Of a DNA stretch of 64,000 bases, positions 1 to 64,000 are shown one piece after another. Within the stretch, counting starts at the first letter, position 1; each line of letters opens with the position of its first letter. The position numbers and the translations under genes are program-made. Under the pieces are notes generated by a model. The model saw only the letters and a list, made by a program, of their open reading frames with translations, searched no databases and was not told the DNA's origin. The DNA is from Calothrix sp. PCC 7716 (GTDB lineage Bacteria > Cyanobacteriota > Cyanobacteriia > Cyanobacteriales > Nostocaceae), in NCBI RefSeq assembly GCF_019977735.1, contig NZ_AP025018.1, positions 806,001-870,000 on the forward strand. Direction: 5' to 3'.

Positions 1-1724
1 TAACTTACCTAGCGAGGAACCAAACGTCAGAATTACGAGTAATCAAAACTCTGAAAGAGGAAGTTATTAATAATCGTACATGGAAAGTACACCGCGATAA
101 ATTACGGCAAGATTTTCGCTCGGAAGGGGTGCGTCTTGCAGTGTGTCGTCACCCTCATATTGTGCAAATCGAAAATATTTTTGATGAGTATGAATTACCT
201 TGTATCGTTATGGAGTATATCGAAGGTGATGATTTAGGCAAGCGGTTAAGAGAACAAGGTATATTATCAGAGAAAGAAGCGCTTTTATATACTCAGCAAA
301 TTGGAGACGCATTAACTGTTATTCATCAAAAAGGTTTGCTACATCGAGATATTAAACCGCGCAATATTATCATTCGTGCGGGCAAACCAGAAGCTGTATT
401 AATAGATTTTGGCATTTCTAGAGAATTTATACCTGGTGTTGTACAACGTCACACTGTCTATCGAACTCCAGGGTTTGCACCTCCTGAACAATACCAACTT
501 GAGGCGCCACGTGGCGAATATATTGATGTTTATGGTTTAGCTGCAACGTTATACACTTTATTAACTGGTGTTGTACCCACTAGTGCTGACGAACGTAACC
601 GTAATACACCACTTTTACCACCAAGTCATTTTAATCAGAATATAAGTACTAGTGTTGACCGGGCTATTATGCAAGCAATGGCAATGCAACCCCAGTATCG
701 TCCTCAATCTGTAAAAGAATGGTTATCACTTTTATCTAATACAATATCACTCCTCACACCCCCACCCAAAATCATACTTAAATCACCCAAACCACCAATT
801 ACACCTCAGTTTACATGGGAATGCACCCGTACTATTAAAGGACATGCGGGTATGGTTCATGCTGTGGCAATTAGTCCTGATGGAAAATTTATTGTGAGTG
901 GTAGTGGTGACAATAATATAAAGCTGTGGAATTTATCTAATTGTCGTAATATCCGCAATTTTGGACGCTGGTTTGCTGGACATAGTGACTCAGTTTGGAC
1001 GGTAGCTATTAGTCCTGATGGGCAAATACTTGCTAGTGGTGGTTGGGATAATACTATTAAACTGTGGTTTTTAAATACTGGTAAGAATATACGTACTCTA
1101 AAAACTCATACTAATTGGGTAAATTGTCTTGCTTTTAGTCCCAATGGGAAGTACTTAGCGAGTGGAAGTTCTGACTGTAGCGTTAAACTTATCCTTATTA
1201 GTACGGGTGATGTTATTAATACCTTTTTGGGTCATACTGATGCGGTGCTATCTGTAGCTTTTAGCCCAGATGGTCAATGTATTGCGTCATCAGGCGCCGA
1301 TTGTACTATTAAGCTGTGGCTTCTTAGTACTGGTCAAGAAATACGTACATTGGTAGGTCATTCGTTTTTTGTAAACAGTCTGACTTTTGATGCAACTGGT
1401 GAAACTCTTATTAGTGGTAGCAGCGATAAAACGATTAAATTTTGGCACGGTGTTACAGGCAGAATTTTGAAAACGTTTACAGGTCATACTCATGCTGTTT
1501 CATCTGTTGCACTCAGTCGAGATATGCAAATCTTAGCTAGTGGTAGCTGGGATAAAACGATTAAACTTTGGCATGTAAGTACGGAAACGGAAATTTGTAC
1601 TCTAACTGGTCATAATAATTACATTAGAACCGTGGCTTTTAGTCCTGATGGGCGCCAGATTGTTAGTGCTAGTGATGACAATACTATTAAGGTTTGGTGT
1701 AACAAAGATTGGCAACGGATGTAA
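1..1724 (+). CDS. Ser/Thr protein kinase with C-terminal WD40 propeller (5' end cut by window)
   Basis: The open frame runs unbroken from base 3, so the GTG at 129 is internal and the true start lies left of the window. Before it the frame encodes part of the kinase N-lobe, including an RVIKTL stretch that would carry the ATP-binding lysine. The catalytic loop HRDIKPRN (about 342-365), the DFG triplet (about 405) and the APPEQY activation-segment motif are intact, so an active Hanks-type kinase is expected. After a Pro-rich linker there are seven WD40 units (GH...SPDG...SGS.D.TIKLW), enough for one closed propeller that likely binds a partner or substrate. Cytoplasmic; no membrane segment is seen. 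Kinase-WD40 fusions are common in filamentous cyanobacteria, but the substrate cannot be inferred. Confidence 0.93.
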   Translation, partial: TYLARNQTSELRVIKTLKEEVINNRTWKVHRDKLRQDFRSEGVRLAVCRHPHIVQIENIFDEYELPCIVMEYIEGDDLGKRLREQGILSEKEALLYTQQIGDALTVIHQKGLLHRDIKPRNIIIRAGKPEAVLIDFGISREFIPGVVQRHTVYRTPGFAPPEQYQLEAPRGEYIDVYGLAATLYTLLTGVVPTSADERNRNTPLLPPSHFNQNISTSVDRAIMQAMAMQPQYRPQSVKEWLSLLSNTISLLTPPPKIILKSPKPPITPQFTWECTRTIKGHAGMVHAVAISPDGKFIVSGSGDNNIKLWNLSNCRNIRNFGRWFAGHSDSVWTVAISPDGQILASGGWDNTIKLWFLNTGKNIRTLKTHTNWVNCLAFSPNGKYLASGSSDCSVKLILISTGDVINTFLGHTDAVLSVAFSPDGQCIASSGADCTIKLWLLSTGQEIRTLVGHSFFVNSLTFDATGETLISGSSDKTIKFWHGVTGRILKTFTGHTHAVSSVALSRDMQILASGSWDKTIKLWHVSTETEICTLTGHNNYIRTVAFSPDGRQIVSASDDNTIKVWCNKDWQRM

Positions 1725-1837
1725 CGGATGATTTGTTGGAAAATACAAAGTTTAACTCTTTAGGTAGAAATGTGGTTAGTCGAAAATTGCCAGAATAAGT
1801 TGCGGCAACTACTATTTTTTTACCAAGATTAATAATT

Positions 1838-2731
1838 ATGGGCTTCGGTATCGGTGATTTATTCTGGATTTTTCTTTTGCTCTCCTCGCTGCAACCTATC
1901 TGGCAACGGCGCCAAACAGAGTATCGTCGTTTCAGTTCGTTACAAAAGTTCCAGCAGGAACGTAAAAGCCGGGTGATTTTGCTTATTCACCGACAAGAAT
2001 CCATCAGTTTGTTAGGGATTCCTTTATCTCGTTATATTACTATTGAAGATTCTGAACAAATTTTACGCGCGATTCGCCTAACTCCAGATGATGTTCCAAT
2101 CGATTTGATTTTACATACACCTGGTGGTTTAGTACTAGCTACTGAGCAAATTGCCCGTGCGTTGATTCGTCATCCATCTAAGGTTACAGTTTTTGTACCA
2201 CACTACGCGATGAGTGGTGGTACGATGTTAGCGCTTGCTGCTGATGAAATTGTGATGGATGCGAATGCAGTGCTTGGACCGGTTGACCCACAGTTAGGTA
2301 ATTTCCCTGCTGCTAGCATTATTAAGGTTGTTGAAGATAAACCAATTGGCGAAGTTGATGACCAAACTTTAATTATGGCTGACTTGTCGCGTAAAGCCCA
2401 AGCGCAGGTACAGCGGTTTGTACGGACATTACTTAAAGACTCCATACCTAAACAAAAGGTTTTACCAGAGAATATCGAAAGTATTATTGACGCTTTAACA
2501 ACTGGACGTGTTACTCACGATTATCCGATTACTGTTGAAGAAGCTACCGAAATGGGTTTACCTGTGACTGTTGGTCTTCCCCGTTCGATTTACACTTTGA
2601 TGGATATGTACCCACAACCTCAAGGTGGTAGACCTAGCGTTCAGTATATTCCTATGCCTTTTGATGACAGGCGCCCGATGTTACCTGTTCCAAAAGGCAG
2701 ACCAATGGAAGAACCTGTACAAAAGTATTGA
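1838..2731 (+). CDS. SDH-family Clp-fold serine proteinase, membrane-anchored
   Basis: The 297-residue product starts with a hydrophobic segment (residues about 5-22) followed by a basic stretch, suggesting an N-terminal membrane anchor. The body matches the serine dehydrogenase proteinase family (Clp/SppA crotonase-like fold): HTPGG near residue 95 forms the oxyanion region and MSGGTMLALAADEI near 126-139 carries the probable nucleophilic serine, followed by LGPVDPQ. The C-terminus is Pro-rich. The usual role is cleavage of membrane-associated or small peptides; the substrate here is unknown. A terminator follows directly, so it ends its transcription unit. Confidence 0.85.
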   Translation: MGFGIGDLFWIFLLLSSLQPIWQRRQTEYRRFSSLQKFQQERKSRVILLIHRQESISLLGIPLSRYITIEDSEQILRAIRLTPDDVPIDLILHTPGGLVLATEQIARALIRHPSKVTVFVPHYAMSGGTMLALAADEIVMDANAVLGPVDPQLGNFPAASIIKVVEDKPIGEVDDQTLIMADLSRKAQAQVQRFVRTLLKDSIPKQKVLPENIESIIDALTTGRVTHDYPITVEEATEMGLPVTVGLPRSIYTLMDMYPQPQGGRPSVQYIPMPFDDRRPMLPVPKGRPMEEPVQKY

Positions 2732-2750
2732 TTTTTTAAGTTTTATTAAT

Positions 2751-2780
2751 AAACCCGTCTTAATATAGGGCGGGTTTTTT
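2751..2780 (+). terminator. Rho-independent terminator after the SDH proteinase gene
   Basis: The stem AACCCGTC / GGCGGGTT (one G-T pair) closes a short AT loop and is followed by a run of six T. It starts about 20 bases after the stop codon. Confidence 0.8.
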
Positions 2781-2887
2781 GTCTCTAGAGATGCGATTTA
2801 ATTGCGTCTCCACAACAACGCGCCAACTATTAGTTGTTACAGCATTATTAGTCTGTGTCATTAAATTTGGTGGGTTACTTCCTCTTC

Positions 2888-3072
2888 TTTCTTCCTTTGT
2901 GTTCTTTGTGACCTTTGTGGTTCATTTCTCTTATCTCCGTGTACTCTGTGTCTCTGTGGTAAAAAAAACATTAGCCTAAAACTTATGATATGGAGTACTA
3001 GGTTCGTATCATAAGTTTTGGGGTGTTGGAAAAAATAACCACAAAGGCACAAAGGGCACGAAGGAAGAATTA
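2888..3072. repeat. CACAGAG/CACAAAGG dispersed repeat pair around a perfect inverted repeat
   Basis: Bases about 2888-2963 are the complement of the degenerate CACAGAG-type repeat common in filamentous cyanobacteria, and 3037-3070 is a related copy in the other orientation. Between them lies a perfect 13 bp inverted repeat (AAAACTTATGATA at 2978-2990, complement at 3007-3019). Further CACAGAG copies occur near 25802 and 43163. The block is palindromic overall and carries no plausible gene. Confidence 0.7.
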
Positions 3073-3113
3073 TTAAGAAGTCAACCTACCAAAATTAATG
3101 ACACAAACTACTA

Positions 3114-3812
3114 CTACCTCGTTGGGGTTGCTGTTGGAGTTGGGGTTTCTGTTGCTTCGGGAGTTGGTGTTGTTTCGGGTGTTGGTGTTTCGGTTGGCGC
3201 CGCTTCGGGTGTTGCAGTTTCGGTTGGGGTTGGGGTTGGAGTTGGTTTTGGTGTCGGTCTGGTTACTGGTTTGCCTGTTGGTCTTGTTGTTGGTTTGGTC
3301 GTTGGTTTGGTTGTTGGACTGGCAGTTGGTTTTTTCTCTAGAATGTTACTTGCTTCTTGGTCAAGCTTTTGTCTCAAAGCGAGGTCAGCTATTCCTGTTT
3401 CGGTTAGCTGGTTTTTCTTTTGATATGCTCTTACTACTGCTTCTGTTCTGGTACTGTAGTATTGGCTACGAGGTAAAGGAGGATTGGGTTTCATTACCAG
3501 GTTGAGGTTTGCTTGTAGAATTTGCATAATTTGCGCGGCAAAGTCCTGGGTTTTTGGACCTGCTACTCCATCGGCTGGTTTTAATCTATACCCTGTTTGA
3601 AATTCTGTAATCGCTTTTTTGGCATCGGCATTTGTTAAGGGTTCGTTAGAAACTTTTATGTCATAACCTAATCCACGTAACACTGCACGAAATTGCTGCG
3701 GTGTATAATCACGTTGACGTACTGCATCCGCTGTATCGGATATTACGACTACTGCGGACACTATACATGCTGTTGCTATGCTAAAACTAGATTTTCCTAT
3801 CCCACACCACAT
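3114..3812 (-). CDS. Secreted peptidoglycan-binding-like protein with Pro/Thr-rich tail
   Basis: The ATG at 3812 is preferred over the upstream TTG because GGAG lies 8 bases before it. The first about 28 residues form a signal peptide. Residues about 35-150 contain two helical PG_binding_1-like units (TPQQFRAVLRGLGY, ADGVAGPKTQ, RTEAVVRAYQKKNQL), which in this family bind cell-wall peptidoglycan. The C-terminal third is low-complexity T-P-K/E repeats, likely a flexible wall-spanning or glycosylated linker. No catalytic domain follows, so it may be a wall-anchored structural protein. Confidence 0.75.
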   Translation of the reverse strand: MWCGIGKSSFSIATACIVSAVVVISDTADAVRQRDYTPQQFRAVLRGLGYDIKVSNEPLTNADAKKAITEFQTGYRLKPADGVAGPKTQDFAAQIMQILQANLNLVMKPNPPLPRSQYYSTRTEAVVRAYQKKNQLTETGIADLALRQKLDQEASNILEKKPTASPTTKPTTKPTTRPTGKPVTRPTPKPTPTPTPTETATPEAAPTETPTPETTPTPEATETPTPTATPTR

Positions 3813-4040
3813 GGTCAAAACTCCTGTTGATTAAATCTGTTGTTAGTAACTAGTTTTTCATTGATTATTGATGATTTTTGAATATTTTTACTGATGTTAA
3901 TTTAATTTAAATAATCTATTGTGACTTTGCTCTGTCATCCTCCGATAGAGGTAACTTGAAATTAACGAAAGTTTTGCCATTAACTAGAAGTGTTGAGTAT
4001 AAAAAATAATACCCCGTAGATTAAAGCGTAATTTAAAAAG

Positions 4041-5471
4041 ATGATTAGCCGAAAACCTTTGAATAGATGGAGTCTGTGGTTTGAGCGATTAATGGCTATT
4101 ACTGCCACAATTAATTTAGGATTTGTTTTATTTGATTTAAGTTACATTCCTTGGCGGGATTTTTACTTACGTAATTTAACTTCTTTGACTCGTTTGTATG
4201 ACCCAGTTAAAGGTATACAACCTCATCGTGAGACAGAAGCTTATTTGGCAGCTGTCACAACTGTTTCTTCTCAAGTTAGTCAAACAGGAGTAGAGTCGAA
4301 AGTTGTTGGCGCCCAGTTAGAGGAATTACGGCGCCTGAGTAGTGAGATAATCGACACGAACCCGTTTGCACTGGCAGACAAAAGTGGAACGCTAGAAAAA
4401 ATCAAGAACCGAATGCGTGACCATACTGGAGAAAAGTCTGCTAAGAAAGCATTCGCTCAGTTCTGGAGTCAAGCAAACCTACAGCAAAAGGGATGGAATC
4501 AAGAAATAGAATTTTTCAATCGTAGAATTAAGCCGCTAATTGCCACCAACTACTACCGTCAAATTGGTGAGAACGGCGAATTGGTTGATAGATTTTTTTG
4601 GATTGACTTCCCCTTCACGTTAATATTCGGCATGGAACTGCTAGCCAGTAGCTTTTTTATCAAACGTCGTCATCCTGAGTTTAGCTGGCTTGAAGCTATT
4701 ATTTGGCACTGGTATAATTTATTACTAATATTACCATTTTGGCGAATTTTGCGTGTGATTCCTGTTATCATCCGTCTTGATAAAGCCAAAATTATTAATT
4801 TTCAATCGATTCGCACGCAAATACATAGAGGTATAGTATCTAACTTCGCAGAAGAATTTACTGAAATTATTGTGGTTCGAGTGATTAATCAAATTCAGGG
4901 TTCTGTAAAGCGGGGTGAATTAACTCGGTGGTTACTTCAAAAAGAAAGTATTCGCCCTTACATTGATATCAATAATGTGAATGAAGTTGAAGCAATTTCT
5001 ACGATTCTGGTGCAAACGGTAATTTATCAGGTTTTACCAAAGATTCAGCCCGAAATTACCGCTATTTTACGCCACAATATTGAAGGCGCCTTAAATCAAG
5101 CACCAGTGTATAAAAATTTGCAAGCACTACCTGGTGTTTCGCAATTTCAAACTCAAATCAGCGAACAGCTAGCATCTCAAATTGCCACAAATCTATATAA
5201 TGCGATAATTAGCGCCGTCGAAGACCCAGTTTCAGCGAGTCTTTCTAGCCAGTTGTTACAGCGTTTTACTGATACCCTCGGCGCCGAAATGCAGAAAAAA
5301 CATGTAATTACAGAACTGCAAAGTCTAGTTTCTGACTTTTTAGAAGAAGTAAAACTTAACTATGTGCAGCGTTTGTCCCAAGAAGATATCCAGCAAGTGC
5401 TTGAGCAAACGCGCTCGATGAAAGTTCAAGCAGTGGTGCATTCAGAAATTGTGCTACCGAAGAGGGAATAG
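4041..5471 (+). CDS. Conserved cyanobacterial membrane protein of unknown function
   Basis: The 476-residue product has a hydrophobic segment at about residues 14-35, a soluble region, and two more hydrophobic segments at about 187-208 and 222-245 (WHWYNLLLILPFWRILRVIP). The second half is helical and soluble, with amphipathic segments rich in Gln and Glu. I recognise the general type (long cyanobacterial membrane proteins with a basic segment after the last helix, resembling part of an ion-channel voltage-sensor region), but not a named family. No function is assigned. Confidence 0.7.
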   Translation: MISRKPLNRWSLWFERLMAITATINLGFVLFDLSYIPWRDFYLRNLTSLTRLYDPVKGIQPHRETEAYLAAVTTVSSQVSQTGVESKVVGAQLEELRRLSSEIIDTNPFALADKSGTLEKIKNRMRDHTGEKSAKKAFAQFWSQANLQQKGWNQEIEFFNRRIKPLIATNYYRQIGENGELVDRFFWIDFPFTLIFGMELLASSFFIKRRHPEFSWLEAIIWHWYNLLLILPFWRILRVIPVIIRLDKAKIINFQSIRTQIHRGIVSNFAEEFTEIIVVRVINQIQGSVKRGELTRWLLQKESIRPYIDINNVNEVEAISTILVQTVIYQVLPKIQPEITAILRHNIEGALNQAPVYKNLQALPGVSQFQTQISEQLASQIATNLYNAIISAVEDPVSASLSSQLLQRFTDTLGAEMQKKHVITELQSLVSDFLEEVKLNYVQRLSQEDIQQVLEQTRSMKVQAVVHSEIVLPKRE

Positions 5472-5572
5472 GGAGACTATGAAACAATACGAGTGCCATG
5501 TCGCGTTTCATAAAGAAAGTTAATTTATAGCTTCTCGCAACCGAAGAAATGCGCTAAACTCGATTATAGAGG

Positions 5573-5651
5573 CGAACCATCTAACGGTTCGTCACAAGAC
5601 TTCTTGAAAGATATCCTTATCGCAGGAAGTGGGTTGTAGCCCACTTTTTTT
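5573..5651 (+). promoter_or_regulatory. rimP leader with terminator-like hairpin (attenuator candidate)
   Basis: A first hairpin CGAACC / GGTTCG (5573-5591) is followed by AGTGGG / CCCACT (5628-5645) and seven T. The T-run ends 15 bases before the rimP ATG, leaving no room for a promoter after it, so rimP transcripts starting upstream must read through this hairpin. That makes attenuation more likely than simple termination of the upstream gene, whose stop is 157 bases earlier. Confidence 0.55.
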
Positions 5652-5666
5652 GTTGGAATTTATTGC

Positions 5667-6134
5667 ATGACTCATCCGTTAGTCCCACAAGTTATTGAAA
5701 TGGCGACACCAGTGGCAGAAGAACTGGGGTTAGAAGTTGTTGGCGCTGTTTTTCATACAAATCAGCGTCCTCCTGTTTTACGGGTAGATATTCGTAATAA
5801 AGAGCAGGATACTGGTTTAGACGATTGTGAGCGAATGAGTCGTGCGTTAGAAGCCTCATTAGATGCAGCATCGATTATTCCAGATGCTTATGTGTTAGAA
5901 GTCTCTAGTCCTGGTATTTCTAGACAACTGACTACTGACCGGGAATTCCTAAGCTTTAAAGGCTTTGGTATTATTGTCTCGACTTCGCCACCCCATGAAG
6001 GACAACAGGACTGGGCAGGTCAACTAATTCGTAGGGATGAAAATAAAGTTTTTTTGAACCTAAAAGGAAGAATTGTTGAGATTCCTCGCTCTCAAATTAC
6101 CAAAGTTCAACTTGACGAGCGTCGAGGTAAATAG
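5667..6134 (+). CDS. rimP: Ribosome maturation factor RimP
   Basis: The product (155 residues) matches RimP throughout: N-terminal [24 protein letters not shown] region, the LRVDIR strand, [15 protein letters not shown] and the [12 protein letters not shown] motif. RimP assists late assembly of the 30S subunit in the cytoplasm. It is the first gene of the conserved rimP-nusA-ylxR-infB cluster, which supports the call. Length is normal for the family. Confidence 0.97.
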
Positions 6135-6420
6135 AAGCGCAATTATTTTTTCTGTCACGCGGCGCCTATCTATATATTAAGGGTAGCTTTATAACTGACA
6201 GAATTTACGCGCGCTATTTGATTATTGGTTTGTTACCAGTAGGCACGCGCCTCCGAAGTGCGTAGTTATTTCGGCTTGCACCTCAAAGTCTGAGATGCAA
6301 GAGTTAGATGCACTCAACTTTCACGGCAAATTTAAATATCAACTATGCAACCCACAATTACTGCCAACAACGAAACAACTAAACAATTAAATTAAAATTG
6401 ATTCTTTGGAGATTTTCACT

Positions 6421-7776
6421 ATGTCAATGATTGAGTTACAGGGATTAAAAGAACTTATCGAAAGTATAAGCCGTGAGCGTAATTTACCTCGTTCGGCTGT
6501 ACAAGCAGCAATTCGCGAAGCATTGCTAAAAGGATACGAACGTTATCGACGCGCTCAAAATATGGAGCGCAGACAGTTTGACGAAGATTATTTCGATAAT
6601 TTTGACGTTCAGCTTGATATCGAAGACCAAGGTTTTCGTGTGGTAGCAACCAAAACAATTGTTGAGCAAGTCGTTAACTCAGACCACGAAATCTCACTCG
6701 AACAAGTCAAAGACATGGGTGGTGAGGGAGCTGAGTTAGGGCAAGAAGTAATTCTTGATGTTACCCCCGACAAAAAAGAAGAGTTTGGACGCATGGCAGC
6801 GATGCAAACAAAGCAAGTGCTAGCGCAAAAGCTTCGCGACCAGCAGCGTCAAATGGTGCAAGAAGAGTTTCAAGACTTGGAAAGTTCGGTATTACAAGCG
6901 CGTGTATTGCGGTTTGAGCGTCAATCTGTAATTTTGGCGGTTAGCAGCGGATTTGGGCAACCTGAAGTCGAAGCTGAGTTGCCAAAGCGCGAACAATTAC
7001 CTAATGATAACTATCGAGCAAACGCAACATTTAAGGTTTATTTAAAGAAAGTATCTCAAGGGCAGCAGCGTGGACCCCAGCTATTGGTATCTCGCGCTGA
7101 TGCTGGTTTAGTAGTATATTTGTTTGCTAATGAAGTTCCCGAAATTGAAGACGAAGTAGTACGAATAGTCGCTGTTGCTAGAGAAGCGAATCCTCCTTCT
7201 CGTTATGTTGGCCCAAGAACCAAAATTGCGGTTGATACTTTAGACCGTGATGTTGACCCTGTTGGCGCCTGTATTGGGGCACGGGGATCACGAATTCAAG
7301 TTGTAGTCAACGAGTTACGCGGTGAGAAAATTGACGTAATTCGCTGGTCTCCTGACCCCGCTACTTATATTGCTAATGCTTTAAGTCCTGCACGAGTTGA
7401 CGAAGTGCGACTAATGGATCCCGAAACTCGTCAAACGCATGTACTAGTAGCGGAAGATCAATTAAGTTTGGCAATAGGTAAAGAAGGGCAAAATGTTCGG
7501 TTAGCAGCTCGCCTAACTGGTTGGAAAATAGATATAAAAGATAAAGCAAAGTACGACCGTGAAGGAGAGGATACTAAATTTGCTGCGGCACGTGCCAAAG
7601 CGGCAGAAGAAGCAGCACGACTTGAAGCTCTTGAAGACGAGTATGATGAGGAATATGAGGAGGACGAAGAGTATGACGAAAAAATGGCACTAGGGAGAGA
7701 TTTTGAGGATTTAGATGAAGATTTGGAGGAATTAGACGAGTTGGACTCCGACCTAGAGGAAGATGTGCGAAGATAA
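6421..7776 (+). CDS. nusA: Transcription termination/antitermination factor NusA
   Basis: The ATG at 6421 is chosen because GGAG at 6408-6411 sits 9 bases upstream; the TTG at 6406 overlaps that site. The 451-residue protein has the N-terminal RNA-polymerase-binding domain, an S1 domain, and two KH domains (VGACIGARGSRIQ and LAIGKEGQNVRLAARLTGW). It binds RNA polymerase and nascent RNA and controls pausing and termination. After the KH domains comes an acidic tail (about residues 395-451) dominated by Glu and Asp, in place of the acidic repeats found in enterobacterial NusA. Second gene of the operon, 286 bases after rimP. Confidence 0.97.
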   Translation: MSMIELQGLKELIESISRERNLPRSAVQAAIREALLKGYERYRRAQNMERRQFDEDYFDNFDVQLDIEDQGFRVVATKTIVEQVVNSDHEISLEQVKDMGGEGAELGQEVILDVTPDKKEEFGRMAAMQTKQVLAQKLRDQQRQMVQEEFQDLESSVLQARVLRFERQSVILAVSSGFGQPEVEAELPKREQLPNDNYRANATFKVYLKKVSQGQQRGPQLLVSRADAGLVVYLFANEVPEIEDEVVRIVAVAREANPPSRYVGPRTKIAVDTLDRDVDPVGACIGARGSRIQVVVNELRGEKIDVIRWSPDPATYIANALSPARVDEVRLMDPETRQTHVLVAEDQLSLAIGKEGQNVRLAARLTGWKIDIKDKAKYDREGEDTKFAAARAKAAEEAARLEALEDEYDEEYEEDEEYDEKMALGRDFEDLDEDLEELDELDSDLEEDVRR

Positions 7777-7869
7777 AACTTTGACACTAAGTACCAATAG
7801 TAAGTAGAGTCAAAGAAACATTACATCTTTTTTTAAGTTTAGAAAGCGCGCAAAGAACGTATCACAATA

Positions 7870-8145
7870 ATGAAACCTAATTATCGACGTTGTTTAAGCT
7901 GTCGCAAAATCGGTTTAAAGGAAGAGTTTTGGCGGATTGTCCGCGTGTTTCCTTCTGGACAGGTACAATTAGATGAGGGCATGGGGCGTTCTGCCTATAT
8001 TTGTCCGTCTTACGATTGTTTAGGAGCAGCTCAGAAAAAAAATCGATTAGGTCGAGCGTTGCACGCAGGGGTTTCTGATGAAATTTATCAGAGCTTGTGG
8101 CAACGGTTGACAGTGGTTCAATCTACAATCGTTAATATTGGTTAA
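7870..8145 (+). CDS. YlxR/RnpM family RNA-binding protein
   Basis: The 91-residue product has the family signature RRCLSCRK near the N-terminus and GRSAYICPSYDCL in the middle. YlxR proteins are always found between nusA and infB; in Bacillus the homologue (RnpM) binds the RNase P RNA and tunes its activity. The position here, 93 bases after nusA and upstream of infB, fits perfectly. Confidence 0.93.
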   Translation: MKPNYRRCLSCRKIGLKEEFWRIVRVFPSGQVQLDEGMGRSAYICPSYDCLGAAQKKNRLGRALHAGVSDEIYQSLWQRLTVVQSTIVNIG

Positions 8146-8609
8146 AACCCCGCGCAACAGCGTTACCCCGAAAGGCAGTTTAAGAACAGTCTTATTCAAT
8201 TGCTCGTCTAAATAATGGTGCGTAGCTTCGGGGTTAATGCCACAATAGTAGTTGAGTAGTTGTTACTTGCTGATTATAAAATTATTTAATCGCATAAGCT
8301 CTTGCTCAAACCTCGGTTATTATCACTGTTTGATTGTGTCGAGTAAACTAAAAAAAAAGTAACAAAGCAAAAAAGACATTAAATTGATACTCCTACTAGG
8401 TAGCGACAAAAAGCCACAAGGCATTAAACCGATTAGGCGCGTGGGTAATGCCAGCACAAAAACAAACATCTCTCTTCCTATATATACTTGGAGGCACCGG
8501 CAAACAGTATTTAACGGCAACCTAAAAGCAGTAACCGAAGGATGGAGATGCGCGTCAAATAGCGCTGGTGACCATCCGCAAAAACTGTATTCTTATAGGG
8601 GAAGAGTGG
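8146..8609 (+). other. Long infB leader / intergenic region
   Basis: These 464 bases hold no convincing gene. There are small inverted repeats: GGCATTA (8420-8426) with TAATGCC (8446-8452), and an imperfect pairing of TACCCCGAA near 8164 with TTCGGGGTTA near 8229. A short frame at 8384-8629 has no family resemblance and overlaps the infB start. The region could hold a separate infB promoter or a structured leader, but nothing decides this. Confidence 0.4.
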
Positions 8610-11600
8610 ATGAACAACGGCAAAGTTAGAATCTATGAATTATCAAAGGAATTGAATTTGGATAACAAAGAGCTATTAGCAATTTGCGACCAGCTCAATA
8701 TCTCAGTTAAGAGTCATAGTAGTACAATTACAGAACCAGAGGCAGAGCTCATTCGGTTAGAAGCCGAGAAGCGACCACCTGCTCCTTCAAATATCAGAAA
8801 GGATAATGGCGCCAGTCAAAAAAATAATTTATCTTCGACTGGTAACAACCGACCGACAACACCAACCAAACAACAGATTTTAGAAATTCGCAAACCTAAA
8901 TTGTTAAATAACTTTAATACCAACGCCGTTGATGCGTTTAGCCTCAGCAATAACCAATCCGCCAAATCTCCCTCAAACCCTCGACCTATCGCTCCAGCAG
9001 TCTCCCCCATGAAGCCGACGGCACCTATTCGACCCGTAGCCCGCAATGCGTCTGATTCCACACAACAACCTGCACCAGCAGTAAACGTGGATAGCAAGCC
9101 CAGTACCAATCAGCCCGCTGAGAAAATCGCCGCCGAGAAACCCGAAAAATCGGCACCTCCGCGTAACAAACCGGAGAAACCCCAGAAGCCACAGTTGTCG
9201 GCGCCTCCAAGCCGACCCGAAGCGCAATTCGAGGGTGCGATAATAGCTGGTGCGCCGACCGAAAAACCGATATTGAAACGTGACCGTAGCGAGGCGCCAC
9301 CAAGTAAGCCAAAAGGCAACAAAGGTGGTGGTGGTACAGCTACCGAACAGCAGTCAGGAACGCCAAAACCAGCACGCCCAGGTGGCGGTGGTGCAGGCAA
9401 ACCAGAAAGAGGAAATCGACAACCCGGAGGTGGCGGTGGCGCCCCAAGCGATGTCGCCCGCCCAAATCGACCTTCGCGCTCTGCACCAGAAGCAGTTCCC
9501 GTTGCAACTCCACCAAGGCTAGTTGCACCATCACGACCAGCAGGTGGCGAAAAAACTGGCGATCAAACTACTACTACTACAATTCCAGACGAAACAATCG
9601 AACTTCGGCGCCCAAGTCCACCTCGTCCAAGTAAAGGTGGTAAAAAATGGGTTGAAGAAGAAATCGAAGAAACCAAAGAATCAAAAGCAGCTAAAGCAGC
9701 CAAAGCGAAGCGTAATAAACCCCTCATCGAAGAAGAATTTGACGAAGACGATCTTCTTGATGATGACGATCCAGATGCACAAACTGCGATTCAGGTTAGC
9801 AACGCGATTGTTCGTCCTCCAAAACCAAAATCAACTAAACCAATTCAAGCTCCAACTTCGGCAGCTGTTACCCAACAACAAAGAGCAGTAAAAAGAGCTA
9901 ATGCTTCTTCTTCCTCTTCTTCTCGCGACCAAAACAAGCGCCGTAACGACACAGAAGTCAAGCGTGAGCGCCCTGCAACATTGATAGTAACCGGTACAAT
10001 GACCGTACAGGAATTGTCGGATGCCATAGCTGTAGCTGATACCGAAATCGTTAAAATTCTTTTCATCAAAGGTATTCCAGTCAGCATTACTCAAAACCTC
10101 GATATCCCCACAATCACCTTAATTTGTACCGAGCTAGAAATTGCCGTCGAAACTCAAGAGAAAGAAGCAGAAGCTCGTAAAGTCACCGAAATGATTGAGG
10201 CTGGAGATTTAGATAATCTCCAACGTCGTCCGCCGGTTGTTACAATTATGGGTCACGTTGACCACGGTAAAACCACCTTACTTGACTCGATTCGTAAAAC
10301 GAAGGTCGCAGCAGGTGAAGCAGGTGGTATTACTCAGCACATTGGTGCCTACCATGTTGACGTTGAACACAACGGCGAAATGCAACAAGTTGTGTTCCTT
10401 GATACACCAGGTCACGAAGCATTTACCGCAATGCGGGCACGAGGAGCGCGCGTTACTGACATCGCGATATTAGTAGTGGCAGCCGATGACGGTGTACGTC
10501 CACAAACAGTAGAAGCGATTAGTCACGCACAAGCAGCAGGAGTGCCAATTGTCGTCGCAATCAACAAAATTGATAAAGAAGGCGCCCAGCCCGACCGCGT
10601 GAAACAAGAGCTAACGCAGTATAGTATGACACCTGAAGAATGGGGTGGTGAGACCATTATGGTACCCGTCAGCGCCATCAAGGGTGAGAATTTAGACACC
10701 TTGTTAGAGATGATTTTGTTAGTAGCAGAAGTTGAAGAACTATCAGCGAATCCAAATCGTCCAGCAAAAGGTACTGTTATCGAAGCACATCTTGATAAAG
10801 CGAAGGGAGCAGTTGCGACTTTATTGATTCAAAACGGTACATTGAGAGTCGGTGATATTCTGGTTGCTGGTTCAGTGTTCGGTAAAGTGCGGGCAATGGT
10901 CGATGACCACGGCAAGCGAGTAGATGTAGCTTCACCGTCGTTTGCAGTAGAGGTATTGGGCTTAAGTGACGTACCTGCCGCAGGTGATGAGTTTGAAGTA
11001 TTCTTGGTAGAAAAAGAAGCGCGCTCAATTGCCGCTGTACGTGCCGAGAAGATTCGTCAATCACGTTTGATGCAAGGACGTGTAACTTTGGCGGGTATTT
11101 CCGCGAAAGCACAAGAAGGCGAACTGAAAGAACTCAACTTGATATTGAAAGGAGACGTTCAAGGTTCAGTCGAAGCAATTGTGGGTTCATTAAAGCAACT
11201 TCCACAAAACGAAGTGCAAATTCGCTTATTGCTTTCAGCCGCAGGTGAGATTACTCAAACTGATATTGACTTAGCAGCAGCGAGTGGTGCGGTTATTATT
11301 GGTTTCAATACTACCTACGCAAGTGGCGCCCGTTCTGCTGCCGACGAAGCTGGTGTAGATGTTCGAGAGTACAACATTATTTACAAGTTACTCGAAGACA
11401 TTCAAGATGCGCTCGAAGGTTTGTTGGAACCCGAATTGGTCGAAGAAGCATTGGGTACTGCCGAAGTTCGTGCCGTCTTCCCCGTTGGTCGTGGCGCCGT
11501 TGCAGGTTGCTACATTCAAAATGGCAAGTTGATACGCAACTGCAAAGTACGAGTACTACGTGCAGGCAAACAACTCTTCGAGGGTGCGCTTGACTCACTC

Positions 11601-11750
11601 AAACGTATGAAAGAAGACGCGCGCGAAGTCAACGCTGGCTACGAATGTGGTATCGGCATCGACAAGTTCAACGACTGGGTAGAAGGTGACATCATCGAAG
11701 GCTTCCAGATGGTGACAAAACGCCGAACCCTAGCCTCCACCAAAAAGTAG
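8610..11750 (+). CDS. infB: Translation initiation factor IF-2
   Basis: The start at 8610 is chosen because the family N-terminus ([14 protein letters not shown]) begins there and a GGGGAAGAG ribosome site lies just upstream. The 1046-residue product has an IF2_N domain, a long disordered Pro/Ala/Gly/Lys-rich region (about residues 80-400) typical of cyanobacterial IF-2, a second IF2_N, and the GTPase domain: [12 protein letters not shown] (G1), DTPGHEAF (G3), NKIDKE (G4), then domains II-IV. It delivers initiator tRNA to the ribosome using GTP. Several GGCGCC hexamers fall inside the disordered region. Confidence 0.98.
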
Positions 11751-11757
11751 TAAATTT

Positions 11758-11843
11758 GAGATTTTAGATTTTCTCTAAAATCTCCAACTTTACTATTCCA
11801 TTTATCAGTATTTAGGTGGGCACAATTATTCTTGTGCCCCTTA
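11758..11843 (+). terminator. Two stem-loops ending the infB operon
   Basis: The first is a perfect 11 bp stem, GAGATTTTAGA (11758-11768) with its complement at 11774-11784, five-base loop, no T-run. The second is GGGCACAA (11818-11825) with TTGTGCCC (11832-11839), followed by an AT-rich stretch. The pair sits directly after the infB stop. Confidence 0.6.
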
Positions 11844-12066
11844 TAATTTAAATTTAGAGATATAAATACAATTTTCAGAAGAATTTTCAGACTTTACGTA
11901 ATAATTTCCTCTGTTTAGTCATCAATGTAACAGAATTACTATGTAAACAAGATTACTTTTATAAAGGAATAGTTAAAGTTAAAGTTAATTTTTGCTTTTT
12001 CAGGGTGCAAATTTACACTGCTTTGCCCCAATCGCTCTCGAAGTACAACTATCGGAGTTATATATA

Positions 12067-12261
12067 ATGGGTAACATTAATTTAGAATCAAATAACAATA
12101 TAGCTGACACAGAAATTTGGAACAGCTTGCAACAAGCCATAGGCGCAAGCTCAGGTTTTTTACGTTGGCAACTCGAAGCAGGCGCCAAGTATCAAAACCT
12201 GCGCCGAGAAGAACAAGTACAAAGGTATTTACGAGAAACTTTGGAAAATTTAGCGTACTAA
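12067..12261 (+). CDS. Small conserved cyanobacterial protein, unknown function
   Basis: The ATG at 12067 has GGAG 8 bases upstream, making a 64-residue product; an upstream in-frame start at 11992 would add 25 residues of no recognisable character. The protein is soluble and helical (EIWNSLQQAIGASSGFLRWQ, then a charged segment ending RYLRETLENLAY). I recall similar short proteins in filamentous cyanobacteria, but no function. It converges on the DUF1400 gene with only two bases between stops. Confidence 0.65.
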   Translation: MGNINLESNNNIADTEIWNSLQQAIGASSGFLRWQLEAGAKYQNLRREEQVQRYLRETLENLAY

Positions 12262-12263
12262 CC

Positions 12264-12797
12264 CTAAAAACCCAATATATTCTGCAAGCTCCCTTGCAAA
12301 CTGCGTAACTGGCGATAAGCTTTTTCAAGATTATCGCCATCTACTTCCACTTCTTTTCCTGGATAATTTCTAATAACTTCAATTAACTTAATATCATTAT
12401 CCTTAGCAGCCGATAGTACAAGTGCAGTTCGCATAGCTTGTCTATCGGTTTTTCGCGTAGGCGTATGAATCACAGAGCTAATTTGGTCTAAAATGACATT
12501 CCCAACAGGGCTATTCAACACCCTTTCTAAAATAACAGGATTTACTTTTACAGGCGCCGTCAAATAGTTACGAACTTTTTGAGGGTCTTGTTTCGCTAAC
12601 GCTAAAGCTGCGCGTAGTGGCAATGAAGGTTGCCCAGTATCCGCGAGAGTCGAAAGTTCTCTTACAGGGAACGGTTGACGGAAAGCGCGATATTTAAGAA
12701 CAATCTGTTCTGCGGCAAATACAGGGGCAGTCATGGAAAACACGCACATGCTAGCAGCTATTATCAAGCAATAGCGCATTAATACAAATCGCAGCAT
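12264..12797 (-). CDS. DUF1400 domain secreted protein
   Basis: The 177-residue product has a signal peptide (residues about 8-28, ending VFAAE) and then the DUF1400 pattern: a short strand (IVLKYRAF), ELSTLADTGQ, an RAALALAKQDP helix, NSPVGNVILDQIS, and a second helix pair. In cyanobacteria DUF1400 often precedes an alpha/beta-hydrolase domain; here it stands alone, with no catalytic region. Exported role unknown. Confidence 0.8.
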   Translation of the reverse strand: MLRFVLMRYCLIIAASMCVFSMTAPVFAAEQIVLKYRAFRQPFPVRELSTLADTGQPSLPLRAALALAKQDPQKVRNYLTAPVKVNPVILERVLNSPVGNVILDQISSVIHTPTRKTDRQAMRTALVLSAAKDNDIKLIEVIRNYPGKEVEVDGDNLEKAYRQLRSLQGSLQNILGF

Positions 12798-13043
12798 TTA
12801 CTTATATATATTTGAACTTAATTATCATGTGACGATAATTACACCTTATTAGTTGCATGTATTGCAGCAATAGCTTTTAACGTCATCTACCCATAAATAT
12901 AAATTCTGATTTTCGTAAGGAACTGTGCTGATAATGTGCGAGTCTTCCGGTATAGTTTTGCATGGGTTTGATAGCAATACTGCTGCAAAATACACCCGAC
13001 TCGCTTTGGCCAACTTTTCAGCAAATTTATAGACGCGAATCAG

Positions 13044-14756
13044 ATGACACGTCAGGGTTTACACAATCAACGCAATAACAATTTTTCTTTCACACACAGC
13101 AACCGTATGACCAAGCAACGTGCGCTGCCCGCTATCTTATCCGCTTTAATCGTAGCTTCTGGCGCCTCTACCATCGTGCCAGCATTTCTCAACAATGGTG
13201 CTACCAACGCTCAAGTTCCAACTCGTACCGCTCAGGCTCCTGCTACTGGTACTATACTATATGTTAACTCAGCAACTGGCAATGATGCGGCAGGCGCCGG
13301 AACCGCTGAAGCAACACCATTTAAATCGATTAGTTTTGCCTTAAAAAGCGCACAACCAGGTACCATTATTCAATTGGCGCCGGGAACTTATAACGCCGAA
13401 AGTGGTGAAACATTCCCAATTGCCTTAAATCCAGGAATCACTCTACGGGGGGATGACAACTCTAAAGGTCAAACAGTGTTAATAAGTGGCGGTGGATTTT
13501 ACACGAGCCGTACTTTTGCACGTCAGAATATTACAATTTTGGCAGGTAATGACGCGGTAGTTTCTGGAGTCACAGTTACGAACCCTAACGGACGCGGAAC
13601 CGCAGTATGGGTAGAATCGACGAATCCAACTATTCAAAATAGTACTTTTACACAAAGCGTTCGTGAAGGTGTCTTTGTCACAGGTACAGGTAATCCTAAA
13701 ATCGAAAATAATATCTTTACTCTTAACCAAGGCAATGGCGTTTCAGTCGCTAAAAATGCCAAAGGTGAACTTCGTAACAACCTGTTTCAAAACACAGGTT
13801 TTGGAATTGCAGTTAGTGACAGCGCATCACCTTTAATTACTGATAACCAAATTACTCAGAACAACGGTGGTATTGTAGTTAGTAGTACAGCTAAACCAGT
13901 ATTGCGAAACAACGTCATTCAAGATAACCGTGACCACGGTTTGATAGCAATTCAAAATGCAGAACCAGACTTAGGTACCCAAGAAAGTCCAGGTAAAAAC
14001 CTAATTCGCAACAACGGCAAAAAAGACCCGAAAAAGTTCTTTGATATTTATAACTTCACTACAAACAAAATTATTACCGCTGTTGGTAACGATGTAGACC
14101 CAACCCGCACTTTAGGTAAAGTCGAATTAGTTGTGGCAAAAGTTGAACCACCACCAGTAGTAGGAGGTACAACAGCTTTCAAAGATGTAACTGCTGATTA
14201 TTGGGCAAAAGCGCATATTGAAGCTTTAGCTTCGCGTAATATTATTGCTGGGTTCCCCGATGGCACCTTCAAACCAAACGAACCAGTAACACGCGCGCAA
14301 TTTGCGGCTATTATAGCTAAAGCCTTCAACCCAGCACCAAAGAGAGAAGCAGCCAACTTTACAGACGTAAAGAATGACTTTTGGGCTTTCCAAGTAATTC
14401 AAACTGCCGCACGTGGTGGTTTTATCTCTGGTTATCCTGACCGTACATTTAAACCAGCGCAACAAATCGAACGTGTACAAGTACTTGTTGCACTAGCAAA
14501 TGGCTTAGGTTTAACTGCTCCTAACGTTAGCGTTAATTCTTTCTTTAGCGATGCTGCTCGTATTCCTAATTATGCAGCTAGTCCAGTTGCAGCCGCAACC
14601 TCTAGAGGGTTAGTAGTCAACTATCCTACCGTTAGACAACTCAACCCAACTCGTCAAGCAACTCGTGCGGAAGTCGCAGCTTTTGTTTACCAAGCTTTAG
14701 TTAATGCTGGTCAAGCGCAAGCTATTCCTTCCCCCTATATCGTCAGAACCCCCTAA
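13044..14756 (+). CDS. Exported DUF1565 parallel beta-helix protein with three SLH domains
   Basis: The first M could be 13044 or, more typically for a signal peptide, 13107 (MTKQRALPAILSALIVASGA). Residues about 70-340 form a DUF1565 right-handed beta-helix (LYVNSATGNDAAGAGT, ATPFKSISFALKSAQPGT, then repeated turns with Asn/Gly ladders). The C-terminal part holds three SLH motifs (FKDVTADYWAKAHIEALA..., FTDVKNDFWAFQVIQ..., FFSDAARIPNYAA...), which attach proteins to secondary cell-wall polymers or peptidoglycan. Likely a cell-surface carbohydrate-binding or structural protein. A perfect palindrome follows the stop. Confidence 0.88.
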   Translation: MTRQGLHNQRNNNFSFTHSNRMTKQRALPAILSALIVASGASTIVPAFLNNGATNAQVPTRTAQAPATGTILYVNSATGNDAAGAGTAEATPFKSISFALKSAQPGTIIQLAPGTYNAESGETFPIALNPGITLRGDDNSKGQTVLISGGGFYTSRTFARQNITILAGNDAVVSGVTVTNPNGRGTAVWVESTNPTIQNSTFTQSVREGVFVTGTGNPKIENNIFTLNQGNGVSVAKNAKGELRNNLFQNTGFGIAVSDSASPLITDNQITQNNGGIVVSSTAKPVLRNNVIQDNRDHGLIAIQNAEPDLGTQESPGKNLIRNNGKKDPKKFFDIYNFTTNKIITAVGNDVDPTRTLGKVELVVAKVEPPPVVGGTTAFKDVTADYWAKAHIEALASRNIIAGFPDGTFKPNEPVTRAQFAAIIAKAFNPAPKREAANFTDVKNDFWAFQVIQTAARGGFISGYPDRTFKPAQQIERVQVLVALANGLGLTAPNVSVNSFFSDAARIPNYAASPVAAATSRGLVVNYPTVRQLNPTRQATRAEVAAFVYQALVNAGQAQAIPSPYIVRTP

Positions 14757-14767
14757 ATCATAATGTA

Positions 14768-14789
14768 GAGACGTGACATGTCACGTCTC
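14768..14789. repeat. Perfect 22 bp palindrome (ACGTGACATGTCACGT family)
   Basis: The sequence is a perfect inverted repeat centred on CATG, beginning GAGACGTGAC. Related palindromes lie at 21205-21250, 35867-35886 (GCGACATGTCGC variant) and 59746-59805 (two in tandem). All lie just after a stop codon, so they may also act as transcription terminators. Confidence 0.8.
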
Positions 14790-14833
14790 CCTTGGGTGGA
14801 GTGTGGTTTTATATTGTGAGTTCTAATAATTTG

Positions 14834-14922
14834 ATCCCCCCCTAACCCCCCCTTAATAAAGGGGGGAACAAGAGGTTATTTCTTGGCCTCCCAAATACAT
14901 CGGGGGGTTGGGGGGTCAAAAC
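14834..14922. repeat. C-run/G-run inverted repeat (CCCCTTAATAAGGGG family)
   Basis: The block has CCCCCC...TTAATAAAGGGGGG hairpin units in a palindromic arrangement with a GGGGGGTTGGGGGG end. Related blocks lie at 23944-23964, 25316-25341 and 31663-31738. This is a dispersed intergenic element of many filamentous cyanobacteria; it separates two convergent genes here. Confidence 0.75.
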
Positions 14923-14936
14923 TTGTTTCAATGTAA

Positions 14937-15980
14937 CTAATTTGCCTTAGCTGCTGCGCGCACTATACGGTTAGGGTCATTTTTTAGCTTACTCAAAATA
15001 TCCTGTGGTGTATTAGGATGTTGAGCAACAGCGTAACGTTCTAGGTACGATGGTGAGTCACTATTATTAGCTAGAAAATCACTACTGGCGCCTACATACA
15101 ATAATCCAATTAAACGAGATAATGAAGGTATTGGAGTATTTATATAAATATATAAGTATGAGTTAGCTTTTTCGGGATAATTAATTACTAAAACTTTTAT
15201 AGCTGCTGTTCTAGCTACTTGGAATTTTTTAGTTTTTGTTTGGGCTAATTTTTCGATAATATCTACAGGTGTATTTGGGTTTTGAGCGGCGCCTATACGC
15301 ACAGCGACATGTTTATCATTAGCTAATTTTGCTATAATATCAACTGGTGTTTTTGGATGAAGTGCTACAGCTTCACGAATAATAGCATTTTTATGTTTTG
15401 CTAGTCTTACAAGTTGGGATTCTGAAATTTTGGGATTTTGTAATGCTTGCCAGTTGTCAAGCAAATTGTCTGAATTGATTAAATATTTATCTGCATTTTC
15501 TTGATAATTTTGAATAGCCGCTAATCTTACATAATTATCTTTATCTTCTAATAAATTTGTTAAAACTTCAGCAAATGCTAATTCTATAAGAGGTTTTACT
15601 AAATTCCAATCTAACCCACCGTTTCCACATCCTAAAGGTGGGATAGCTATTGATGTGATGCTCAAACGTTGTACTTCTGCTACTAATGATATAAGTCCGC
15701 TTTTTATATCTTCTATTTTTGATGGGTTTTTCCAGTGTTGCTTTGTGGGGAAGTTAATTATATATTTGGGATGAAACAAACTATTTGTTTGGAAGATAAA
15801 CATTTTGCCTGGTTGGACTTGGTTTGCTTTACAAGCTTTTTCGTATTCGTAGAAGTTTTCTCGATAAGCTCGTTTAAATTGCAAGGCAATGCCTTTGCCC
15901 ATAATGCCAACACAATTAACTGTATTTACTAGTGCTTCTGCGTTTTCTTCTAGTAGGTTGCCTTGCTTTGATTCAATCAT
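14937..15980 (-). CDS. DarG-like macrodomain fused to LRV repeats
   Basis: The ATG at 15980 is preferred over the TTG two codons upstream. Residues about 1-150 match the DarG-type macrodomain: GNLLEENAEALVNTVNCVG, GIMGKGIALQF, INFPTKQHW (with the lysine equivalent to the catalytic lysine of DarG) and PPLGCGNGGLDW. DarG removes ADP-ribose from DNA and protects against the toxin DarT. Here the usual DarG C-terminal domain is absent; instead residues about 150-347 are leucine-rich-variant helical repeats (PKTPVDIIAKLANDKHVAVR, PNTPVDIIEKLA, PNTPQDILSKLKND). No darT neighbour is present. The function could be orphan immunity or ADP-ribose signalling. Confidence 0.85.
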   Translation of the reverse strand: MIESKQGNLLEENAEALVNTVNCVGIMGKGIALQFKRAYRENFYEYEKACKANQVQPGKMFIFQTNSLFHPKYIINFPTKQHWKNPSKIEDIKSGLISLVAEVQRLSITSIAIPPLGCGNGGLDWNLVKPLIELAFAEVLTNLLEDKDNYVRLAAIQNYQENADKYLINSDNLLDNWQALQNPKISESQLVRLAKHKNAIIREAVALHPKTPVDIIAKLANDKHVAVRIGAAQNPNTPVDIIEKLAQTKTKKFQVARTAAIKVLVINYPEKANSYLYIYINTPIPSLSRLIGLLYVGASSDFLANNSDSPSYLERYAVAQHPNTPQDILSKLKNDPNRIVRAAAKAN

Positions 15981-15986
15981 TTGCAA

Positions 15987-16534
15987 AAGCGGTTTTGTGA
16001 AACTAATATACTACTATAGCTTATATTTATTCTAAAACTTTACTTTTAAATAAACGTGAGTATTTTAAAGATGCTTCGTTCGCGACTCATGACACATGAC
16101 ATTAGATGCTACCCTGCGGGAAAACTCCGTTTACGTTCGCGACTCATGACATGAGTTTAGAATTTTACGAATAGGTATGGGGATGTCTATCAGCTGCCAA
16201 ATCGTTGCTGATAAACATCATGGGAGATTGGAGTGTTTTTCTATGCTTGGACAAGGAACCGAGTTTTGTATTCAGATACCCATACAGCAAGTAGTTGACT
16301 GAACCTAAGAAATAAGCTTATTTTCAATCCTTTGATAGAGTTAACATAACTTAAGAATCTTTATAGTATACTTATATATAACCTGTCACTCAGTACATAT
16401 TGTTAAGCACCCGTATTATTTGTACTAATAACGAATATGCGAGTGTTAGTTGCTATAGGTAATAAAACTCAAGTTCGTCGTTCGTTCGTATATTTGGTTT
16501 TTTATCAATGAAAGCTTATTCAGACGTTAGCTAG
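15987..16534. other. Gene-poor stretch with a kinase remnant and direct repeats
   Basis: The stretch holds a direct repeat of TTCGCGACTCATGACA (about 16079 and 16136) and a CTGCGGGAAAAC element also seen at 21221, then a histidine-kinase remnant (listed separately). The remainder, 16303-16534, is AT-rich and must hold the promoter of the efflux operon, but no clear boxes stand out. Confidence 0.5.
16174..16302 (+). pseudogene. Remnant of a histidine kinase C-terminus
   Basis: Reading from 16174 to the TGA at 16300 gives 42 codons that match the end of a HATPase domain: GMGMSISCQIVADKHHG, then LGQGTEFCIQIPIQQ. The normal G2 box GLGLS is altered to GMGMS. Nothing kinase-like is found upstream; the preceding DNA is repeat-like, so the rest of the gene was lost. 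It resembles the end of the kinase at 43436 but is clearly divergent. Confidence 0.7.
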
Positions 16535-17872
16535 GTGATTAACGTGAAAATTGACGTGGGTAAATACTTTTATACTAAAAGGATACAAAGTAATAAATTA
16601 TTAGTTACTTGTTTACTTGGTCTTGGGTTTTTGTGTGCAGGTTGCGGCGCCGGAGTCAAGGATAAAGCAGATGCACAATCGCAACAACCTGCTGCAACTG
16701 CAAATAGAGCGACACCTGTAGATGTAGCAATAGCTAAAACAGGCGTACTGCAAGAAAAACCAGAGTTTACTGCGACAACGGCGCCATATCGAACTGTATC
16801 ATTGCGCTCACAAATAGAAGGACAACTATTAGCGCTTTCGGTTGATGTGGGTAGCACTGTTAAGCAGGGACAAACGCTTGGACAGGTAGATGATGCGCTG
16901 TTAGTAACAGCATTAAATCAAGCAGAAGCAGAACTTGCTTCGTTAAGATCAGAAGTTGCTCGGACGAATACGCAAATAGTCAACCGAAAAGCCGAAGTTG
17001 AACGCTTACGGTTAGAACTTGTGCAAGCGCAATCTGATGCTAACCGTCAACAGCAATTATTTAAAGAAGGTGCCATTTCTGAACAAGTTGCACAAACGAG
17101 TCGCACCGAAGCACAAACTGCTGCCCAAGCTTTGCGTGCAGCAATTTCACAAGTTAGTACAGAACAACAAGCTGTTGCAACTGCTCAAGGTCGAGTTGTT
17201 GCCCAACAAGCAGTTGTAGCCGAAGCTAGAAAACGACGCTCTTATGCTCGGTTAATATCTCCTATTAATGGTGTAGTGGCAGAAAAAGTTTCCGAACCGG
17301 GTAACTTATTACAACCAGGTAATGAAGTTTTAAAAATTAGCGATTTTAGCCGCGTCAAGGTTGTGGTTCAACTCTCAGAGTTAGAAATAGGAAATATTCG
17401 AGTTGGACAATCAGTAAGAGTCAGTTTAGATGCATTTCCTAATCAAACATATACAGGTAGAGTTGTCCGTATTTCCCCAGTCGCAGATGCTACTGCGCGC
17501 TTAATACCAGTTGAGGTGGAAATACCAAATAGCAATGCCAAGATAGGCAGCGGACTTTTAGCAAGAGTAGCTTTTGATACTAATATCGCACAGCGAGTAG
17601 TTATACCGTTGACAGCACTAGCTGAAAGCGCATCAGGAAATAAAGCAAAACAAGAAGAAAATCAAAGTCGTCAAGGGACGATATTTGTGCTGCAACAAGG
17701 CGCCGATAAACCAACGGTAAGCGCTAGAACTGTAACGCTTGGGCAAAGAAGTAATGGAAACGTTGAGATTTTATCAGGGTTGCAAGCAGGCGAGTCTTTT
17801 GTAGTCAGAAGCGGTAAACCTCTCAAAGATGGTGAAACCGTCGGGCTTTCAATTCTTTCAGAGAAATCATAA
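16535..17872 (+). CDS. RND efflux periplasmic adaptor (membrane fusion lipoprotein)
   Basis: The product has a basic N-terminus, a hydrophobic segment and a lipobox ending LCAGC, so it is probably a lipoprotein. It then follows the HlyD/AcrA layout: barrel-sandwich strand (LRSQIEGQLLALSVDVG), a long coiled coil (about residues 125-225), the second lipoyl half (ARLISPINGVVAEKV), and beta-barrel and membrane-proximal domains. It links the inner-membrane pump to an outer-membrane channel. The start is uncertain: GTG codons at 16535, 16544 and 16556 are possible. The pump gene follows after 64 bases. Confidence 0.92.
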   Translation: MINVKIDVGKYFYTKRIQSNKLLVTCLLGLGFLCAGCGAGVKDKADAQSQQPAATANRATPVDVAIAKTGVLQEKPEFTATTAPYRTVSLRSQIEGQLLALSVDVGSTVKQGQTLGQVDDALLVTALNQAEAELASLRSEVARTNTQIVNRKAEVERLRLELVQAQSDANRQQQLFKEGAISEQVAQTSRTEAQTAAQALRAAISQVSTEQQAVATAQGRVVAQQAVVAEARKRRSYARLISPINGVVAEKVSEPGNLLQPGNEVLKISDFSRVKVVVQLSELEIGNIRVGQSVRVSLDAFPNQTYTGRVVRISPVADATARLIPVEVEIPNSNAKIGSGLLARVAFDTNIAQRVVIPLTALAESASGNKAKQEENQSRQGTIFVLQQGADKPTVSARTVTLGQRSNGNVEILSGLQAGESFVVRSGKPLKDGETVGLSILSEKS

Positions 17873-17895
17873 CAAAACGTAAATTAATGTTGGGT

Positions 17896-17925
17896 CTCAG
17901 CACTCAACACTCAGCACTCAGCACT
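17896..17925. repeat. Heptanucleotide tandem repeat (CTCAGCA type), short array
   Basis: Four imperfect copies of the heptamer CTCAGCA lie between the adaptor and pump genes. The same heptamer forms much larger arrays at 38791-38949 and 39146-39227. Such short tandem repeats are characteristic of heterocystous cyanobacteria. This one interrupts an operon spacer. Confidence 0.8.
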
Positions 17926-17936
17926 TTTGACTCTAT

Positions 17937-20900
17937 ATGCAGCAAACTAACACCACAGGCTTTAGTATTAGTGCAATTTCGATTCGTCAGCATATTGGTA
18001 CTTTGATGTTGACGCTAGCGGTAATTGTTATGGGTGTCTTTTTTATCCTGAAATTACCTGTAGATTTACTACCATCGATTACTTATCCCAGGATTGGTGT
18101 TAATATTACGGCGCCTGGAATATCACCAGAAGTGGCAATTGATGAAGTCACAAGACCTTTAGAAGAAGCTTTTGCTGCTACAGAGGGAGTAGTACAAGTA
18201 TTTTCGCAAACGCGCGAAGGACAAATAAATTTGAATTTGTTCTTTCAGCCAGGGGGTAATATTGACCAAGCTTTGAATGATGCGACTGCTGCTTTTAACC
18301 GTGCGCGTAACAGACTACCTGACGCTATCGAAGAACCTCGCATTTTTAAAGTTGACCCTTCGCAGTTACCTGTTTATGAATTCGCTTTAACTTCACCTAA
18401 ATTGGCGCCAGTTGATTTGCGAGTATTTGCTGAAGAAGAACTCGCACGTGAACTTGGTGTAGTACCTGGGGTTGCAGGGGCAGACGTATCTGGGGGTGTG
18501 CAAGAAGAAGTTAATGTCAATATTGATTTGGATAGGTTGCAAGCGTTGGGTGTTGGTTTAACTGATGTTTTAGACGAATTGCAAAACCGTAATCAAGATA
18601 TCTCTGGCGGTAGAATATTCGGGCAAAATTCTGAACCTTTGACTCGGACGATTGGGCGCTTCCAAAGTGCTGAGGAAATTCGTAATCTTTCATTTGAAGT
18701 TTCTTCTACATCTAGACCGTCTGGTTCAACTACCTCAACTGCTGCAAATACTTCAACTCCCGTAAGACGTGTTTATCTCCGTGACTTTGCTTCTGTTATT
18801 GATGGTACCGAGAATCAACGAGTGTTTGCTTTTTTAAATCAGCAATCAGCAGTAAAAGTCAGTATTCAGAAACAACCTGATGCTAACACGATTAATGTTG
18901 TTGATGGTGTTAAGAAGCGGTTAGATGAGCTTAAACAGTCAGGGTTGATACCTCAAGAAATGACGTTAACAACAACGTTAGATGAGTCGAGGTTTATTAG
19001 TAATTCGATTGCTAACGTTACTAGTTCCGGTTTAATTGGCGCAGGTTTAGCTGCTTTAGCTGTTTTACTTTTCCTTGGTTCGCTACGTCAAACTTTTATT
19101 ATTGTTCTTGCTATTCCCCTTGCTACTCTTGCGGCAATTATTTTCATGGGGTTATTTGGTTTATCTCTGAATGTGTTTAGCTTAGGTGGTTTAGCACTTG
19201 GTGTGGGTATTGTTGTTGATAACTCTATCGTGATGCTAGAGAATATTGCCGAGGGTGCGGGTGTAACTCCAGGCAAAGACAGCAAAACTCGCTTAACTCA
19301 GCAAGAAATGATACATCAAGCCCAGAAAAGCAGTAGCGAAGTTGAATCAGCGCTGATTGCTTCTACGAGTACTAACTTAGTCGCTGTGTTACCGTTTTTA
19401 CTGATTGGTGGATTTATTTCATTACTATTTAATGAATTGATTCTCACAATTACTTTTTCAGTTGCAGCTTCAATTTTAATTGCTGTGACAGTAGTACCAA
19501 TGTTAACTTCGCGGATGTTAGCTTGGCGTTTTTCGAGTGGAATAGGTAAATTTTGGTTTTTGCGCGAATTTAATTATCGCTTTGAAGGTGCGACTAAAGG
19601 ATATGGTGGTTTTTTAAATCAGGTGTTACGCTACCGTTTGTTAGCGGTAGGACTAGCTATTGTGCTTTTCGGTGGTGGTAGTTTATGGATGGCGCCACAA
19701 ATTCCTCAAGAAATTTTACCTCGTATCAGCACTGGACAAGCAACTTTATTTGCTCAGTTTCCTCCCGGTACTCCTTTAGAAACTAACCGTAAGGTAATGA
19801 CGGCAGTTGATGATATCTTGACTAAACAGCCTGAAACTGAATATGTTTTTTCTACAGTTGGTGGATTTTTATTTGGTAGCAATACTTCAGAAAACCCGTT
19901 GCGGAGTTCGAGTACTATTACCCTGAAACCAGGAACCGATGTTGAAGCATATGTAGAAAAAGTTACCAAACAATTTAACAAACTCAACTTAGCAGGTATT
20001 CGCTTACGTCTGGCGCCGGGACAAGTTCGAGGTTTAATACTTAATAATTCGCCTATTCGTGGCGCCGATGTTGACGTTATACTTCAAGGTAATGATGAAA
20101 AAAGTCTGCAACAAGCTGGTCAACAAGTTTTAAGCGCTTTAGAAGAAAAAGTGCAAGCCGCGCGATTTCGTCCTGATGCTGATGCACGTCAACCAGAAAT
20201 TCAAATCCGTCCTGACTGGGAAAGAGTCGCTGCTTTAGGACTAACAACTACTGATATTGGTAATACAATTCAAACAGCAATTGAAGGTAGTACTCCAACT
20301 CAGTTACAACGCGGCAACCGTTTAGTTGATGTTAGGGTACAGTTAGATGAAGAATCTATTACTAATAGTTCGCAATTAGAACGCATACCTTTATTTATTG
20401 ATAGTAGTCGCCAAGTTCGTCTCAGTGATGTCGCTACAATAGTCGAAGGTCAGGCGCCAGGAGAAATTCAACGTATTAATCAGCGTCAGGTGTTTCTTAT
20501 TGCTGGTAACTTGAGTGAAGGCGCCAGTCTTGGTGATGCGATTAGCCAAGTTAATCAAGTACTTAGTAATATAAAATTACCACAAGGCGTAACGGTTTTA
20601 CCTAGTGCTGCCGTTGAATCAAATCAACAATTGCAAAGCTCACTTGGACTATTAGGAGGGTTAGCGACATTTCTTGTATTTGTTGTGATGGCAGTACAGT
20701 ACAACTCGCTCGTTGACCCATTAGTAATTATGTTCACAATTCCACTCGCGTTAGCTGGAGGTATTTTTGGACTTTATATTACTAAAACAGCAATTGGCGC
20801 CACGGTTATAGTTGGAGCAGTTTTACTAGTTGGTATTGTAGTAAACAACGCCATTATTATGGTTGAACTCGCAAATCAACTTGGGGAACAAAAAGGTATT

Positions 20901-21188
20901 AACCGTCGAACTGCAATATTAGAAGCTGCACCACAACGTTTACGTCCAGTTTTAATGACTACAATTACTACCGTTTTGGGTATGTTTCCCTTGGCATTGG
21001 GAATTGGTGAAGGTTCTGAATTTTTGCAACCTTTAGGTGTAGTAGTGTTTTCAGGGTTATCTTTAGCAACAGTATTAACACTGTTTATTATTCCCTGTTT
21101 CTACGTTATGCTACACGATTTTTTCAATTTACGCTCTTGGAAGCCGATTTTATTTCGTTTAGGGGTGCCGAAGAAATTTTTTGGATAG
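17937..21188 (+). CDS. RND-family multidrug/solute efflux pump (AcrB/HAE1-like)
   Basis: The 1083-residue product has the 12-helix RND layout: a first membrane helix at about 18-38, a large periplasmic loop, a block of helices at about 360-560, a second large loop, and a final block at about 895-1060. Signature sequences include LPVDLLPSITYPRIGV, the helix-4 region GLALGVGIVVDNSIVMLENI and VGIVVNNAIIMVELAN. The acidic pair expected in helix 4 is represented by VVDNS. It uses the proton gradient to export lipophilic compounds through an adaptor (upstream gene) and an outer-membrane factor not encoded here. Substrate unknown. Confidence 0.95.
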   Translation: MQQTNTTGFSISAISIRQHIGTLMLTLAVIVMGVFFILKLPVDLLPSITYPRIGVNITAPGISPEVAIDEVTRPLEEAFAATEGVVQVFSQTREGQINLNLFFQPGGNIDQALNDATAAFNRARNRLPDAIEEPRIFKVDPSQLPVYEFALTSPKLAPVDLRVFAEEELARELGVVPGVAGADVSGGVQEEVNVNIDLDRLQALGVGLTDVLDELQNRNQDISGGRIFGQNSEPLTRTIGRFQSAEEIRNLSFEVSSTSRPSGSTTSTAANTSTPVRRVYLRDFASVIDGTENQRVFAFLNQQSAVKVSIQKQPDANTINVVDGVKKRLDELKQSGLIPQEMTLTTTLDESRFISNSIANVTSSGLIGAGLAALAVLLFLGSLRQTFIIVLAIPLATLAAIIFMGLFGLSLNVFSLGGLALGVGIVVDNSIVMLENIAEGAGVTPGKDSKTRLTQQEMIHQAQKSSSEVESALIASTSTNLVAVLPFLLIGGFISLLFNELILTITFSVAASILIAVTVVPMLTSRMLAWRFSSGIGKFWFLREFNYRFEGATKGYGGFLNQVLRYRLLAVGLAIVLFGGGSLWMAPQIPQEILPRISTGQATLFAQFPPGTPLETNRKVMTAVDDILTKQPETEYVFSTVGGFLFGSNTSENPLRSSSTITLKPGTDVEAYVEKVTKQFNKLNLAGIRLRLAPGQVRGLILNNSPIRGADVDVILQGNDEKSLQQAGQQVLSALEEKVQAARFRPDADARQPEIQIRPDWERVAALGLTTTDIGNTIQTAIEGSTPTQLQRGNRLVDVRVQLDEESITNSSQLERIPLFIDSSRQVRLSDVATIVEGQAPGEIQRINQRQVFLIAGNLSEGASLGDAISQVNQVLSNIKLPQGVTVLPSAAVESNQQLQSSLGLLGGLATFLVFVVMAVQYNSLVDPLVIMFTIPLALAGGIFGLYITKTAIGATVIVGAVLLVGIVVNNAIIMVELANQLGEQKGINRRTAILEAAPQRLRPVLMTTITTVLGMFPLALGIGEGSEFLQPLGVVVFSGLSLATVLTLFIIPCFYVMLHDFFNLRSWKPILFRLGVPKKFFG

Positions 21189-21204
21189 AAACGCTCCTGA
21201 ACCG

Positions 21205-21250
21205 GAGACGTGATTAATCCCTGCGGGAAAACCTGCGGTTTACACGTCTC
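21205..21250. repeat. GAGACGTG...CACGTCTC inverted repeat
   Basis: The arms GAGACGTG (21205-21212) and CACGTCTC (21243-21250) flank a CTGCGGGAAAAC-containing loop also seen near 16113. The right arm overlaps the stop codon of the convergent glycosyltransferase gene. Confidence 0.65.
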
Positions 21251-22215
21251 TACGAATGTATTAAAATGAATTTACGAATTTGGGTATTTTGATGGCGCCA
21301 GCGTCGAATCAGTAAAGCGTTAATTAGTAACCAGCAAGCGCTTTGAGATAAAATCGCTGGCTCAAATATTTTGACGGCAGTGTGAATATTTTTGTTTTTA
21401 AGTGCCACTAGCATCCAATGCAGTTTGAGATAACTTCGTATATTTTCAAGCTTTGGAATTTTTTGGCTATGGGTCGCATCCACCAAAGCATAAATTTTCT
21501 CTTTCATCAATATATTCGTATCAAGTCGCTTTAAATAAGCTATTTTTTGGTCATACCCCCCATCCCATTGGGTGCGATACGCAAGACATTGATTCAAAAA
21601 AATCGCATCCCCAAACTGACTAATCCGAATCCAAGAATCTATATCATCACAAGAAGTCATACTAACATCCCATCCACCCGATTCTAAAAAAGCTTGGCGC
21701 CTACAAGCTACTTGTACAGGTGTACCAAAAGGAATAATTTCCAGCAGCATTCCATAATGAATGTCAGCTTGTGGGATGTAATATGCTTTGCCTGGGCCAA
21801 GTTGTGGAGTGTGACTTTTTTCAACACCATTGTCATCTACTTGAGCGGCAATACACGAGCAAATGGCAGCATTCTCATTAAGTATAATTGCTTTGCCCAT
21901 TTCTTCTAAACAGTTAGGCGCCAAGTAATCATCATCATCCAAAAACTTTATCCAATCCCCACTACTTTTCTCAACTCCAATATTTACCGTGGCAGCATGT
22001 CCTGAGTTTTCAGAATTACGATAGTAAATTAACCGAAAATCTTCGCGTGCGTACATTTCGTCACACAAAGTCTCTACAAATTGGCGTGTTCCATCAATAG
22101 AGCAATCATCCACAACTACTATTTCACAGTCAATTGTTTGCTGCAAAACTGAGTTTATTGCCCTTTGCAGTAATTTAAAACGGTTATACGTCGTAATTAC
22201 GACACTAAATTTCAT
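21250..22215 (-). CDS. Family 2 glycosyltransferase
   Basis: The 321-residue product begins with the GT-A nucleotide-binding strand (FSVVITTYNR), followed by EIVVVDDCSIDGT and the metal-binding FLDDDDYLAPN near residue 95. These are the donor-sugar motifs of inverting GT2 enzymes, which transfer sugars to polysaccharide, lipid or protein acceptors. No membrane helix is seen, so it is a soluble transferase. No other polysaccharide genes adjoin it, so the acceptor cannot be guessed. Confidence 0.9.
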   Translation of the reverse strand: MKFSVVITTYNRFKLLQRAINSVLQQTIDCEIVVVDDCSIDGTRQFVETLCDEMYAREDFRLIYYRNSENSGHAATVNIGVEKSSGDWIKFLDDDDYLAPNCLEEMGKAIILNENAAICSCIAAQVDDNGVEKSHTPQLGPGKAYYIPQADIHYGMLLEIIPFGTPVQVACRRQAFLESGGWDVSMTSCDDIDSWIRISQFGDAIFLNQCLAYRTQWDGGYDQKIAYLKRLDTNILMKEKIYALVDATHSQKIPKLENIRSYLKLHWMLVALKNKNIHTAVKIFEPAILSQSACWLLINALLIRRWRHQNTQIRKFILIHS

Positions 22216-22303
22216 AAACTGAACACTGCCTCAGATGTACAGAACTTGTCGCTTATTACACACTTCTACTTCAATTATTTCACTACCGGATAGTTGATTG
22301 TCC

Positions 22304-22369
22304 AGAAACCAGGCTTCTTTACGACAATTTTCATACTTAGCGTAATTTACAACAAGAAGCCTGGTTTCT
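22304..22369. repeat. Perfect 16 bp inverted repeat (AGAAACCAGGCTTCTT type)
   Basis: The arms at 22304-22319 and 22354-22369 are perfect complements with a 34-base spacer; a further partial copy (TTTGGCTTCTTT) follows. A related element with AAACCGGGC / GCCCGGTTT arms lies at 52224-52288. It is a dispersed intergenic palindrome. Confidence 0.8.
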
Positions 22370-22506
22370 TTGGCTTCTTTACAGCGGTGAAAATACTTAG
22401 TTTGATTTGTAGCAACAATCTCGACTTTTTTAGACTGAATCGAAGCCGTGGATAATGGACTATCCTGTAAGAGAAACCATTTGTCTGGTGAACGGAGAAT
22501 AAAACT

Positions 22507-23934
22507 GTGAAGTTGCAGCGACCGATATTAGTAGGAGGACTTTCTCTTAGCTTTGCATTATGGCTGTTCGATAGCTTGCAAGACTCATTCGTCTTTTTTA
22601 GTGAGTTTAGCTTATTGGGTTTAGTCGCTGTTGGTGGTTCTTTATGGCTATTTAAGCAGCGTAATACCAGTCCCGATGTACTGCTTGAAGAATTACCTAG
22701 CGACCGTGCGGCTGTTGAAAAGGCGATATCAAAGGCTTCTGCTGTTGTCAGTCAGTTAGCAGGCGCCAGCGAAGATGATATAGAGACAAAAAACTTTGCC
22801 TTTCTACTGCAAAATCAAATCTCTAAACTAGAGAAAGAAATTGACAGAGAAGAAATGCAACTAGCTGTGACTGGTGGAAAATGTGTAGGTAAATCTACGC
22901 TAATTAACACTTTACAGCAAAACTCTGAATCCTTACAACCTCTAAAGGTAAAGTTTCACGAAACGGCACCTTTGTTTATTGAGGCTTCTAACACTGATAC
23001 TGAAGTTTTAAATAATACTGTAACAACTGATTACGTGTTATTTGTTACTAACGGTGATATTACTGATACAGAATATCAAACGCTTCAGCAACTGAACGCT
23101 ACCAGTGGTCGCATCATGGTGGTCTTCAATAAGCAAGACCAATACATTCCTGATGAGCGTGCAAGTATCTTGTCATCTTTAAAACAACGGTTGCAATGTG
23201 ATGTTACTGCAACATCGGTGGCACCTGTACCAATTAAAGTTCGTAAGCACAACGCTGATGGTACGACTAGCGAATGGATGGAACAGCCGGCGCCTGATAT
23301 ACAGCAATTAACAACTCAATTGAGTCAAGTATTTGCGACTACAGGGCAAAAGTTAATATGGGCAACTACTGTTAGAAAAGCGAACTTGCTCAAAACTGAA
23401 GCAAAAACAGCATTAAATATAGTAAGAGTGTCACGCGCTACTCCAATAATTGAACAAAATCAATGGATAGCTGCTGCTGCTGCGTTTGCTAACCCCTTAC
23501 CTGCGTTAGATATTTTAGCAACTGCTGCTATTAACGCACAAATGGTTATGGACTTGGGTAATGTGTACCAGCAAAAATTCTCCCTTGAACAAGCCAGAAC
23601 TGTGGCAGCAGAAATGGGAGGGTTAATGCTTAAACTTGGTTTAGTTGAACTTTCGACGAAAGCTATTAGTACTGTGTTGAAGACTAATGCTGTTACTTAC
23701 GCTGTGGGTGGTGTTATTCAAGGTGTAAGTGCTGCATATCTAACGCGCGTTGCTGGGTTAGCTTTGGTTGAGTATTTCCAAGCGCAGGAAGTTTCTATTG
23801 AAACTGGTAATGCATTGAACTTGGATAAGTTACGTTCGTCTTTGCAAAATGTTTTTCAGCAAAGTCAACAAGTGGCTACTTTACAAGGGTTTGTTAGTCA
23901 AGGTGTTAAGAAGTTAGTTCCTGAAGGTGTTTAA
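22507..23934 (+). CDS. Membrane-associated GTPase with DUF697 domain
   Basis: The GTG at 22507 starts a 475-residue product. Two hydrophobic segments (about 8-25 and 33-50) are followed by a GTPase domain with the P-loop GGKCVGKSTLINTLQ and the NKQD specificity motif (VVFNKQDQ). The C-terminal part matches DUF697 (helical, membrane-associated; NPLPALDILATAAINAQMV). Such Era/YcjX-like GTPases are widespread in cyanobacteria with unknown function. Not in an evident operon. Confidence 0.85.
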   Translation: MKLQRPILVGGLSLSFALWLFDSLQDSFVFFSEFSLLGLVAVGGSLWLFKQRNTSPDVLLEELPSDRAAVEKAISKASAVVSQLAGASEDDIETKNFAFLLQNQISKLEKEIDREEMQLAVTGGKCVGKSTLINTLQQNSESLQPLKVKFHETAPLFIEASNTDTEVLNNTVTTDYVLFVTNGDITDTEYQTLQQLNATSGRIMVVFNKQDQYIPDERASILSSLKQRLQCDVTATSVAPVPIKVRKHNADGTTSEWMEQPAPDIQQLTTQLSQVFATTGQKLIWATTVRKANLLKTEAKTALNIVRVSRATPIIEQNQWIAAAAAFANPLPALDILATAAINAQMVMDLGNVYQQKFSLEQARTVAAEMGGLMLKLGLVELSTKAISTVLKTNAVTYAVGGVIQGVSAAYLTRVAGLALVEYFQAQEVSIETGNALNLDKLRSSLQNVFQQSQQVATLQGFVSQGVKKLVPEGV

Positions 23935-23943
23935 TTCCCCCAA

Positions 23944-23964
23944 CCCCCCTGATGATTTGGGGGG
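23944..23964. terminator. C6/G6 hairpin after the GTPase gene
   Basis: CCCCCC (23944-23949) pairs with GGGGGG (23959-23964) ten bases after the stop codon. It belongs to the C-run/G-run repeat family and may act as a terminator. The remaining bases to 24241 are AT-rich and show nothing else. Confidence 0.55.
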
Positions 23965-24241
23965 CTTTGAATTTAATAAAACTACACAATTTGACATATC
24001 TTTTTTTACTTGTGGATTTTACGGTGATACTAAAATTACCAATAATTTAGAGTTATTTTGGATGTGGTTTATTCAATATTACGTCATATTTTGACACTAA
24101 ATTAGATTTTTATATCGCCGATACTGATTAAAATTTATACTAACATTAGAGTTCATTTTCTAAATTATTTCATTGATATTGTTTAAATGCGAAGTTTACC
24201 CTTTAATGGAAAAACATTTGCACTACCAATGAAATACATTT

Positions 24242-25261
24242 ATGGCTGCAACTACGAAAACGACTAAGAAAAAGACTAAGAAAAAGCGCGCTGATAATGA
24301 TTCACCTTGGAAAGAAATTCTCGAAATTTATTTTCCTCAAGCGATGCAGTTTTTCTTCCCTGAAGTTGCATCTCTTATTGACTGGAGTCGTAAATACGAG
24401 TTTCTAGATAAAGAGTTTCGCCAAATTTCTCGTAAAGCCAAACAAGGCAAACGATATGCAGATAAATTAGTCAAAGTCTGGGGACATAAAGGGGAAGAAT
24501 TGTGGTTATTGATACATATAGAAATTCAAGCCCAACCAGAAAAGGGCTTTGAAAAACGTATGTTTGTATATAACTTCCGGATTTTTGACCGTTTTGATAA
24601 ACCAGCAATTAGCTTGGCGATTTTATGTGATAGTAGCCCGAACTGGCGCCCGAAGGGATTTAGTTTTACTTATCCTGGTACAAAATTAGATTTTCAATTC
24701 GACAGCGTTAAGCTTTTAGATTACCAAAATCGCATAGCTCAACTTGAAGCTAGTGATAATGTGTTTGCTCATGTTGTCTTGGCACACTTGAAAATGCAGG
24801 AAACCCAAGGAAAACCTAAGCAGCGAAAAGAGTCAAAATTTGGCTTGATACGTAAGCTTTACGAACAAGGGCTAGACGAGCAGGATATTCGTAACCTCTA
24901 TAGATTTATAGATTGGGTTATGATCTTACCAGAAAGGTTAGAAAACAAGTTTTGGGAAGAGTTAAAACAATTTGAAGAGGAGCAGACTATGCCTTATCTT
25001 ACCACAGGTGAGCGGATTGGTTACAAACGCGGTAAACAAGAAGGACGAGTTGAAGGACGAGAAGAAGGACGAGTTGAAGGACGAGTTGAAGGTGAGCAAA
25101 GGTTGATTTTACGCTTACTGTCACGACGCTTTGGAGAATTATCCCCCCAAGTACGTGCGCGCGTTGAGTCTATAAATTTAACTCAGTTAGAAGCACTTGG
25201 CGAAGCGTTGTTAGATTTTACTAATATTGATGATTTGAACAACTGGTTGCAGGAGCATTAA
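24242..25261 (+). CDS. Rpn-like PD-(D/E)XK nuclease family protein with DUF4351 tail
   Basis: The 339-residue product starts with a Lys-rich segment, then a domain of the Rpn/transposase-like nuclease type (FLDKEFRQISRKAKQGKRYADKLVKVW, and LLIHIEIQAQ as the likely E-x-Q/K nuclease strand). Near residue 265 is a charged repeat with EGR units (EGRVEGREEGR). The end matches DUF4351 (ILRLLSRRFGELSPQVRARV). These proteins are abundant in cyanobacteria and are linked to recombination-promoting nucleases; the exact role is uncertain. Its 3' end is duplicated just downstream. Confidence 0.8.
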   Translation: MAATTKTTKKKTKKKRADNDSPWKEILEIYFPQAMQFFFPEVASLIDWSRKYEFLDKEFRQISRKAKQGKRYADKLVKVWGHKGEELWLLIHIEIQAQPEKGFEKRMFVYNFRIFDRFDKPAISLAILCDSSPNWRPKGFSFTYPGTKLDFQFDSVKLLDYQNRIAQLEASDNVFAHVVLAHLKMQETQGKPKQRKESKFGLIRKLYEQGLDEQDIRNLYRFIDWVMILPERLENKFWEELKQFEEEQTMPYLTTGERIGYKRGKQEGRVEGREEGRVEGRVEGEQRLILRLLSRRFGELSPQVRARVESINLTQLEALGEALLDFTNIDDLNNWLQEH

Positions 25262-25377
25262 ATAATGTTTTTGTGTTGGTGAAAGTTTAGAGCCAGTGCT
25301 GTAAAATTGACTAATTCCCCCAACTATTTGACTTGGGGGCTAAAAGCTTCTATCGGTTTAATTTAAGATGCTTTTGC

Positions 25378-25684
25378 CTTAATCTTATCAGAAAGACTAG
25401 AAAACAAGTTTTGAGAAGAATTAAAACAGTTTGAAGAGGAGCAAAGTATGCCTTATCTTACCACAGGTGAGCGGATTGGTTACAAACGCGGTAGACTTGA
25501 AGGACGACTTGAAGGTGAACAAGGGTTAATTTTACGCTTACTGTCACGACGATTTGGAGAATTATCACCCCAAGTGCGCGCGTGCGTTGAGTCTATGAAT
25601 TCAACTCAGTTAGAAGCACTTGGCGAAGCTTTGTTAGATTTTACTAATATTGATGATTTTAATAATTGGTTGCAGGAACATTAA
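25378..25684 (+). pseudogene. Tandem duplicate of the 3' end of the preceding gene
   Basis: From about 25378 the DNA repeats the last third of the upstream gene (from its LPERLENKFWEE region) with scattered changes. A TGG codon of the parent is a TGA here (near 25413), so the only open stretch is 25448-25684 (78 codons, MPYLTTGERIGYKRG to NNWLQEH). The EGR repeat is shorter by several units. An intact RBS-like GAGGAGC precedes the ATG, so a small DUF4351 protein might still be made. Confidence 0.75.
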
Positions 25685-25704
25685 ATAATACTTTGGCGCG
25701 ATTT

Positions 25705-25779
25705 GTAGGTTGGGGAGTCACTCACGTGCGGGGGTTTCCCCCGTTGAGTGAAGTGACGTTGGAGGAACGGAACCCAACA
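25705..25779. repeat. 75 bp GTAGGTTGGGGAG repeat, copy 1 (folds into a multi-stem hairpin)
   Basis: The element starts GTAGGTTGGGGA and ends AACCCAACA, so its ends pair (GTTGGG / CCCAAC). Inside are the stems GTCACT / AGTGAC and CGGGGG / CCCCCG. The second copy at 45637-45711 has the same length with compensatory stem changes. It lies upstream of the methyltransferase gene, followed by a CACAGAG repeat at about 25802. Confidence 0.8.
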
Positions 25780-25857
25780 AAACACTATTATGATAAATAA
25801 TTTTTTACCACAGAAACACAGAGACCTTATTAGAGAGGAATTTATATAATTAAGTAA

Positions 25858-27048
25858 ATGGCTGTTAAACCGAAGATTTTTTCTTTTTTTGCTGGCTCTG
25901 GTTTTTTAGATTTGGGATTTGAAGTTAGTGGCTATGAGATTGTTTATGTAAACGAGATTTTTAAGCCTTTCATGGCAGCGTATAAATACTCACGTGTAAA
26001 TCTCAATTTGCCTTTGCCTGAATATGGATATCATGACGGGGAAGATAATGATGTTAATAAGCTGATAGAATCTTCTCATGCTAATTATTTAAATAATTTT
26101 GTAAAAGATTGTCGTACAAACGATACAAATGTAATTGGATTTATTGGTGGGCCACCATGTCCTGATTTTTCTATAGGTGGCAAAAATCGTGGTTATTTGG
26201 GTGATAATGGTAAGCTGAGTAGTGTATATGTTGAATTGATTTGTCAACATATGCCTGATTTTTTTGTGTTTGAAAATGTGAAGGGTTTATGGAAGACAAA
26301 AAAACATAATTTATTTTATCAATCTCTGAAGGTAAAATTACAGTCAGCTGGTTATATATTGACAGACCGATTGATTAATGCTATCGAATACGGCGCCCCA
26401 CAAGATAGAGACAGAATTATCTTAATCGGCTTTCATAGTCATTTTTTAAGCAAGATTGGAGTTTTTGGATTTGAATTTCCTTGGCAAAAATATATTGTGT
26501 ATCCTCGAAGTGTTGTTTTTTCTTACCCCTGGCACCAATGCGAACCTTTTGAAGTAGACTCTGTTATTCCTTGCCCTTTAACAATTCCAGAAGAGCTAAC
26601 AGTCGAATCTTGGTTTAGGAAAAATAATGTTTTAAATCATCCTAATTCTCAACACTATTTTCAACCGAGAGCAGGAATTAGTAAATTTGCTTCAATTGCA
26701 GAAGGAGATGATTCGAGAAAATCATTTAAACGTTTGCATCGCTGGCGTTACTCTCCTACTGCTTGCTATGGGAATAATGAAGTGCATTTACATCCTTATA
26801 AAGTCAGGAGAATTTCTGTAGCTGAAGCTTTGGCAATTCAATCTTTACCACAAAGTTTTGTTTTGCCTTATGATATGTCACTCACAAATATGTTTAAAAC
26901 TATTGGAAATGGTGTTCCTTATTTAGCATCAAAAGCTATTGCACAATCTATTATTGATTTTATTAATCAAGCTACTCTCTTGTGGGGTGGGCATCCCGAA
27001 CCGCCCAATACATCTGGAACGGGCAAGGATGCCCATTCCACAATTTAA
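25858..27048 (+). CDS. C5-cytosine DNA methyltransferase, no restriction partner
   Basis: The 396-residue product has the ordered motifs of m5C methyltransferases: motif I FSFFAGSGFLDLGFE (SAM binding), motif IV GGPPCPDFSIGGK with the catalytic cysteine, motif VI FFVFENVKG, motif VIII APQDRDRIILIG, and motifs IX-X IAEGDDSRK / TIGNGVPYLASKAIA. It methylates cytosine within a specific DNA site, which cannot be read from the sequence. No endonuclease or vsr gene is adjacent, so it looks solitary. The last about 20 residues come from a dispersed palindromic repeat, an odd C-terminal extension after motif X. Confidence 0.95.
   Translation: MAVKPKIFSFFAGSGFLDLGFEVSGYEIVYVNEIFKPFMAAYKYSRVNLNLPLPEYGYHDGEDNDVNKLIESSHANYLNNFVKDCRTNDTNVIGFIGGPPCPDFSIGGKNRGYLGDNGKLSSVYVELICQHMPDFFVFENVKGLWKTKKHNLFYQSLKVKLQSAGYILTDRLINAIEYGAPQDRDRIILIGFHSHFLSKIGVFGFEFPWQKYIVYPRSVVFSYPWHQCEPFEVDSVIPCPLTIPEELTVESWFRKNNVLNHPNSQHYFQPRAGISKFASIAEGDDSRKSFKRLHRWRYSPTACYGNNEVHLHPYKVRRISVAEALAIQSLPQSFVLPYDMSLTNMFKTIGNGVPYLASKAIAQSIIDFINQATLLWGGHPEPPNTSGTGKDAHSTI
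26981..27042. repeat. GGGCATCC / GGATGCCC palindromic repeat inside the methyltransferase 3' end
   Basis: The arms at 26981-26996 and 27027-27042 are complementary with two mismatches. Related elements lie near 48600, 50452-50560, 55114-55141, 61450-61482 and 61531-61563. This copy is translated as the tail of the methyltransferase and supplies its stop codon. Confidence 0.8.
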
Positions 27049-27116
27049 AGTTAAAATGATTAAAAGAGTCTTAAGTTTTGATAAGATTTAGTAATATATA
27101 GTTGATTAAAAACGTA

Positions 27117-27818
27117 ATGGCAGCAAGGTATTCAGATACGGAGTATTCGGACATTGATATCGCGCCATTTATCGACCATTCGCTGCTGGTTCCGACGGCA
27201 ACGCCAGATATGGTTACTCAATGGTGTGAGCAAGCTGATAGATATGGCTTTGCGTCAGTATGTATATACCCTACTTACGTTAAGTTGGCAACGGAACTTC
27301 TCCGTAATAAAAAGCCTGTTATTTGTACTGTTATTGGTTTTCCTACAGGAGCAGTGACAAAAGCGACAAAGCTTTATGAGGCACAGGAAGCAGTGGAAAA
27401 CGGCGCCACTGAGTTGGATGTGGTGTTAAATTTAGGCTTTTTGAAAGCTGGCAAGACCGATGATGTACACCGTGAAATTGCTGATATTTGTGAAGCAACT
27501 GGAAAAACTGTTAAGGTAATATTAGAGACTACGCTACTCACGAATACTGAGAAAGTTTTGGCTGCGGAAATTGCAATGGACGCAGGCGCCACGTTTTTGA
27601 AGACTAGTACAGGTTGGAACGGTGGCGCCACGGTAGAGGATGTACGTCTTTTGAAAGAGGTTGCACGAGACAGGGTAGGAATTAAAGCCTCGGGGGGTAT
27701 TCGGACGTTACAAGCAGCTTTAGACTTAATATTAGCGGGGGCAACTCGACTGGGAACTTCTCGCAGTGTCGAATTACTTAAAGGGTACGATACGCTGGAA
27801 CTGCATGGTAATTACTGA
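27117..27818 (+). CDS. deoC: Deoxyribose-phosphate aldolase
   Basis: The ATG at 27117 is preferred over TTG at 27102. The 233-residue product matches Deo[40 protein letters not shown] (Schiff-base lysine) and [10 protein letters not shown] (second catalytic lysine). It cleaves 2-deoxyribose-5-phosphate to glyceraldehyde-3-phosphate and acetaldehyde in deoxynucleoside breakdown. recO follows after 11 bases, so the two are probably cotranscribed. Confidence 0.97.
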
Positions 27819-27829
27819 TTCGGTGGCTA

Positions 27830-28780
27830 ATGAGTAAAACCTATAAGGCAACTGGTATTAATCTGAAAACCCAAGTTTTTGGGGAATCGGATAGGTTAGT
27901 GACTATTTTGACAAAAGAGTACGGTTTACTCACAGCCATTGCACCGGGCGCGCGTAAGCACAATTCTAGTCTAGGCGGCAGAAGCGCAATGTTTGTAGTA
28001 AACGAAGTACTGATTGCCAAAGGGCGGTCACTAGACAAAATTACACAAGCAAATACTGTAAAATCATATCCGGGTCTGGCTAAAGATTTAGGGAAATTAG
28101 CCGCGAGTCAATACTTGGCTGAAATTGTTCTGTCTCAAGCATTGAGCGAAAACCCACAAGAAGAACTATATGAATTACTCAACGAACATTTATCCCGTTT
28201 GGAAAATGTCAGTAGTAAGAACCCACTACAAGTAGTCGCTTTCCTTTGCCATGCAGTATTCCAATTTATGGCTTTAGCAGGGTTTGCACCACAAGTTGAT
28301 GCTTGCTGTTTGACGCAGCGTCCTCTAATTGCTGATTTTGGCGCCGCTCGTAACCAAGTCGGGTTTAGCATTAATGCTGGTGGAGCTATTTATTTAGATG
28401 CATGGGAAAAACTACGTTCATCACAAAATCTTTTAAAGCAGGAGGAGGAAAGTACTGCACGCGAAGTTGAGGGAAATTATACATCCCCACAACAATTGCC
28501 GCACGACACATACGAAACTTACGAAACAATTCACCACTCGCAGGAGTTACCTACCTTAAGTAGGCGCCTAAACGCGACAGAATTATTTCTGTTTCAGCAG
28601 CTATCACAATTAGATATTTCCTTAAGCGATGCTGTGGGAAATACTCAAGACCAAAGTTGGTTATCTGTTGAACAGGTATTGCGCCAATACGCTCAGTATC
28701 ATTTAGGACGTTCGATTCGCTCTGCTGCTTTAATCGATTCATTTTTTGCCGCTAATTATGATGCAACCGTCTTCCAGTGA
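27830..28780 (+). CDS. recO: DNA repair protein RecO
   Basis: The 316-residue product starts with the RecO OB-fold ([36 protein letters not shown]), followed by the helical domain. RecO helps RecFOR load RecA on gapped DNA. A region around residues 200-245 is acidic and low in complexity, an insertion seen in several cyanobacterial RecO proteins. A zinc-binding-like CC pair occurs at VDACCLT but the full zinc knuckle is not present. It overlaps the next gene by 23 bases. Confidence 0.95.
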
Positions 28781-30260
28781 AAAAAAAACCAATTACTCGT
28801 TACCTAGCCATCCTGCAAAGCCAAATCGAACACCCATTAGTAATAATTCACCCGGCTCCAAGTCGTCACCACAGGGATTTAGCAAAAATGTCATTCCTTT
28901 AGACTCAACTAAAAATGGCGCCATATCCTCTAACGGTAAGACGAGTGTAGATTCTATTGACGTTAAGCCAGATAGTAACCCTATTGGCTTTTTGCCTGTA
29001 TTGAAGAATCCAAACTTCCTGGCACTTTGGGGAGGCCAAGTCTTCTGCCAATTGGCAGATAAAGTTTATTTAGTACTAATGATTGCCATAATCAAAACTC
29101 ACTTTCAAACAGGTGAGCAAACCATAAGCGGTTGGGTTTCGGCGATTATGATGGCGTTTACCATCCCAGCAGTATTATTTGGTTCTGTCGCTGGTGTATA
29201 TGTAGACCGCTGGTCAAAGAAGGCAGTATTAGTAACTACAAACATACTAAGGGGGATATTCGTTTTTGCCATACCTATATTGTTATGGCTGACACATGAC
29301 TTGAAACCCGTTGGCGCCTTACCTGTAGGGTTTTTGATTATTTTGGCAGTGACTTTTTTAGTCTCTACTCTCACCCAGTTTTTTGCACCTGCTGAACAAG
29401 CTGCAATTCCTCTAATAATTGAAGAAAATAATTTGCTATCGGCAAATTCGCTGTATACAACCACGATGATGGCATCGGTAATTATTGGTTTTGCAGTCGG
29501 AGAACCGATGCTCAATTTTGCCAATAGAATTTGGTGTCAAATTGGTTTGTTTGGAAGTTTGGGTAAAGAATTTGTGGTTGGTGGAAGCTATGTGTTGGCA
29601 GGAGTCATTTTATTGCTGATTGGCACGCAGGAAAAGCCTCATCCAGATACCGAGGCGCCTCATGTGCTTTCTGATTTACGCGACGGTTTACGATATTTAA
29701 AAGGCAATCATCCGCTTCGCAGTGCATTAGTACAATTAATAGTATTATTCTCTGTGTTTGCTGCACTGACTGTATTAGCAGTGAGACTAGCAGAAATTAT
29801 ACCGAATATGAAAGCTGAACAATTTGGCTTTTTACTCGCTTCTGGAGGTGTAGGTATTGCAATTGGCGCCATGCTTATCGGGCAATTTGCCGCGCGCTTA
29901 CAGCATAGCCAGATGAGTTTGTTGGGATGTATTGGGATGGCAGCATCGTTAATTGGATTGTCAATATTTACAAAACAACTTTATGTAGTAGTAGCATTAA
30001 TTATGTTACTGGGAGTATTTGGAGCGTTAATTGGGATACCAATGCAAACAGTGCTGCAAACTCAAACCCCACCAGAAATGCGTGGCAAAGTCTTTGGTTT
30101 ACAAAACAATGTGATTAATATTGCTCTTTCTTTACCTTTAGCATTAGCAGGTGTAGCTGAGACATTTTTTGGACTCAAAACTGTATTTTTAGGACTTGCG
30201 ACAATAGTAATTTTAAGCTGTGGTTTGGTACTGTTTAAATCTGAACCAACTACAAAGTAG
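28758..30260 (+). CDS. Major facilitator superfamily transporter
   Basis: The ATG at 28758 (or 28761) lies inside the recO end; a TTG at 28746 is less likely. After a disordered Ser/Lys-rich N-terminus of about 70 residues, the product shows about 12 membrane helices and MFS signature motifs ([16 protein letters not shown] between helices 2 and 3, [12 protein letters not shown] later). It most resembles the MFS_3 export branch. Substrate unknown. The deoC-recO-MFS order with a 23-base overlap suggests an operon. Confidence 0.88.
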
Positions 30261-30503
30261 TCATTGATTAATTATGTTACACGCAATCTCAAGGAATTTT
30301 ACTGAGATTGAATGTAATCTATTTACCATTAGGGATGTACAAAGACAACAAGGAGTGATTGACAAAAGTTAATTTTTACTGGTTATTATATATTTCGGCG
30401 GGATTTTATGATAATAAAAGTCCATAAAGTGTACTTCTTATCGAAGCACAGCGCTAAAGACAGAATTTAATATTTACCCCCGCAAATTAATAACTAATAA
30501 AGA

Positions 30504-31646
30504 ATGCGTATAGCTTGGATTGGAAAAAAAACGCCCTTTTGTGGTAATGTCACCTACAGTCGAGAAATTACAAATGCATTACTCGACCGAGGACATCAAG
30601 TAAGTTTTTTACATTTTGCGACAGAATCTCGTGCAGATAATTCTTGGAATTGTCAAGAGGTTCCTTTACCTTTTATTTATAAATCTCAGGTTTATACAAT
30701 TCCCTCGTTCAAAGCGACTAAGTTATTAACGCAGTCGCTGCGACGCATTAGACCTGATATAGTACATGCCTCGCTAACGCTATCACCTTTAGATTTTGTA
30801 CTACCAGAAATTTGTGAAGAGCTAAATTTACCACTAATTGCCACTTTCCATACACCATTTGCAGGCAAAGGCGCCAAACTGGTATCAGGAACGCAGCTTT
30901 TAGCCTACCAACTCTATGCACCATTTCTGTGTAACTACGACTCGACAATTATTTTTTCGCAAATACAGCGCGAGTTATTAGCACGTTTAGGAGTCCCCGA
31001 AGATAATATTGCTGTCATCCCCAACGGGGTAGATACCATTAAATATTCTCCTGGCGCCTCCAGAATTAAATCTGAATTTAGAGCCGAACGTTTGTTTGTT
31101 TATCAAGGACGTATTGCCGCAGAGAAAAACGTAGAGTCATTACTGCGCGCATGGAAACAAGCACAAATGGGGCCACAAAGCAAGCTATTAATAGTTGGTG
31201 ATGGGCCATTAAAAAATTCCCTCGAACCATTCTATGGCGCCGAATATAATATAAGTTGGTTGGGTTTTGTCGCCGACGAACTGCGACGCATCGAAATATT
31301 ACGAGCAGCAGATGTATTTATATTACCTTCGTTAGTTGAAGGGTTATCATTGTCTTTACTCGAAGCAATGGCGTGTGGAGTAGCTTGTATTGCTACCGAC
31401 GTTGGCGCCGATGGAGAGGCATTAGAAGGAGCAGGCGTAGTAATAGATACAAAGAGTGTGCGTTCACAACTACGAACTTTACTGCCTTTATTCCAAGACC
31501 ATCCAGAAATGGCAATTATACTTGGACAAAAAGCACGAGCGCGCGCTATTGAACGCTATACCCTCGATAAAAATGTTTCAATGCTAGAAGAATTGTACAC
31601 TCAAGTCCTACAAAGACCTCGCTTACAACTTTTCCGTGGCGCCTGA
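30504..31646 (+). CDS. Family 4 glycosyltransferase
   Basis: The 380-residue product begins MRIAWIGKKTPFCGN (Rossmann strand plus glycine loop), and has FHTPFAGKG in the acceptor domain and the donor-domain motifs VIPNGVDTIKYSP, VYQGRIAAEKNVESLL, LLIVGDGPL and the EX7E segment LVEGLSLSLLEAMACG. This is a retaining GT-B enzyme using a nucleotide sugar. The acceptor is unknown; no polysaccharide cluster is next to it. Confidence 0.93.
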   Translation: MRIAWIGKKTPFCGNVTYSREITNALLDRGHQVSFLHFATESRADNSWNCQEVPLPFIYKSQVYTIPSFKATKLLTQSLRRIRPDIVHASLTLSPLDFVLPEICEELNLPLIATFHTPFAGKGAKLVSGTQLLAYQLYAPFLCNYDSTIIFSQIQRELLARLGVPEDNIAVIPNGVDTIKYSPGASRIKSEFRAERLFVYQGRIAAEKNVESLLRAWKQAQMGPQSKLLIVGDGPLKNSLEPFYGAEYNISWLGFVADELRRIEILRAADVFILPSLVEGLSLSLLEAMACGVACIATDVGADGEALEGAGVVIDTKSVRSQLRTLLPLFQDHPEMAIILGQKARARAIERYTLDKNVSMLEELYTQVLQRPRLQLFRGA

Positions 31647-31662
31647 TAAACAAGCATAATAA

Positions 31663-31738
31663 ATCCCCCCTAGCCCCCCTTAATAAGGGGGGAATAAGAG
31701 TGGTTAAAGCCCCCCTTAATAAGGGGGGTTGGGGGGAT
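31663..31738. repeat. Double CCCCCTTAATAAGGGGGG hairpin block
   Basis: Two hairpin units of the C-run/G-run family sit head to tail between convergent genes, bounded by complementary C and G runs. Besides being a repeat it could terminate transcription from both sides. Confidence 0.8.
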
Positions 31739-31773
31739 TTCAACGTGTATATACACAGTTACAAGTCACTTCT

Positions 31774-32292
31774 TTATACTTCATTAGAAGACTTTGCTGG
31801 CAACAAATAAATTACCCCAGAAATAACAGTCAGTGCCACACATACCCAAAAAGCAGCAAGCGCAGGAACTTTCCAACTTTCTCCAAGTGGAGCAATTAAA
31901 AGCGCTATCGCAATAATTTGACTAACCGTTTTGAGCTTACCCCAAATATTGGCGCCAGATATAGTAGCTTGATTAACACGCCATCCAGCTATAGCTAATT
32001 CCCTACCCAAAATTACAAATACTCCCCAAGCTGGTATTTGCCCAAGCTCAATTAACGAAAGTAAAGGCGCCAGTACAAGTAATTTATCAACTAAAGGGTC
32101 GAGAAACTTACCTAAATCAGTAATTTGATTTAACTTACGCGCGAGATATCCATCTAACCAATCAGTAAGCGCGCATACTAAAAATATAACCAAGCATATC
32201 CATCTTGCCTGTGGTGTCGGGTTAAGTAGACCATACAGCAAAAACGGTATACCCAAAAGTCGCGAGAAAGTAATTAAATTAGGAATATTCAT
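31774..32292 (-). CDS. pgsA: CDP-diacylglycerol--glycerol-3-phosphate 3-phosphatidyltransferase
   Basis: The 172-residue membrane protein carries the CDP-alcohol phosphotransferase signature D-G-x2-A-R-x8-G-x3-D-x3-D (DGYLARKLNQITDLGKFLD, then PLVDK). It begins with the family-typical MNIPNLITFSRLL and has about four to five membrane helices. It makes phosphatidylglycerol-phosphate, the precursor of phosphatidylglycerol, essential in photosynthetic membranes. Confidence 0.96.
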   Translation of the reverse strand: MNIPNLITFSRLLGIPFLLYGLLNPTPQARWICLVIFLVCALTDWLDGYLARKLNQITDLGKFLDPLVDKLLVLAPLLSLIELGQIPAWGVFVILGRELAIAGWRVNQATISGANIWGKLKTVSQIIAIALLIAPLGESWKVPALAAFWVCVALTVISGVIYLLPAKSSNEV

Positions 32293-32306
32293 GAATAGTT
32301 TAAGCG

Positions 32307-32333
32307 TGTCATTCTGAGCTTGCGAAGAATCTC
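32307..32333. repeat. GTCATTCTGAG...GAAGAATCTC palindromic element
   Basis: A single copy of a short imperfect palindrome just upstream of pgsA. The minisatellite at 34229-34429 is made of units of the same family (complement GTCATGCTGAGG...GAAGCATCTC). Confidence 0.65.
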
Positions 32334-32531
32334 TTTAAGAATAAAAAGTTTTAGAAAAAAGTTCAATACTTATAAGTCTTGCTCATAATAAAACTAATTT
32401 ACTTTCAGCTTCAATTAGGAGAATATTAATGGCATGGGTATGAACGATTCAAAGCCGAATGTGGTTCGTAACAAGCGCGCACACAAGAGTTTTGGCAGCA
32501 TTTTTATAATGTTGATTAGACTCTCTCAAAT

Positions 32532-32570
32532 CCTATTGATACATGGGAAGTAATTCAAATTTTTAAGTAA
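32532..32570 (+). pseudogene. C-terminal fragment of a second antitoxin-like gene
   Basis: The codons for PIDTWEVIQIFK and a stop repeat the end of the Phd-like gene at 33040-33066 (PIDTWEVLQ), nearly base for base over about 20 positions. No matching body is found upstream, so this is a degraded second copy. Confidence 0.4.
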
Positions 32571-32571
32571 T

Positions 32572-32871
32572 TTACTTTTTATTAAGTTTTAATAAAGCAT
32601 TCGCTTTAGCGATTCTAACTAAATGCTCCAAATATTGATACTGCTGCCAAATTTGTTCTTCTTCTGGAGTCAAGTCAGTATTCCGATTTTTTTCAAGCAA
32701 TGTATCTATTTTTGTTTGCAATTCTTCTGATGGACGTAAAGTAAGAATTTCTTCGGGAGTAGGAAGTTGTGCAAGAAATTCTAATATTTGTGCAGTACCA
32801 CTAAAGCCATTTTGCGAAGAGGCATTTAGCTTACGTAATCCTAATTCTAATATTTGCGGCAGTTTGTCCAA
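32572..32871 (-). CDS. Small helical protein, unknown function
   Basis: The 99-residue product starts with TTG directly after an in-frame stop, so its N-terminus may be incomplete. It is charged and helical, with a centre LPTPEEILTLRPSEELQTKI and an end LTPEEEQIWQQYQYLEHLVRIAKANA. I recall similar small proteins in cyanobacteria next to nuclease or toxin-antitoxin genes. It runs divergently from an antitoxin-like fragment that starts 10 bases away. Confidence 0.6.
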   Translation of the reverse strand: MDKLPQILELGLRKLNASSQNGFSGTAQILEFLAQLPTPEEILTLRPSEELQTKIDTLLEKNRNTDLTPEEEQIWQQYQYLEHLVRIAKANALLKLNKK

Positions 32872-32880
32872 GAACTATTT

Positions 32881-33066
32881 ATGGAGATACAGCGCACGCA
32901 AAGACCTTTAACTGTCACCCATGAAGGAGAACCATTAGTCATTATTTACCCTGCTACTACTAAACAAAAACGTGCTGTTTTTGGAGCGCTAAAACATAGG
33001 GGCGAAATTCTGGGAGATTTGATTGCTCCAGCAGTTCCTATTGATACATGGGAAGTACTTCAGTAG
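32881..33066 (+). CDS. Phd/YefM antitoxin-like protein, probably N-terminally truncated
   Basis: The 61 residues match the second half of the Phd fold (RPLTVTHEGEPLVIIYPAT) and a typical C-terminal toxin-binding tail (GEILGDLIAPAVPIDTWEVL). The N-terminal DNA-binding strand-helix of Phd is missing, and no toxin gene follows. It is likely a relic of a toxin-antitoxin module; a fragment of a second copy lies at 32532. Confidence 0.6.
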   Translation: MEIQRTQRPLTVTHEGEPLVIIYPATTKQKRAVFGALKHRGEILGDLIAPAVPIDTWEVLQ

Positions 33067-33113
33067 AGCTAATAGTTGATACTTACATCTAGTTTATAAT
33101 CGTAATTAAAATG

Positions 33114-33626
33114 CTACTCATCAGGTAAGCTTACATCATTAAGCACACGGCGGAAGTACTCACCTGTCGCACCTGTCGAAGTTAAACAGGGAATTCCAGC
33201 ACGCAGGTCAAAAATGTAGACAATATATTTAGCTTGGGTGCGAGGTTTTAAATCACGCCATCGAGGAGTTGCCAAGCTGCTAACATCAAAATTGCCTTTA
33301 ACTACTACAAGCATTAATGGCGGTTCTCCACCAATAAAGTTAATTTTACCAAGACCTGTAGAAGGTACTTCAGCCTTTGTAATTGAGCGAGTAAAGGCTA
33401 CTGTTGGCGCCCCACTCAAAATGTTAAATTTAGCTTGAGTATAACCAAGAGCAGCTTTTCCAACTTCTTCATGTGAAGCATTTACTAATGAACGCGCTTG
33501 AAATAAAGATTCAAACCTTCTGGCTCTTTCAAGACGCTCCTGTGAAGGAGGATTATTCGGTTGGTTTTGAGTCATAGCGCGCTTCGACCAAAATATTACA
33601 GTTGGTATTACACCAATAGTAACCAA
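33114..33626 (-). CDS. Hypothetical protein with N-terminal membrane segment; possible premature stop
   Basis: As drawn, translation starts at a TTG within a hydrophobic segment. An ATG at 33659 in the same frame would give a more natural start (MKKT, then IILSFLLVTIGVIPTVIF), but codon 5 is TGA (33647-33645). Either the TTG is used or the gene has a recent nonsense change. The soluble part (about 140 residues) has GLGKINFIGGEPPLMLVVVKG and YIVYIFDLRAGI; I do not recognise the family. Confidence 0.55.
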   Translation of the reverse strand: MVTIGVIPTVIFWSKRAMTQNQPNNPPSQERLERARRFESLFQARSLVNASHEEVGKAALGYTQAKFNILSGAPTVAFTRSITKAEVPSTGLGKINFIGGEPPLMLVVVKGNFDVSSLATPRWRDLKPRTQAKYIVYIFDLRAGIPCLTSTGATGEYFRRVLNDVSLPDE

Positions 33627-33855
33627 TAGGAAACTAAGGATTATTCAAGTTTTTTTCATTATTTTTTAAATATATATATGCTCTTGAGAGGCGCCTTTAA
33701 ATATCTAAATATAATAGTCGTCCAATACGTAACATCAGTTCCTATTTAAATTGTCGAAAAAACAAAAATTAGCAGCGATATGTAGTATATATGTATATAT
33801 TGGAAAAATCTCTTAAACTAGAACTAAGCTTTCTCTCAACTTTGGCTTGATATAA

Positions 33856-34254
33856 ATGAAACCCAACGCCATAAACGCTTTTCGACTTCGTAACTTCAAA
33901 GCATTTGGTGATACTCAACGTATACCACTTCGACCCCTGACGTTGATTTATGGCGCCAATAGTGCAGGTAAATCGAGTATTATTCATAGTTTATTACTGG
34001 CACACCACGGCTTTGAGACTGGAGAGTTGGACGTTTACCGTACCAAGATAGGTGGTGAAGCTGTTGACTTGGGCGGTTTTGGGCAATATGTATATCAACG
34101 TAAACGTAATAATGTAGTTGAGTGGGCTGTTGAACTAGACCCGAAGCAGCTACAGTTAGGGCGCCATCACAAATTGTTTAAATCAGTACAAAATTTGACA
34201 GTAGGAATCACTATAGGGTCAGCTATTGTAGAGATGCTTCGTACCTCAGCATGA
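33856..34254 (+). pseudogene. Truncated AAA-type ATPase (P-loop N-terminus only)
   Basis: The 132 codons begin like OLD/DUF3696-type ATPases: LRNFKAFGDTQRIPLRPLTL and the Walker A loop GANSAGKSSIIHSL. Family members are 400 or more residues with Walker B and further motifs, all missing here. The last residues (IVEMLRTSA) are encoded by the first unit of the tandem repeat that follows, so the repeat marks the breakpoint. Confidence 0.8.
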
Positions 34255-34429
34255 CAGTTATAGAGATGCTTCGTACCTCAGCATGACAGTTATAGAGATG
34301 CTTCGTACCTCAGCATGACAGTTATAGAGATGCTTCGTACCTCAGCATGACAGTTATAGAGATGCTTCGTACCTCAGCATGACATTATAGAGATGCTTCG
34401 TACCTCAGCATGACATTATAGAGATGCTT
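34229..34429. repeat. Minisatellite: six 31-32 bp tandem units plus a partial
   Basis: Four units of 32 bases (34229, 34261, 34293, 34325) are identical; two of 31 bases (34357, 34388) lack one base; an 11-base partial unit ends at 34429. Each unit starts TAGAGATGCTTCGTACC and contains the inverted pair ATGCT / AGCAT. There are no spacers, so it is not a CRISPR array. Its identity suggests recent expansion. Confidence 0.95.
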
Positions 34430-34446
34430 GGCAATCCAAAATTATT

Positions 34447-35862
34447 ATGTCGCAAACACAAGATTCTCAATTCCGTATCGAACGCGATTCGATGGGAGAA
34501 ATGCAAATACCTGGTAATGTATATTACGGTATTCAGACGTTGCGTGCGGTTGAAAACTTCCCTATTAGCGGAATTAAGCCTTTGCCTACTTACATAGATG
34601 CTTGTATTTATATTAAAAAGGCTACGGCAATTGTAAATGGTGAGCTTGGTTGTATTGCTGAAGAAACGAGTAAAGCTATTATTCAAGCTGCTGATGAGGT
34701 TCTTGCTGGTAAGCTTCGTGACCAGTTTGTAGTTGATGTGTACCAAGCAGGCGCCGGAACGTCGCATCATATGAATGTTAACGAGGTTTTGGCGAACCGT
34801 GCTTTGGAAATTCTTGGTCTGGAGAAGGGTAACTATAAACGAGTTAATCCCAACGATGATGTAAATTATGGGCAGTCTACTAATGATGTAATTCCAACTG
34901 CGATTAGAATTGGTGGGTTGTTGGCATTGATGCAGACGCTACATCCTGCTTTGGATAAGGCTGTTGAAGCTATGAATGTTAAGGCTCTGGAATTTGAAAA
35001 TGTGATAAAGTCGGGTCGTACTCACCTGCAAGATGCTGTTCCTGTACGCTTGGGTGATAGTTTCCGCGCGTGGGCACAAATTTTAAGCGAACACCAAAAC
35101 CGTATTTATACCGCTTCGAGTGATTTAATGGTGTTGGGGTTGGGTGGTAGTGCTGCTGGTACGGGGTTAAATACTCATCCTCAATATCGCGCGCGTGTGG
35201 TAGAAATACTTTCACAGCTGATTGATTGTCCTTTACAACCAGCACCACATCTTATGGCGGCTATGCAAAGTATGGCGCCTTTTGTTAATGTATCTGGCGC
35301 CCTTCGTAATTTGGCTCAAGATTTAGCTAAAATATCCCATGATTTACGGTTGATGGACTCTGGTCCAAAAACTGGGTTCAAAGAAATTCAACTTCCACCT
35401 GTTCAACCTGGTTCTTCGATTATGCCAGGTAAATATAATCCTGTAATGGCGGAAATGACTAGTATGGTTTGCTTCCAGGTTATGGGTTACGATAACGCGA
35501 TTACCTTTGCTGCTCAAGCTGGACAACTCGAACTTAATGTGATGATGCCGCTGATTGCTTATGATTTAATTCATAGTATTGAAATTCTCGGTAATACTAT
35601 TGGCGCCTTAACTGAGAAATGTATCAAAGGTATTACTGCTAATACTGAAAGATGTTTGGAATACGCAGAAGGTAGTTTGGCTCTGGTGACTGCGCTAAAT
35701 ACTCATATTGGCTATCTTAATGCTGCTGCTGTTGCTAAGGAATCTCTTTTAACTGGTAAGTCACTTCGACAAATTGTGTTAGAAAAGGAACTAATGACCG
35801 AAGCTCAACTTGCTGAGGTTCTGAACCTTGAACAAATGAGTTCAATTGTACCTTTAATTTAA
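34447..35862 (+). CDS. aspA: Aspartate ammonia-lyase
   Basis: The 471-residue product is a fumarase/aspartase superfamily enzyme: GTSHHMNVNEVLANRA, STNDVIPTAIR, SGRTHLQDAVPVRLG and the signature GSSIMPGKYNPVMAE. The start (RIERDSMGEMQIPGNVYYGI, then QTLRAVENF) and the end resemble aspartase more than class II fumarase, so L-aspartate to fumarate plus ammonia is the likely reaction. Fumarase remains possible. Starts only 17 bases after the minisatellite, which therefore lies in its promoter or leader. Confidence 0.82.
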   Translation: MSQTQDSQFRIERDSMGEMQIPGNVYYGIQTLRAVENFPISGIKPLPTYIDACIYIKKATAIVNGELGCIAEETSKAIIQAADEVLAGKLRDQFVVDVYQAGAGTSHHMNVNEVLANRALEILGLEKGNYKRVNPNDDVNYGQSTNDVIPTAIRIGGLLALMQTLHPALDKAVEAMNVKALEFENVIKSGRTHLQDAVPVRLGDSFRAWAQILSEHQNRIYTASSDLMVLGLGGSAAGTGLNTHPQYRARVVEILSQLIDCPLQPAPHLMAAMQSMAPFVNVSGALRNLAQDLAKISHDLRLMDSGPKTGFKEIQLPPVQPGSSIMPGKYNPVMAEMTSMVCFQVMGYDNAITFAAQAGQLELNVMMPLIAYDLIHSIEILGNTIGALTEKCIKGITANTERCLEYAEGSLALVTALNTHIGYLNAAAVAKESLLTGKSLRQIVLEKELMTEAQLAEVLNLEQMSSIVPLI

Positions 35863-35866
35863 TACC

Positions 35867-35886
35867 AGACGCGACATGTCGCGTCT
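35867..35886. repeat. Perfect 20 bp palindrome after aspA (ACGCGACATGTCGCGT)
   Basis: A variant of the CATG-centred palindrome family, four bases after the aspA stop codon. The two arm differences from the 14768 copy are compensated on the other arm. It may double as a terminator. Confidence 0.75.
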
Positions 35887-35911
35887 CTACATTAATACAT
35901 AACTTAATAAC

Positions 35912-36874
35912 ATGGCGCCTTCTGTAAGTTTAATTCGTGCTACTTCTTATGAACGTGAGATGTTAAGAGCGTCTCTTGAAGCTCTGCTTGAACCTCTGGG
36001 TGGGATGAGAGCGTTTGTTAAACCTGGAGACCGTGTTCTTTTAAAACCGAATTTACTAACAGGCGCCCGTCCTACCAAAGAGTGTACCACCCGTCCGGAA
36101 CTTGTATACGCGGTTGCCAAAATGGTTATTGACGCTGGTGGTAAACCTTTTTTGGGTGATAGTCCTGCTTTTGGTAGTGCTAAGGGTGTTGCTATTGCGA
36201 ACGGGTATCAGTTTATTTTAGATGAACTGAATTTGCCTATCGTTGAATTTCATGGCAAACGTTACCAAGCAGCAAGCGAAGATTTTAATCATTTGTTGCT
36301 GTGTAAAGAAGCTATGGAAGCTGATGTTGTAATTAACTTACCAAAAGTAAAATCGCACGTTCAGCTTGTTCTCACGATGGGAGTTAAAAATTTATTTGGC
36401 TGTGTTCCTGGCAAAATGAAAGCTTGGTGGCACATGGAAGCCGGTAAAGATGCTAATCGTTTTGCTGATATGCTGGTCTCAACTGCACGAGTTATTAACC
36501 CTGATTTAACTATACTCGATGGCATTATTGGACACGAAGGTAATGGGCCAAGTGGGGGTGAGCCACGTCAACTCAATGTTTTAGCTGCATCTGATAATGT
36601 GTTTGCTTTGGATAGGGCAATAGTAGAAATACTGCAAGTTCCACCAAAACTTGTACCTACTCTCGCTGCTGGACAACGTGCTAGTTTAGTCCCTGAGTTA
36701 ACAAATATTAATTTTCCGCTTTTACAACCTCATACTTTACAAGTCTCCGATTGGCGCCTGCCTGATAAAATGGTAGCCATTGATTTTGGAATGCCTAGAG
36801 TAATTAAATCTACCTTTAAACATCTTTACATTCGATTCATCAAAGAGCCAATGCGTGCTTATAATATGCGTTAA
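35912..36874 (+). CDS. DUF362 domain protein
   Basis: The 320-residue product matches DUF362: KPGDRVLLKPNLL, AGGKPFLGDSPAFGS, NLPKVKSHVQLVLTMGVKNLFG and ILDGIIGHEGNGPSGGEPR. Such proteins are thought to be iron-sulfur or redox related in many organisms, but this one lacks the ferredoxin-like cysteine clusters found in fused versions. Function unknown. A strong terminator follows. Confidence 0.85.
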   Translation: MAPSVSLIRATSYEREMLRASLEALLEPLGGMRAFVKPGDRVLLKPNLLTGARPTKECTTRPELVYAVAKMVIDAGGKPFLGDSPAFGSAKGVAIANGYQFILDELNLPIVEFHGKRYQAASEDFNHLLLCKEAMEADVVINLPKVKSHVQLVLTMGVKNLFGCVPGKMKAWWHMEAGKDANRFADMLVSTARVINPDLTILDGIIGHEGNGPSGGEPRQLNVLAASDNVFALDRAIVEILQVPPKLVPTLAAGQRASLVPELTNINFPLLQPHTLQVSDWRLPDKMVAIDFGMPRVIKSTFKHLYIRFIKEPMRAYNMR

Positions 36875-36980
36875 GAGTGATTTTAATATTTGTATTCCAG
36901 TCCCCAAGTGATAACTTGGCTACAACAATTCTACTCGTGGGCAGAGTAAGCTATGAATACCCTCCGATTGCTTAACTAGA

Positions 36981-37015
36981 CTGCCCCCCAAAATTCAGTG
37001 GGGGGCGGTTTTTTT
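36981..37015 (+). terminator. Strong Rho-independent terminator
   Basis: The stem CTGCCCCCCA (36981-36990) pairs with TGGGGGGCGG (36999-37008) with one G-T pair, then seven T. It lies 107 bases after the DUF362 stop. Confidence 0.85.
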
Positions 37016-37722
37016 GTTATTATTATTGGGCGCCTGAATCAAGCTGATTAATTAAGTCATGAGACAATTTCAATCTATCTTAGGAAGGATTGCTTATTTT
37101 TTGATATGATGCATTTTAAATGAGTACAAATTTAAATTTTAAGTTTTGTTGACTTTATTAAATAGATAATTATTTTTACTAATAAAGTTTTGTATGTATT
37201 TATTCGTACTGTTTGGTAGCGATAACCGCAGTTTCTCAGTAATTTACGGAAGTATAATTGATTTTGAGTATAACTACTTATATAACTAATATGAAGGTTA
37301 CTGTCTCAGTAATTATGCGAATGTATTTGGTTAACTGTGACAACAGTAAATTTTGCGATTCGTGAGTAAGATATTAGCGCTGAAAGCATTTAAAATACTG
37401 CCTTAAGTAGATTAATGTTGCTGATTTGAAAATTCGCAATTAAAATAACATTATGTACAGTTAGTGTAAATTGTAATGCTAGGAATAGCTTTAGAATAAT
37501 GGGTAATCAGGATAGGGTGGAGTAATGCATCTAAGGTTATGTATAATAAAATTGAAACACAGAATACAAATTTTGCGCGTGCAATTAAAGATTTGATGTG
37601 TAATATTTTTGATTACAGCATCTGTGTGAGAGTATTTGAAATGCTCAAATGCTAGGTAATGCTCACGTCAGATATTGGTTAAAATGGTATCAAGACTTTC
37701 AAGTTAGAGAGTCAGTGCAATA
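37016..37722. other. 700 bp AT-rich intergenic region
   Basis: No open frame of substance, tRNA-like fold, or strong repeat is visible. TCTCAGTAATT occurs twice (about 37232 and 37303). It may hold a long regulatory region or small RNA, but nothing in the sequence supports a specific call. Confidence 0.4.
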
Positions 37723-37932
37723 ATGTCACGATTTTGGTTTTTTATGAATTCTAATAGTCAGTCTGCTAATGTTGATAGTTCATCTCATCGTTTGGCAGAC
37801 ATTGTCGGAACTTTCATTGCAATTTTAACTTTAGGCTTGCCTTTATTTGTTATTGCTCATTATTCATCAAATAATGTCGAAATTAACACACCGCAACCAA
37901 TTACGTCTAGATTGCAACAAAGTCGAGACTAG
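37723..37932 (+). CDS. Small single-pass membrane protein
   Basis: The 69-residue product has one hydrophobic segment (about residues 26-47, DIVGTFIAILTLGLPLFVIA) between polar ends. I recall similar short cyanobacterial proteins with this membrane segment, but not a function. The region from its stop to 38273 (about 340 bases) has no gene and should hold the ppa promoter. Confidence 0.6.
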   Translation: MSRFWFFMNSNSQSANVDSSSHRLADIVGTFIAILTLGLPLFVIAHYSSNNVEINTPQPITSRLQQSRD

Positions 37933-38273
37933 CTCACGTACAACAGCATGTTTTCAATCAATAACTCAATAGTTTAGCATTAGCTAATTTTTCGCGCCAT
38001 AAGTGCTTGTGTGTAGAGTATATAATGCAGAACTCATCAGAAAGCGAAGCGCGCGTTTTCAAGAAGCCTTTTTTCTCGATACACGATTTAATGTAATTTG
38101 TCAACTCCCTAGTTTTCGGACGGGGATTTTTTTTTGACTTGGACATAACTTACAAAAAAGCTTGAAAACAAACTATTAGTCAACAAAAGTACATTATTCG
38201 CTTTAAAATCTATTACGGGTAGCTGAAAAACACTACCCATTGTATTTGTGTGTATGAAGCAAGGAGATTTTTT

Positions 38274-38783
38274 GTGGATTTGTCCCGTATTCCAGCCCAA
38301 CCAAAACCCGGTATTATCAACGTATTGATTGAAATTACAGGCGGGAGTAAAAATAAATACGAATTTGATAAGGATTTGAATGCTTTTGCTTTAGACCGCG
38401 TATTATATTCGTCAGTACAATATCCTTACGATTATGGTTTTGTGCCCAATACTCTGGCTGATGATGGTGATCCATTAGATGGAATGGTAATTATGGATGA
38501 ACCAACCTTTCCTGGATGTGTCATTGCCGCACGACCAATTGGCATGTTAGAGATGATTGACGGTGGTGACCGTGATGAGAAAATTCTTTGCGTTCCCGAC
38601 AAAGACCCACGCTATGCTCACGTTAAATCTCTTAAAGACCTTGCTCCGCACAAACTAGATGAAATTGCCGAATTCTTCCGCAGCTATAAGAATTTAGAAA
38701 AGAAAGTTACTGAAATTCTTGGTTGGCAAGATGTTGATAAGGTTCAACCTCTAGTTGACAAGTGTATTAAAGCTGGCAGTTAG
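38274..38783 (+). CDS. ppa: Inorganic pyrophosphatase
   Basis: The GTG at 38274 has AAGGAG 8 bases upstream and gives the usual 169-residue length; a start 24 bases earlier is unlikely. The product matches class I soluble pyrophosphatase: [22 protein letters not shown], and the metal site [13 protein letters not shown], then DKDPRY. It hydrolyses pyrophosphate and drives biosynthetic reactions in the cytoplasm. A large heptamer array starts just after the stop. Confidence 0.97.
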
Positions 38784-38790
38784 AAGTATT

Positions 38791-38949
38791 GAGTGCTGAG
38801 TGCTGAGTGCTGAGTGCTGAGTACTGAGTGCTGAGTGCTGAGTATTGAGTGCTGAGTATTGAGTGCGCTGAGTACTGAGTGCTGAGTGCTGAGTATTGAG
38901 TGCTGAGTATTGAGTGCTGAGTGCTGAGTGCTGAGTGCTGAGTGCTGGG
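38791..38949. repeat. Heptanucleotide tandem array (GAGTGCT type), 159 bp
   Basis: About 22 imperfect copies of the heptamer GAGTGCT, with GAGTATT and GAGTACT variants and one frame slip near 38865. The complementary array (CTCAGCA) lies at 39146-39227, so the two are inverted relative to each other. Confidence 0.92.
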
Positions 38950-39145
38950 TAAGAAGTTAGGGGTTAGGGGATGTGAGAACGATAATTTAATATAGAGAGT
39001 TGATGTACTCTTAAAGTGTGATAACTTGCAAGTACAAAAATTATCTTTCAACTCTACTCTAAAGGTAGAGGCGCCAACGAAACTGAAACCTCTCTAAAAC
39101 CCATTACTTTTTAAGACCGAATTTATTTGGTCTCTACAATTCCCA

Positions 39146-39227
39146 ACTCAGTACTCAATACTCAGCACTCAGCACTTAGTACTCAGCACTCAGCACTCAG
39201 CACTCATAACTCAGCACTCAGCACTCC
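39146..39227. repeat. Heptanucleotide tandem array (CTCAGCA type), inverted partner
   Basis: About 11 copies of the heptamer in the orientation opposite to the array at 38791, ending 12 bases before the panD start. The array is thus in the panD leader. The 196 bases between the arrays contain a GGCGCC site and no gene. Confidence 0.92.
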
Positions 39228-39239
39228 TAACTATTAAAG

Positions 39240-39629
39240 ATGTATCGTACAATTCTTTTGGCAAAGATTCATAACTGCACTCTGACGGCAGCAAATATCA
39301 ACTATGTTGGTAGTATTAGTATTGACCAAGTATTATTAGACAAATCAGGGATTTTACCTTACGAGCAGGTACAAGTTGTCAACATCAATAACGGTGAGCG
39401 TTTCACGACTTATGCAATTCCCGCACCAGCTAATTCAGGAGCGATAGAACTAAATGGGGCTGCGGCACGTCTAGGCATTTTAGGGGATCGCTTGATTATA
39501 ATGTCTTACGGGCAGTTCACAACGGATGAGTTAAAAACTTTCTCTCCGACGGTTGTACTTGTAGACGAAAAAAATCGACTTTTAGAAGTGCGACACTATG
39601 ATGACCTGCTATCGTCATACCATTCCTGA
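39240..39629 (+). CDS. panD: Aspartate 1-decarboxylase
   Basis: The 129-residue product matches Pan[17 protein letters not shown], the self-cleavage site YVGSISID (Gly-Ser bond yields the pyruvoyl group), and [20 protein letters not shown]. It makes beta-alanine for pantothenate and coenzyme A. Full length. The next gene starts 16 bases later and may be cotranscribed. Confidence 0.97.
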
Positions 39630-39644
39630 ACATGATTTGTAAGA

Positions 39645-40574
39645 ATGAAAGAGATGTCAACGACTCGAGATTACCTACTTAAAGATTCTTCATGGGTTTC
39701 TTTGTGCGAACAACAAGTGGGAGGGCAAGTGGGGAATTTTGCCGTACAATTTTGGGGTGTACGGGGTTTAATTCCAACACCTGGTAGTAGCACTGACCGT
39801 TATGGGGGAAATACTGCTTGTGTCGAAATGTTTGTAGCTGGTAAACACTTGATTTTTGATGGTGGTACTGGTTTAAGAAGTTTGGGTAAAAGTTTGCTGT
39901 TTAGAGATGCTCCTCTCAGCACGCATTTATTTTTTACCAACTCCCAGTCTAATCGCATTCAAGGGTTTCCATTTTTCGCTCCTGCGTTTGTGGCTAATAA
40001 TAATCTTCACATTTATGGTAGTGCTGCAAGTAACGGCGCCTCAATTAAACAGTGTTTGGGAGACCAAATGCTACAACCCCACTTTCCATATCCATTGCAA
40101 GTAATGCAATCAGAGTTAGCATTTTGTTATTTAACTCCAAACCGTGTAATTACTTTAGATGATGTGACGATAACCACTGCTTTAATTAACCATACCCAGA
40201 AATCGATTGGTTATCGAGTTACTTGGCAGAATTATAGCGTTGCTTATATTACAGATTTAAGTAATAGTGTTGATGACGTTGAATTAGCAAACGTGATTGA
40301 ATTAGCACAAGGCGCCGATTTGTTAATTACTAACTCAACTTATACAGAACTGACACCACGAAACCATCAAAATGATGATTTACCCTGGCAAGCTGCTGTT
40401 GACTTAGCATCTAAAAGCGAGGTTAAGCGTTTAGTTATTTCACATCATCATCCTGATGATAATGATGATTTTTTAGATGGAATGCAAACAAAGGTGAAAT
40501 CAGTTTTTGATTCAGCAGTACTAGCACACGAAGGTTTGGTATTAAATATAGATAAGTCTATAGATAAGTTTTAA
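39645..40574 (+). CDS. Metallo-beta-lactamase-fold protein lacking the metal-binding motif
   Basis: The fold is clear: FAVQFWGVRGLIPTPG, TDRYGGNTACVEM and LIFDGGTGLRSLG match RNase Z/PhnP-like hydrolases. The place of the HxHxDH motif, however, reads TNSQSNRIQG, so the zinc ligands are gone; the later Asp of the family is present as ITDLSN, the DxxYT site is altered to NSTYT, while HHHP remains. It is probably not a metal-dependent hydrolase and may be a binding or regulatory protein. Confidence 0.85.
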   Translation: MKEMSTTRDYLLKDSSWVSLCEQQVGGQVGNFAVQFWGVRGLIPTPGSSTDRYGGNTACVEMFVAGKHLIFDGGTGLRSLGKSLLFRDAPLSTHLFFTNSQSNRIQGFPFFAPAFVANNNLHIYGSAASNGASIKQCLGDQMLQPHFPYPLQVMQSELAFCYLTPNRVITLDDVTITTALINHTQKSIGYRVTWQNYSVAYITDLSNSVDDVELANVIELAQGADLLITNSTYTELTPRNHQNDDLPWQAAVDLASKSEVKRLVISHHHPDDNDDFLDGMQTKVKSVFDSAVLAHEGLVLNIDKSIDKF

Positions 40575-40688
40575 ATATATTAAAAAATGTATGAAAGCTC
40601 CTGCATCTCAACTTTTATTGGCATCGGGAGGTTTGTTACATTTATGACAAAAAATAGTATTTATACTTAAATGGAAATCTGGTAATTA

Positions 40689-40715
40689 AAAATGTCCACC
40701 ATTGGTGGACATTTT
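40689..40715. terminator. Bidirectional terminator between convergent genes
   Basis: A 13 bp near-perfect palindrome, AAAATGTCCACCA (40689-40701) and its complement (40703-40715), with one central base and T-runs on both sides. It separates the MBL-fold gene from cnaT. Confidence 0.8.
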
Positions 40716-40735
40716 AGACGATGGCAAAGTAAAAT

Positions 40736-41815
40736 TTAGGCTGGTTGAAACATGTTTTGGCAGACTGTAGTGATTGCACGAGATACTTCTTCGAGTTTTT
40801 TAAGGACAGTTCCATTGCTAAGGAGTTCTTCAGTTTTGGCGATACCTGCTTGGATATCCTCACATATACCACTACGCCATAGATAAAAGCCTCCATTCCA
40901 TAATGTACTTTGCATAAGTTCACAATTTGAACCTATAAGCGTTGCTTTGATATCTATAATTAGTTCTTCAGTAGATGTTAATGGTACATCTTGGGTTGTA
41001 AAGTTGTAATCACGAGGCGCCATTATTAAGCGTTCGATAGATGCAGTTTGAGATACAGTAGAGCCTAAACCGATTATGGCACTGCGGTCGCGTGCTAAAT
41101 CACAACTACCTTCTAACCCCTTAATAGTAGTAAATTTAGTGATACCTTGTAATCCTAAAGCCGTTTGAAACATTCCCTCGGTGGGAGGATGAACGAATCC
41201 AGAAATAATATGAGCATCACCATCATAAGGGTTCCATATTAATTCCATTGTGGCAAATGGAGGTCGTTTACCTAATTGGTCGCGGTATTCCCAAATTGCA
41301 TTAGTCAAAGGAAAATGTTTGGGTGTGTATACTAGGGCAATACCTGTTTGCTCAAATACTTGCTCTAATTTATCGAATGACATCAAAGTCCAGTCAACTC
41401 CTAATGACTGCCATACTTCTACTAAAGGTAAACCATATTTAGTTGGCAAACGGTTTCCACCATGCATAACAACAGGTTGTCCTGCTGATGCGAGTAATAA
41501 AGCTGTAATGGGACTAATTGGATAAGTGCGGGTGCGACCATCATAAGGTATACCCAGAACTATGACCTGACGTTGACTCTCAATTTGTCTAAGTTTTGGG
41601 CCAAGCTCATTATACGCATCTAACATACCCGCTAATTCCTCACCAGTTGGGCGCCGAATGCGGTGAGCAATCATGAAAGCACCAATTTGCGCTGGTGTTG
41701 CTTCACCCAACAGCATCATTTTAGTAGCTTCGGAAGCCTCATTACGAGTTAGATTTTCAGAAGTATGATTTCCACTACCGACTTTTTTAAGCAAATCCCG
41801 AAATTTATTACTCAT
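40736..41815 (-). CDS. cnaT: CnaT-like glycosyltransferase family 3 (TrpD-related) protein
   Basis: The 359-residue product resembles anthranilate phosphoribosyltransferase (N-terminal helical domain LTRNEASEATKMMLLGEATP, then the TrpD-like core), but the glycine-rich PRPP loop reads HGGNRLPTKYG, and the DNA-binding tail of other proteins is absent. In Anabaena PCC 7120, a TrpD-like protein, CnaT, lies beside ntcB and is needed for nir operon expression; the neighbour here is ntcB, transcribed the same way 23 bases upstream. That makes CnaT the best call. Its biochemical activity is unknown. Confidence 0.75.
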   Translation of the reverse strand: MSNKFRDLLKKVGSGNHTSENLTRNEASEATKMMLLGEATPAQIGAFMIAHRIRRPTGEELAGMLDAYNELGPKLRQIESQRQVIVLGIPYDGRTRTYPISPITALLLASAGQPVVMHGGNRLPTKYGLPLVEVWQSLGVDWTLMSFDKLEQVFEQTGIALVYTPKHFPLTNAIWEYRDQLGKRPPFATMELIWNPYDGDAHIISGFVHPPTEGMFQTALGLQGITKFTTIKGLEGSCDLARDRSAIIGLGSTVSQTASIERLIMAPRDYNFTTQDVPLTSTEELIIDIKATLIGSNCELMQSTLWNGGFYLWRSGICEDIQAGIAKTEELLSNGTVLKKLEEVSRAITTVCQNMFQPA

Positions 41816-41838
41816 ATTATTTACCGTTTCACCAATAA

Positions 41839-42789
41839 TTAACTCGCGTTTCGCATATCCAAAGCAAACTGAGGTGGTATATGTTGACGCACCAATTGCC
41901 AGAAATGTTGAATTGGGGGAATTTGCAAACGGTCATTAGTAGTTACCATAACGACTCGACGGGTCATACTCGATGTGGTCTCGTTTAAAAGACTACTGTT
42001 ACCAGCAAGGGGACGAACTGCAAGGGTGGGGTCATTGCGCGCTTCGACTAAAGCTGAATATGGCAGTAACGCTACAAATTCACCTTGTCGAACCACTCCT
42101 CTAAAAGCATCAAGCGTATTTACCTCTAAAGCCGCTTGTAAAGTTGCTTCGAGTCGCTCAAACTTATCTTGTACTAACCTTTGCATTCCATACCCATCTT
42201 TAAACACAACTTGCGGATAATTGACTAACTCCGACCAAGGAACCATGTCATATTGTGCCAAAGGATGATTAACTGCGACTAAAACCTCAATTGGTTCCTC
42301 GTATAGCGTTTCTACAATCATTTCGCGACCCGTAGTCAAGAAACGATTGTTCATCACAATAGCCAAATCAACCAAACCATCTTTGAGAACTTTTAATGCA
42401 CGGTCACTCCCTAACGAAGTCACTCGCAATTGAACATCTGGGTAATCGTGGCAAAATTGCTGTAATACTGGCGGTAAGTAATAAGCACATAGTGAGTGAA
42501 TAGCTGCAACACATAGCTCTGGTTGCTTTCCAGAAACCAAATCAGCTATTTCCTGCGTCGCGCTTTGCCATTCAGCACATATTTTACGCGCGCGTGGCAA
42601 CAACCGCTCACCCGCAAGCGTCAATTTTGCCTGACTTGTACGGTGAAAAAGTTCACACCCCAAGTCTCCTTCTAATGCCTGAATTTGACGACTGATAGTA
42701 GATTGTGTTACACCGCATTTACGCGCTGCTCCTTGAAAACTACCAGCTTCAGCAATACCCAGAAAAGCTTGCAGCTGCTCGAGTCGCAT
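41839..42789 (-). CDS. ntcB: LysR-type regulator NtcB
   Basis: The 316-residue product has an N-terminal helix-turn-helix (GSFQGAARKCGVTQSTISRQ) and a LysR effector-binding domain. The beginning MRLEQLQAFLGIAEAGSFQ and the middle (LGSDRALKVLKDGLVDLAIV) resemble NtcB, the nitrite-responsive activator of the nir operon. The call is strengthened by an NtcA-type promoter just upstream and by the adjacent cnaT. No nir or nrt gene is in the window, so the regulator is encoded away from its main target. Confidence 0.8.
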   Translation of the reverse strand: MRLEQLQAFLGIAEAGSFQGAARKCGVTQSTISRQIQALEGDLGCELFHRTSQAKLTLAGERLLPRARKICAEWQSATQEIADLVSGKQPELCVAAIHSLCAYYLPPVLQQFCHDYPDVQLRVTSLGSDRALKVLKDGLVDLAIVMNNRFLTTGREMIVETLYEEPIEVLVAVNHPLAQYDMVPWSELVNYPQVVFKDGYGMQRLVQDKFERLEATLQAALEVNTLDAFRGVVRQGEFVALLPYSALVEARNDPTLAVRPLAGNSSLLNETTSSMTRRVVMVTTNDRLQIPPIQHFWQLVRQHIPPQFALDMRNAS

Positions 42790-42794
42790 TGTTT

Positions 42795-42808
42795 GTAGCC
42801 TGAATTAC
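42795..42808 (-). promoter_or_regulatory. Second NtcA-like box (GTAN8TAC) overlapping the ntcB leader
   Basis: Another GTAN8TAC palindrome lies 5 bases upstream of the ntcB start codon, downstream of the predicted promoter. It could allow repression by NtcA, or be chance, since such a short motif is expected about 16 times in 64 kb. Confidence 0.35.
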
Positions 42809-42824
42809 ATTTGTGGCTGATATC

Positions 42825-42866
42825 AACTTAGCTGATTTGACACTAAGTTTTAGTAGATTTTGTTAC
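42825..42866 (-). promoter_or_regulatory. NtcA-activated promoter of ntcB (GTAN8TAC-N22-TAN3T)
   Basis: On the minus strand GTAACAAAATCTAC (42866-42853) fits the NtcA box GTAN8TAC; exactly 22 bases later TAAGTT (42830-42825) fits the -10 box TAN3T. This is the canonical spacing for NtcA-dependent promoters. Transcription would begin about 30 bases upstream of the ntcB ATG. Confidence 0.75.
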
Positions 42867-43435
42867 ATCTTGCTCTTTCGCTGCGACTTTATACAGTACC
42901 AACGATGTTGGGTTATTTACCTTCAAAACGGTAAAATAACTGAGATTTTGACGAAATCTGACTATCAAAGAATTCTAAATATTTTCTTAAAAAATGATTC
43001 AGTTTCAATAAAAAATTTACATTTCATAACAATTCCTTAATCTACATTAAGAATTTTATACCTAACCTGGATGAAAACACCATCGTAATAAGCACTTTAG
43101 TGCTTGTAAGTTGAACTTGCTTTATCGTACCATTCATTTGAGCGGTAAACATTATTACCTTACTAGTCGCAGAGGGCACAGAGAACAGAGACCTGAGATA
43201 GGCACCCTATTTCAGAGAATTAATGATATATTATATTTTTTTATGAAACGAGTTACACAATTTTTCTATATTGTGATAAGCTATACAAACATTTAAAGTT
43301 TAATATTTCCCATTAATATTGATTTTGATAATAAGAATCGTCTATATTAAGCAATAAAATTAATATCAAGAATGCGAATTATTTGAAATAGTTCGGGTGC
43401 GTTTAAAAATCAAATGAAATTAATATAAATGCTTT
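42867..43435. other. Intergenic region with a CACAGAG-type repeat
   Basis: The region between the divergent ntcB and histidine kinase genes is AT-rich. A CACAGAG-type repeat (GGCACAGAGAACAGAG) is at about 43167. Short frames in this region have no coding character. The kinase promoter should be here but no boxes are clear. Confidence 0.5.
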
Positions 43436-45640
43436 ATGATAGGTTACGAAAAACGTTCGGTTATTAACCATCATGTACTCACCGCTACACCAAATATCAC
43501 GGTATTTGAAGCGCTGAGTTTGATGAGCTATAACCATAGTGATTATTTGTTTATAGTTAATCAAAATCAAGCAAGCAATTCATCAGCAGGAAAATTGATA
43601 GGAATATTTATAGAAAGCGATTTGGTGAGACTGACTGCAAATCAAATTGATTTAAATAGCATCACAATTGAGAATGTGATGAACAGAAAATTAGTAACGA
43701 TTGCAGAAACAGAATCGCAAGATATATTTATAGCGCTGACTAAGTTTCGTAACCACAAAATTCACCATCTTCCTGTAGTAGATAACGAAAATAATTTAAT
43801 CGGAGTAATTACCCCGCAAACTATTCGAGAAATTATTCAACCACTCGATTTACTTAGGCAAAAGCGGGTTTCAGAAGTCATGACACCTAATGTAGTTAGC
43901 TTAACTGCGAACGCTTCTATTTTGGAATTAACGCAAATTATGGCTCAACAACAAGTTTGTTGTGTTGTAATTGTTGAGGATACAGTTGCTAAAATTCCAC
44001 TTGGAATTATTACCGAACACGATATTGTTGAGTTTTGTAATCATAAATTAGATTTGACAACAAAATTCTCAACGCTGATAAATAAACCCTTACTTCAAAT
44101 AAAAGCATTTGATTCGATGTGGAATGCGAATCAAATTATGCAAACACGTCAAGTTAAGCACTTAGTCGTTACAGACGACAAAAATTATTTAGTTGGACTC
44201 ATTACTCAAACCCAAATATTAGAAGCAATTAATTATGTAGAACTTTTACAAACAGTAGAAACATTACAAGATATTGTGGAAGAACAAACATCAGAATTAA
44301 ACAAATTAAACAAGCAATTACAGCGCGAAGTTAAGCATCGCAAGCTTTATGAAGCTAAGTTACGCTCTTCTGAAGAGCAAATGCGGGCATTGTTTGAGGC
44401 GATGAGTGATATTATACTGTTAGTAAATATCGATGGTGCCAAAGTTGGAACAGTTCAAATACTACCAACTTATTATGGCTATGAAGAAGAATTTAAAATT
44501 AATTTAGCTGCTGAAATGGTTGAATGTTTTCATAAACAGCAAACGGCGCCTTTGTGGTTAGAGAAAGTTTCCGAAGCATTACGAAAAAAGCAAATTATCA
44601 ATTTCGATTATAGCTTACAGTGTAATAATAGCGAAAGATGGTTTAGTGCAAATATTTCTCCAATCGCGGAAAATAAAGTTTTATGGGTAGCGCGCGATAT
44701 TAGTAGACATAAATATCTTGAAGTTGCTTTACAAATTAGTGAAACTCAAGAACGTCAAAAAGCACAACAACTCGAAGTAGCTTTAACCGAACTCAAGCGT
44801 GCAGAAGTTAAATTAATCTTAGATGAAAAAATGGCTTCGTTAGGTCGCATGGTTGGAGGTATTGCTCACGAAATTAATAACCCCAATAATTTTATCTATG
44901 CCAATATTCAACCAGCGAATGAATATGCCCAAGAACTCCTTAACTTAGTAAAATCGTATCAGTTACACTATCCTCAACCTGTTCCAGAAATTAGTCAACA
45001 ACAAGCAGCAATAGATTTAGAATATATTAGCCAAGATTTTCCTAAATTGCTTGGTTCAATTCAAGAAGGCGCCGAACGTATTAGTAAAATAGTTAAGTTA
45101 TTACAGGCTTTTTCTAGCACAGACAACCCTAAGTATAAAAAAATTAATATACATGAAAGTCTTGACACCGTAGTGCAGCTTTTGCAACATCGTCTTCAAG
45201 CACAATCACACCGTTCATCGATTCAAATAATTAAAGAATACAACTTAAAGACAAGTGTAGAATGCTACCCTGGTCAAATTACCCAAGTATTCATCAGTAT
45301 AATTGCAAACGCAATTGATGCTATCGAAGAAAAGATTAAAAAAAGTACCAATATAGAGTTACAAAGTATACATCCATTTATTCGGATTAGAACACAGCTT
45401 ACAAATCAACATGCTGTGATTAGAATCTCTAACAATGGCGCCATTATCAAATCAGAAATTATATCTAAAATATTTGACCCATTTTTTACAACAAAGGCGC
45501 CGGGTCAAGGAACGGGTCTAGGTTTATCGATTTGTTATAAAATCATTTCAGATGCACATCACGGTCAAATTACTTGCCATTCTGCCGAAGGGCAAGATAC
45601 CGAGTTTGTTATTAGCTTGCCAATACAACAACGTTTGTAG
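43436..45640 (+). CDS. Histidine kinase with four CBS domains
   Basis: The 734-residue product has two CBS pairs (about residues 1-145 and 145-275; IENVMNRKLVTIAE, VSEVMTPNVVSLTA), a coiled coil, a PAS-like domain (about 310-430), then a HisKA domain with H-box GGIAHEINNPNNFIYAN and a HATPase domain (NAIDAIEEK, FDPFFTTKAPGQGTGLGLSI). CBS pairs bind adenine nucleotides, so it may sense energy state or ligand and phosphorylate a response regulator encoded elsewhere. No membrane segment is seen; it is likely soluble. The stop codon lies inside a dispersed repeat. Confidence 0.93.
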   Translation: MIGYEKRSVINHHVLTATPNITVFEALSLMSYNHSDYLFIVNQNQASNSSAGKLIGIFIESDLVRLTANQIDLNSITIENVMNRKLVTIAETESQDIFIALTKFRNHKIHHLPVVDNENNLIGVITPQTIREIIQPLDLLRQKRVSEVMTPNVVSLTANASILELTQIMAQQQVCCVVIVEDTVAKIPLGIITEHDIVEFCNHKLDLTTKFSTLINKPLLQIKAFDSMWNANQIMQTRQVKHLVVTDDKNYLVGLITQTQILEAINYVELLQTVETLQDIVEEQTSELNKLNKQLQREVKHRKLYEAKLRSSEEQMRALFEAMSDIILLVNIDGAKVGTVQILPTYYGYEEEFKINLAAEMVECFHKQQTAPLWLEKVSEALRKKQIINFDYSLQCNNSERWFSANISPIAENKVLWVARDISRHKYLEVALQISETQERQKAQQLEVALTELKRAEVKLILDEKMASLGRMVGGIAHEINNPNNFIYANIQPANEYAQELLNLVKSYQLHYPQPVPEISQQQAAIDLEYISQDFPKLLGSIQEGAERISKIVKLLQAFSSTDNPKYKKINIHESLDTVVQLLQHRLQAQSHRSSIQIIKEYNLKTSVECYPGQITQVFISIIANAIDAIEEKIKKSTNIELQSIHPFIRIRTQLTNQHAVIRISNNGAIIKSEIISKIFDPFFTTKAPGQGTGLGLSICYKIISDAHHGQITCHSAEGQDTEFVISLPIQQRL

Positions 45641-45711
45641 GTTGGGGAGCCACTCACGTGCCGAGGCTTCCTCGGTTAAGTGAAGTGGCGTTGGAGGAAT
45701 GGAACCCAACA
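45637..45711. repeat. 75 bp GTAGGTTGGGGAG repeat, copy 2
   Basis: Same length and ends as copy 1 at 25705, with stem changes GCCACT / AGTGGC (copy 1 GTCACT / AGTGAC) and CCGAGG / CCTCGG (copy 1 CGGGGG / CCCCCG), each paired change preserving the helix. It provides the stop codon of the kinase gene. Confidence 0.8.
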
Positions 45712-45842
45712 TTAACATTAACCCCAACATCAACAATTTATAAAAACTTAGCAATCATCTGAATAAAAACACGGTACTATCTGTGTATTAGTATTTGTGT
45801 TGTATTTAAAAATAAACTTAAAATTTAGACTTTTATTAAAAT

Positions 45843-47141
45843 ATGTTACAGCAAAACCTAGTTGGAGAAGTACTACAGGGACATTACCAAGTAATATCGC
45901 AACTAGGTGGTGGTGGTTTTGGCGACACTTTCCTCGCAATTGATACATCTAAGTTTAATCGGCAATGTGTAGTTAAACGTCTTAAACCTCAAAATCAATC
46001 TACCATGCAGTGGGTAGAGCAGGCGTTTGAACGCGAAGCTCGGATGTTAGAAGCACTCGGTAGACATCCGCGTATTCCTGACTTGTTAGGGTTTTTTCAA
46101 GAACAGCAGGAATTCTTTTTAGTCCAAGAGTTTATTAGTGGTAGTAATCTCAGGGCACATTTAATACGTGGGCAACAATGGGATGAAAACAGGGTTATTT
46201 TTATACTGCAAAATATTTTAGAAGTTCTTGAATTCGTTCATCAGCATGGAGTCGTGCATCGCGATATTAAACCTGATAATTTAATACTCCAAAATCCGAA
46301 TAATCAAATCGTTCTTATTGACTTCGGCGCCGTCAAACAAATTAGTACGCAAGTATTTAATACTCAAGGGCAAGTAGCATCAACAACCTATGTTGTGGGT
46401 ACACAAGGTTACATGCCAATAGAACAGATGCGGGGGCATCCAATGTTGTGTAGTGATATATACGCAGTGGGGATGATTGGAATTGAAGCATTAACGGGTG
46501 TGTTTCCGCACGAGTTAGGTACTGACCCGAACACGTTTGAAGTAATTTGGCGCCCACGAGTATTGGTATCAGAAGATTTTGCGCGCGTTTTAAGTACCAT
46601 GACAGCTTATCATCCTTCGCAACGCTATCAAAACGCAACTCTTGCTTTACAGGCAATTCGTGAACTGACGCAAACAGTTTTACCATCAAGTGTCAGACAA
46701 ACTCCACCACCACAACCAGTAACTACTAATACAAATGTTCGCTATGCAGGTTTTTCAACGCGGTTTGCCGCAGATATTATCGATAAAACAATTTTGATAA
46801 TTGCCAGCTTTATGTTTGATTTTATGACAAACGGCGCCGCAAATGCTGATGGGTTTTGGGGTAGATTATTTTTTTACTACATAGTTATTGGGTTTGTCTA
46901 TGCAACAGTAATGGAAAGCTCTGCAATTCAGGGAACTGTAGGTAAAATGCTTTTGGGTATTGCGGTTACAGATGCTTCGGGAAATAGAATTACTTTTGAG
47001 CAATCAGCCAAAAGATACTTCTCAAAGATTTTATCATACATAACATTTTTGTTTGGCTTTTTTATTGCTGGATTTACGAATAAAAAACAAACCTTACACG
47101 ATATTGTTTCCAAATCTTTAGTAATTAGGAAATCAAGATGA
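45843..47141 (+). CDS. Ser/Thr protein kinase with C-terminal RDD membrane domain
   Basis: The 432-residue product starts with the kinase glycine loop (ISQLGGGGFGDTFLAID), VKRL lysine, HRDIKPDNLIL, DFGAVKQI and GYMPIEQ, so it is an active-type kinase. A Pro/Gln linker leads to an RDD domain (about residues 300-430) with several membrane helices, beginning YAGFSTRFAADIIDKTI. It likely signals at a membrane. The next gene, also RDD, overlaps it by four bases (ATGA), so they are cotranscribed and probably act together. Confidence 0.93.
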   Translation: MLQQNLVGEVLQGHYQVISQLGGGGFGDTFLAIDTSKFNRQCVVKRLKPQNQSTMQWVEQAFEREARMLEALGRHPRIPDLLGFFQEQQEFFLVQEFISGSNLRAHLIRGQQWDENRVIFILQNILEVLEFVHQHGVVHRDIKPDNLILQNPNNQIVLIDFGAVKQISTQVFNTQGQVASTTYVVGTQGYMPIEQMRGHPMLCSDIYAVGMIGIEALTGVFPHELGTDPNTFEVIWRPRVLVSEDFARVLSTMTAYHPSQRYQNATLALQAIRELTQTVLPSSVRQTPPPQPVTTNTNVRYAGFSTRFAADIIDKTILIIASFMFDFMTNGAANADGFWGRLFFYYIVIGFVYATVMESSAIQGTVGKMLLGIAVTDASGNRITFEQSAKRYFSKILSYITFLFGFFIAGFTNKKQTLHDIVSKSLVIRKSR

Positions 47142-48592
47142 CTACAATATCAACAACTCACTATGCCAGTATCGGTAAAAGATTTGTTGCTGTATTAATC
47201 GATAGTCTTTTACTACAAGTAGTGTTTTTTGTAGCTTATGGTAAACCACCTATTGGTGAAGAATTATCTACACCCAAGGGAATAGCGGCAAATGTATTAG
47301 CAACATTAATTGGTTGGGTATATTTTGCAGTTATGGAAAGTTCATCACTGCAAGCAACTTTTGGAAAACGCTTGCTATCGATTATTGTCACCGATACGGA
47401 TGGGAAAAAAATATCTTTTGGTCGCGCGACATTGAGATATTTGGGAAAATCTCTGTGGTTAATTATTTTTATTTTTGCACTAATTGTTGCCGTTAGGTCA
47501 CAAACTATTAGTGCAGGCAAAGCAAACACTGCTTACTTAGCTTTTGCCGGATTGTTAATTTTGGTATCTCTCGGTGTTGCTGTTGTTGGTTATTTAATGG
47601 CATTTTTCACACCAGAAAAGCAAGCGCTTCACGATATGATTGCTCGATGTGTAGTTGTGAATGGTGGTGGAGAACCAGTTAACATACCTTGGAAATCTTT
47701 AATTGCTCTAGCTGTGGGTTACATTATTTTAGGTCGTGTTGTGGTTGGACAATTACCTGGTACAGCTTCCACAAATACTGTATCTCCTATATCATCAAAC
47801 ACTCAAACGGCGCCAACGAATACTCCAACACCAGCACCTAATATATTTAGTGAAAACAATAATCAGCAAAATCCACTCTTTGGAGAACTACTACCAGCAA
47901 ACACCACTATATACGGAGTGTGGGAGCTAAACTTTGCCAACGGTGTTGTACAACATCAAGCTTTATTATCAATGCGCGGTACATCTGGTTTAATGGCTGT
48001 TAGGTTTCCTGGTGATAACGGTGTAACTCAAACTGTCCGACAAAATATGACGCTTTGGTCTTCTGCAAAGGGATTAGTTTTAGTAGGTAATAACCCAATT
48101 GATGTTAAAACTAATACTCCCAGTCCAACTTACGCACCTGATAATTTTTTAATTGCCACACGACCTGATAATTCGGTTGTTCTGCGTAATTACTCGCTAA
48201 GTGGCGCCAATAAATCACTAACTGAGTCTCCTGTAGAAAGAAAGTTTCTTGGTTATCCTTCTATAGGGATTAATATGGTGGAACTTACACCTGAAAAACG
48301 AAATGAAATAAATCAAAAGAATAATTTACCTCAAGTAACTAGAGATAGTGGTGTTTTGGTTTTGAGTGTAAATGCTAATTCTACAGCTTCTCGAAGTGGT
48401 GTTAAGCCTGGAGATGTAATATTGAGCATTAATGAGAATAGTGTGAGTAATGTTAAGCAGGTGCAAAATGCTATTCAGTCTAGTGGTCTGGATACGGTGT
48501 TGAATTTTAATGTTGATAGAGGGGGGGAGAGTGTGGCTTTGAGGGTTTCGGTTGGGTGTTGTTATAATCCGCAGCAAAAAGTACAAAAATGA
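47138..48592 (+). CDS. RDD membrane domain protein with C-terminal PDZ domain
   Basis: The first about 200 residues are an RDD domain (YASIGKRFVAVLIDSLLLQ) with about four membrane segments. A Thr/Pro linker follows, then a soluble middle domain of about 130 residues I cannot name, and a PDZ domain at the end (GVLVLSVNANSTASRSGVKP, GDVILSINENSV). PDZ domains bind protein C-termini. Translationally coupled to the upstream kinase, so it may be its substrate or partner. Confidence 0.88.
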   Translation: MTTISTTHYASIGKRFVAVLIDSLLLQVVFFVAYGKPPIGEELSTPKGIAANVLATLIGWVYFAVMESSSLQATFGKRLLSIIVTDTDGKKISFGRATLRYLGKSLWLIIFIFALIVAVRSQTISAGKANTAYLAFAGLLILVSLGVAVVGYLMAFFTPEKQALHDMIARCVVVNGGGEPVNIPWKSLIALAVGYIILGRVVVGQLPGTASTNTVSPISSNTQTAPTNTPTPAPNIFSENNNQQNPLFGELLPANTTIYGVWELNFANGVVQHQALLSMRGTSGLMAVRFPGDNGVTQTVRQNMTLWSSAKGLVLVGNNPIDVKTNTPSPTYAPDNFLIATRPDNSVVLRNYSLSGANKSLTESPVERKFLGYPSIGINMVELTPEKRNEINQKNNLPQVTRDSGVLVLSVNANSTASRSGVKPGDVILSINENSVSNVKQVQNAIQSSGLDTVLNFNVDRGGESVALRVSVGCCYNPQQKVQK

Positions 48593-48614
48593 TATAAAGC
48601 ACAGGCAAGGATGC

Positions 48615-50297
48615 CTATGCTACGTGGGAGGTATGGCGCCAAAGCATGTGTAATTTATTTGCGGGCATGGTTAGATATAGAATGTCTCCTGGGCATAAAT
48701 TGGTTTTGAGTAAATCCCAACCGTGTAATGTTTGATTATTGGTTTCAAGGTATAGGGGTACGCAGTCGGCTAACATTGCGGCATCTTGAACTTTTAGACA
48801 GCAGAAGGGATGGGTAATAGATATGGAAGTTGCTAAAGCTACCCAAAGACTATCTCTGGTAATACCGTTACCGAGAATGCGTCCACCCAAACTAGCAGCA
48901 GCAAATGCAGGCGCCGCGAGTTCTGCGGGACTGAGTACTGCGTCAAAGTCAAATACCTGCTGTGCCATTCTCGCAAAGTCTGGGTCTGCGTAGCGAACTA
49001 TTATTGGTGCAGTTGGTTTAATTCCTTTAGCATTTAGAGCTATTTCTAAATTAGTGGCATCGTTACCACTAACTGCTAATAGTGCTGCAGAATTTTCTAA
49101 ATTGGCGCCTTGCAACATCGTTGGAAAAGTTGCATCACCGTTAATTACTGGTATTCCCCATCTGCGAGCATTATTAATAAAGCGGTTGTTTGCGTCGGGT
49201 TCAATAACAACTACTTCGTGTCCGCTTTCATGCAGAGTTTGAACAATTTTTATACCAGTACCACTGAGTCCACACACTATATAGTGGTTACGTGGAGGTA
49301 CGCGCGCTGCATCTAAGAATTCTCGAAACCTAGTACCCAAAACAAAGTCGTTGAGAAGCGCGTATAGTAAACCAATTACGCCGGCGCCTACAAGCATCAT
49401 AATTACAGTAAATAATTTGATGCTAGTAGAAGCGTGTTCAACAACTTTATCGTTACCACCGGCGCCTGTTATCATCCCCACGGCAAAATACAATGCATCA
49501 ACAATTGAAACATTAGTACTGGTAGATGTATAAATAAATGTGGCAAACAGAACAATAGCTGCGAGTGCTGTAGTCATAGCAATTAGCGGGCTAGCATGTT
49601 CTTGGAAGCGCTGTATGTTAGTGATGATTTTGAGAAATTTAGCAATTATTGACCTGCGCTTCGAGCGTACTTTTGGTTTAGTGCCAACAATAATTCTGTC
49701 CCCTTCGCGCAAACGTCGTCTTTCTAAAACTGCTGAAACTAAATCTTTATCGCCATCTACAGGTAAATAATAAATTAGCATTCGCGAACGATTTTCCCAC
49801 AAATCATCTATTTGGCGCCCGTGCCAAGGATGTTTGTTATCTATATATTCTTCGTGAATAGGCCAAGTTTGTTCAAACAGCTTGATATGTCCAACCGTTT
49901 TACTACCTAACGCAGTAAAAGCAAATACAGGCGCCGCCAAACCTGCGACACTCATACTCATATGGTTAGGCAAAGTTTGGTCAAGACGTTCACCCAAACT
50001 AGTATTAAAAAAGCGATTAATAATACGAATATTAGGATTTAGAACGCGCGCTTGCATAGTCACCGACAAATTAATAGCATCATCGGGACCAGCTATTACC
50101 AAAGTGTGTGCGCTTTCAATACCCGCTGCTTTCAACGTCGCAGCAGTATGTAAATTACCAATAATCACATCATGTCCCGTTTCCCCAGGAATAGGGCGCT
50201 GATGAATACCCACCACCATTGCACCCTGCTGACGGAGTAAACGAAACACTTTATATCCAGTGCGTCCTAAGCCACAAACAATAATACGTGGTTTCAT
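48615..50297 (-). CDS. Two-RCK potassium channel-like protein with unusual selectivity filter
   Basis: The ATG at 50297 is preferred over TTG at 50309. The protein has an N-terminal TrkA-N/RCK domain (RIIVCGLGRTGYKVFRLL), two membrane helices (about 250-270 and 310-335) around a pore-like segment, and a second RCK domain (YIVCGLSGTGIKIVQTL, VVVIEPDANN). RCK domains bind NAD or nucleotides and gate K+ flux. The pore reads ITGAGGND where channels have T-V-G-Y-G-D, so ion selectivity is doubtful. Confidence 0.87.
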   Translation of the reverse strand: MKPRIIVCGLGRTGYKVFRLLRQQGAMVVGIHQRPIPGETGHDVIIGNLHTAATLKAAGIESAHTLVIAGPDDAINLSVTMQARVLNPNIRIINRFFNTSLGERLDQTLPNHMSMSVAGLAAPVFAFTALGSKTVGHIKLFEQTWPIHEEYIDNKHPWHGRQIDDLWENRSRMLIYYLPVDGDKDLVSAVLERRRLREGDRIIVGTKPKVRSKRRSIIAKFLKIITNIQRFQEHASPLIAMTTALAAIVLFATFIYTSTSTNVSIVDALYFAVGMITGAGGNDKVVEHASTSIKLFTVIMMLVGAGVIGLLYALLNDFVLGTRFREFLDAARVPPRNHYIVCGLSGTGIKIVQTLHESGHEVVVIEPDANNRFINNARRWGIPVINGDATFPTMLQGANLENSAALLAVSGNDATNLEIALNAKGIKPTAPIIVRYADPDFARMAQQVFDFDAVLSPAELAAPAFAAASLGGRILGNGITRDSLWVALATSISITHPFCCLKVQDAAMLADCVPLYLETNNQTLHGWDLLKTNLCPGDILYLTMPANKLHMLWRHTSHVA

Positions 50298-50451
50298 AGT
50301 CAGCAGCAATAGTAAAGAGAAGCTGCCTCAAATATTGATTATTAATATTTTTACTTGTTTCTCAATCAGGTTACTGTAACTGCAAACACTTAATATAAAA
50401 GGATAAATTTCTCTTGTCTTATCTTGTAGAATTAATTTTATTGTGGAACGG

Positions 50452-50560
50452 GCATCCCTGCCCGTTAATTAAAAAAGTAGCTTAATAGTTAATTTGATAC
50501 AGTGGCTTGATAGTTGATTTGAAAGAGGGGGGCGGGCTTTCTATGCCCGCTCCACAAGAG
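50452..50560. repeat. Two GGGCATCC-type palindromes between genes
   Basis: TGTGGAACGGGCATCCCTGC (from 50453) and a second unit at 50527-50556 (GGGCGGGC...GCCCGCTCCACAAG) flank a spacer containing a near-repeat of TAGTTAATTTGATA / TAGTTGATTTGAAA. These belong to the family that forms the tail of the methyltransferase gene. The rest of the 356-base gap shows nothing. Confidence 0.7.
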
Positions 50561-50653
50561 AGAGCATCTGTAAAAATACTATTCTTATTGCGGAATCAAG
50601 TTCCAGTGCATTGTATATAATTATATACATATAAATATAAGCACATAAACAAT

Positions 50654-51127
50654 ATGCCAAATTTATTTATACATAATAGTTCTAAGTATATTGTTCACAA
50701 CAACAAAACTAATATAGAAACAATTATACTTTCTCAGGTAAATACTCAACCAACCCAACCTTCTAGCTCTGATATAGTTTCAATTTTCTCTCTAATTATT
50801 CCAATATTTGTCATTGGTATATTTGCCACAATTTTTGGCTTATTTGGTTTTGCAATTTATAAAGGCATATCCACCGCAGCACATAATAAGAAACAGCCAA
50901 TAATTAACCGAGAAGCAAAAGTAGTAAGTAAACGACAACATGTTTCAGGAGGAGCAGGAGATACCAGCACATCAACTCATTACTACATCACTTTTGAATT
51001 TACTGATGGTAATCGCGAAGAATTTGCTTTGAATAGTCGTGAATATGGATTAATTGCAGAAGGGGATACAGGGACACTTCATTCACAAGGAACCTGGTAT
51101 AAAGAATTTAAGCGTCATATAAATTAA
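50654..51127 (+). CDS. DUF2500 membrane protein
   Basis: The 157-residue product has a polar N-terminus, one membrane helix (about 46-70, IFSLIIPIFVIGIFATIFGL), and a soluble C-terminal domain with the DUF2500 pattern (AKVVSKRQHVSGG, THYYITFEFTDGNREEFAL, YGLIAEGDTGTLHSQGT). Function of the family is unknown. Confidence 0.85.
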   Translation: MPNLFIHNSSKYIVHNNKTNIETIILSQVNTQPTQPSSSDIVSIFSLIIPIFVIGIFATIFGLFGFAIYKGISTAAHNKKQPIINREAKVVSKRQHVSGGAGDTSTSTHYYITFEFTDGNREEFALNSREYGLIAEGDTGTLHSQGTWYKEFKRHIN

Positions 51128-51419
51128 GCATGTATTAAGATGATTTCTTAGGCGCCTTAAGTTTTCATTCTCGTTCCTTGAGCAGCGTGTATATAAAATT
51201 ACTTGTATATTGTTAAACTAGAATACAATTTATTAACTCAACGTTTCTGAGTTCTAGAAATGAAGCCATAAATTAAGAATGAGAATGATTATTGAATAAT
51301 TATAGTAAATTTTTTATAAAATAATTTTAACTGATTCAGGAAAGTGTTATATTGGGTTCAATACTGAATGAAAAAATCAAGTGAATCATTAAAATTGATA
51401 ATTAGTAACTTTCTCGCCT

Positions 51420-52055
51420 ATGGCTATCCTAAATGCTCGAAATTTATCACTTGAAGAAGTTCACCGTATTTTTGGCTATCAAAAAGAATACGCTGAGTCA
51501 TTTAACGCTTTATTATTATTGGAAGATTTAACTGAAGTCGAACAACAAGAACTTTTACAAATTCAAGAAGATTTTGATAGATATCTTAGCTCAGGCAAAG
51601 TTTCAGAAGGACAAGTAAAGTTTCTTGCCATAGCGCCATTAATGCGATTAGCTAGATTTTATCGTGACCCTATTGAAATTAGACTAGAAGAAGATATAGC
51701 TGATATTAAGATTGAAGACGAGGATACCATAATTACTGGAAGAATGGATATTTTAGCTGTGAATAAGGCTAAAACATCTAAGAATAAAGCATACTTTTTG
51801 ACATTGATAATTGAGGCGAAGAACAGTCAGATTGATGTTTTGGTCGGACTTCCACAATTACTAACATATATAAATGAAAGTTTAAGTTCTCAAGAATCAG
51901 TTTGGGGATTGGTAACAAACGGTAGAAGTTACCAGTTTGTATATATCCAGCACGGAAATCCCCCAGTTTATCAAATTTTACCTGAATTAAATTTAATGGA
52001 ACGCGCGCGCTCTGTAATACTGCTACAAGTTCTCAAAGCAATTTGTTTGTTGTAA
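51420..52055 (+). CDS. PD-(D/E)XK nuclease-like protein
   Basis: The 211-residue product has a charged helical N-terminus and a domain with ITGRMDILAV (Asp), then LTLIIEAKNSQ (Glu-x-Lys), the pair of metal ligands of restriction-type nucleases. The following LPQLLTYI, VWGLVTNGRSYQFVYI completes the fold. Similar proteins in cyanobacteria are annotated as type I restriction R subunit-like; here there is no helicase or methylase. It may be a free-standing nuclease of unknown target. Confidence 0.8.
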   Translation: MAILNARNLSLEEVHRIFGYQKEYAESFNALLLLEDLTEVEQQELLQIQEDFDRYLSSGKVSEGQVKFLAIAPLMRLARFYRDPIEIRLEEDIADIKIEDEDTIITGRMDILAVNKAKTSKNKAYFLTLIIEAKNSQIDVLVGLPQLLTYINESLSSQESVWGLVTNGRSYQFVYIQHGNPPVYQILPELNLMERARSVILLQVLKAICLL

Positions 52056-52095
52056 TGTTTAAATTTTAATCCCCATTATCAAGGGGTAGCTCCTA

Positions 52096-52150
52096 ACTTG
52101 CACATTTTAAAATCCTATATATAGCAAGGGTTTCAGAAAGATGTGCAAGT
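52096..52150. repeat. ACTTGCACAT / ATGTGCAAGT inverted repeat
   Basis: Perfect 10 bp arms at 52096-52105 and 52141-52150 surround CCTATATATAGCAAGGG-like DNA, and CCTATAT recurs just after the right arm. The element looks like part of a small palindromic repeat. It is in the short gap before the LtrA fragment. Confidence 0.6.
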
Positions 52151-52223
52151 CCTATATTTTACTGGAGCGCGAAGGGCGCCAGTCGGAGGCTCACATCTTG
52201 CAGCATTTTCAACAAGCCCAAAG

Positions 52224-52288
52224 AAACCGGGCAACAGTCACGAAAAATCAACGTTTTATCGCAACATTTTTGGCAAGAAGCCCGGTTT
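52224..52288. repeat. AAACCGGGC / GCCCGGTTT inverted repeat at the LtrA breakpoint
   Basis: The 9 bp arms at 52224-52232 and 52280-52288 match the 22304-22369 family. The right part overlaps the 3' end of the truncated LtrA gene and encodes its last residues. Confidence 0.7.
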
Positions 52289-52738
52289 ATATACCTGGTG
52301 CAAGATGTCAGGTGTAGTTAAAGGACGCGCTTCTGGTATATAACTACCCGCACGTACATATTCAATTACCAGTACAATTCTACTCAAAGCATAAGACATT
52401 GCAAATCCTGCCGAGTTTTCACTTAAACCGTGGTGTATATTTACAGCCATAGCTGCGGCTGTAAGCATTTGTAAACCAACGAGTAAACGGCGCCCAATAT
52501 CATCACTATCAAAGCGATTCGCGTACATCGTCGTCCCTATCCACGACCACCACACAGGTATAAACAAAAAAACAAATCCTAAAAACCCCGATATCGAAAT
52601 ATCTTCTTTCAGGTTATGAGCGAGTTGTGAAACTGCCACTACAAACACTAAATCATAAAACAGTTCCAGCCAAGTCGCGCGTCGTTCCGATTCTTCTTCG
52701 CTAGTACGCAAACGCGGTGGTTGTAGAATATTTGCCAT
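52256..52738 (-). pseudogene. Truncated low-temperature-requirement A (LtrA) membrane protein
   Basis: The first about 140 residues match LtrA: RATWLELFYDLVFVVAVSQL, then FIPVWWSWIGTTMYANRF and a helix pair. Full-length LtrA has about 380-400 residues and many membrane helices; the rest is missing. The last about 24 residues (from ARPLTTPDIL on) are encoded by a dispersed repeat, so the repeat marks the break. Confidence 0.8.
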
Positions 52739-52821
52739 TGTGCCAATTTGCTAGTAGTTTGTTATTTTTTAACATTTAGACACAATAATTGTGAAAAACG
52801 CATCTCGCGTTCCTACTGCCT

Positions 52822-53085
52822 TCAGATATGTAATTTTCCTAACATATTATCTTTAAGTAAACGTTCCAGAACTTCTACACGATGTTCTACACCTTGCAGA
52901 GCGTCTACACGGTGTTTTAATTCCAGCACATCTACTTTTTCGTTTTCGTTCAGGTAATCATCAATCCAATTCAAGATAACATCCGTGATTGTTTTCCCCT
53001 CCTGCTCAACCTTGCTTGCAAATTTACTCTTCACTGCTGGGTCTATTTGAACCTGGATAAAAATCCTCTCTTTTTTGCCTGCCAT
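52822..53085 (-). CDS. Ribbon-helix-helix-like small protein
   Basis: The 87-residue product has a strand-helix-helix N-terminus (RIFIQVQIDPAVKSKFA, then GKTITDVILNWIDDYL) like ribbon-helix-helix DNA binders of plasmids and antitoxins, followed by a short coiled coil with HRV repeats. It may repress a neighbouring promoter. No toxin gene is beside it. Confidence 0.65.
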   Translation of the reverse strand: MAGKKERIFIQVQIDPAVKSKFASKVEQEGKTITDVILNWIDDYLNENEKVDVLELKHRVDALQGVEHRVEVLERLLKDNMLGKLHI

Positions 53086-53346
53086 AATTTACACCATCAA
53101 TGCCGTTTACTCCCAAACTAGCAATCTCTAGCAGTAATGACAAGCGTATTGATTTTAGTATTGACAAAATAATGATAGTATCATTACAATTTAAAGGTGT
53201 TGAGCATTCATTGGATATTTTTCGTTTAAAACACCATGCGTGCTGAATTTAGTTACCGATGTCAAGTTAGTTGTAGTACATGAGCTACTGTTAACTTATG
53301 TGCTTTTAGCTAGATATTCGGGTGTATTTACTGGCTTTCTTAGAAT

Positions 53347-53532
53347 ATGAAACAACCAACTTCAGAGCAATTTAGGGCAACTTATACAATTAGCTCTTGG
53401 CTAACTAAAATGTACTTGCCCATTTACCTTGTAACTTTCGACCAACGTAATGACAGAGTGGTAATTATTGCGGGAGAGCAGACAGTTATTACAATAAAAA
53501 AACAAGGAGAGTTAATTTATGAGCAACCCTAA
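53347..53532 (+). CDS. Small cyanobacterial protein, DUF6888-like
   Basis: The 61-residue product (SSWLTKMYLPIYLVTFDQRN, VVIIAGEQTVITI) resembles a family of short cyanobacterial proteins that occur in pairs with a second small protein. It overlaps its partner by 14 bases, consistent with translational coupling. Possibly a toxin-antitoxin-like pair; no activity is known to me. Confidence 0.6.
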   Translation: MKQPTSEQFRATYTISSWLTKMYLPIYLVTFDQRNDRVVIIAGEQTVITIKKQGELIYEQP

Positions 53533-53701
53533 CTTTGAAGCAATGACCACCAAGGAATTGCGGGCTTATGTTTTAGAGCATCGTGATGACCAACTTGCAA
53601 TTTACGAGCTTGCTAACCGTGTTGAAGCTTCGGGGATAAGGCTAAAATCTCTAGATGAGTTACCGCAGATTATTGAGCGCGGGCGCCAAGAAAATCAATA
53701 G
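53519..53701 (+). CDS. Small cyanobacterial protein, DUF6887-like
   Basis: The 60-residue product begins NPNFEAMTTKELRAYVLEHR, the typical opening of the partner family, and is acidic and helical. It overlaps the upstream small gene by 14 bases. AAGGAGAG lies upstream of the ATG. Confidence 0.65.
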   Translation: MSNPNFEAMTTKELRAYVLEHRDDQLAIYELANRVEASGIRLKSLDELPQIIERGRQENQ

Positions 53702-53722
53702 TTTGTTTAAAGTCTAGGCGCC

Positions 53723-54787
53723 TTGAAGTCGAAACTTTACGTTTGCTTTGTGGCGCCTACTGTTAATCCAGACAAGCTTCTTTCAAATGCAATGCAAATT
53801 GTAGAGAGAGCAAATGATGTAATTGCGAATGAACAAACGCTAAGGACTTTGCCAGCAGAAAGTCAGAAAGTGATTTTGAAAAATTCTATTAGCCCTTTAC
53901 CACTTCATAAAACTTTAGTGCTATTAGAACAAATTCAAACTTTGGCTGATAGTTCCTGTTTAAATCATTTACTACTAGCGCTAGCGTCATCTGTAATTAC
54001 CAGTGTCAGTAATCTTAAGTTTAGACCAGAAGTTTGTGTTAGTAAGAAGCTAAAAGATGATGCTGCTGTTGTAGAAGCATGGTTTTCTGTAGTTAATGTA
54101 ATGGCAGAAGACCTGCGTAAATTACAAATTTGCCATTCTACACCAGCTATTGTTCAAAACGCTGATTCTCGAAATATCTCTACGAGTTTAATGGCAAATT
54201 CTCTAGATGCAGTAATTACATCGCCACCGTACCCTAATGAAAAGGATTATACCCGTACCACTCGATTAGAATCGGTGTTATTAGGTTTTATTCAAAGTAA
54301 AGCTGAGTTGCGGTTATTAAAAGAAGGTTTGATACGTTCCAATACTCGAAATGTTTTCAAAGTCGATACAGATGATATATGGGTATCGAAACATTTAGAA
54401 ATTCAGCAAATTGCTAACGAGATTGAAAAACGTCGAATAGAACTAGGTAAAACAAGCGGGTTTGAGCGACTTTATCATCGAACTGTAAAATTATATTTTG
54501 GAGGGATGGCAAAGCATTTAGCTGATTTAAGATATATTTTACGTCCCGGCGCCCAACTTGCTTACATAGTTGGCGACCAGAAATCTTTTTTACAAGTGAT
54601 GATTCGCACAGGTTCCATATTAGCTGATATAGCTCAAGGTTTGGGTTATGAAGTAGTTGGAATTGATTTATTTCGTACACGCTTATCTACAACAACAAAA
54701 GAACAAATGCGAGAAGAAGTTGTTTTGCTTCGCTGGTCAGGAAAAATGCCATTAAATAGTTACCCATTCAGTGATAAAGTTTTGTAA
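53723..54787 (+). pseudogene. N-terminally truncated DNA methyltransferase
   Basis: The 354 codons retain the amino-methyltransferase motif IV TSPPYPNEKDYTR, the region KTSGFERLYHRTVKLYFGG, and LRPGAQLAYIVGDQ, IDLFRTRLSTTTKEQ. In this family the SAM-binding motif I (DPFxGSGT) precedes this part and is missing here; the frame starts with a TTG after a stop and opens in the middle of a domain. It is followed at once by an endonuclease stub, so this is a decayed restriction-modification locus. Confidence 0.75.
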
Positions 54788-54912
54788 TGAAAGCCTCTAA
54801 CCGTTACGAACAAATAATTGAGCGTATTTTCCTTTCTAAATATCAAGAAGGGATAAGCGAAGTAGATTTTGTACGGCAAGATATTATCTCAAGATTAAAA
54901 TTTTATTTTTAA
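54787..54912 (+). pseudogene. Stub of a restriction-endonuclease-like gene
   Basis: A 41-codon frame whose ATG overlaps the stop of the methyltransferase remnant (TAATG). It reads SNRYEQIIERIFLSKYQEGI then EVDFVRQDI, the start of a nuclease family that usually follows such methyltransferases, but ends after about 40 residues, when the full protein has several hundred. Confidence 0.6.
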
Positions 54913-55119
54913 ATGCGACAAGTTGTTTTACTAGATGCTAATCCGTTATCACAAGTCACTCACCCAAAAATCAAGCCCGAAGTAAGAAATTGGATGCAAT
55001 TTCTGAAAGATAATAATATTGCTTTAAAAGCGCCTGAGATTTCTGCTTATGAAATCAGACGGGAATTAGTAAGGCAAAGTAATAACCAAAGTCTTGAGAG
55101 ACTTAACTTATTTTTATGA
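54913..55119 (+). pseudogene. Truncated PIN-domain (VapC-like) nuclease
   Basis: The 68 codons match the start of PIN-like proteins (VVLLDANPLSQVTHP with the first acidic residue, then ISAYEIRRELVRQ with the second). The remaining half with further acidic residues is missing. A GGATGCC-type repeat begins right after the break (55114-55141). Confidence 0.7.
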
Positions 55120-55141
55120 ATCTACAGGCAGGGATGCCTGT
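55114..55141. repeat. CAGGCAGGGATGCCTGTTCC palindrome
   Basis: Member of the GGGCATCC family at the breakpoint of the PIN-domain fragment. Confidence 0.65.
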
Positions 55142-55170
55142 TCCACAAAACACAAGACACAAGTCACAAG

Positions 55171-57690
55171 TTACACAATTATTTGCCACAGGGTTACTGT
55201 TAAAATTACTGTGGCTAGGTGTTGCCAAATTAATATTCGTATGGGTTGGCGCCCTATTTTCTGTGTCAGTACAAAGGCTAAGAATGCTCCTAATATTAAT
55301 GTGAATCCTTGTAAAAAGGCAATTACCGCAGGATGTGCGACTACAACGGGTAAAAATTCACCGTTTAATCCAAAGGTTGCAAATGCTACAGGTAATATGC
55401 GTCCACCTTCTCCTAAGCCTAAGCGTAGATAATGTGCTAAGTTAGCTGCGAGAACTAATGGTAGGTATCCGTAGGCAAGTTCGATAAATCTACGATTTTT
55501 AATCTTTTGAAGTTTAATTATGCTGTGTGCGGTAAAGGGGATTAATATGGGTACTGTTAGAGCTAGTAGTGAGAATGCTAAGTGCTGCTGGAATTGACTG
55601 AAGTCAATTATTACGATTACGCCCAGTTTTGCTTGTATTTCGGGTAAGCGGTGTAAGTAGACTCCTCCTAACATTAGAAATAATAAGGCGACTTCGTATG
55701 TATGTGGGGTGTGGGAAGTCCATAGTTCTATACCGGGAGGACGCAAGTTAAATTCAACTGAACGGTGTGGACACGCTTTTAAACAGGTCATGCATAACAC
55801 ACAGTCGCGGTTATCTTCGAGTTGGGCAGGATGAGAATATAGCGGACAACCGTTCGTTTCTATTCCTTCACCTTTTTGTGGCCCACCTTTATAGCATTGG
55901 TAAGTGGTGCAAGTTGCTGAACAAATACCCTGTTGCGCGCGTAGTTCGGTCATGGAGAGTTTTGCGAATAACCCGTTCATTCCTCCAATAGGGCAAAGAT
56001 AGCGACACCAAAACCTTCTTTCAAAAATAGCAGAAAAAATCATGGCGCCAGCAGTTATAAGTAGCAGCAAGCACCCAGATAAATAAGCGGTGTTTTCTAA
56101 ATGCCAAAGTTCTTCCCACAAAAATATGAGGGTAAATAAGCTATATAGAAACCAACCTCCCCATTTCTCGGCTTTTTCACGTGGCCATTTTTTAAGTTGT
56201 CTAGGAAACAATTTAAGTGAGAGTTTTTGCGTAATTTCACCGTAAATCATAAACGGGCAAAACGCACACCATATCCGTCCAAGGAAGGGGAATAAAAACA
56301 AAAAACCCATCCACCACCATGACCAGAATAAATTTAATACGAAATTTTTATCGCGCGTTTGTGGTCCGAGGAATAATACCAGGACAATAAAAGCAAAAAC
56401 AAAAGTCGTAAAACCATAGTTTATTCGGTCTGGGTACCAGTCACTGCGAAGAAATTTTCTAAAGCGCGGATATATATTTAATAGATTGACTCGAAACCGT
56501 TTTTTCTTGGTGTCTGCTGACCAAAAGATTTCTTCGGTAAGTTCATTTTGCTCTTGTGCTTGAACTATTGCCCGTTCAACTAAGTTTTCTAACTCTTTTA
56601 AGTTGCCAGGAAAGTCATATGATTGTAACCGACGCAATGCTTCGGGTGTAACGCGCGCTTTAGAAATTCCCCGTGCTATTGTGTACAGACTAATATAATA
56701 GTCAACTTGCGCTTTGATATCAGCTTTACGTACCCGTAACGGTGGTACTTTTATTATTGTCCCTACTGCACGTTCTACTTCGGGTAATGCTTTTTCTGAG
56801 ACAATGATTATGCGGGCATTACTGACTCTAGATTCGATTTCTATGTCTTCGGAGCGATTGACAGGTTTATAAGTCCCATTCTTGATTAAATTATTTATAC
56901 TTGGAAAAAGTTCTTTTGGCAATTCTTGAATATTATTTAGGACTAAAGTACCATTGCCCAAATATTCTAGTAGTCCTGGTTTACCACCATACCTGCCAAA
57001 CAAATCGGCGCCGCTAGTTTGCAGAATACCACAATTAATTTTAATAATAGGCTCACGGCGATAATTTGAGCCATAGTGAATTAAAGCGGCAATATTATCT
57101 TTTTCTAAACCAGGTTCACCAAAAACTAACACTGACTTACGGTTATTTGCTGCTTCACGAATTTGGGAGCGTAGTTTTGTTGCGTATCTACTGGCGCCAA
57201 CTATACCACGTTTAGCTTTAGTCACTAAGTATGGACGCAATTCTAACGAACGTTCTTGCTCGTAAGATAAAGCAGAAGCTAACTGCGCTAATTCGTCTTT
57301 TAGTAATATATTTCCAGCTTGGGCAATTTCTGGATGTTGATTAATGATTTCGCGGAACTTCTCCCCTGGAACTACCCATAGATGACATTCACTCAGAGTA
57401 GTAACTGTGTATTGTGTATCTTTTTGAAGTAAAAACTCTTTGAGATTAACAACAGTACCAGGAAGTAAACCACAACAAGGCGCCGCATTGTTATTCGTAC
57501 TACTTGTTTCTATACGACCTTCTTTAATAATGTACAGTGCCGAAGGCGCCGTCCCTTCTTTGACAAGCTGGGTTTGCTCAGGTACAACTTGTTCTTCGAT
57601 GACTTCGGCAATAGCATCTAATACCGCAGGGGATAAAATACCTAAAGCTGTGCGTTCCTGTAACCATATCGCTGTATCAGGAGATATCAT
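55171..57690 (-). CDS. CNB - degenerate AAA+ - membrane polyferredoxin fusion protein
   Basis: The ATG at 57690 has GGAGA 8 bases upstream. Three parts can be seen in 839 residues. Residues about 10-140 form a cyclic-nucleotide-binding domain (SALYIIKEGRIETSS). About 165-400 resembles the sigma-54 activator AAA+ domain, but Walker A is GEPGLEKDN, the GAFTGA loop is absent and Walker B reads TLVLNNIQELP, so ATP hydrolysis is unlikely. From about 415 there are membrane helices with NapH/CcoG-like Fe-S motifs: WCAFCPF, WCRYLCPIGG and CVLCMTCLKACP. It may couple a redox reaction to a signal. Cyanobacteria lack sigma-54, so it cannot be a classical activator. Confidence 0.88.
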   Translation of the reverse strand: MISPDTAIWLQERTALGILSPAVLDAIAEVIEEQVVPEQTQLVKEGTAPSALYIIKEGRIETSSTNNNAAPCCGLLPGTVVNLKEFLLQKDTQYTVTTLSECHLWVVPGEKFREIINQHPEIAQAGNILLKDELAQLASALSYEQERSLELRPYLVTKAKRGIVGASRYATKLRSQIREAANNRKSVLVFGEPGLEKDNIAALIHYGSNYRREPIIKINCGILQTSGADLFGRYGGKPGLLEYLGNGTLVLNNIQELPKELFPSINNLIKNGTYKPVNRSEDIEIESRVSNARIIIVSEKALPEVERAVGTIIKVPPLRVRKADIKAQVDYYISLYTIARGISKARVTPEALRRLQSYDFPGNLKELENLVERAIVQAQEQNELTEEIFWSADTKKKRFRVNLLNIYPRFRKFLRSDWYPDRINYGFTTFVFAFIVLVLFLGPQTRDKNFVLNLFWSWWWMGFLFLFPFLGRIWCAFCPFMIYGEITQKLSLKLFPRQLKKWPREKAEKWGGWFLYSLFTLIFLWEELWHLENTAYLSGCLLLLITAGAMIFSAIFERRFWCRYLCPIGGMNGLFAKLSMTELRAQQGICSATCTTYQCYKGGPQKGEGIETNGCPLYSHPAQLEDNRDCVLCMTCLKACPHRSVEFNLRPPGIELWTSHTPHTYEVALLFLMLGGVYLHRLPEIQAKLGVIVIIDFSQFQQHLAFSLLALTVPILIPFTAHSIIKLQKIKNRRFIELAYGYLPLVLAANLAHYLRLGLGEGGRILPVAFATFGLNGEFLPVVVAHPAVIAFLQGFTLILGAFLAFVLTQKIGRQPIRILIWQHLATVILTVTLWQIIV

Positions 57691-57834
57691 AATGCGTTCT
57701 CCGCACACGTTGGTGTATCAATTAAATTATCTCGTGGAGCGGCGCCTCAGAACAAACTCAATTTTTTGCAACAAGCGTATACCTTTATTTTTATAAATTG
57801 GTGTTTTTTGACTGACTGTAAAAATTATTACTTT

Positions 57835-57924
57835 ATGAGTGTATCTGATATACCCAACTTGTGGGCGCCTTTAGTGCTATTAAGTTTGATTATCCTGGCT
57901 GCTGTATTTTTTAGCCGTAGTTAA
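57835..57924 (+). CDS. Possible 29-residue single-pass membrane peptide
   Basis: The short frame reads MSVSDIPNLWAPLVLLSLI then LAAVFFSRS: one hydrophobic helix with short polar ends. Small membrane peptides are common in cyanobacterial photosynthetic complexes, but this matches none I know, and it has no clear ribosome site. Confidence 0.35.
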   Translation: MSVSDIPNLWAPLVLLSLIILAAVFFSRS

Positions 57925-58026
57925 TGATAGTCCCCTTACTCTCATACTAAGATGCCAACTAATTAACAATTTTCTCCTTATGAGGGGTACAATAAATGCC
58001 GATTGTCTTGAAAATTTGAATGTTTC

Positions 58027-58584
58027 ATGATTTCCAGTAACGATTTTCGCCCTGGTGTCTCAATTGTATTAGACGGGTCTGTATGGCGGGTTGTGGAGTT
58101 TCTCCACGTTAAACCAGGTAAAGGCGCCGCTTTTGTACGGACTAAGCTCAAAAATGCTCAAAGTGGTAACACCGTAGAACGAACCTTCCGTGCTGGTGAA
58201 ACCGTACCGCAGGCAAACCTTGAAAAAAGCACGATGCAGCACACCTATAAAGAAGGTGACGAGTACGTGTTTATGGATATGGAAACCTACGAAGAGGGTA
58301 GATTAACTGCACAACAAATTGGCGATAAAGTCAAGTACCTTAAGGAAGGTATGGAAGCGAATGTTGTGCGTTGGAATGAGCAAGTGCTTGATGTTGAACT
58401 TCCTAACTCGGTAGTACTCGAAGTCATCGAAACCGACCCAGGTGTTAAAGGTGATACAGCTACGGGTGGTAGTAAACCAGCAAAGTTAGAAACAGGCGCC
58501 ACGGTAATGGTTCCCTTGTTTATTGCACAAGGAGAGCGCATCCGCATTGATACACGCGAAGATAAGTACTTAGGTAGAGAATAA
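58027..58584 (+). CDS. efp: Elongation factor P
   Basis: The 185-residue product matches [34 protein letters not shown] with the tip lysine that is usually modified, and the end [15 protein letters not shown] relieves ribosomes stalled at polyproline. accB follows, the order seen in most cyanobacteria. Confidence 0.98.
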
Positions 58585-58791
58585 GGTAAATGCCTTAGTA
58601 CAGATTCTATTTAAAAAAATAGGTCAACTCTAGTACGCTCCTGTTATGTGTCTAGCCGCGAATGTGCCCGGACGGTTCCCTGCCGTCTGTGCAATGCGCG
58701 CTCAACTACGCGATACATACTTGGAATGGCGCCATTTCAAAATGCGATTTCTACATTCAAACAGAATATTTTAGATGAGGTAATAAAAACT

Positions 58792-59322
58792 GTGGCATTG
58801 GACTTTAGTGAAATCCGCCAATTATTAACAACTATTGCACAAACAGATATTGCCGAAGTAACGCTTAAAAGCGACGACTTTGAGATAACAGTACGTAAAG
58901 CTGTTAGTACTCCTCATCAAATGTTATCTATAGGTCAAGCAGGGTTAGGCAGCACAGAATTAATTTCACAGGCAGCGACACCACAGGTAATAGTGTCACC
59001 TCCTGTGGTAGAATCTGTTGCTAATCGCGTGGATGGTGCAACCGCACCCCCAACAAATCCACCCCCGTCCAACGATTCCAAACTCGTTGAAGTAACTTCC
59101 CCAATGGTAGGCACATTTTATCGCGCGTCTGCACCTGGAGAAGCTCCTTTCATCGAAGTAGGCGGTCGAGTACGTAAAGGTGATACAGTTTGTATCATAG
59201 AAGCCATGAAGCTAATGAATGAAATCGAAGCCGAAATATCTGGCTCTGTGATGGAAATTCTGGTGCAAAATGGCGAACCTGTAGAATATGGTCAACCTCT
59301 GGTGCGAATAAATCCCGATTAG
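58792..59322 (+). CDS. accB: Biotin carboxyl carrier protein of acetyl-CoA carboxylase
   Basis: The GTG at 58792 is chosen: the family N-terminus ([18 protein letters not shown]) starts there and GAGG lies upstream; the open frame extends 48 codons further upstream without family resemblance. The 176-residue product has a Pro-rich linker and the biotinyl site [10 protein letters not shown]. It carries carboxyl groups for malonyl-CoA synthesis. Confidence 0.96.
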
Positions 59323-59387
59323 GTATTAATCTATATAACGGAGATGTAATTTTCACTAATTCAGTGTAGTCTTGCGGGTCAAACCTG

Positions 59388-59732
59388 ATGAAACAAATGT
59401 TGCCTGTACCGCCAGAAGTTGTGCAACAAGTCGCGGAATATTTCAGCTTGCTGAGTGAACCAATGCGGCTAAGGTTGTTGCATCTATTGCGGGATGAAGA
59501 AAAATGCGTACAAGAATTGGTGGAGGCAACACAGACGTCTCAGGCAAATGTCTCAAAACACCTGAAGGTGATGTGGCAAGCCGGAATTCTTAGCCGTCGT
59601 AGTGAAGGCACCTGTGCCTACTACCGGGTAGAGGATGAAATGATTTTTGAACTTTGCAACCGAGTCTGTGACCGTCTTGCGACCAGACTCGAACAGCAAG
59701 CCAAAAACTTTCGCGTCTTAAATACAAAGTGA
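59388..59732 (+). CDS. ArsR/SmtB-family repressor
   Basis: The 114-residue product has the winged helix of ArsR proteins (SEPMRLRLLHLLRDEEKCVQ, TSQANVSKHLKVMWQAGILS). Cysteines at EKCV, GTCAYY and LCNRVC could sense metal, thiol or redox state, but they do not form the classic ELCVCD site. It lies 65 bases after accB and may belong to the same transcript. Confidence 0.9.
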   Translation: MKQMLPVPPEVVQQVAEYFSLLSEPMRLRLLHLLRDEEKCVQELVEATQTSQANVSKHLKVMWQAGILSRRSEGTCAYYRVEDEMIFELCNRVCDRLATRLEQQAKNFRVLNTK

Positions 59733-59745
59733 AATTATCGGTGTT

Positions 59746-59805
59746 GTAGAGACGTGACATGTCACGTCTTAACCTTTAATTAGACGTGATAAATCACGTC
59801 TCTAC
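59746..59805. repeat. Two tandem CATG/AA-centred palindromes
   Basis: AGACGTGACATGTCACGTCT (59750-59769) and AGACGTGATAAATCACGTCT (59782-59801) stand in tandem between convergent genes. Outer GTAGAG / CTCTAC ends also pair. Same family as at 14768 and 35867; likely also a terminator. Confidence 0.8.
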
Positions 59806-59809
59806 ATGG

Positions 59810-60424
59810 CTACAACTGGTAATTTTTAGCAAAGCTGTCACGAGTCAAGGGCTGGTCTAATTCCAAACCTTCCCCACCTAGAACATCCAATTGCTTACCG
59901 TTTACATCAATGTAGACTTTAGCATTGGGGTTCAGGCTAGTGGCAGTATACACAACTTGCCCCACACGTCCTGTCATCGACGCGCTTCCACCACCACTAG
60001 TAAATTCCTCAGATAAATTTACCCGAACAGCATCGTTCTCTATTTTGACTCCTAATACTTTTGTTCCCAATGGAATGGTGCTACTAGTGTCTCCATCATT
60101 TTTTGCAGTCAATAAACCATTGAATGCAGCAGCTATAAACTCACTGGGTTTATCTTTAGATGCTGATACCTTTACGGGTAGAGGCACTAATTCTAAATTT
60201 CTACCAGTATCCCTAAGCAAGTAGATTTCGGCAGTTTGCTCTGTTGTCGCTGGCGGTTTAGTATTATTTTGGCTAACTCTCTCTTTAGGAGGATTGACAG
60301 GCTGAGTATTATTTGTAGCTTGCCATGTTATCCAAGCTACACCAGAACTTACAGCTACAACCGCAGCGGAGACTGCCGCAATTACACCAGAAGAGATACG
60401 ATTATTTCTTGGCTGTTCTCTCAT
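59810..60424 (-). CDS. GerMN domain secreted/anchored protein
   Basis: The ATG at 60424 has AAGGAAGG 7 bases upstream. The 204-residue product has one N-terminal membrane segment (about 14-38), a Pro/Thr linker, then a GerMN domain (AEIYLLRDTGRNLELVPLPV, FIAAAFNGLL, GTKVLGVKIENDAVRVNLSE and YTATSLNPNAKVYIDVNG). Cyanobacterial GerMN proteins are envelope-associated; role unknown. Confidence 0.88.
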   Translation of the reverse strand: MREQPRNNRISSGVIAAVSAAVVAVSSGVAWITWQATNNTQPVNPPKERVSQNNTKPPATTEQTAEIYLLRDTGRNLELVPLPVKVSASKDKPSEFIAAAFNGLLTAKNDGDTSSTIPLGTKVLGVKIENDAVRVNLSEEFTSGGGSASMTGRVGQVVYTATSLNPNAKVYIDVNGKQLDVLGGEGLELDQPLTRDSFAKNYQL

Positions 60425-60488
60425 TTTTTTACCTTCCTTGTCGCTTTGAACCATGAGTATAATGACTATTTACCGCACAAGACGAAAC

Positions 60489-61286
60489 TTATAACCTGAC
60501 ATTCAACCATTTTGAAGAAGGTTCAATTCTTACAAAAGCACCTATTTCTAACTCGCTAGCGTTCATATTAAATTTCAGAATTCGCATTATTAAACCGTCA
60601 GCTTCCAAGTTACGTAAGTTTAAGCGTTGGTTAAGGTTATTTACTATAACATTTAAAAATCGAACAGGGACTTGTTCTGAGTTCATGAGCGCAACTGGAT
60701 TAGTTAGCTGGATTTTTCCTGCTGCTACCGTAATTCCTGTTTCTACCGTTACCAGTAATGGTTTATTATTACCCTCCTCCAGTATTTCTACTTGTAAATT
60801 GACACGCTGATTGGCTAAAAATTTTACTCTAGGATTTGCAATACGGTATATAGGGTTAGACACCGTATTGACTGAACTCATAGAAGCTATGTTCAGTTTA
60901 CTAATGCGCGATAAGAATGTTTCTGACTGTAAAAGCTTATTAACATCGGCTTCGGTAAGAACCACCCTAAAACCAGCTTGCAAAGGCTGCTTAAGAAAAG
61001 GTCGTTTCCCTCTGCTTTGAAGATTAAATTTAATTGCGTCGGTTTCTAACTCCAACGCGGCAATGCGAATATCCTGGCGCCTTAATTGTAGCGAACGTCC
61101 AGCAATTCTAACACGGTTAACTTTTCCTTGTAGCAATTGATGCGTTGGTGCATTATCCACACGCACTTGTAATTGTCCAGAAGTAAACTGCGAACGAATT
61201 GCCTTTTCTGCGGTGCGGTCAACCACAAGTCCAACAGGAGTTATTAAACCCAGTAACCCAGACAAAAGTATAGTCAACAATTCCAT
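60489..61286 (-). CDS. DUF2993 (LmeA-like) protein
   Basis: The 265-residue product has an N-terminal hydrophobic segment, then the DUF2993 pattern (TAEKAIRSQFTSGQLQVRVD, LQGKVNRVRIAGRSLQLR, FRVVLTEADVNKLLQSE). Family members fold like TULIP/lipid-binding proteins at membranes. It may take part in lipid or envelope maintenance. Confidence 0.85.
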   Translation of the reverse strand: MELLTILLSGLLGLITPVGLVVDRTAEKAIRSQFTSGQLQVRVDNAPTHQLLQGKVNRVRIAGRSLQLRRQDIRIAALELETDAIKFNLQSRGKRPFLKQPLQAGFRVVLTEADVNKLLQSETFLSRISKLNIASMSSVNTVSNPIYRIANPRVKFLANQRVNLQVEILEEGNNKPLLVTVETGITVAAGKIQLTNPVALMNSEQVPVRFLNVIVNNLNQRLNLRNLEADGLIMRILKFNMNASELEIGAFVRIEPSSKWLNVRL

Positions 61287-61449
61287 ATAAAAGTTATCAC
61301 GTGCTTTTTATTACATATAGCCTCCAGTAGAGTAACACTAATAATTAAAATATCAAGTTGAGACGAGGAGATATATACTACTTCATGGTGTTTAAGCTTG
61401 ATTCCGAACAAAGCAGCAAACCCACAAAAATTATCTTTCTTGTGTCTAT

Positions 61450-61563
61450 CTTGTGGAGCGGGCATCCCGGAGCGCCCATAAAAATTTGCAGCCCATAAAA
61501 AATTTCAGATCACCAACAACCATAAGTTTTACTGGGACGGGCAAGGATGCCCATCCCACAAGA
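61450..61563. repeat. Two GGGCATCC-type palindromes
   Basis: TTGTGGAGCGGGCATCCCGG (from 61451) and ACGGGCAAGGATGCCCATCC (from 61536) belong to the dispersed family. The second overlaps the end of the truncated acetyltransferase gene and encodes its last residues. Confidence 0.7.
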
Positions 61564-61929
61564 AGCTATTTGACAAGAAGCTATTTGACAAGAAGCTATC
61601 TTACAGAGGTTTTTTTGAGCCGACTCCTCGCTATAAATAGATTTTGGGTCAAGTAAGGAAGATTCATCTATAGTATGGAGTTGGTCACTACCATATAGTA
61701 ATTTGCGATAACTCCATCCACCGCATCCAATTATACCAGTATTGTTTTCTACTACAAAATAAGTACCATCTTTGATAAGCTGGCTATCAACACCAAAAAC
61801 AGAACCCAAGGCGCCTTCTCGAAGTTCAAGAGAATAATAATCTTTTTGTAATTGGTGAACTGAATGAGGGATAAGTTCATGTAAAGCAGGGATATCCTGA
61901 TGCGTAGCTAGATGTAATATCCATTCCAT
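61510..61929 (-). pseudogene. Truncated GNAT acetyltransferase
   Basis: The first about 95 residues match a GNAT family member (LATHQDIPALHELIPHSVHQ, GALGSVFGVDSQLIKDGTYF, GIIGCGGWSYRK). The acetyl-CoA-binding strand and loop (FFVHPxxxRxGxG) that should follow LLDPKS are missing. The last residues (CQIASCQIASCGMGILA) come from a 15 bp tandem repeat and a GGATGCC repeat. Confidence 0.85.
61558..61602. repeat. Three 15 bp tandem units (ACAAGAAGCTATTTG)
   Basis: Units at 61558-61572, 61573-61587 and 61588-61602; the last has two changes at its end. They extend a GGATGCC repeat into the acetyltransferase fragment. Confidence 0.9.
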
Positions 61930-61937
61930 ACAGTTTT

Positions 61938-62779
61938 ATGATATTAAACCGCAAAAATAACGGGAAAACAGTAACGTTAGACTTTTACCGTAGTCAGGCG
62001 CCATTCAAAACTTTACTTCTACTATATCGCCATGATTGGCACAAGCTTTTACTATCACTGCTATTTTATGTAATCAAGCACAGTCCAGAGTGGATACGTC
62101 CTGTAGTTTTTGCCAATATTGTTGATATTATCTCTCGACCTCAACAACATCAGTTAACTGAGCTTTGGCTTAACGGCGCCGTTTTAGCTGTATCTATTGT
62201 TCAAAATATACCTACTCATTACTGGCATATCATGGCAATGAGCGCAGCAACTCGCCAAATGGAAGTTAATTTACGGTATAGTTTGACACAGCAATTACAG
62301 CAACTCAGTATTGGATTTTATAAGCAGCACAGTACTGGTGTATTGCAGTCTAAGCTTTTGCGAGATGTAGAAGAAATTCAAATACTGACTACCTATATTT
62401 TTCAGCTTGTACCTGCGGCATTATTAACGATTTTAGTTTCTGTGGTAGTTACTGTGGTGAAAATGGCGTTAAACTTTCAGGTGGTCAACGTCAAAGACTA
62501 GCCATAGCGCGCGCGTTAATTCGTAATCCCAAAGTATTAATATTAGACGAAGCAACAGCATCAGTAGACACCGCAACCGAAGCATTAATTCAACAAGCAC
62601 TCGAACGCTTAATGAAAAACCGTACAACCTTCGTAGTAGCTCACCGACTTTCGACTATTCGTAAAGCCGACCGAATAGTAGTATTAGAAAAAGGAAAAAT
62701 CGTAGAAATTGGTAATCATCATCAACTTTTACAAAACTCTAATGGTATGTACGCCCAATTTAGAGCATTACAAGCGTAG
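61938..62779 (+). pseudogene. ABC exporter gene with large internal deletion and frameshift
   Basis: The first part (61938 to about 62458) encodes the N-terminal four membrane helices of an ABC exporter. From 62459, in another frame, the end of the ATPase domain follows: [20 protein letters not shown] (signature), [12 protein letters not shown] (Walker B), [19 protein letters not shown] and a TAG at 62777. Walker A and hundreds of codons are missing and the frame shifts, so it is inactive. Confidence 0.9.
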
Positions 62780-62875
62780 AGTATCAGAAAACGACACTTT
62801 GATTTAGTTGCCTTATGATACTGACACGAACTATCATGTAAAGGTAAAATAAATCCTGAAGAAGGAAAACACAAA

Positions 62876-63364
62876 TTGTTTGAGGTTACACAATTTCAAG
62901 TAAAAACAGGGAAGACTGTTGCCTGTGCTAGAAAAGGTAAGGTATTAGTTGCTTTAACCAAGGTGGAAATTTACGCTATGGGTAAGGTTGCCATGTATCC
63001 TTATGAGGAGCTTCGAGAACTTCAACAAATGAAACAGACAGCCCGTAAAGAATTTGACAATAACCCAGAGAATGAGGAAAGGTTAAAAAAAATAAAAGAC
63101 TTGAAGCATAATTATGAACGCTCTCAAGCTATGCTAAAAGCAATTAAATGTGTAGGGCTGGCAGATACTGTTGATGATATTAATATGATTATTTTACACT
63201 TGCTATCTGTTGGTGAGCGAGTAACCGTTGAAACACGTGTTGATTATCCTAGTATAATAGAAGGTAGAAATAATCAACTGAAAGTTTATAGTACATGGGC
63301 AGTACTAGAGGATAATATAAAATATTTATCAACTATCAGGTTTACCCCCGAATTAGGAGAATAA
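62876..63364 (+). CDS. Unknown protein, first gene of a terminal pair
   Basis: The TTG at 62876 has GAAGGA upstream; no ATG fits. The 162-residue product is charged, with a helical coiled segment (residues about 45-90, EELRELQQMKQTARKEFDNN) and a beta-rich end (VTVETRVDYPSI). I do not recognise the family. The start reads like the continuation of a longer protein (KLFEVTQFQVKTGK), so it may be the tail of a lost toxin or a complete small protein. Three bases separate it from the next gene. Confidence 0.5.
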   Translation: MFEVTQFQVKTGKTVACARKGKVLVALTKVEIYAMGKVAMYPYEELRELQQMKQTARKEFDNNPENEERLKKIKDLKHNYERSQAMLKAIKCVGLADTVDDINMIILHLLSVGERVTVETRVDYPSIIEGRNNQLKVYSTWAVLEDNIKYLSTIRFTPELGE

Positions 63365-63367
63365 ATT

Positions 63368-63865
63368 ATGGATATTAATGAATTTATGATGTTGACAGAT
63401 GAAGATATAGACTATAGTAGTTTATCAGTAGATATACTTAAAGGACTGGCTTTAGGTGACGAGTTATTTATTGCGACTTCTGCTTTAGGAGAGTTGTCTC
63501 GACGAAACAGTAGTGTAGCAGTTTCAACTGCTTGGGAGATTTTATTAAACTCACGTGGTGATTGTTATTTACAAGCTGCTGCGTTAGAAACTATTTTTGA
63601 ATATGACCAAGAAAAAGCATTAACTTATATAAGCGAACAAGTTCCTAAATGTAATACTTACATTTTGAATTCAATTCTAGAAATAATGATAGAAAACGAG
63701 TTTGTATTTAAATCAAAAAATGTTTCGTCTTTAGTTAGCATTGTTCTACAACGAGTAAAGGGACTTGACTCCACAACACAATATCCTGAGCCAGAAGTTA
63801 TAGATAACTTTTTGAACATGTACAGTAATATCAAAAATACTCAAGTCGTGGATGCTTTAACGTAA
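63368..63865 (+). CDS. Helical-repeat protein, possible immunity protein
   Basis: The 165-residue product is made of HEAT-like helix pairs (ELFIATSALGELSRRNSSVA, YLQAAALETIFEYDQEKALT, TYILNSILEIMIENEFVFKS) and resembles helical immunity proteins of contact-dependent systems. It is translated from an ATG 3 bases after the previous gene. The 135 bases after it contain nothing recognisable. Confidence 0.55.
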   Translation: MDINEFMMLTDEDIDYSSLSVDILKGLALGDELFIATSALGELSRRNSSVAVSTAWEILLNSRGDCYLQAAALETIFEYDQEKALTYISEQVPKCNTYILNSILEIMIENEFVFKSKNVSSLVSIVLQRVKGLDSTTQYPEPEVIDNFLNMYSNIKNTQVVDALT

Positions 63866-64000
63866 TTATCAAAATCTAACATTTTTTACTCATCCTTGCG
63901 CGACTGATATATTGCCCGTGAGTACTTACCATATAGGGGACAACATAAGTCAGACCAGCAGAAATCCAGCGTCCTGAGTTCATTTGACCGTTTAGTAATG

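Follow-up and report, generated by a model that had tools for sequence, protein, structure and literature searches.

Introduction

Most cyanobacteria carry the palindrome HIP1 (GCGATCGC), a word that, like the one described here, occurs near once per kb, both inside and outside coding regions, and is tied to methyltransferases. The purpose of HIP sequences is a long-standing question. Elhai (2015; PMC4390886) described alternate HIPs as highly over-represented, methylated GC-rich palindromes, generally present at 1000-2000 copies per Mb in genomes with a capable methyltransferase, where HIP1 is low or nearly absent. The cases in that account include GGCGCC in Calothrix PCC 7103 and D253, and RCCGGY in Oscillatoria PCC 10802, which is also a GC-rich palindrome in the place of HIP1 but differs from GGCGCC in word and enzyme. 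In the parts of the account dealing with these words, alternate HIPs are sporadic and not arranged in clades, the methylation site within GRCGYC is said not to be known, and GmC-directed repair is proposed, with a ratchet that should turn GGCGTC and GACGCC into GGCGCC. According to the sections of Neely and Roberts (2008; PMC2413257) on the BsaHI system, the base that M.BsaHI methylates within GRCGYC is the inner C, and the motifs SPERRFD, WGKNQF and DKAF are peculiar to BsaHI endonucleases.

We analyzed a stretch of 64,000 nucleotides from Calothrix sp. PCC 7716 (the window), its genome, and six relatives of the Calothrix/Dulcicalothrix genus of large filamentous cyanobacteria, one of which is Calothrix PCC 7103 (G004). 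Because Elhai (2015) reported GGCGCC as an alternate HIP in this last strain, the exchange of HIP1 for GGCGCC is itself already known; new here is that it is common to a whole genus of seven species. As far as Elhai describes Calothrix PCC 7103 and D253, they agree with our findings in the word, the loss of HIP1, the depletion of GATC, the GATC endonuclease and the GRCGYC methyltransferases. The present work differs from that account in covering seven species, in estimating substitution rates and in taking the methylation site from the 2008 BsaHI paper. HIP1 is unlike GGCGCC in that it is another word, contains GATC and depends on other enzymes.

Word counts

A sequence-only reading of the window had put GGCGCC at about 115 copies, with about 4 expected, and had seen no HIP1 octamer. 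Direct counting over positions 1 to 64000 gave 116 copies, or 1.8 per kb, scattered from end to end, against approximately 4 expected from base composition, and no copy of GCGATCGC. A maximal-order Markov model predicts 55 copies, an inflated expectation, since GGCGCC itself contains GGCGC and GCGCC. GATC was found 12 times versus 147 expected (Markov), GCGCGC 34 times and CGCGCG 35 times. The whole genome (G000, 12,367,066 bases) contains 20,380 copies of GGCGCC (1,650 per Mb), 7 of the reversed control word and 66 of HIP1, which is thus not enriched elsewhere in the genome either.

Words other than these were counted in samples rather than whole genomes. Pooling 684 kb across the genus (seven genomes) put GGCGCC first among over-represented hexamers (1129 copies, 31 times composition), and CGCGCG is the next palindrome (8.8 times composition). 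Neither of the two results that the sequence-only reading had listed as refuting it was thus obtained. The enrichment of GCGCGC that the sequence-only reading had noted was recovered (6-9 fold for CGCGCG/GCGCGC), but its idea of two related GC-core words was not: the central CpG of CGCGCG/GCGCGC turns over ordinarily, and we rejected these words as a second HIP.

Coding and non-coding DNA both contain GGCGCC, with all three codon phases occupied inside ORFs, but they are not alike in density, which is 1.84 per kb inside ORFs of at least 150 aa and 1.05 per kb outside such ORFs. Conservation of the sites at third codon positions, proposed from the window as a check, was seen in the deeper comparisons, for some codons and species. 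In the NIES-4105 comparison, third positions were kept in sites versus elsewhere for 75/92 versus 92/191 GGC codons and for 81/90 versus 130/243 GCC codons. For CGC and GCG, several species showed a smaller contrast or one short of significance, and for GGC the contrast was missing in FI2-JRJ7 (55/69 in sites, 106/137 elsewhere) and in HK-06 (45/55 in sites, 105/118 elsewhere).

Distribution in the genus and beyond

GGCGCC occupies the place of HIP1 in all seven species of the genus, with 1.15-1.71 copies per kb (7,475-20,380 per genome). At 1,150-1,710 per Mb, these densities lie in the range given for alternate HIPs, and HIP1 is correspondingly low in the same seven genomes, at a background of 31-163 copies each. 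The 29 genomes of other genera of the family that were searched contain 3-530 copies of GGCGCC and 535-7,721 of HIP1, which is present in all of them and weak in one. GATC is observed at 0.04-0.21 of expectation in the individual genus genomes versus 0.69 in the HIP1 pool.

Candidates for further cases were sought among other-genus genomes, 12 of which have more than 1,000 copies of GGCGCC; composition was examined for two of these, G201 and G094. In G201, GGCGCC reaches 1.55 times and HIP1 123 times composition (20 kb, G+C 0.50), and the genome was set aside. G169 was also set aside (GGCGCC at 1.47 times composition); its own word is RCCGGY, and it is likely a further RCCGGY case (20 kb sampled). 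Another genome, G028, has GATC at 0.06 of expectation; a 97-kb sample of it contained 8 copies of HIP1, a weak enrichment at 17 times composition, and no replacement palindrome. It was dismissed as a second case of GATC restriction, its weak DpnII match being a BanI-family enzyme.

GATC restriction and cytosine methyltransferases

Profile searches identified a DpnII-family endonuclease in 7/7 genus genomes (E 3e-92 to 5e-95), in each case 139-219 bases from a D12 adenine methyltransferase match and without internal stops. The genus carries a DpnII-type GATC restriction-modification pair, putatively active, located in Calothrix sp. PCC 7716 outside the window (G000:C1:3770729-3772570). The D12 enzymes of the six other members are 84-97% identical to the one in this genome, those of HIP1 relatives approximately 40%, and no DpnII match was obtained in the 4/4 HIP1 relatives searched.

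The window itself encodes a C5 cytosine-DNA methyltransferase of 396 aa (25858..27048, + strand, Pfam PF00145). The gene is found in 7/7 genus genomes and also, among 18 genomes searched from other genera of the family, in 14 (in one as a partial match), and is therefore not specific to GGCGCC genomes; the gene product is probably not the enzyme for GGCGCC. The likely GGCGCC methyltransferase, a BsaHI-type enzyme, lies outside the window (G000:C1:10950554-10951489). This C5 methyltransferase forms one family present in 7/7 genus genomes, and in 6/7 it is found at one chromosomal place, adjoining a RuBisCO-like gene. We looked for the three BsaHI endonuclease motifs in any frame of each fetched locus. 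None was present in the 12 genus loci (7/7 genomes, within the fetched flanks), whereas homologues outside the genus had at least one at 10 of 11 loci and, in a larger set drawn from the best 80 of 253 relatives, at 52 of 73 loci. From these neighbouring motifs and the recognition loop, we infer that the genus enzyme targets GRCGYC. Its homology to the BsaHI system, as far as Neely and Roberts describe it, is indicated by the shared endonuclease neighbours, and the recognition-loop residues fit; the difference is that the BsaHI system has an adjoining endonuclease and the chromosomal copy of the genus has no BsaHI-type motif in the fetched flanks.

Copies 66-67% identical to those of the genus occur in Hassallia, Spirirestis, Tolypothrix brevis and Plectonema; here too, the flanks fetched, of up to 8 kb, contained none of the endonuclease motifs. 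In samples of 14-17 kb each, these four genomes contain 1, 0, 0 and 0 copies of GGCGCC, respectively, and 10-20 of HIP1. A similar methyltransferase without endonuclease is thus not sufficient for GGCGCC, as these four HIP1 relatives lack the word. The C5 methyltransferase of HIP1 relatives, which may be DmtC, was not found in the genus among the PF00145 loci fetched and clustered. For PF00145 matches lacking a locus, these loci cover 20 regions, the remaining matches being mostly fragments.

Substitutions at GGCGCC sites

The inner C of GGCGCC is a C-to-T hot spot: transitions were found in 42/231 cases versus 61/836 at GCG elsewhere (2.5-fold, p = 4e-6), an excess such as GG(m5C)GCC would give. 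Under a three-state substitution model, GGTGCC/GGCACC return to GGCGCC at a rate of 21 (60 bootstraps, 9-33) versus 0.45 in 15 pooled control words. This estimate draws on two loci and on 177 windows in which GGCGCC occurs, and within-species variants could inflate it. Fixing the return rate at 0.594 lost a likelihood ratio of 94, and four other word sets gave 0.6-1.2. Gain of GGCGCC from all other words (0.0008, bootstrap 0-0.002) was not clearly above the per-word control (0.0036, 15 words). Fast return without clear gain from other words singles out the deamination product. Transversions at positions 1 and 2 (2.1% and 2.9%) were not below background (2.1%).

Singleton changes among five close species (42 losses, 4 gains, 26 ambiguous windows set aside) suggest net decay, as do 8 losses against 2 gains on the branch leading to NIES-4105, but the two-state model does not reject a steady state (LRT 0.24). 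The stem of the five close species had 6 gains and 4 losses. In twenty windows, GGTGCC/GGCACC was present and GGCGCC was absent from every species (10 nonsynonymous, 7 synonymous, 3 non-coding), too small a number for judging sequence-specific conversion.

Discussion

We consider it probable, at roughly 70%, that GGCGCC is an alternate HIP that arose through GATC restriction, loss of the methyltransferase of the relatives, m5C writing by a BsaHI-type enzyme and return of deaminated copies. The events may have run in the following order. In the common ancestor of the Calothrix/Dulcicalothrix genus, a GATC-cutting restriction-modification pair would have made GATC, and thus HIP1, costly; the C5 methyltransferase common to HIP1 relatives would have disappeared; and GGCGCC would have taken over as the methylated palindrome. 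The putative writer of the mark is the chromosomal BsaHI-type m5C methyltransferase (GRCGYC, inner C), which stands alone, without its endonuclease. The methylated C would deaminate to give GGTGCC/GGCACC, and these words would be returned to GGCGCC by a process that may be mismatch repair linked to methylation, selection, or recombination in which intact copies serve as donors. The approximately 20,000 copies are probably methylated and kept in repair.

That base composition, codon usage or dipeptide use produces the word as a side effect is extremely improbable: the Gly-Ala phase does hold 536 of the 958 ORF copies, but three synonymous shuffles yield a mean of 73, 171 copies lie wholly outside ORFs, and sister genera of similar G+C (0.41), sampled at 400 kb across ten HIP1 genomes of the family, contain one copy (0.03 times composition). 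A tentative explanation, somewhat less likely than not, is that methylation-linked mismatch repair, either the GmC-directed repair of Elhai or a non-Vsr enzyme resembling very short patch repair, writes GGCGCC, with the word itself conferring no benefit. The return, which outpaces that in controls by a factor in the tens, with no clearly raised gain from other words, argues for such a drive. Against it, the Vsr family (PF03852), rejected here as the restorer, was found in 0/7 genus genomes by a search that matches 5/14 control genomes; GGTGCC shows no depletion, at 1.40 times composition versus 0.62 in HIP1 relatives; and GGCGTC/GACGCC, the expected substrates of the ratchet, are about equally depleted relative to other position-2 variants in HIP1 relatives and in the genus (ratios from samples).

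Somewhat unlikely, in our view, is selection or biased recombination in favor of GGCGCC as a spaced mark that would serve repair, segregation or the uptake of DNA, with lost copies purged or replaced from kin. It would fit the density of approximately one site every 0.6 kb, both inside and outside coding regions and in all phases, the third positions conserved in the deeper comparisons, the slow change to words other than the deamination product (0.16, bootstrap 0-1.1, versus 3.5 in controls) and the scarcity of close pairs (14 versus 47 expected at 0-25 bp), although the last may simply reflect hairpins. Each of approximately 20,000 sites would, however, need its own selection, and the strength needed for the fast return would be expected to forbid the frequent tip changes to GGTGCC.

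Together, a seven-species genus with an exchanged HIP and sister genera as controls constitute a natural experiment, in which candidate genes can be named (a GATC restriction pair that is present, the C5 methyltransferase of the relatives that was not found, and a solitary GRCGYC-type methyltransferase) and the substitution record separates loss of GGCGCC from its restoration. Its occurrence throughout the genus weakens the view of alternate HIPs as sporadic words that fail to persist, a view used as an argument for a special function of HIP1. More speculatively, and on balance unlikely, methylation-coupled rewriting other than by Vsr may turn GGTGCC/GGCACC into GGCGCC at tens of times the rate of ordinary mutation, the methyltransferase and repair together writing and holding approximately 20,000 marks of their own; if so, this kind of writing would have left HIPs in general as its trace.

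GGCGCC in place of HIP1 across the genus

The sequence-only reading had GGCGCC over-represented and HIP1, the palindrome usual in cyanobacteria, absent, and the counts bear this out. The window contains 116 GGCGCC and no GCGATCGC (HIP1), and the whole genome (12,367,066 bases, with the window at 806001-870000 of the 11.4-Mb contig C1) contains 20,380 and 66, respectively, with 7 copies of the reversed-word control. Because base composition predicts only about 0.35 HIP1 sites for the window, the zero there means little alone, and the case for HIP1 loss is carried by the genome-wide count and the relatives. GGCGCC reaches 1.15-1.71 per kb in all six relatives of the genus, and 3-530 copies per genome in the 29 other-genus family genomes searched. 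HIP1 numbers 31-163 copies per genome in the genus versus 535-7,721 in the same 29, of which G028 has the fewest. GGCGCC ranks first among over-represented hexamers (1129 copies, 31x composition) in a 684-kb pool drawn from all seven genus genomes. A 400-kb pool of ten HIP1-bearing genomes in the family contains a single GGCGCC and 299 HIP1 (114x composition).

The word is denser inside ORFs of at least 150 aa (1.84 per kb) than outside them (1.05 per kb) and occupies all three codon phases (536, 175 and 247), and synonymous shuffling of the ORFs leaves 73 copies versus the 958 observed. Contig C2, which is similar to a Calothrix NIES-4105 plasmid, contains 29 in a 20-kb stretch.

That GGCGCC stands in HIP1's place is right and partly known already: Elhai (2015, PMC4390886) reported it as an alternate HIP for Calothrix PCC 7103 and D253. 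A full-text literature search, with most subscription journals outside it, found no later paper treating GGCGCC as a HIP.

Other words are also unusual in the 684-kb sample. CGCGCG (321 copies, 8.8x composition) and GCGCGC (227, 6.2x) exceed synonymous shuffles too, yet their turnover is ordinary. Close GGCGCC pairs are scarce (14 gaps of 0-25 bp versus 47 expected), possibly reflecting hairpin avoidance. Several palindromes are strongly avoided relative to composition (GGCC 0.15, TGCGCA 0.02, GAGCTC 0.02, GTGCAC none), a pattern that many restriction systems would cause. ACTCAGCACT reaches about 120x composition and its rotations 92-152x, owing to short heptamer-like tandem repeats.

GATC restriction and C5 methyltransferases

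A DpnII-family endonuclease gene lies beside a D12 methyltransferase gene in all seven genus genomes, 28-54 bases apart at the three loci with ORFs listed, and no DpnII match was found in any of the four HIP1-bearing relatives searched. GATC occurs at 0.04-0.21 of expectation per genus genome versus 0.69 in the HIP1 pool. These data fit a loss of HIP1 driven by GATC restriction, as proposed for PCC 7103 by Elhai (PMC4390886), who reported a GATC endonuclease alongside GGCGCC, together with one truncated methyltransferase for CGATCG and two for GRCGYC. In G028, GATC is at 0.06 of expectation and HIP1 is weak (535 copies in 10.7 Mb), and no replacement palindrome was seen in the 97 kb sampled. 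This genome was rejected as a DpnII-type case, its supposed endonuclease being a BanI-family enzyme.

Genus genomes have 9-17 PF00145 matches each, fragments counted, and one C5 methyltransferase family, the BsaHI-type, is present in all seven. Its chromosomal copy adjoins a RuBisCO-like gene in six genomes and is 81-99% identical between PCC 7102 and each of the remaining five; the HK-06 copy is on a 16.8-kb contig. Several genomes have a second copy, about 60% identical. The recognition loop, with positions counted manually, fits the description by Neely and Roberts (PMC2413257): an arginine followed by a glycine or an alanine lies upstream of the TI pair. The same authors showed the inner C to be the base methylated by M.BsaHI, and they found the motifs SPERRFD, WGKNQF and DKAF in no proteins other than homologues of the BsaHI endonuclease. 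One or more of these motifs occur at 10 of 11 loci of homologues outside the genus, and at 52 of 73 non-genus loci taken from the top 80 among 253 relatives; the flanks fetched around the genus copies contained none. A similar methyltransferase is also present in four HIP1 relatives that show neither an endonuclease motif close by nor an excess of GGCGCC, so the methyltransferase alone does not create the word.

A second C5 family, which may be DmtC, is present in seven of the eight other-genus genomes examined (the eighth, G018, has a 47% relative) and was not found among the genus loci fetched. The C5 methyltransferase within the window (25858-27048, + strand) belongs to a third family, common to HIP1 relatives and conserved across the genus; of the 18 other-genus genomes of the family that were searched, 14 also have it.

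Substitutions at GGCGCC

Substitution data came from two loci, one of them without HK-06 and with two further species partly aligned. The tree, built on 40,823 full alignment columns, pairs PCC 7102 with the window's genome, adds PCC 7103 and next FI2-JRJ7 plus HK-06, and sets these opposite NIES-4105 plus the C42 MAG.

GGCGCC is struck by mutation at its inner C. Singleton transitions affect 42 of 231 inner C positions of consensus GGCGCC versus 61 of 836 at GCG outside the word (p = 4e-6), and inner-C transversions were not seen. At positions 1 and 2, transitions (3.8% and 2.1%) are below the 5.6% for C/G outside CpG, and transversions are 2.1% and 2.9% versus 2.1%. The 42 singleton losses comprise 31 to GGTGCC or GGCACC, 7 other single changes and 4 multiple changes.

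The fraction of GGCGCC sites reading GGTGCC or GGCACC in a partner species is 3-14%, with no growth over distances from 0.05 to 0.32. Under a three-state model with a free root (69,476 windows with at least five species, 177 containing GGCGCC), GGCGCC is restored after inner-C change: the estimated rates are 21 (9-33) for return, 3.6 (1.8-5.0) for loss to GGTGCC and 0.16 (0-1.1) for loss to others. For 15 pooled control words the corresponding rates are 0.45, 1.9 and 3.5, and for four further word sets 0.6-1.2, 1.0-2.0 and 2.1-5.3. Some variants at the tips could be polymorphic within species and so be mistaken for restoration. By parsimony, leaving aside 26 ambiguous windows, there are 42 losses versus 4 gains; the NIES-4105 branch has 8 losses and 2 gains and the stem 4 losses and 6 gains. 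Under a two-state model, steady state is not rejected (LRT 0.24). Elhai (PMC4390886) proposed a GmC-directed mismatch repair.

Likely alternate HIPs elsewhere and in the genus

Among 291 genomes sampled evenly across the order there was one further GGCGCC outlier, G094 (9,489 copies), which is likely a second, independent alternate HIP in a different family. In 152 kb of it (L172 and L206-L213, G+C 0.54), CGGCGCCG is at 39x composition, AGCGCC/GGCGCT at 7x, GGCGCC at 5.8x and HIP1 at 0.95. Three others of its genus were sampled: HIP1 is at 66-80x in two, and G042 has neither word enriched. G094 has a BsaHI-type methyltransferase homologue (54%). In another genome, G169 (L171:1-20000), RCCGGY is over-represented (GCCGGT 17x) and HIP1 is missing from the 20 kb, as in Oscillatoria PCC 10802.

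Exceptional HIPs are sporadic and not found in clades according to Elhai (PMC4390886), a view that a seven-species clade with GGCGCC speaks against. New here are the sharing of GGCGCC by seven species, the accompanying gene differences, the mutational footprint at the inner C and the restoration as estimated under the model.
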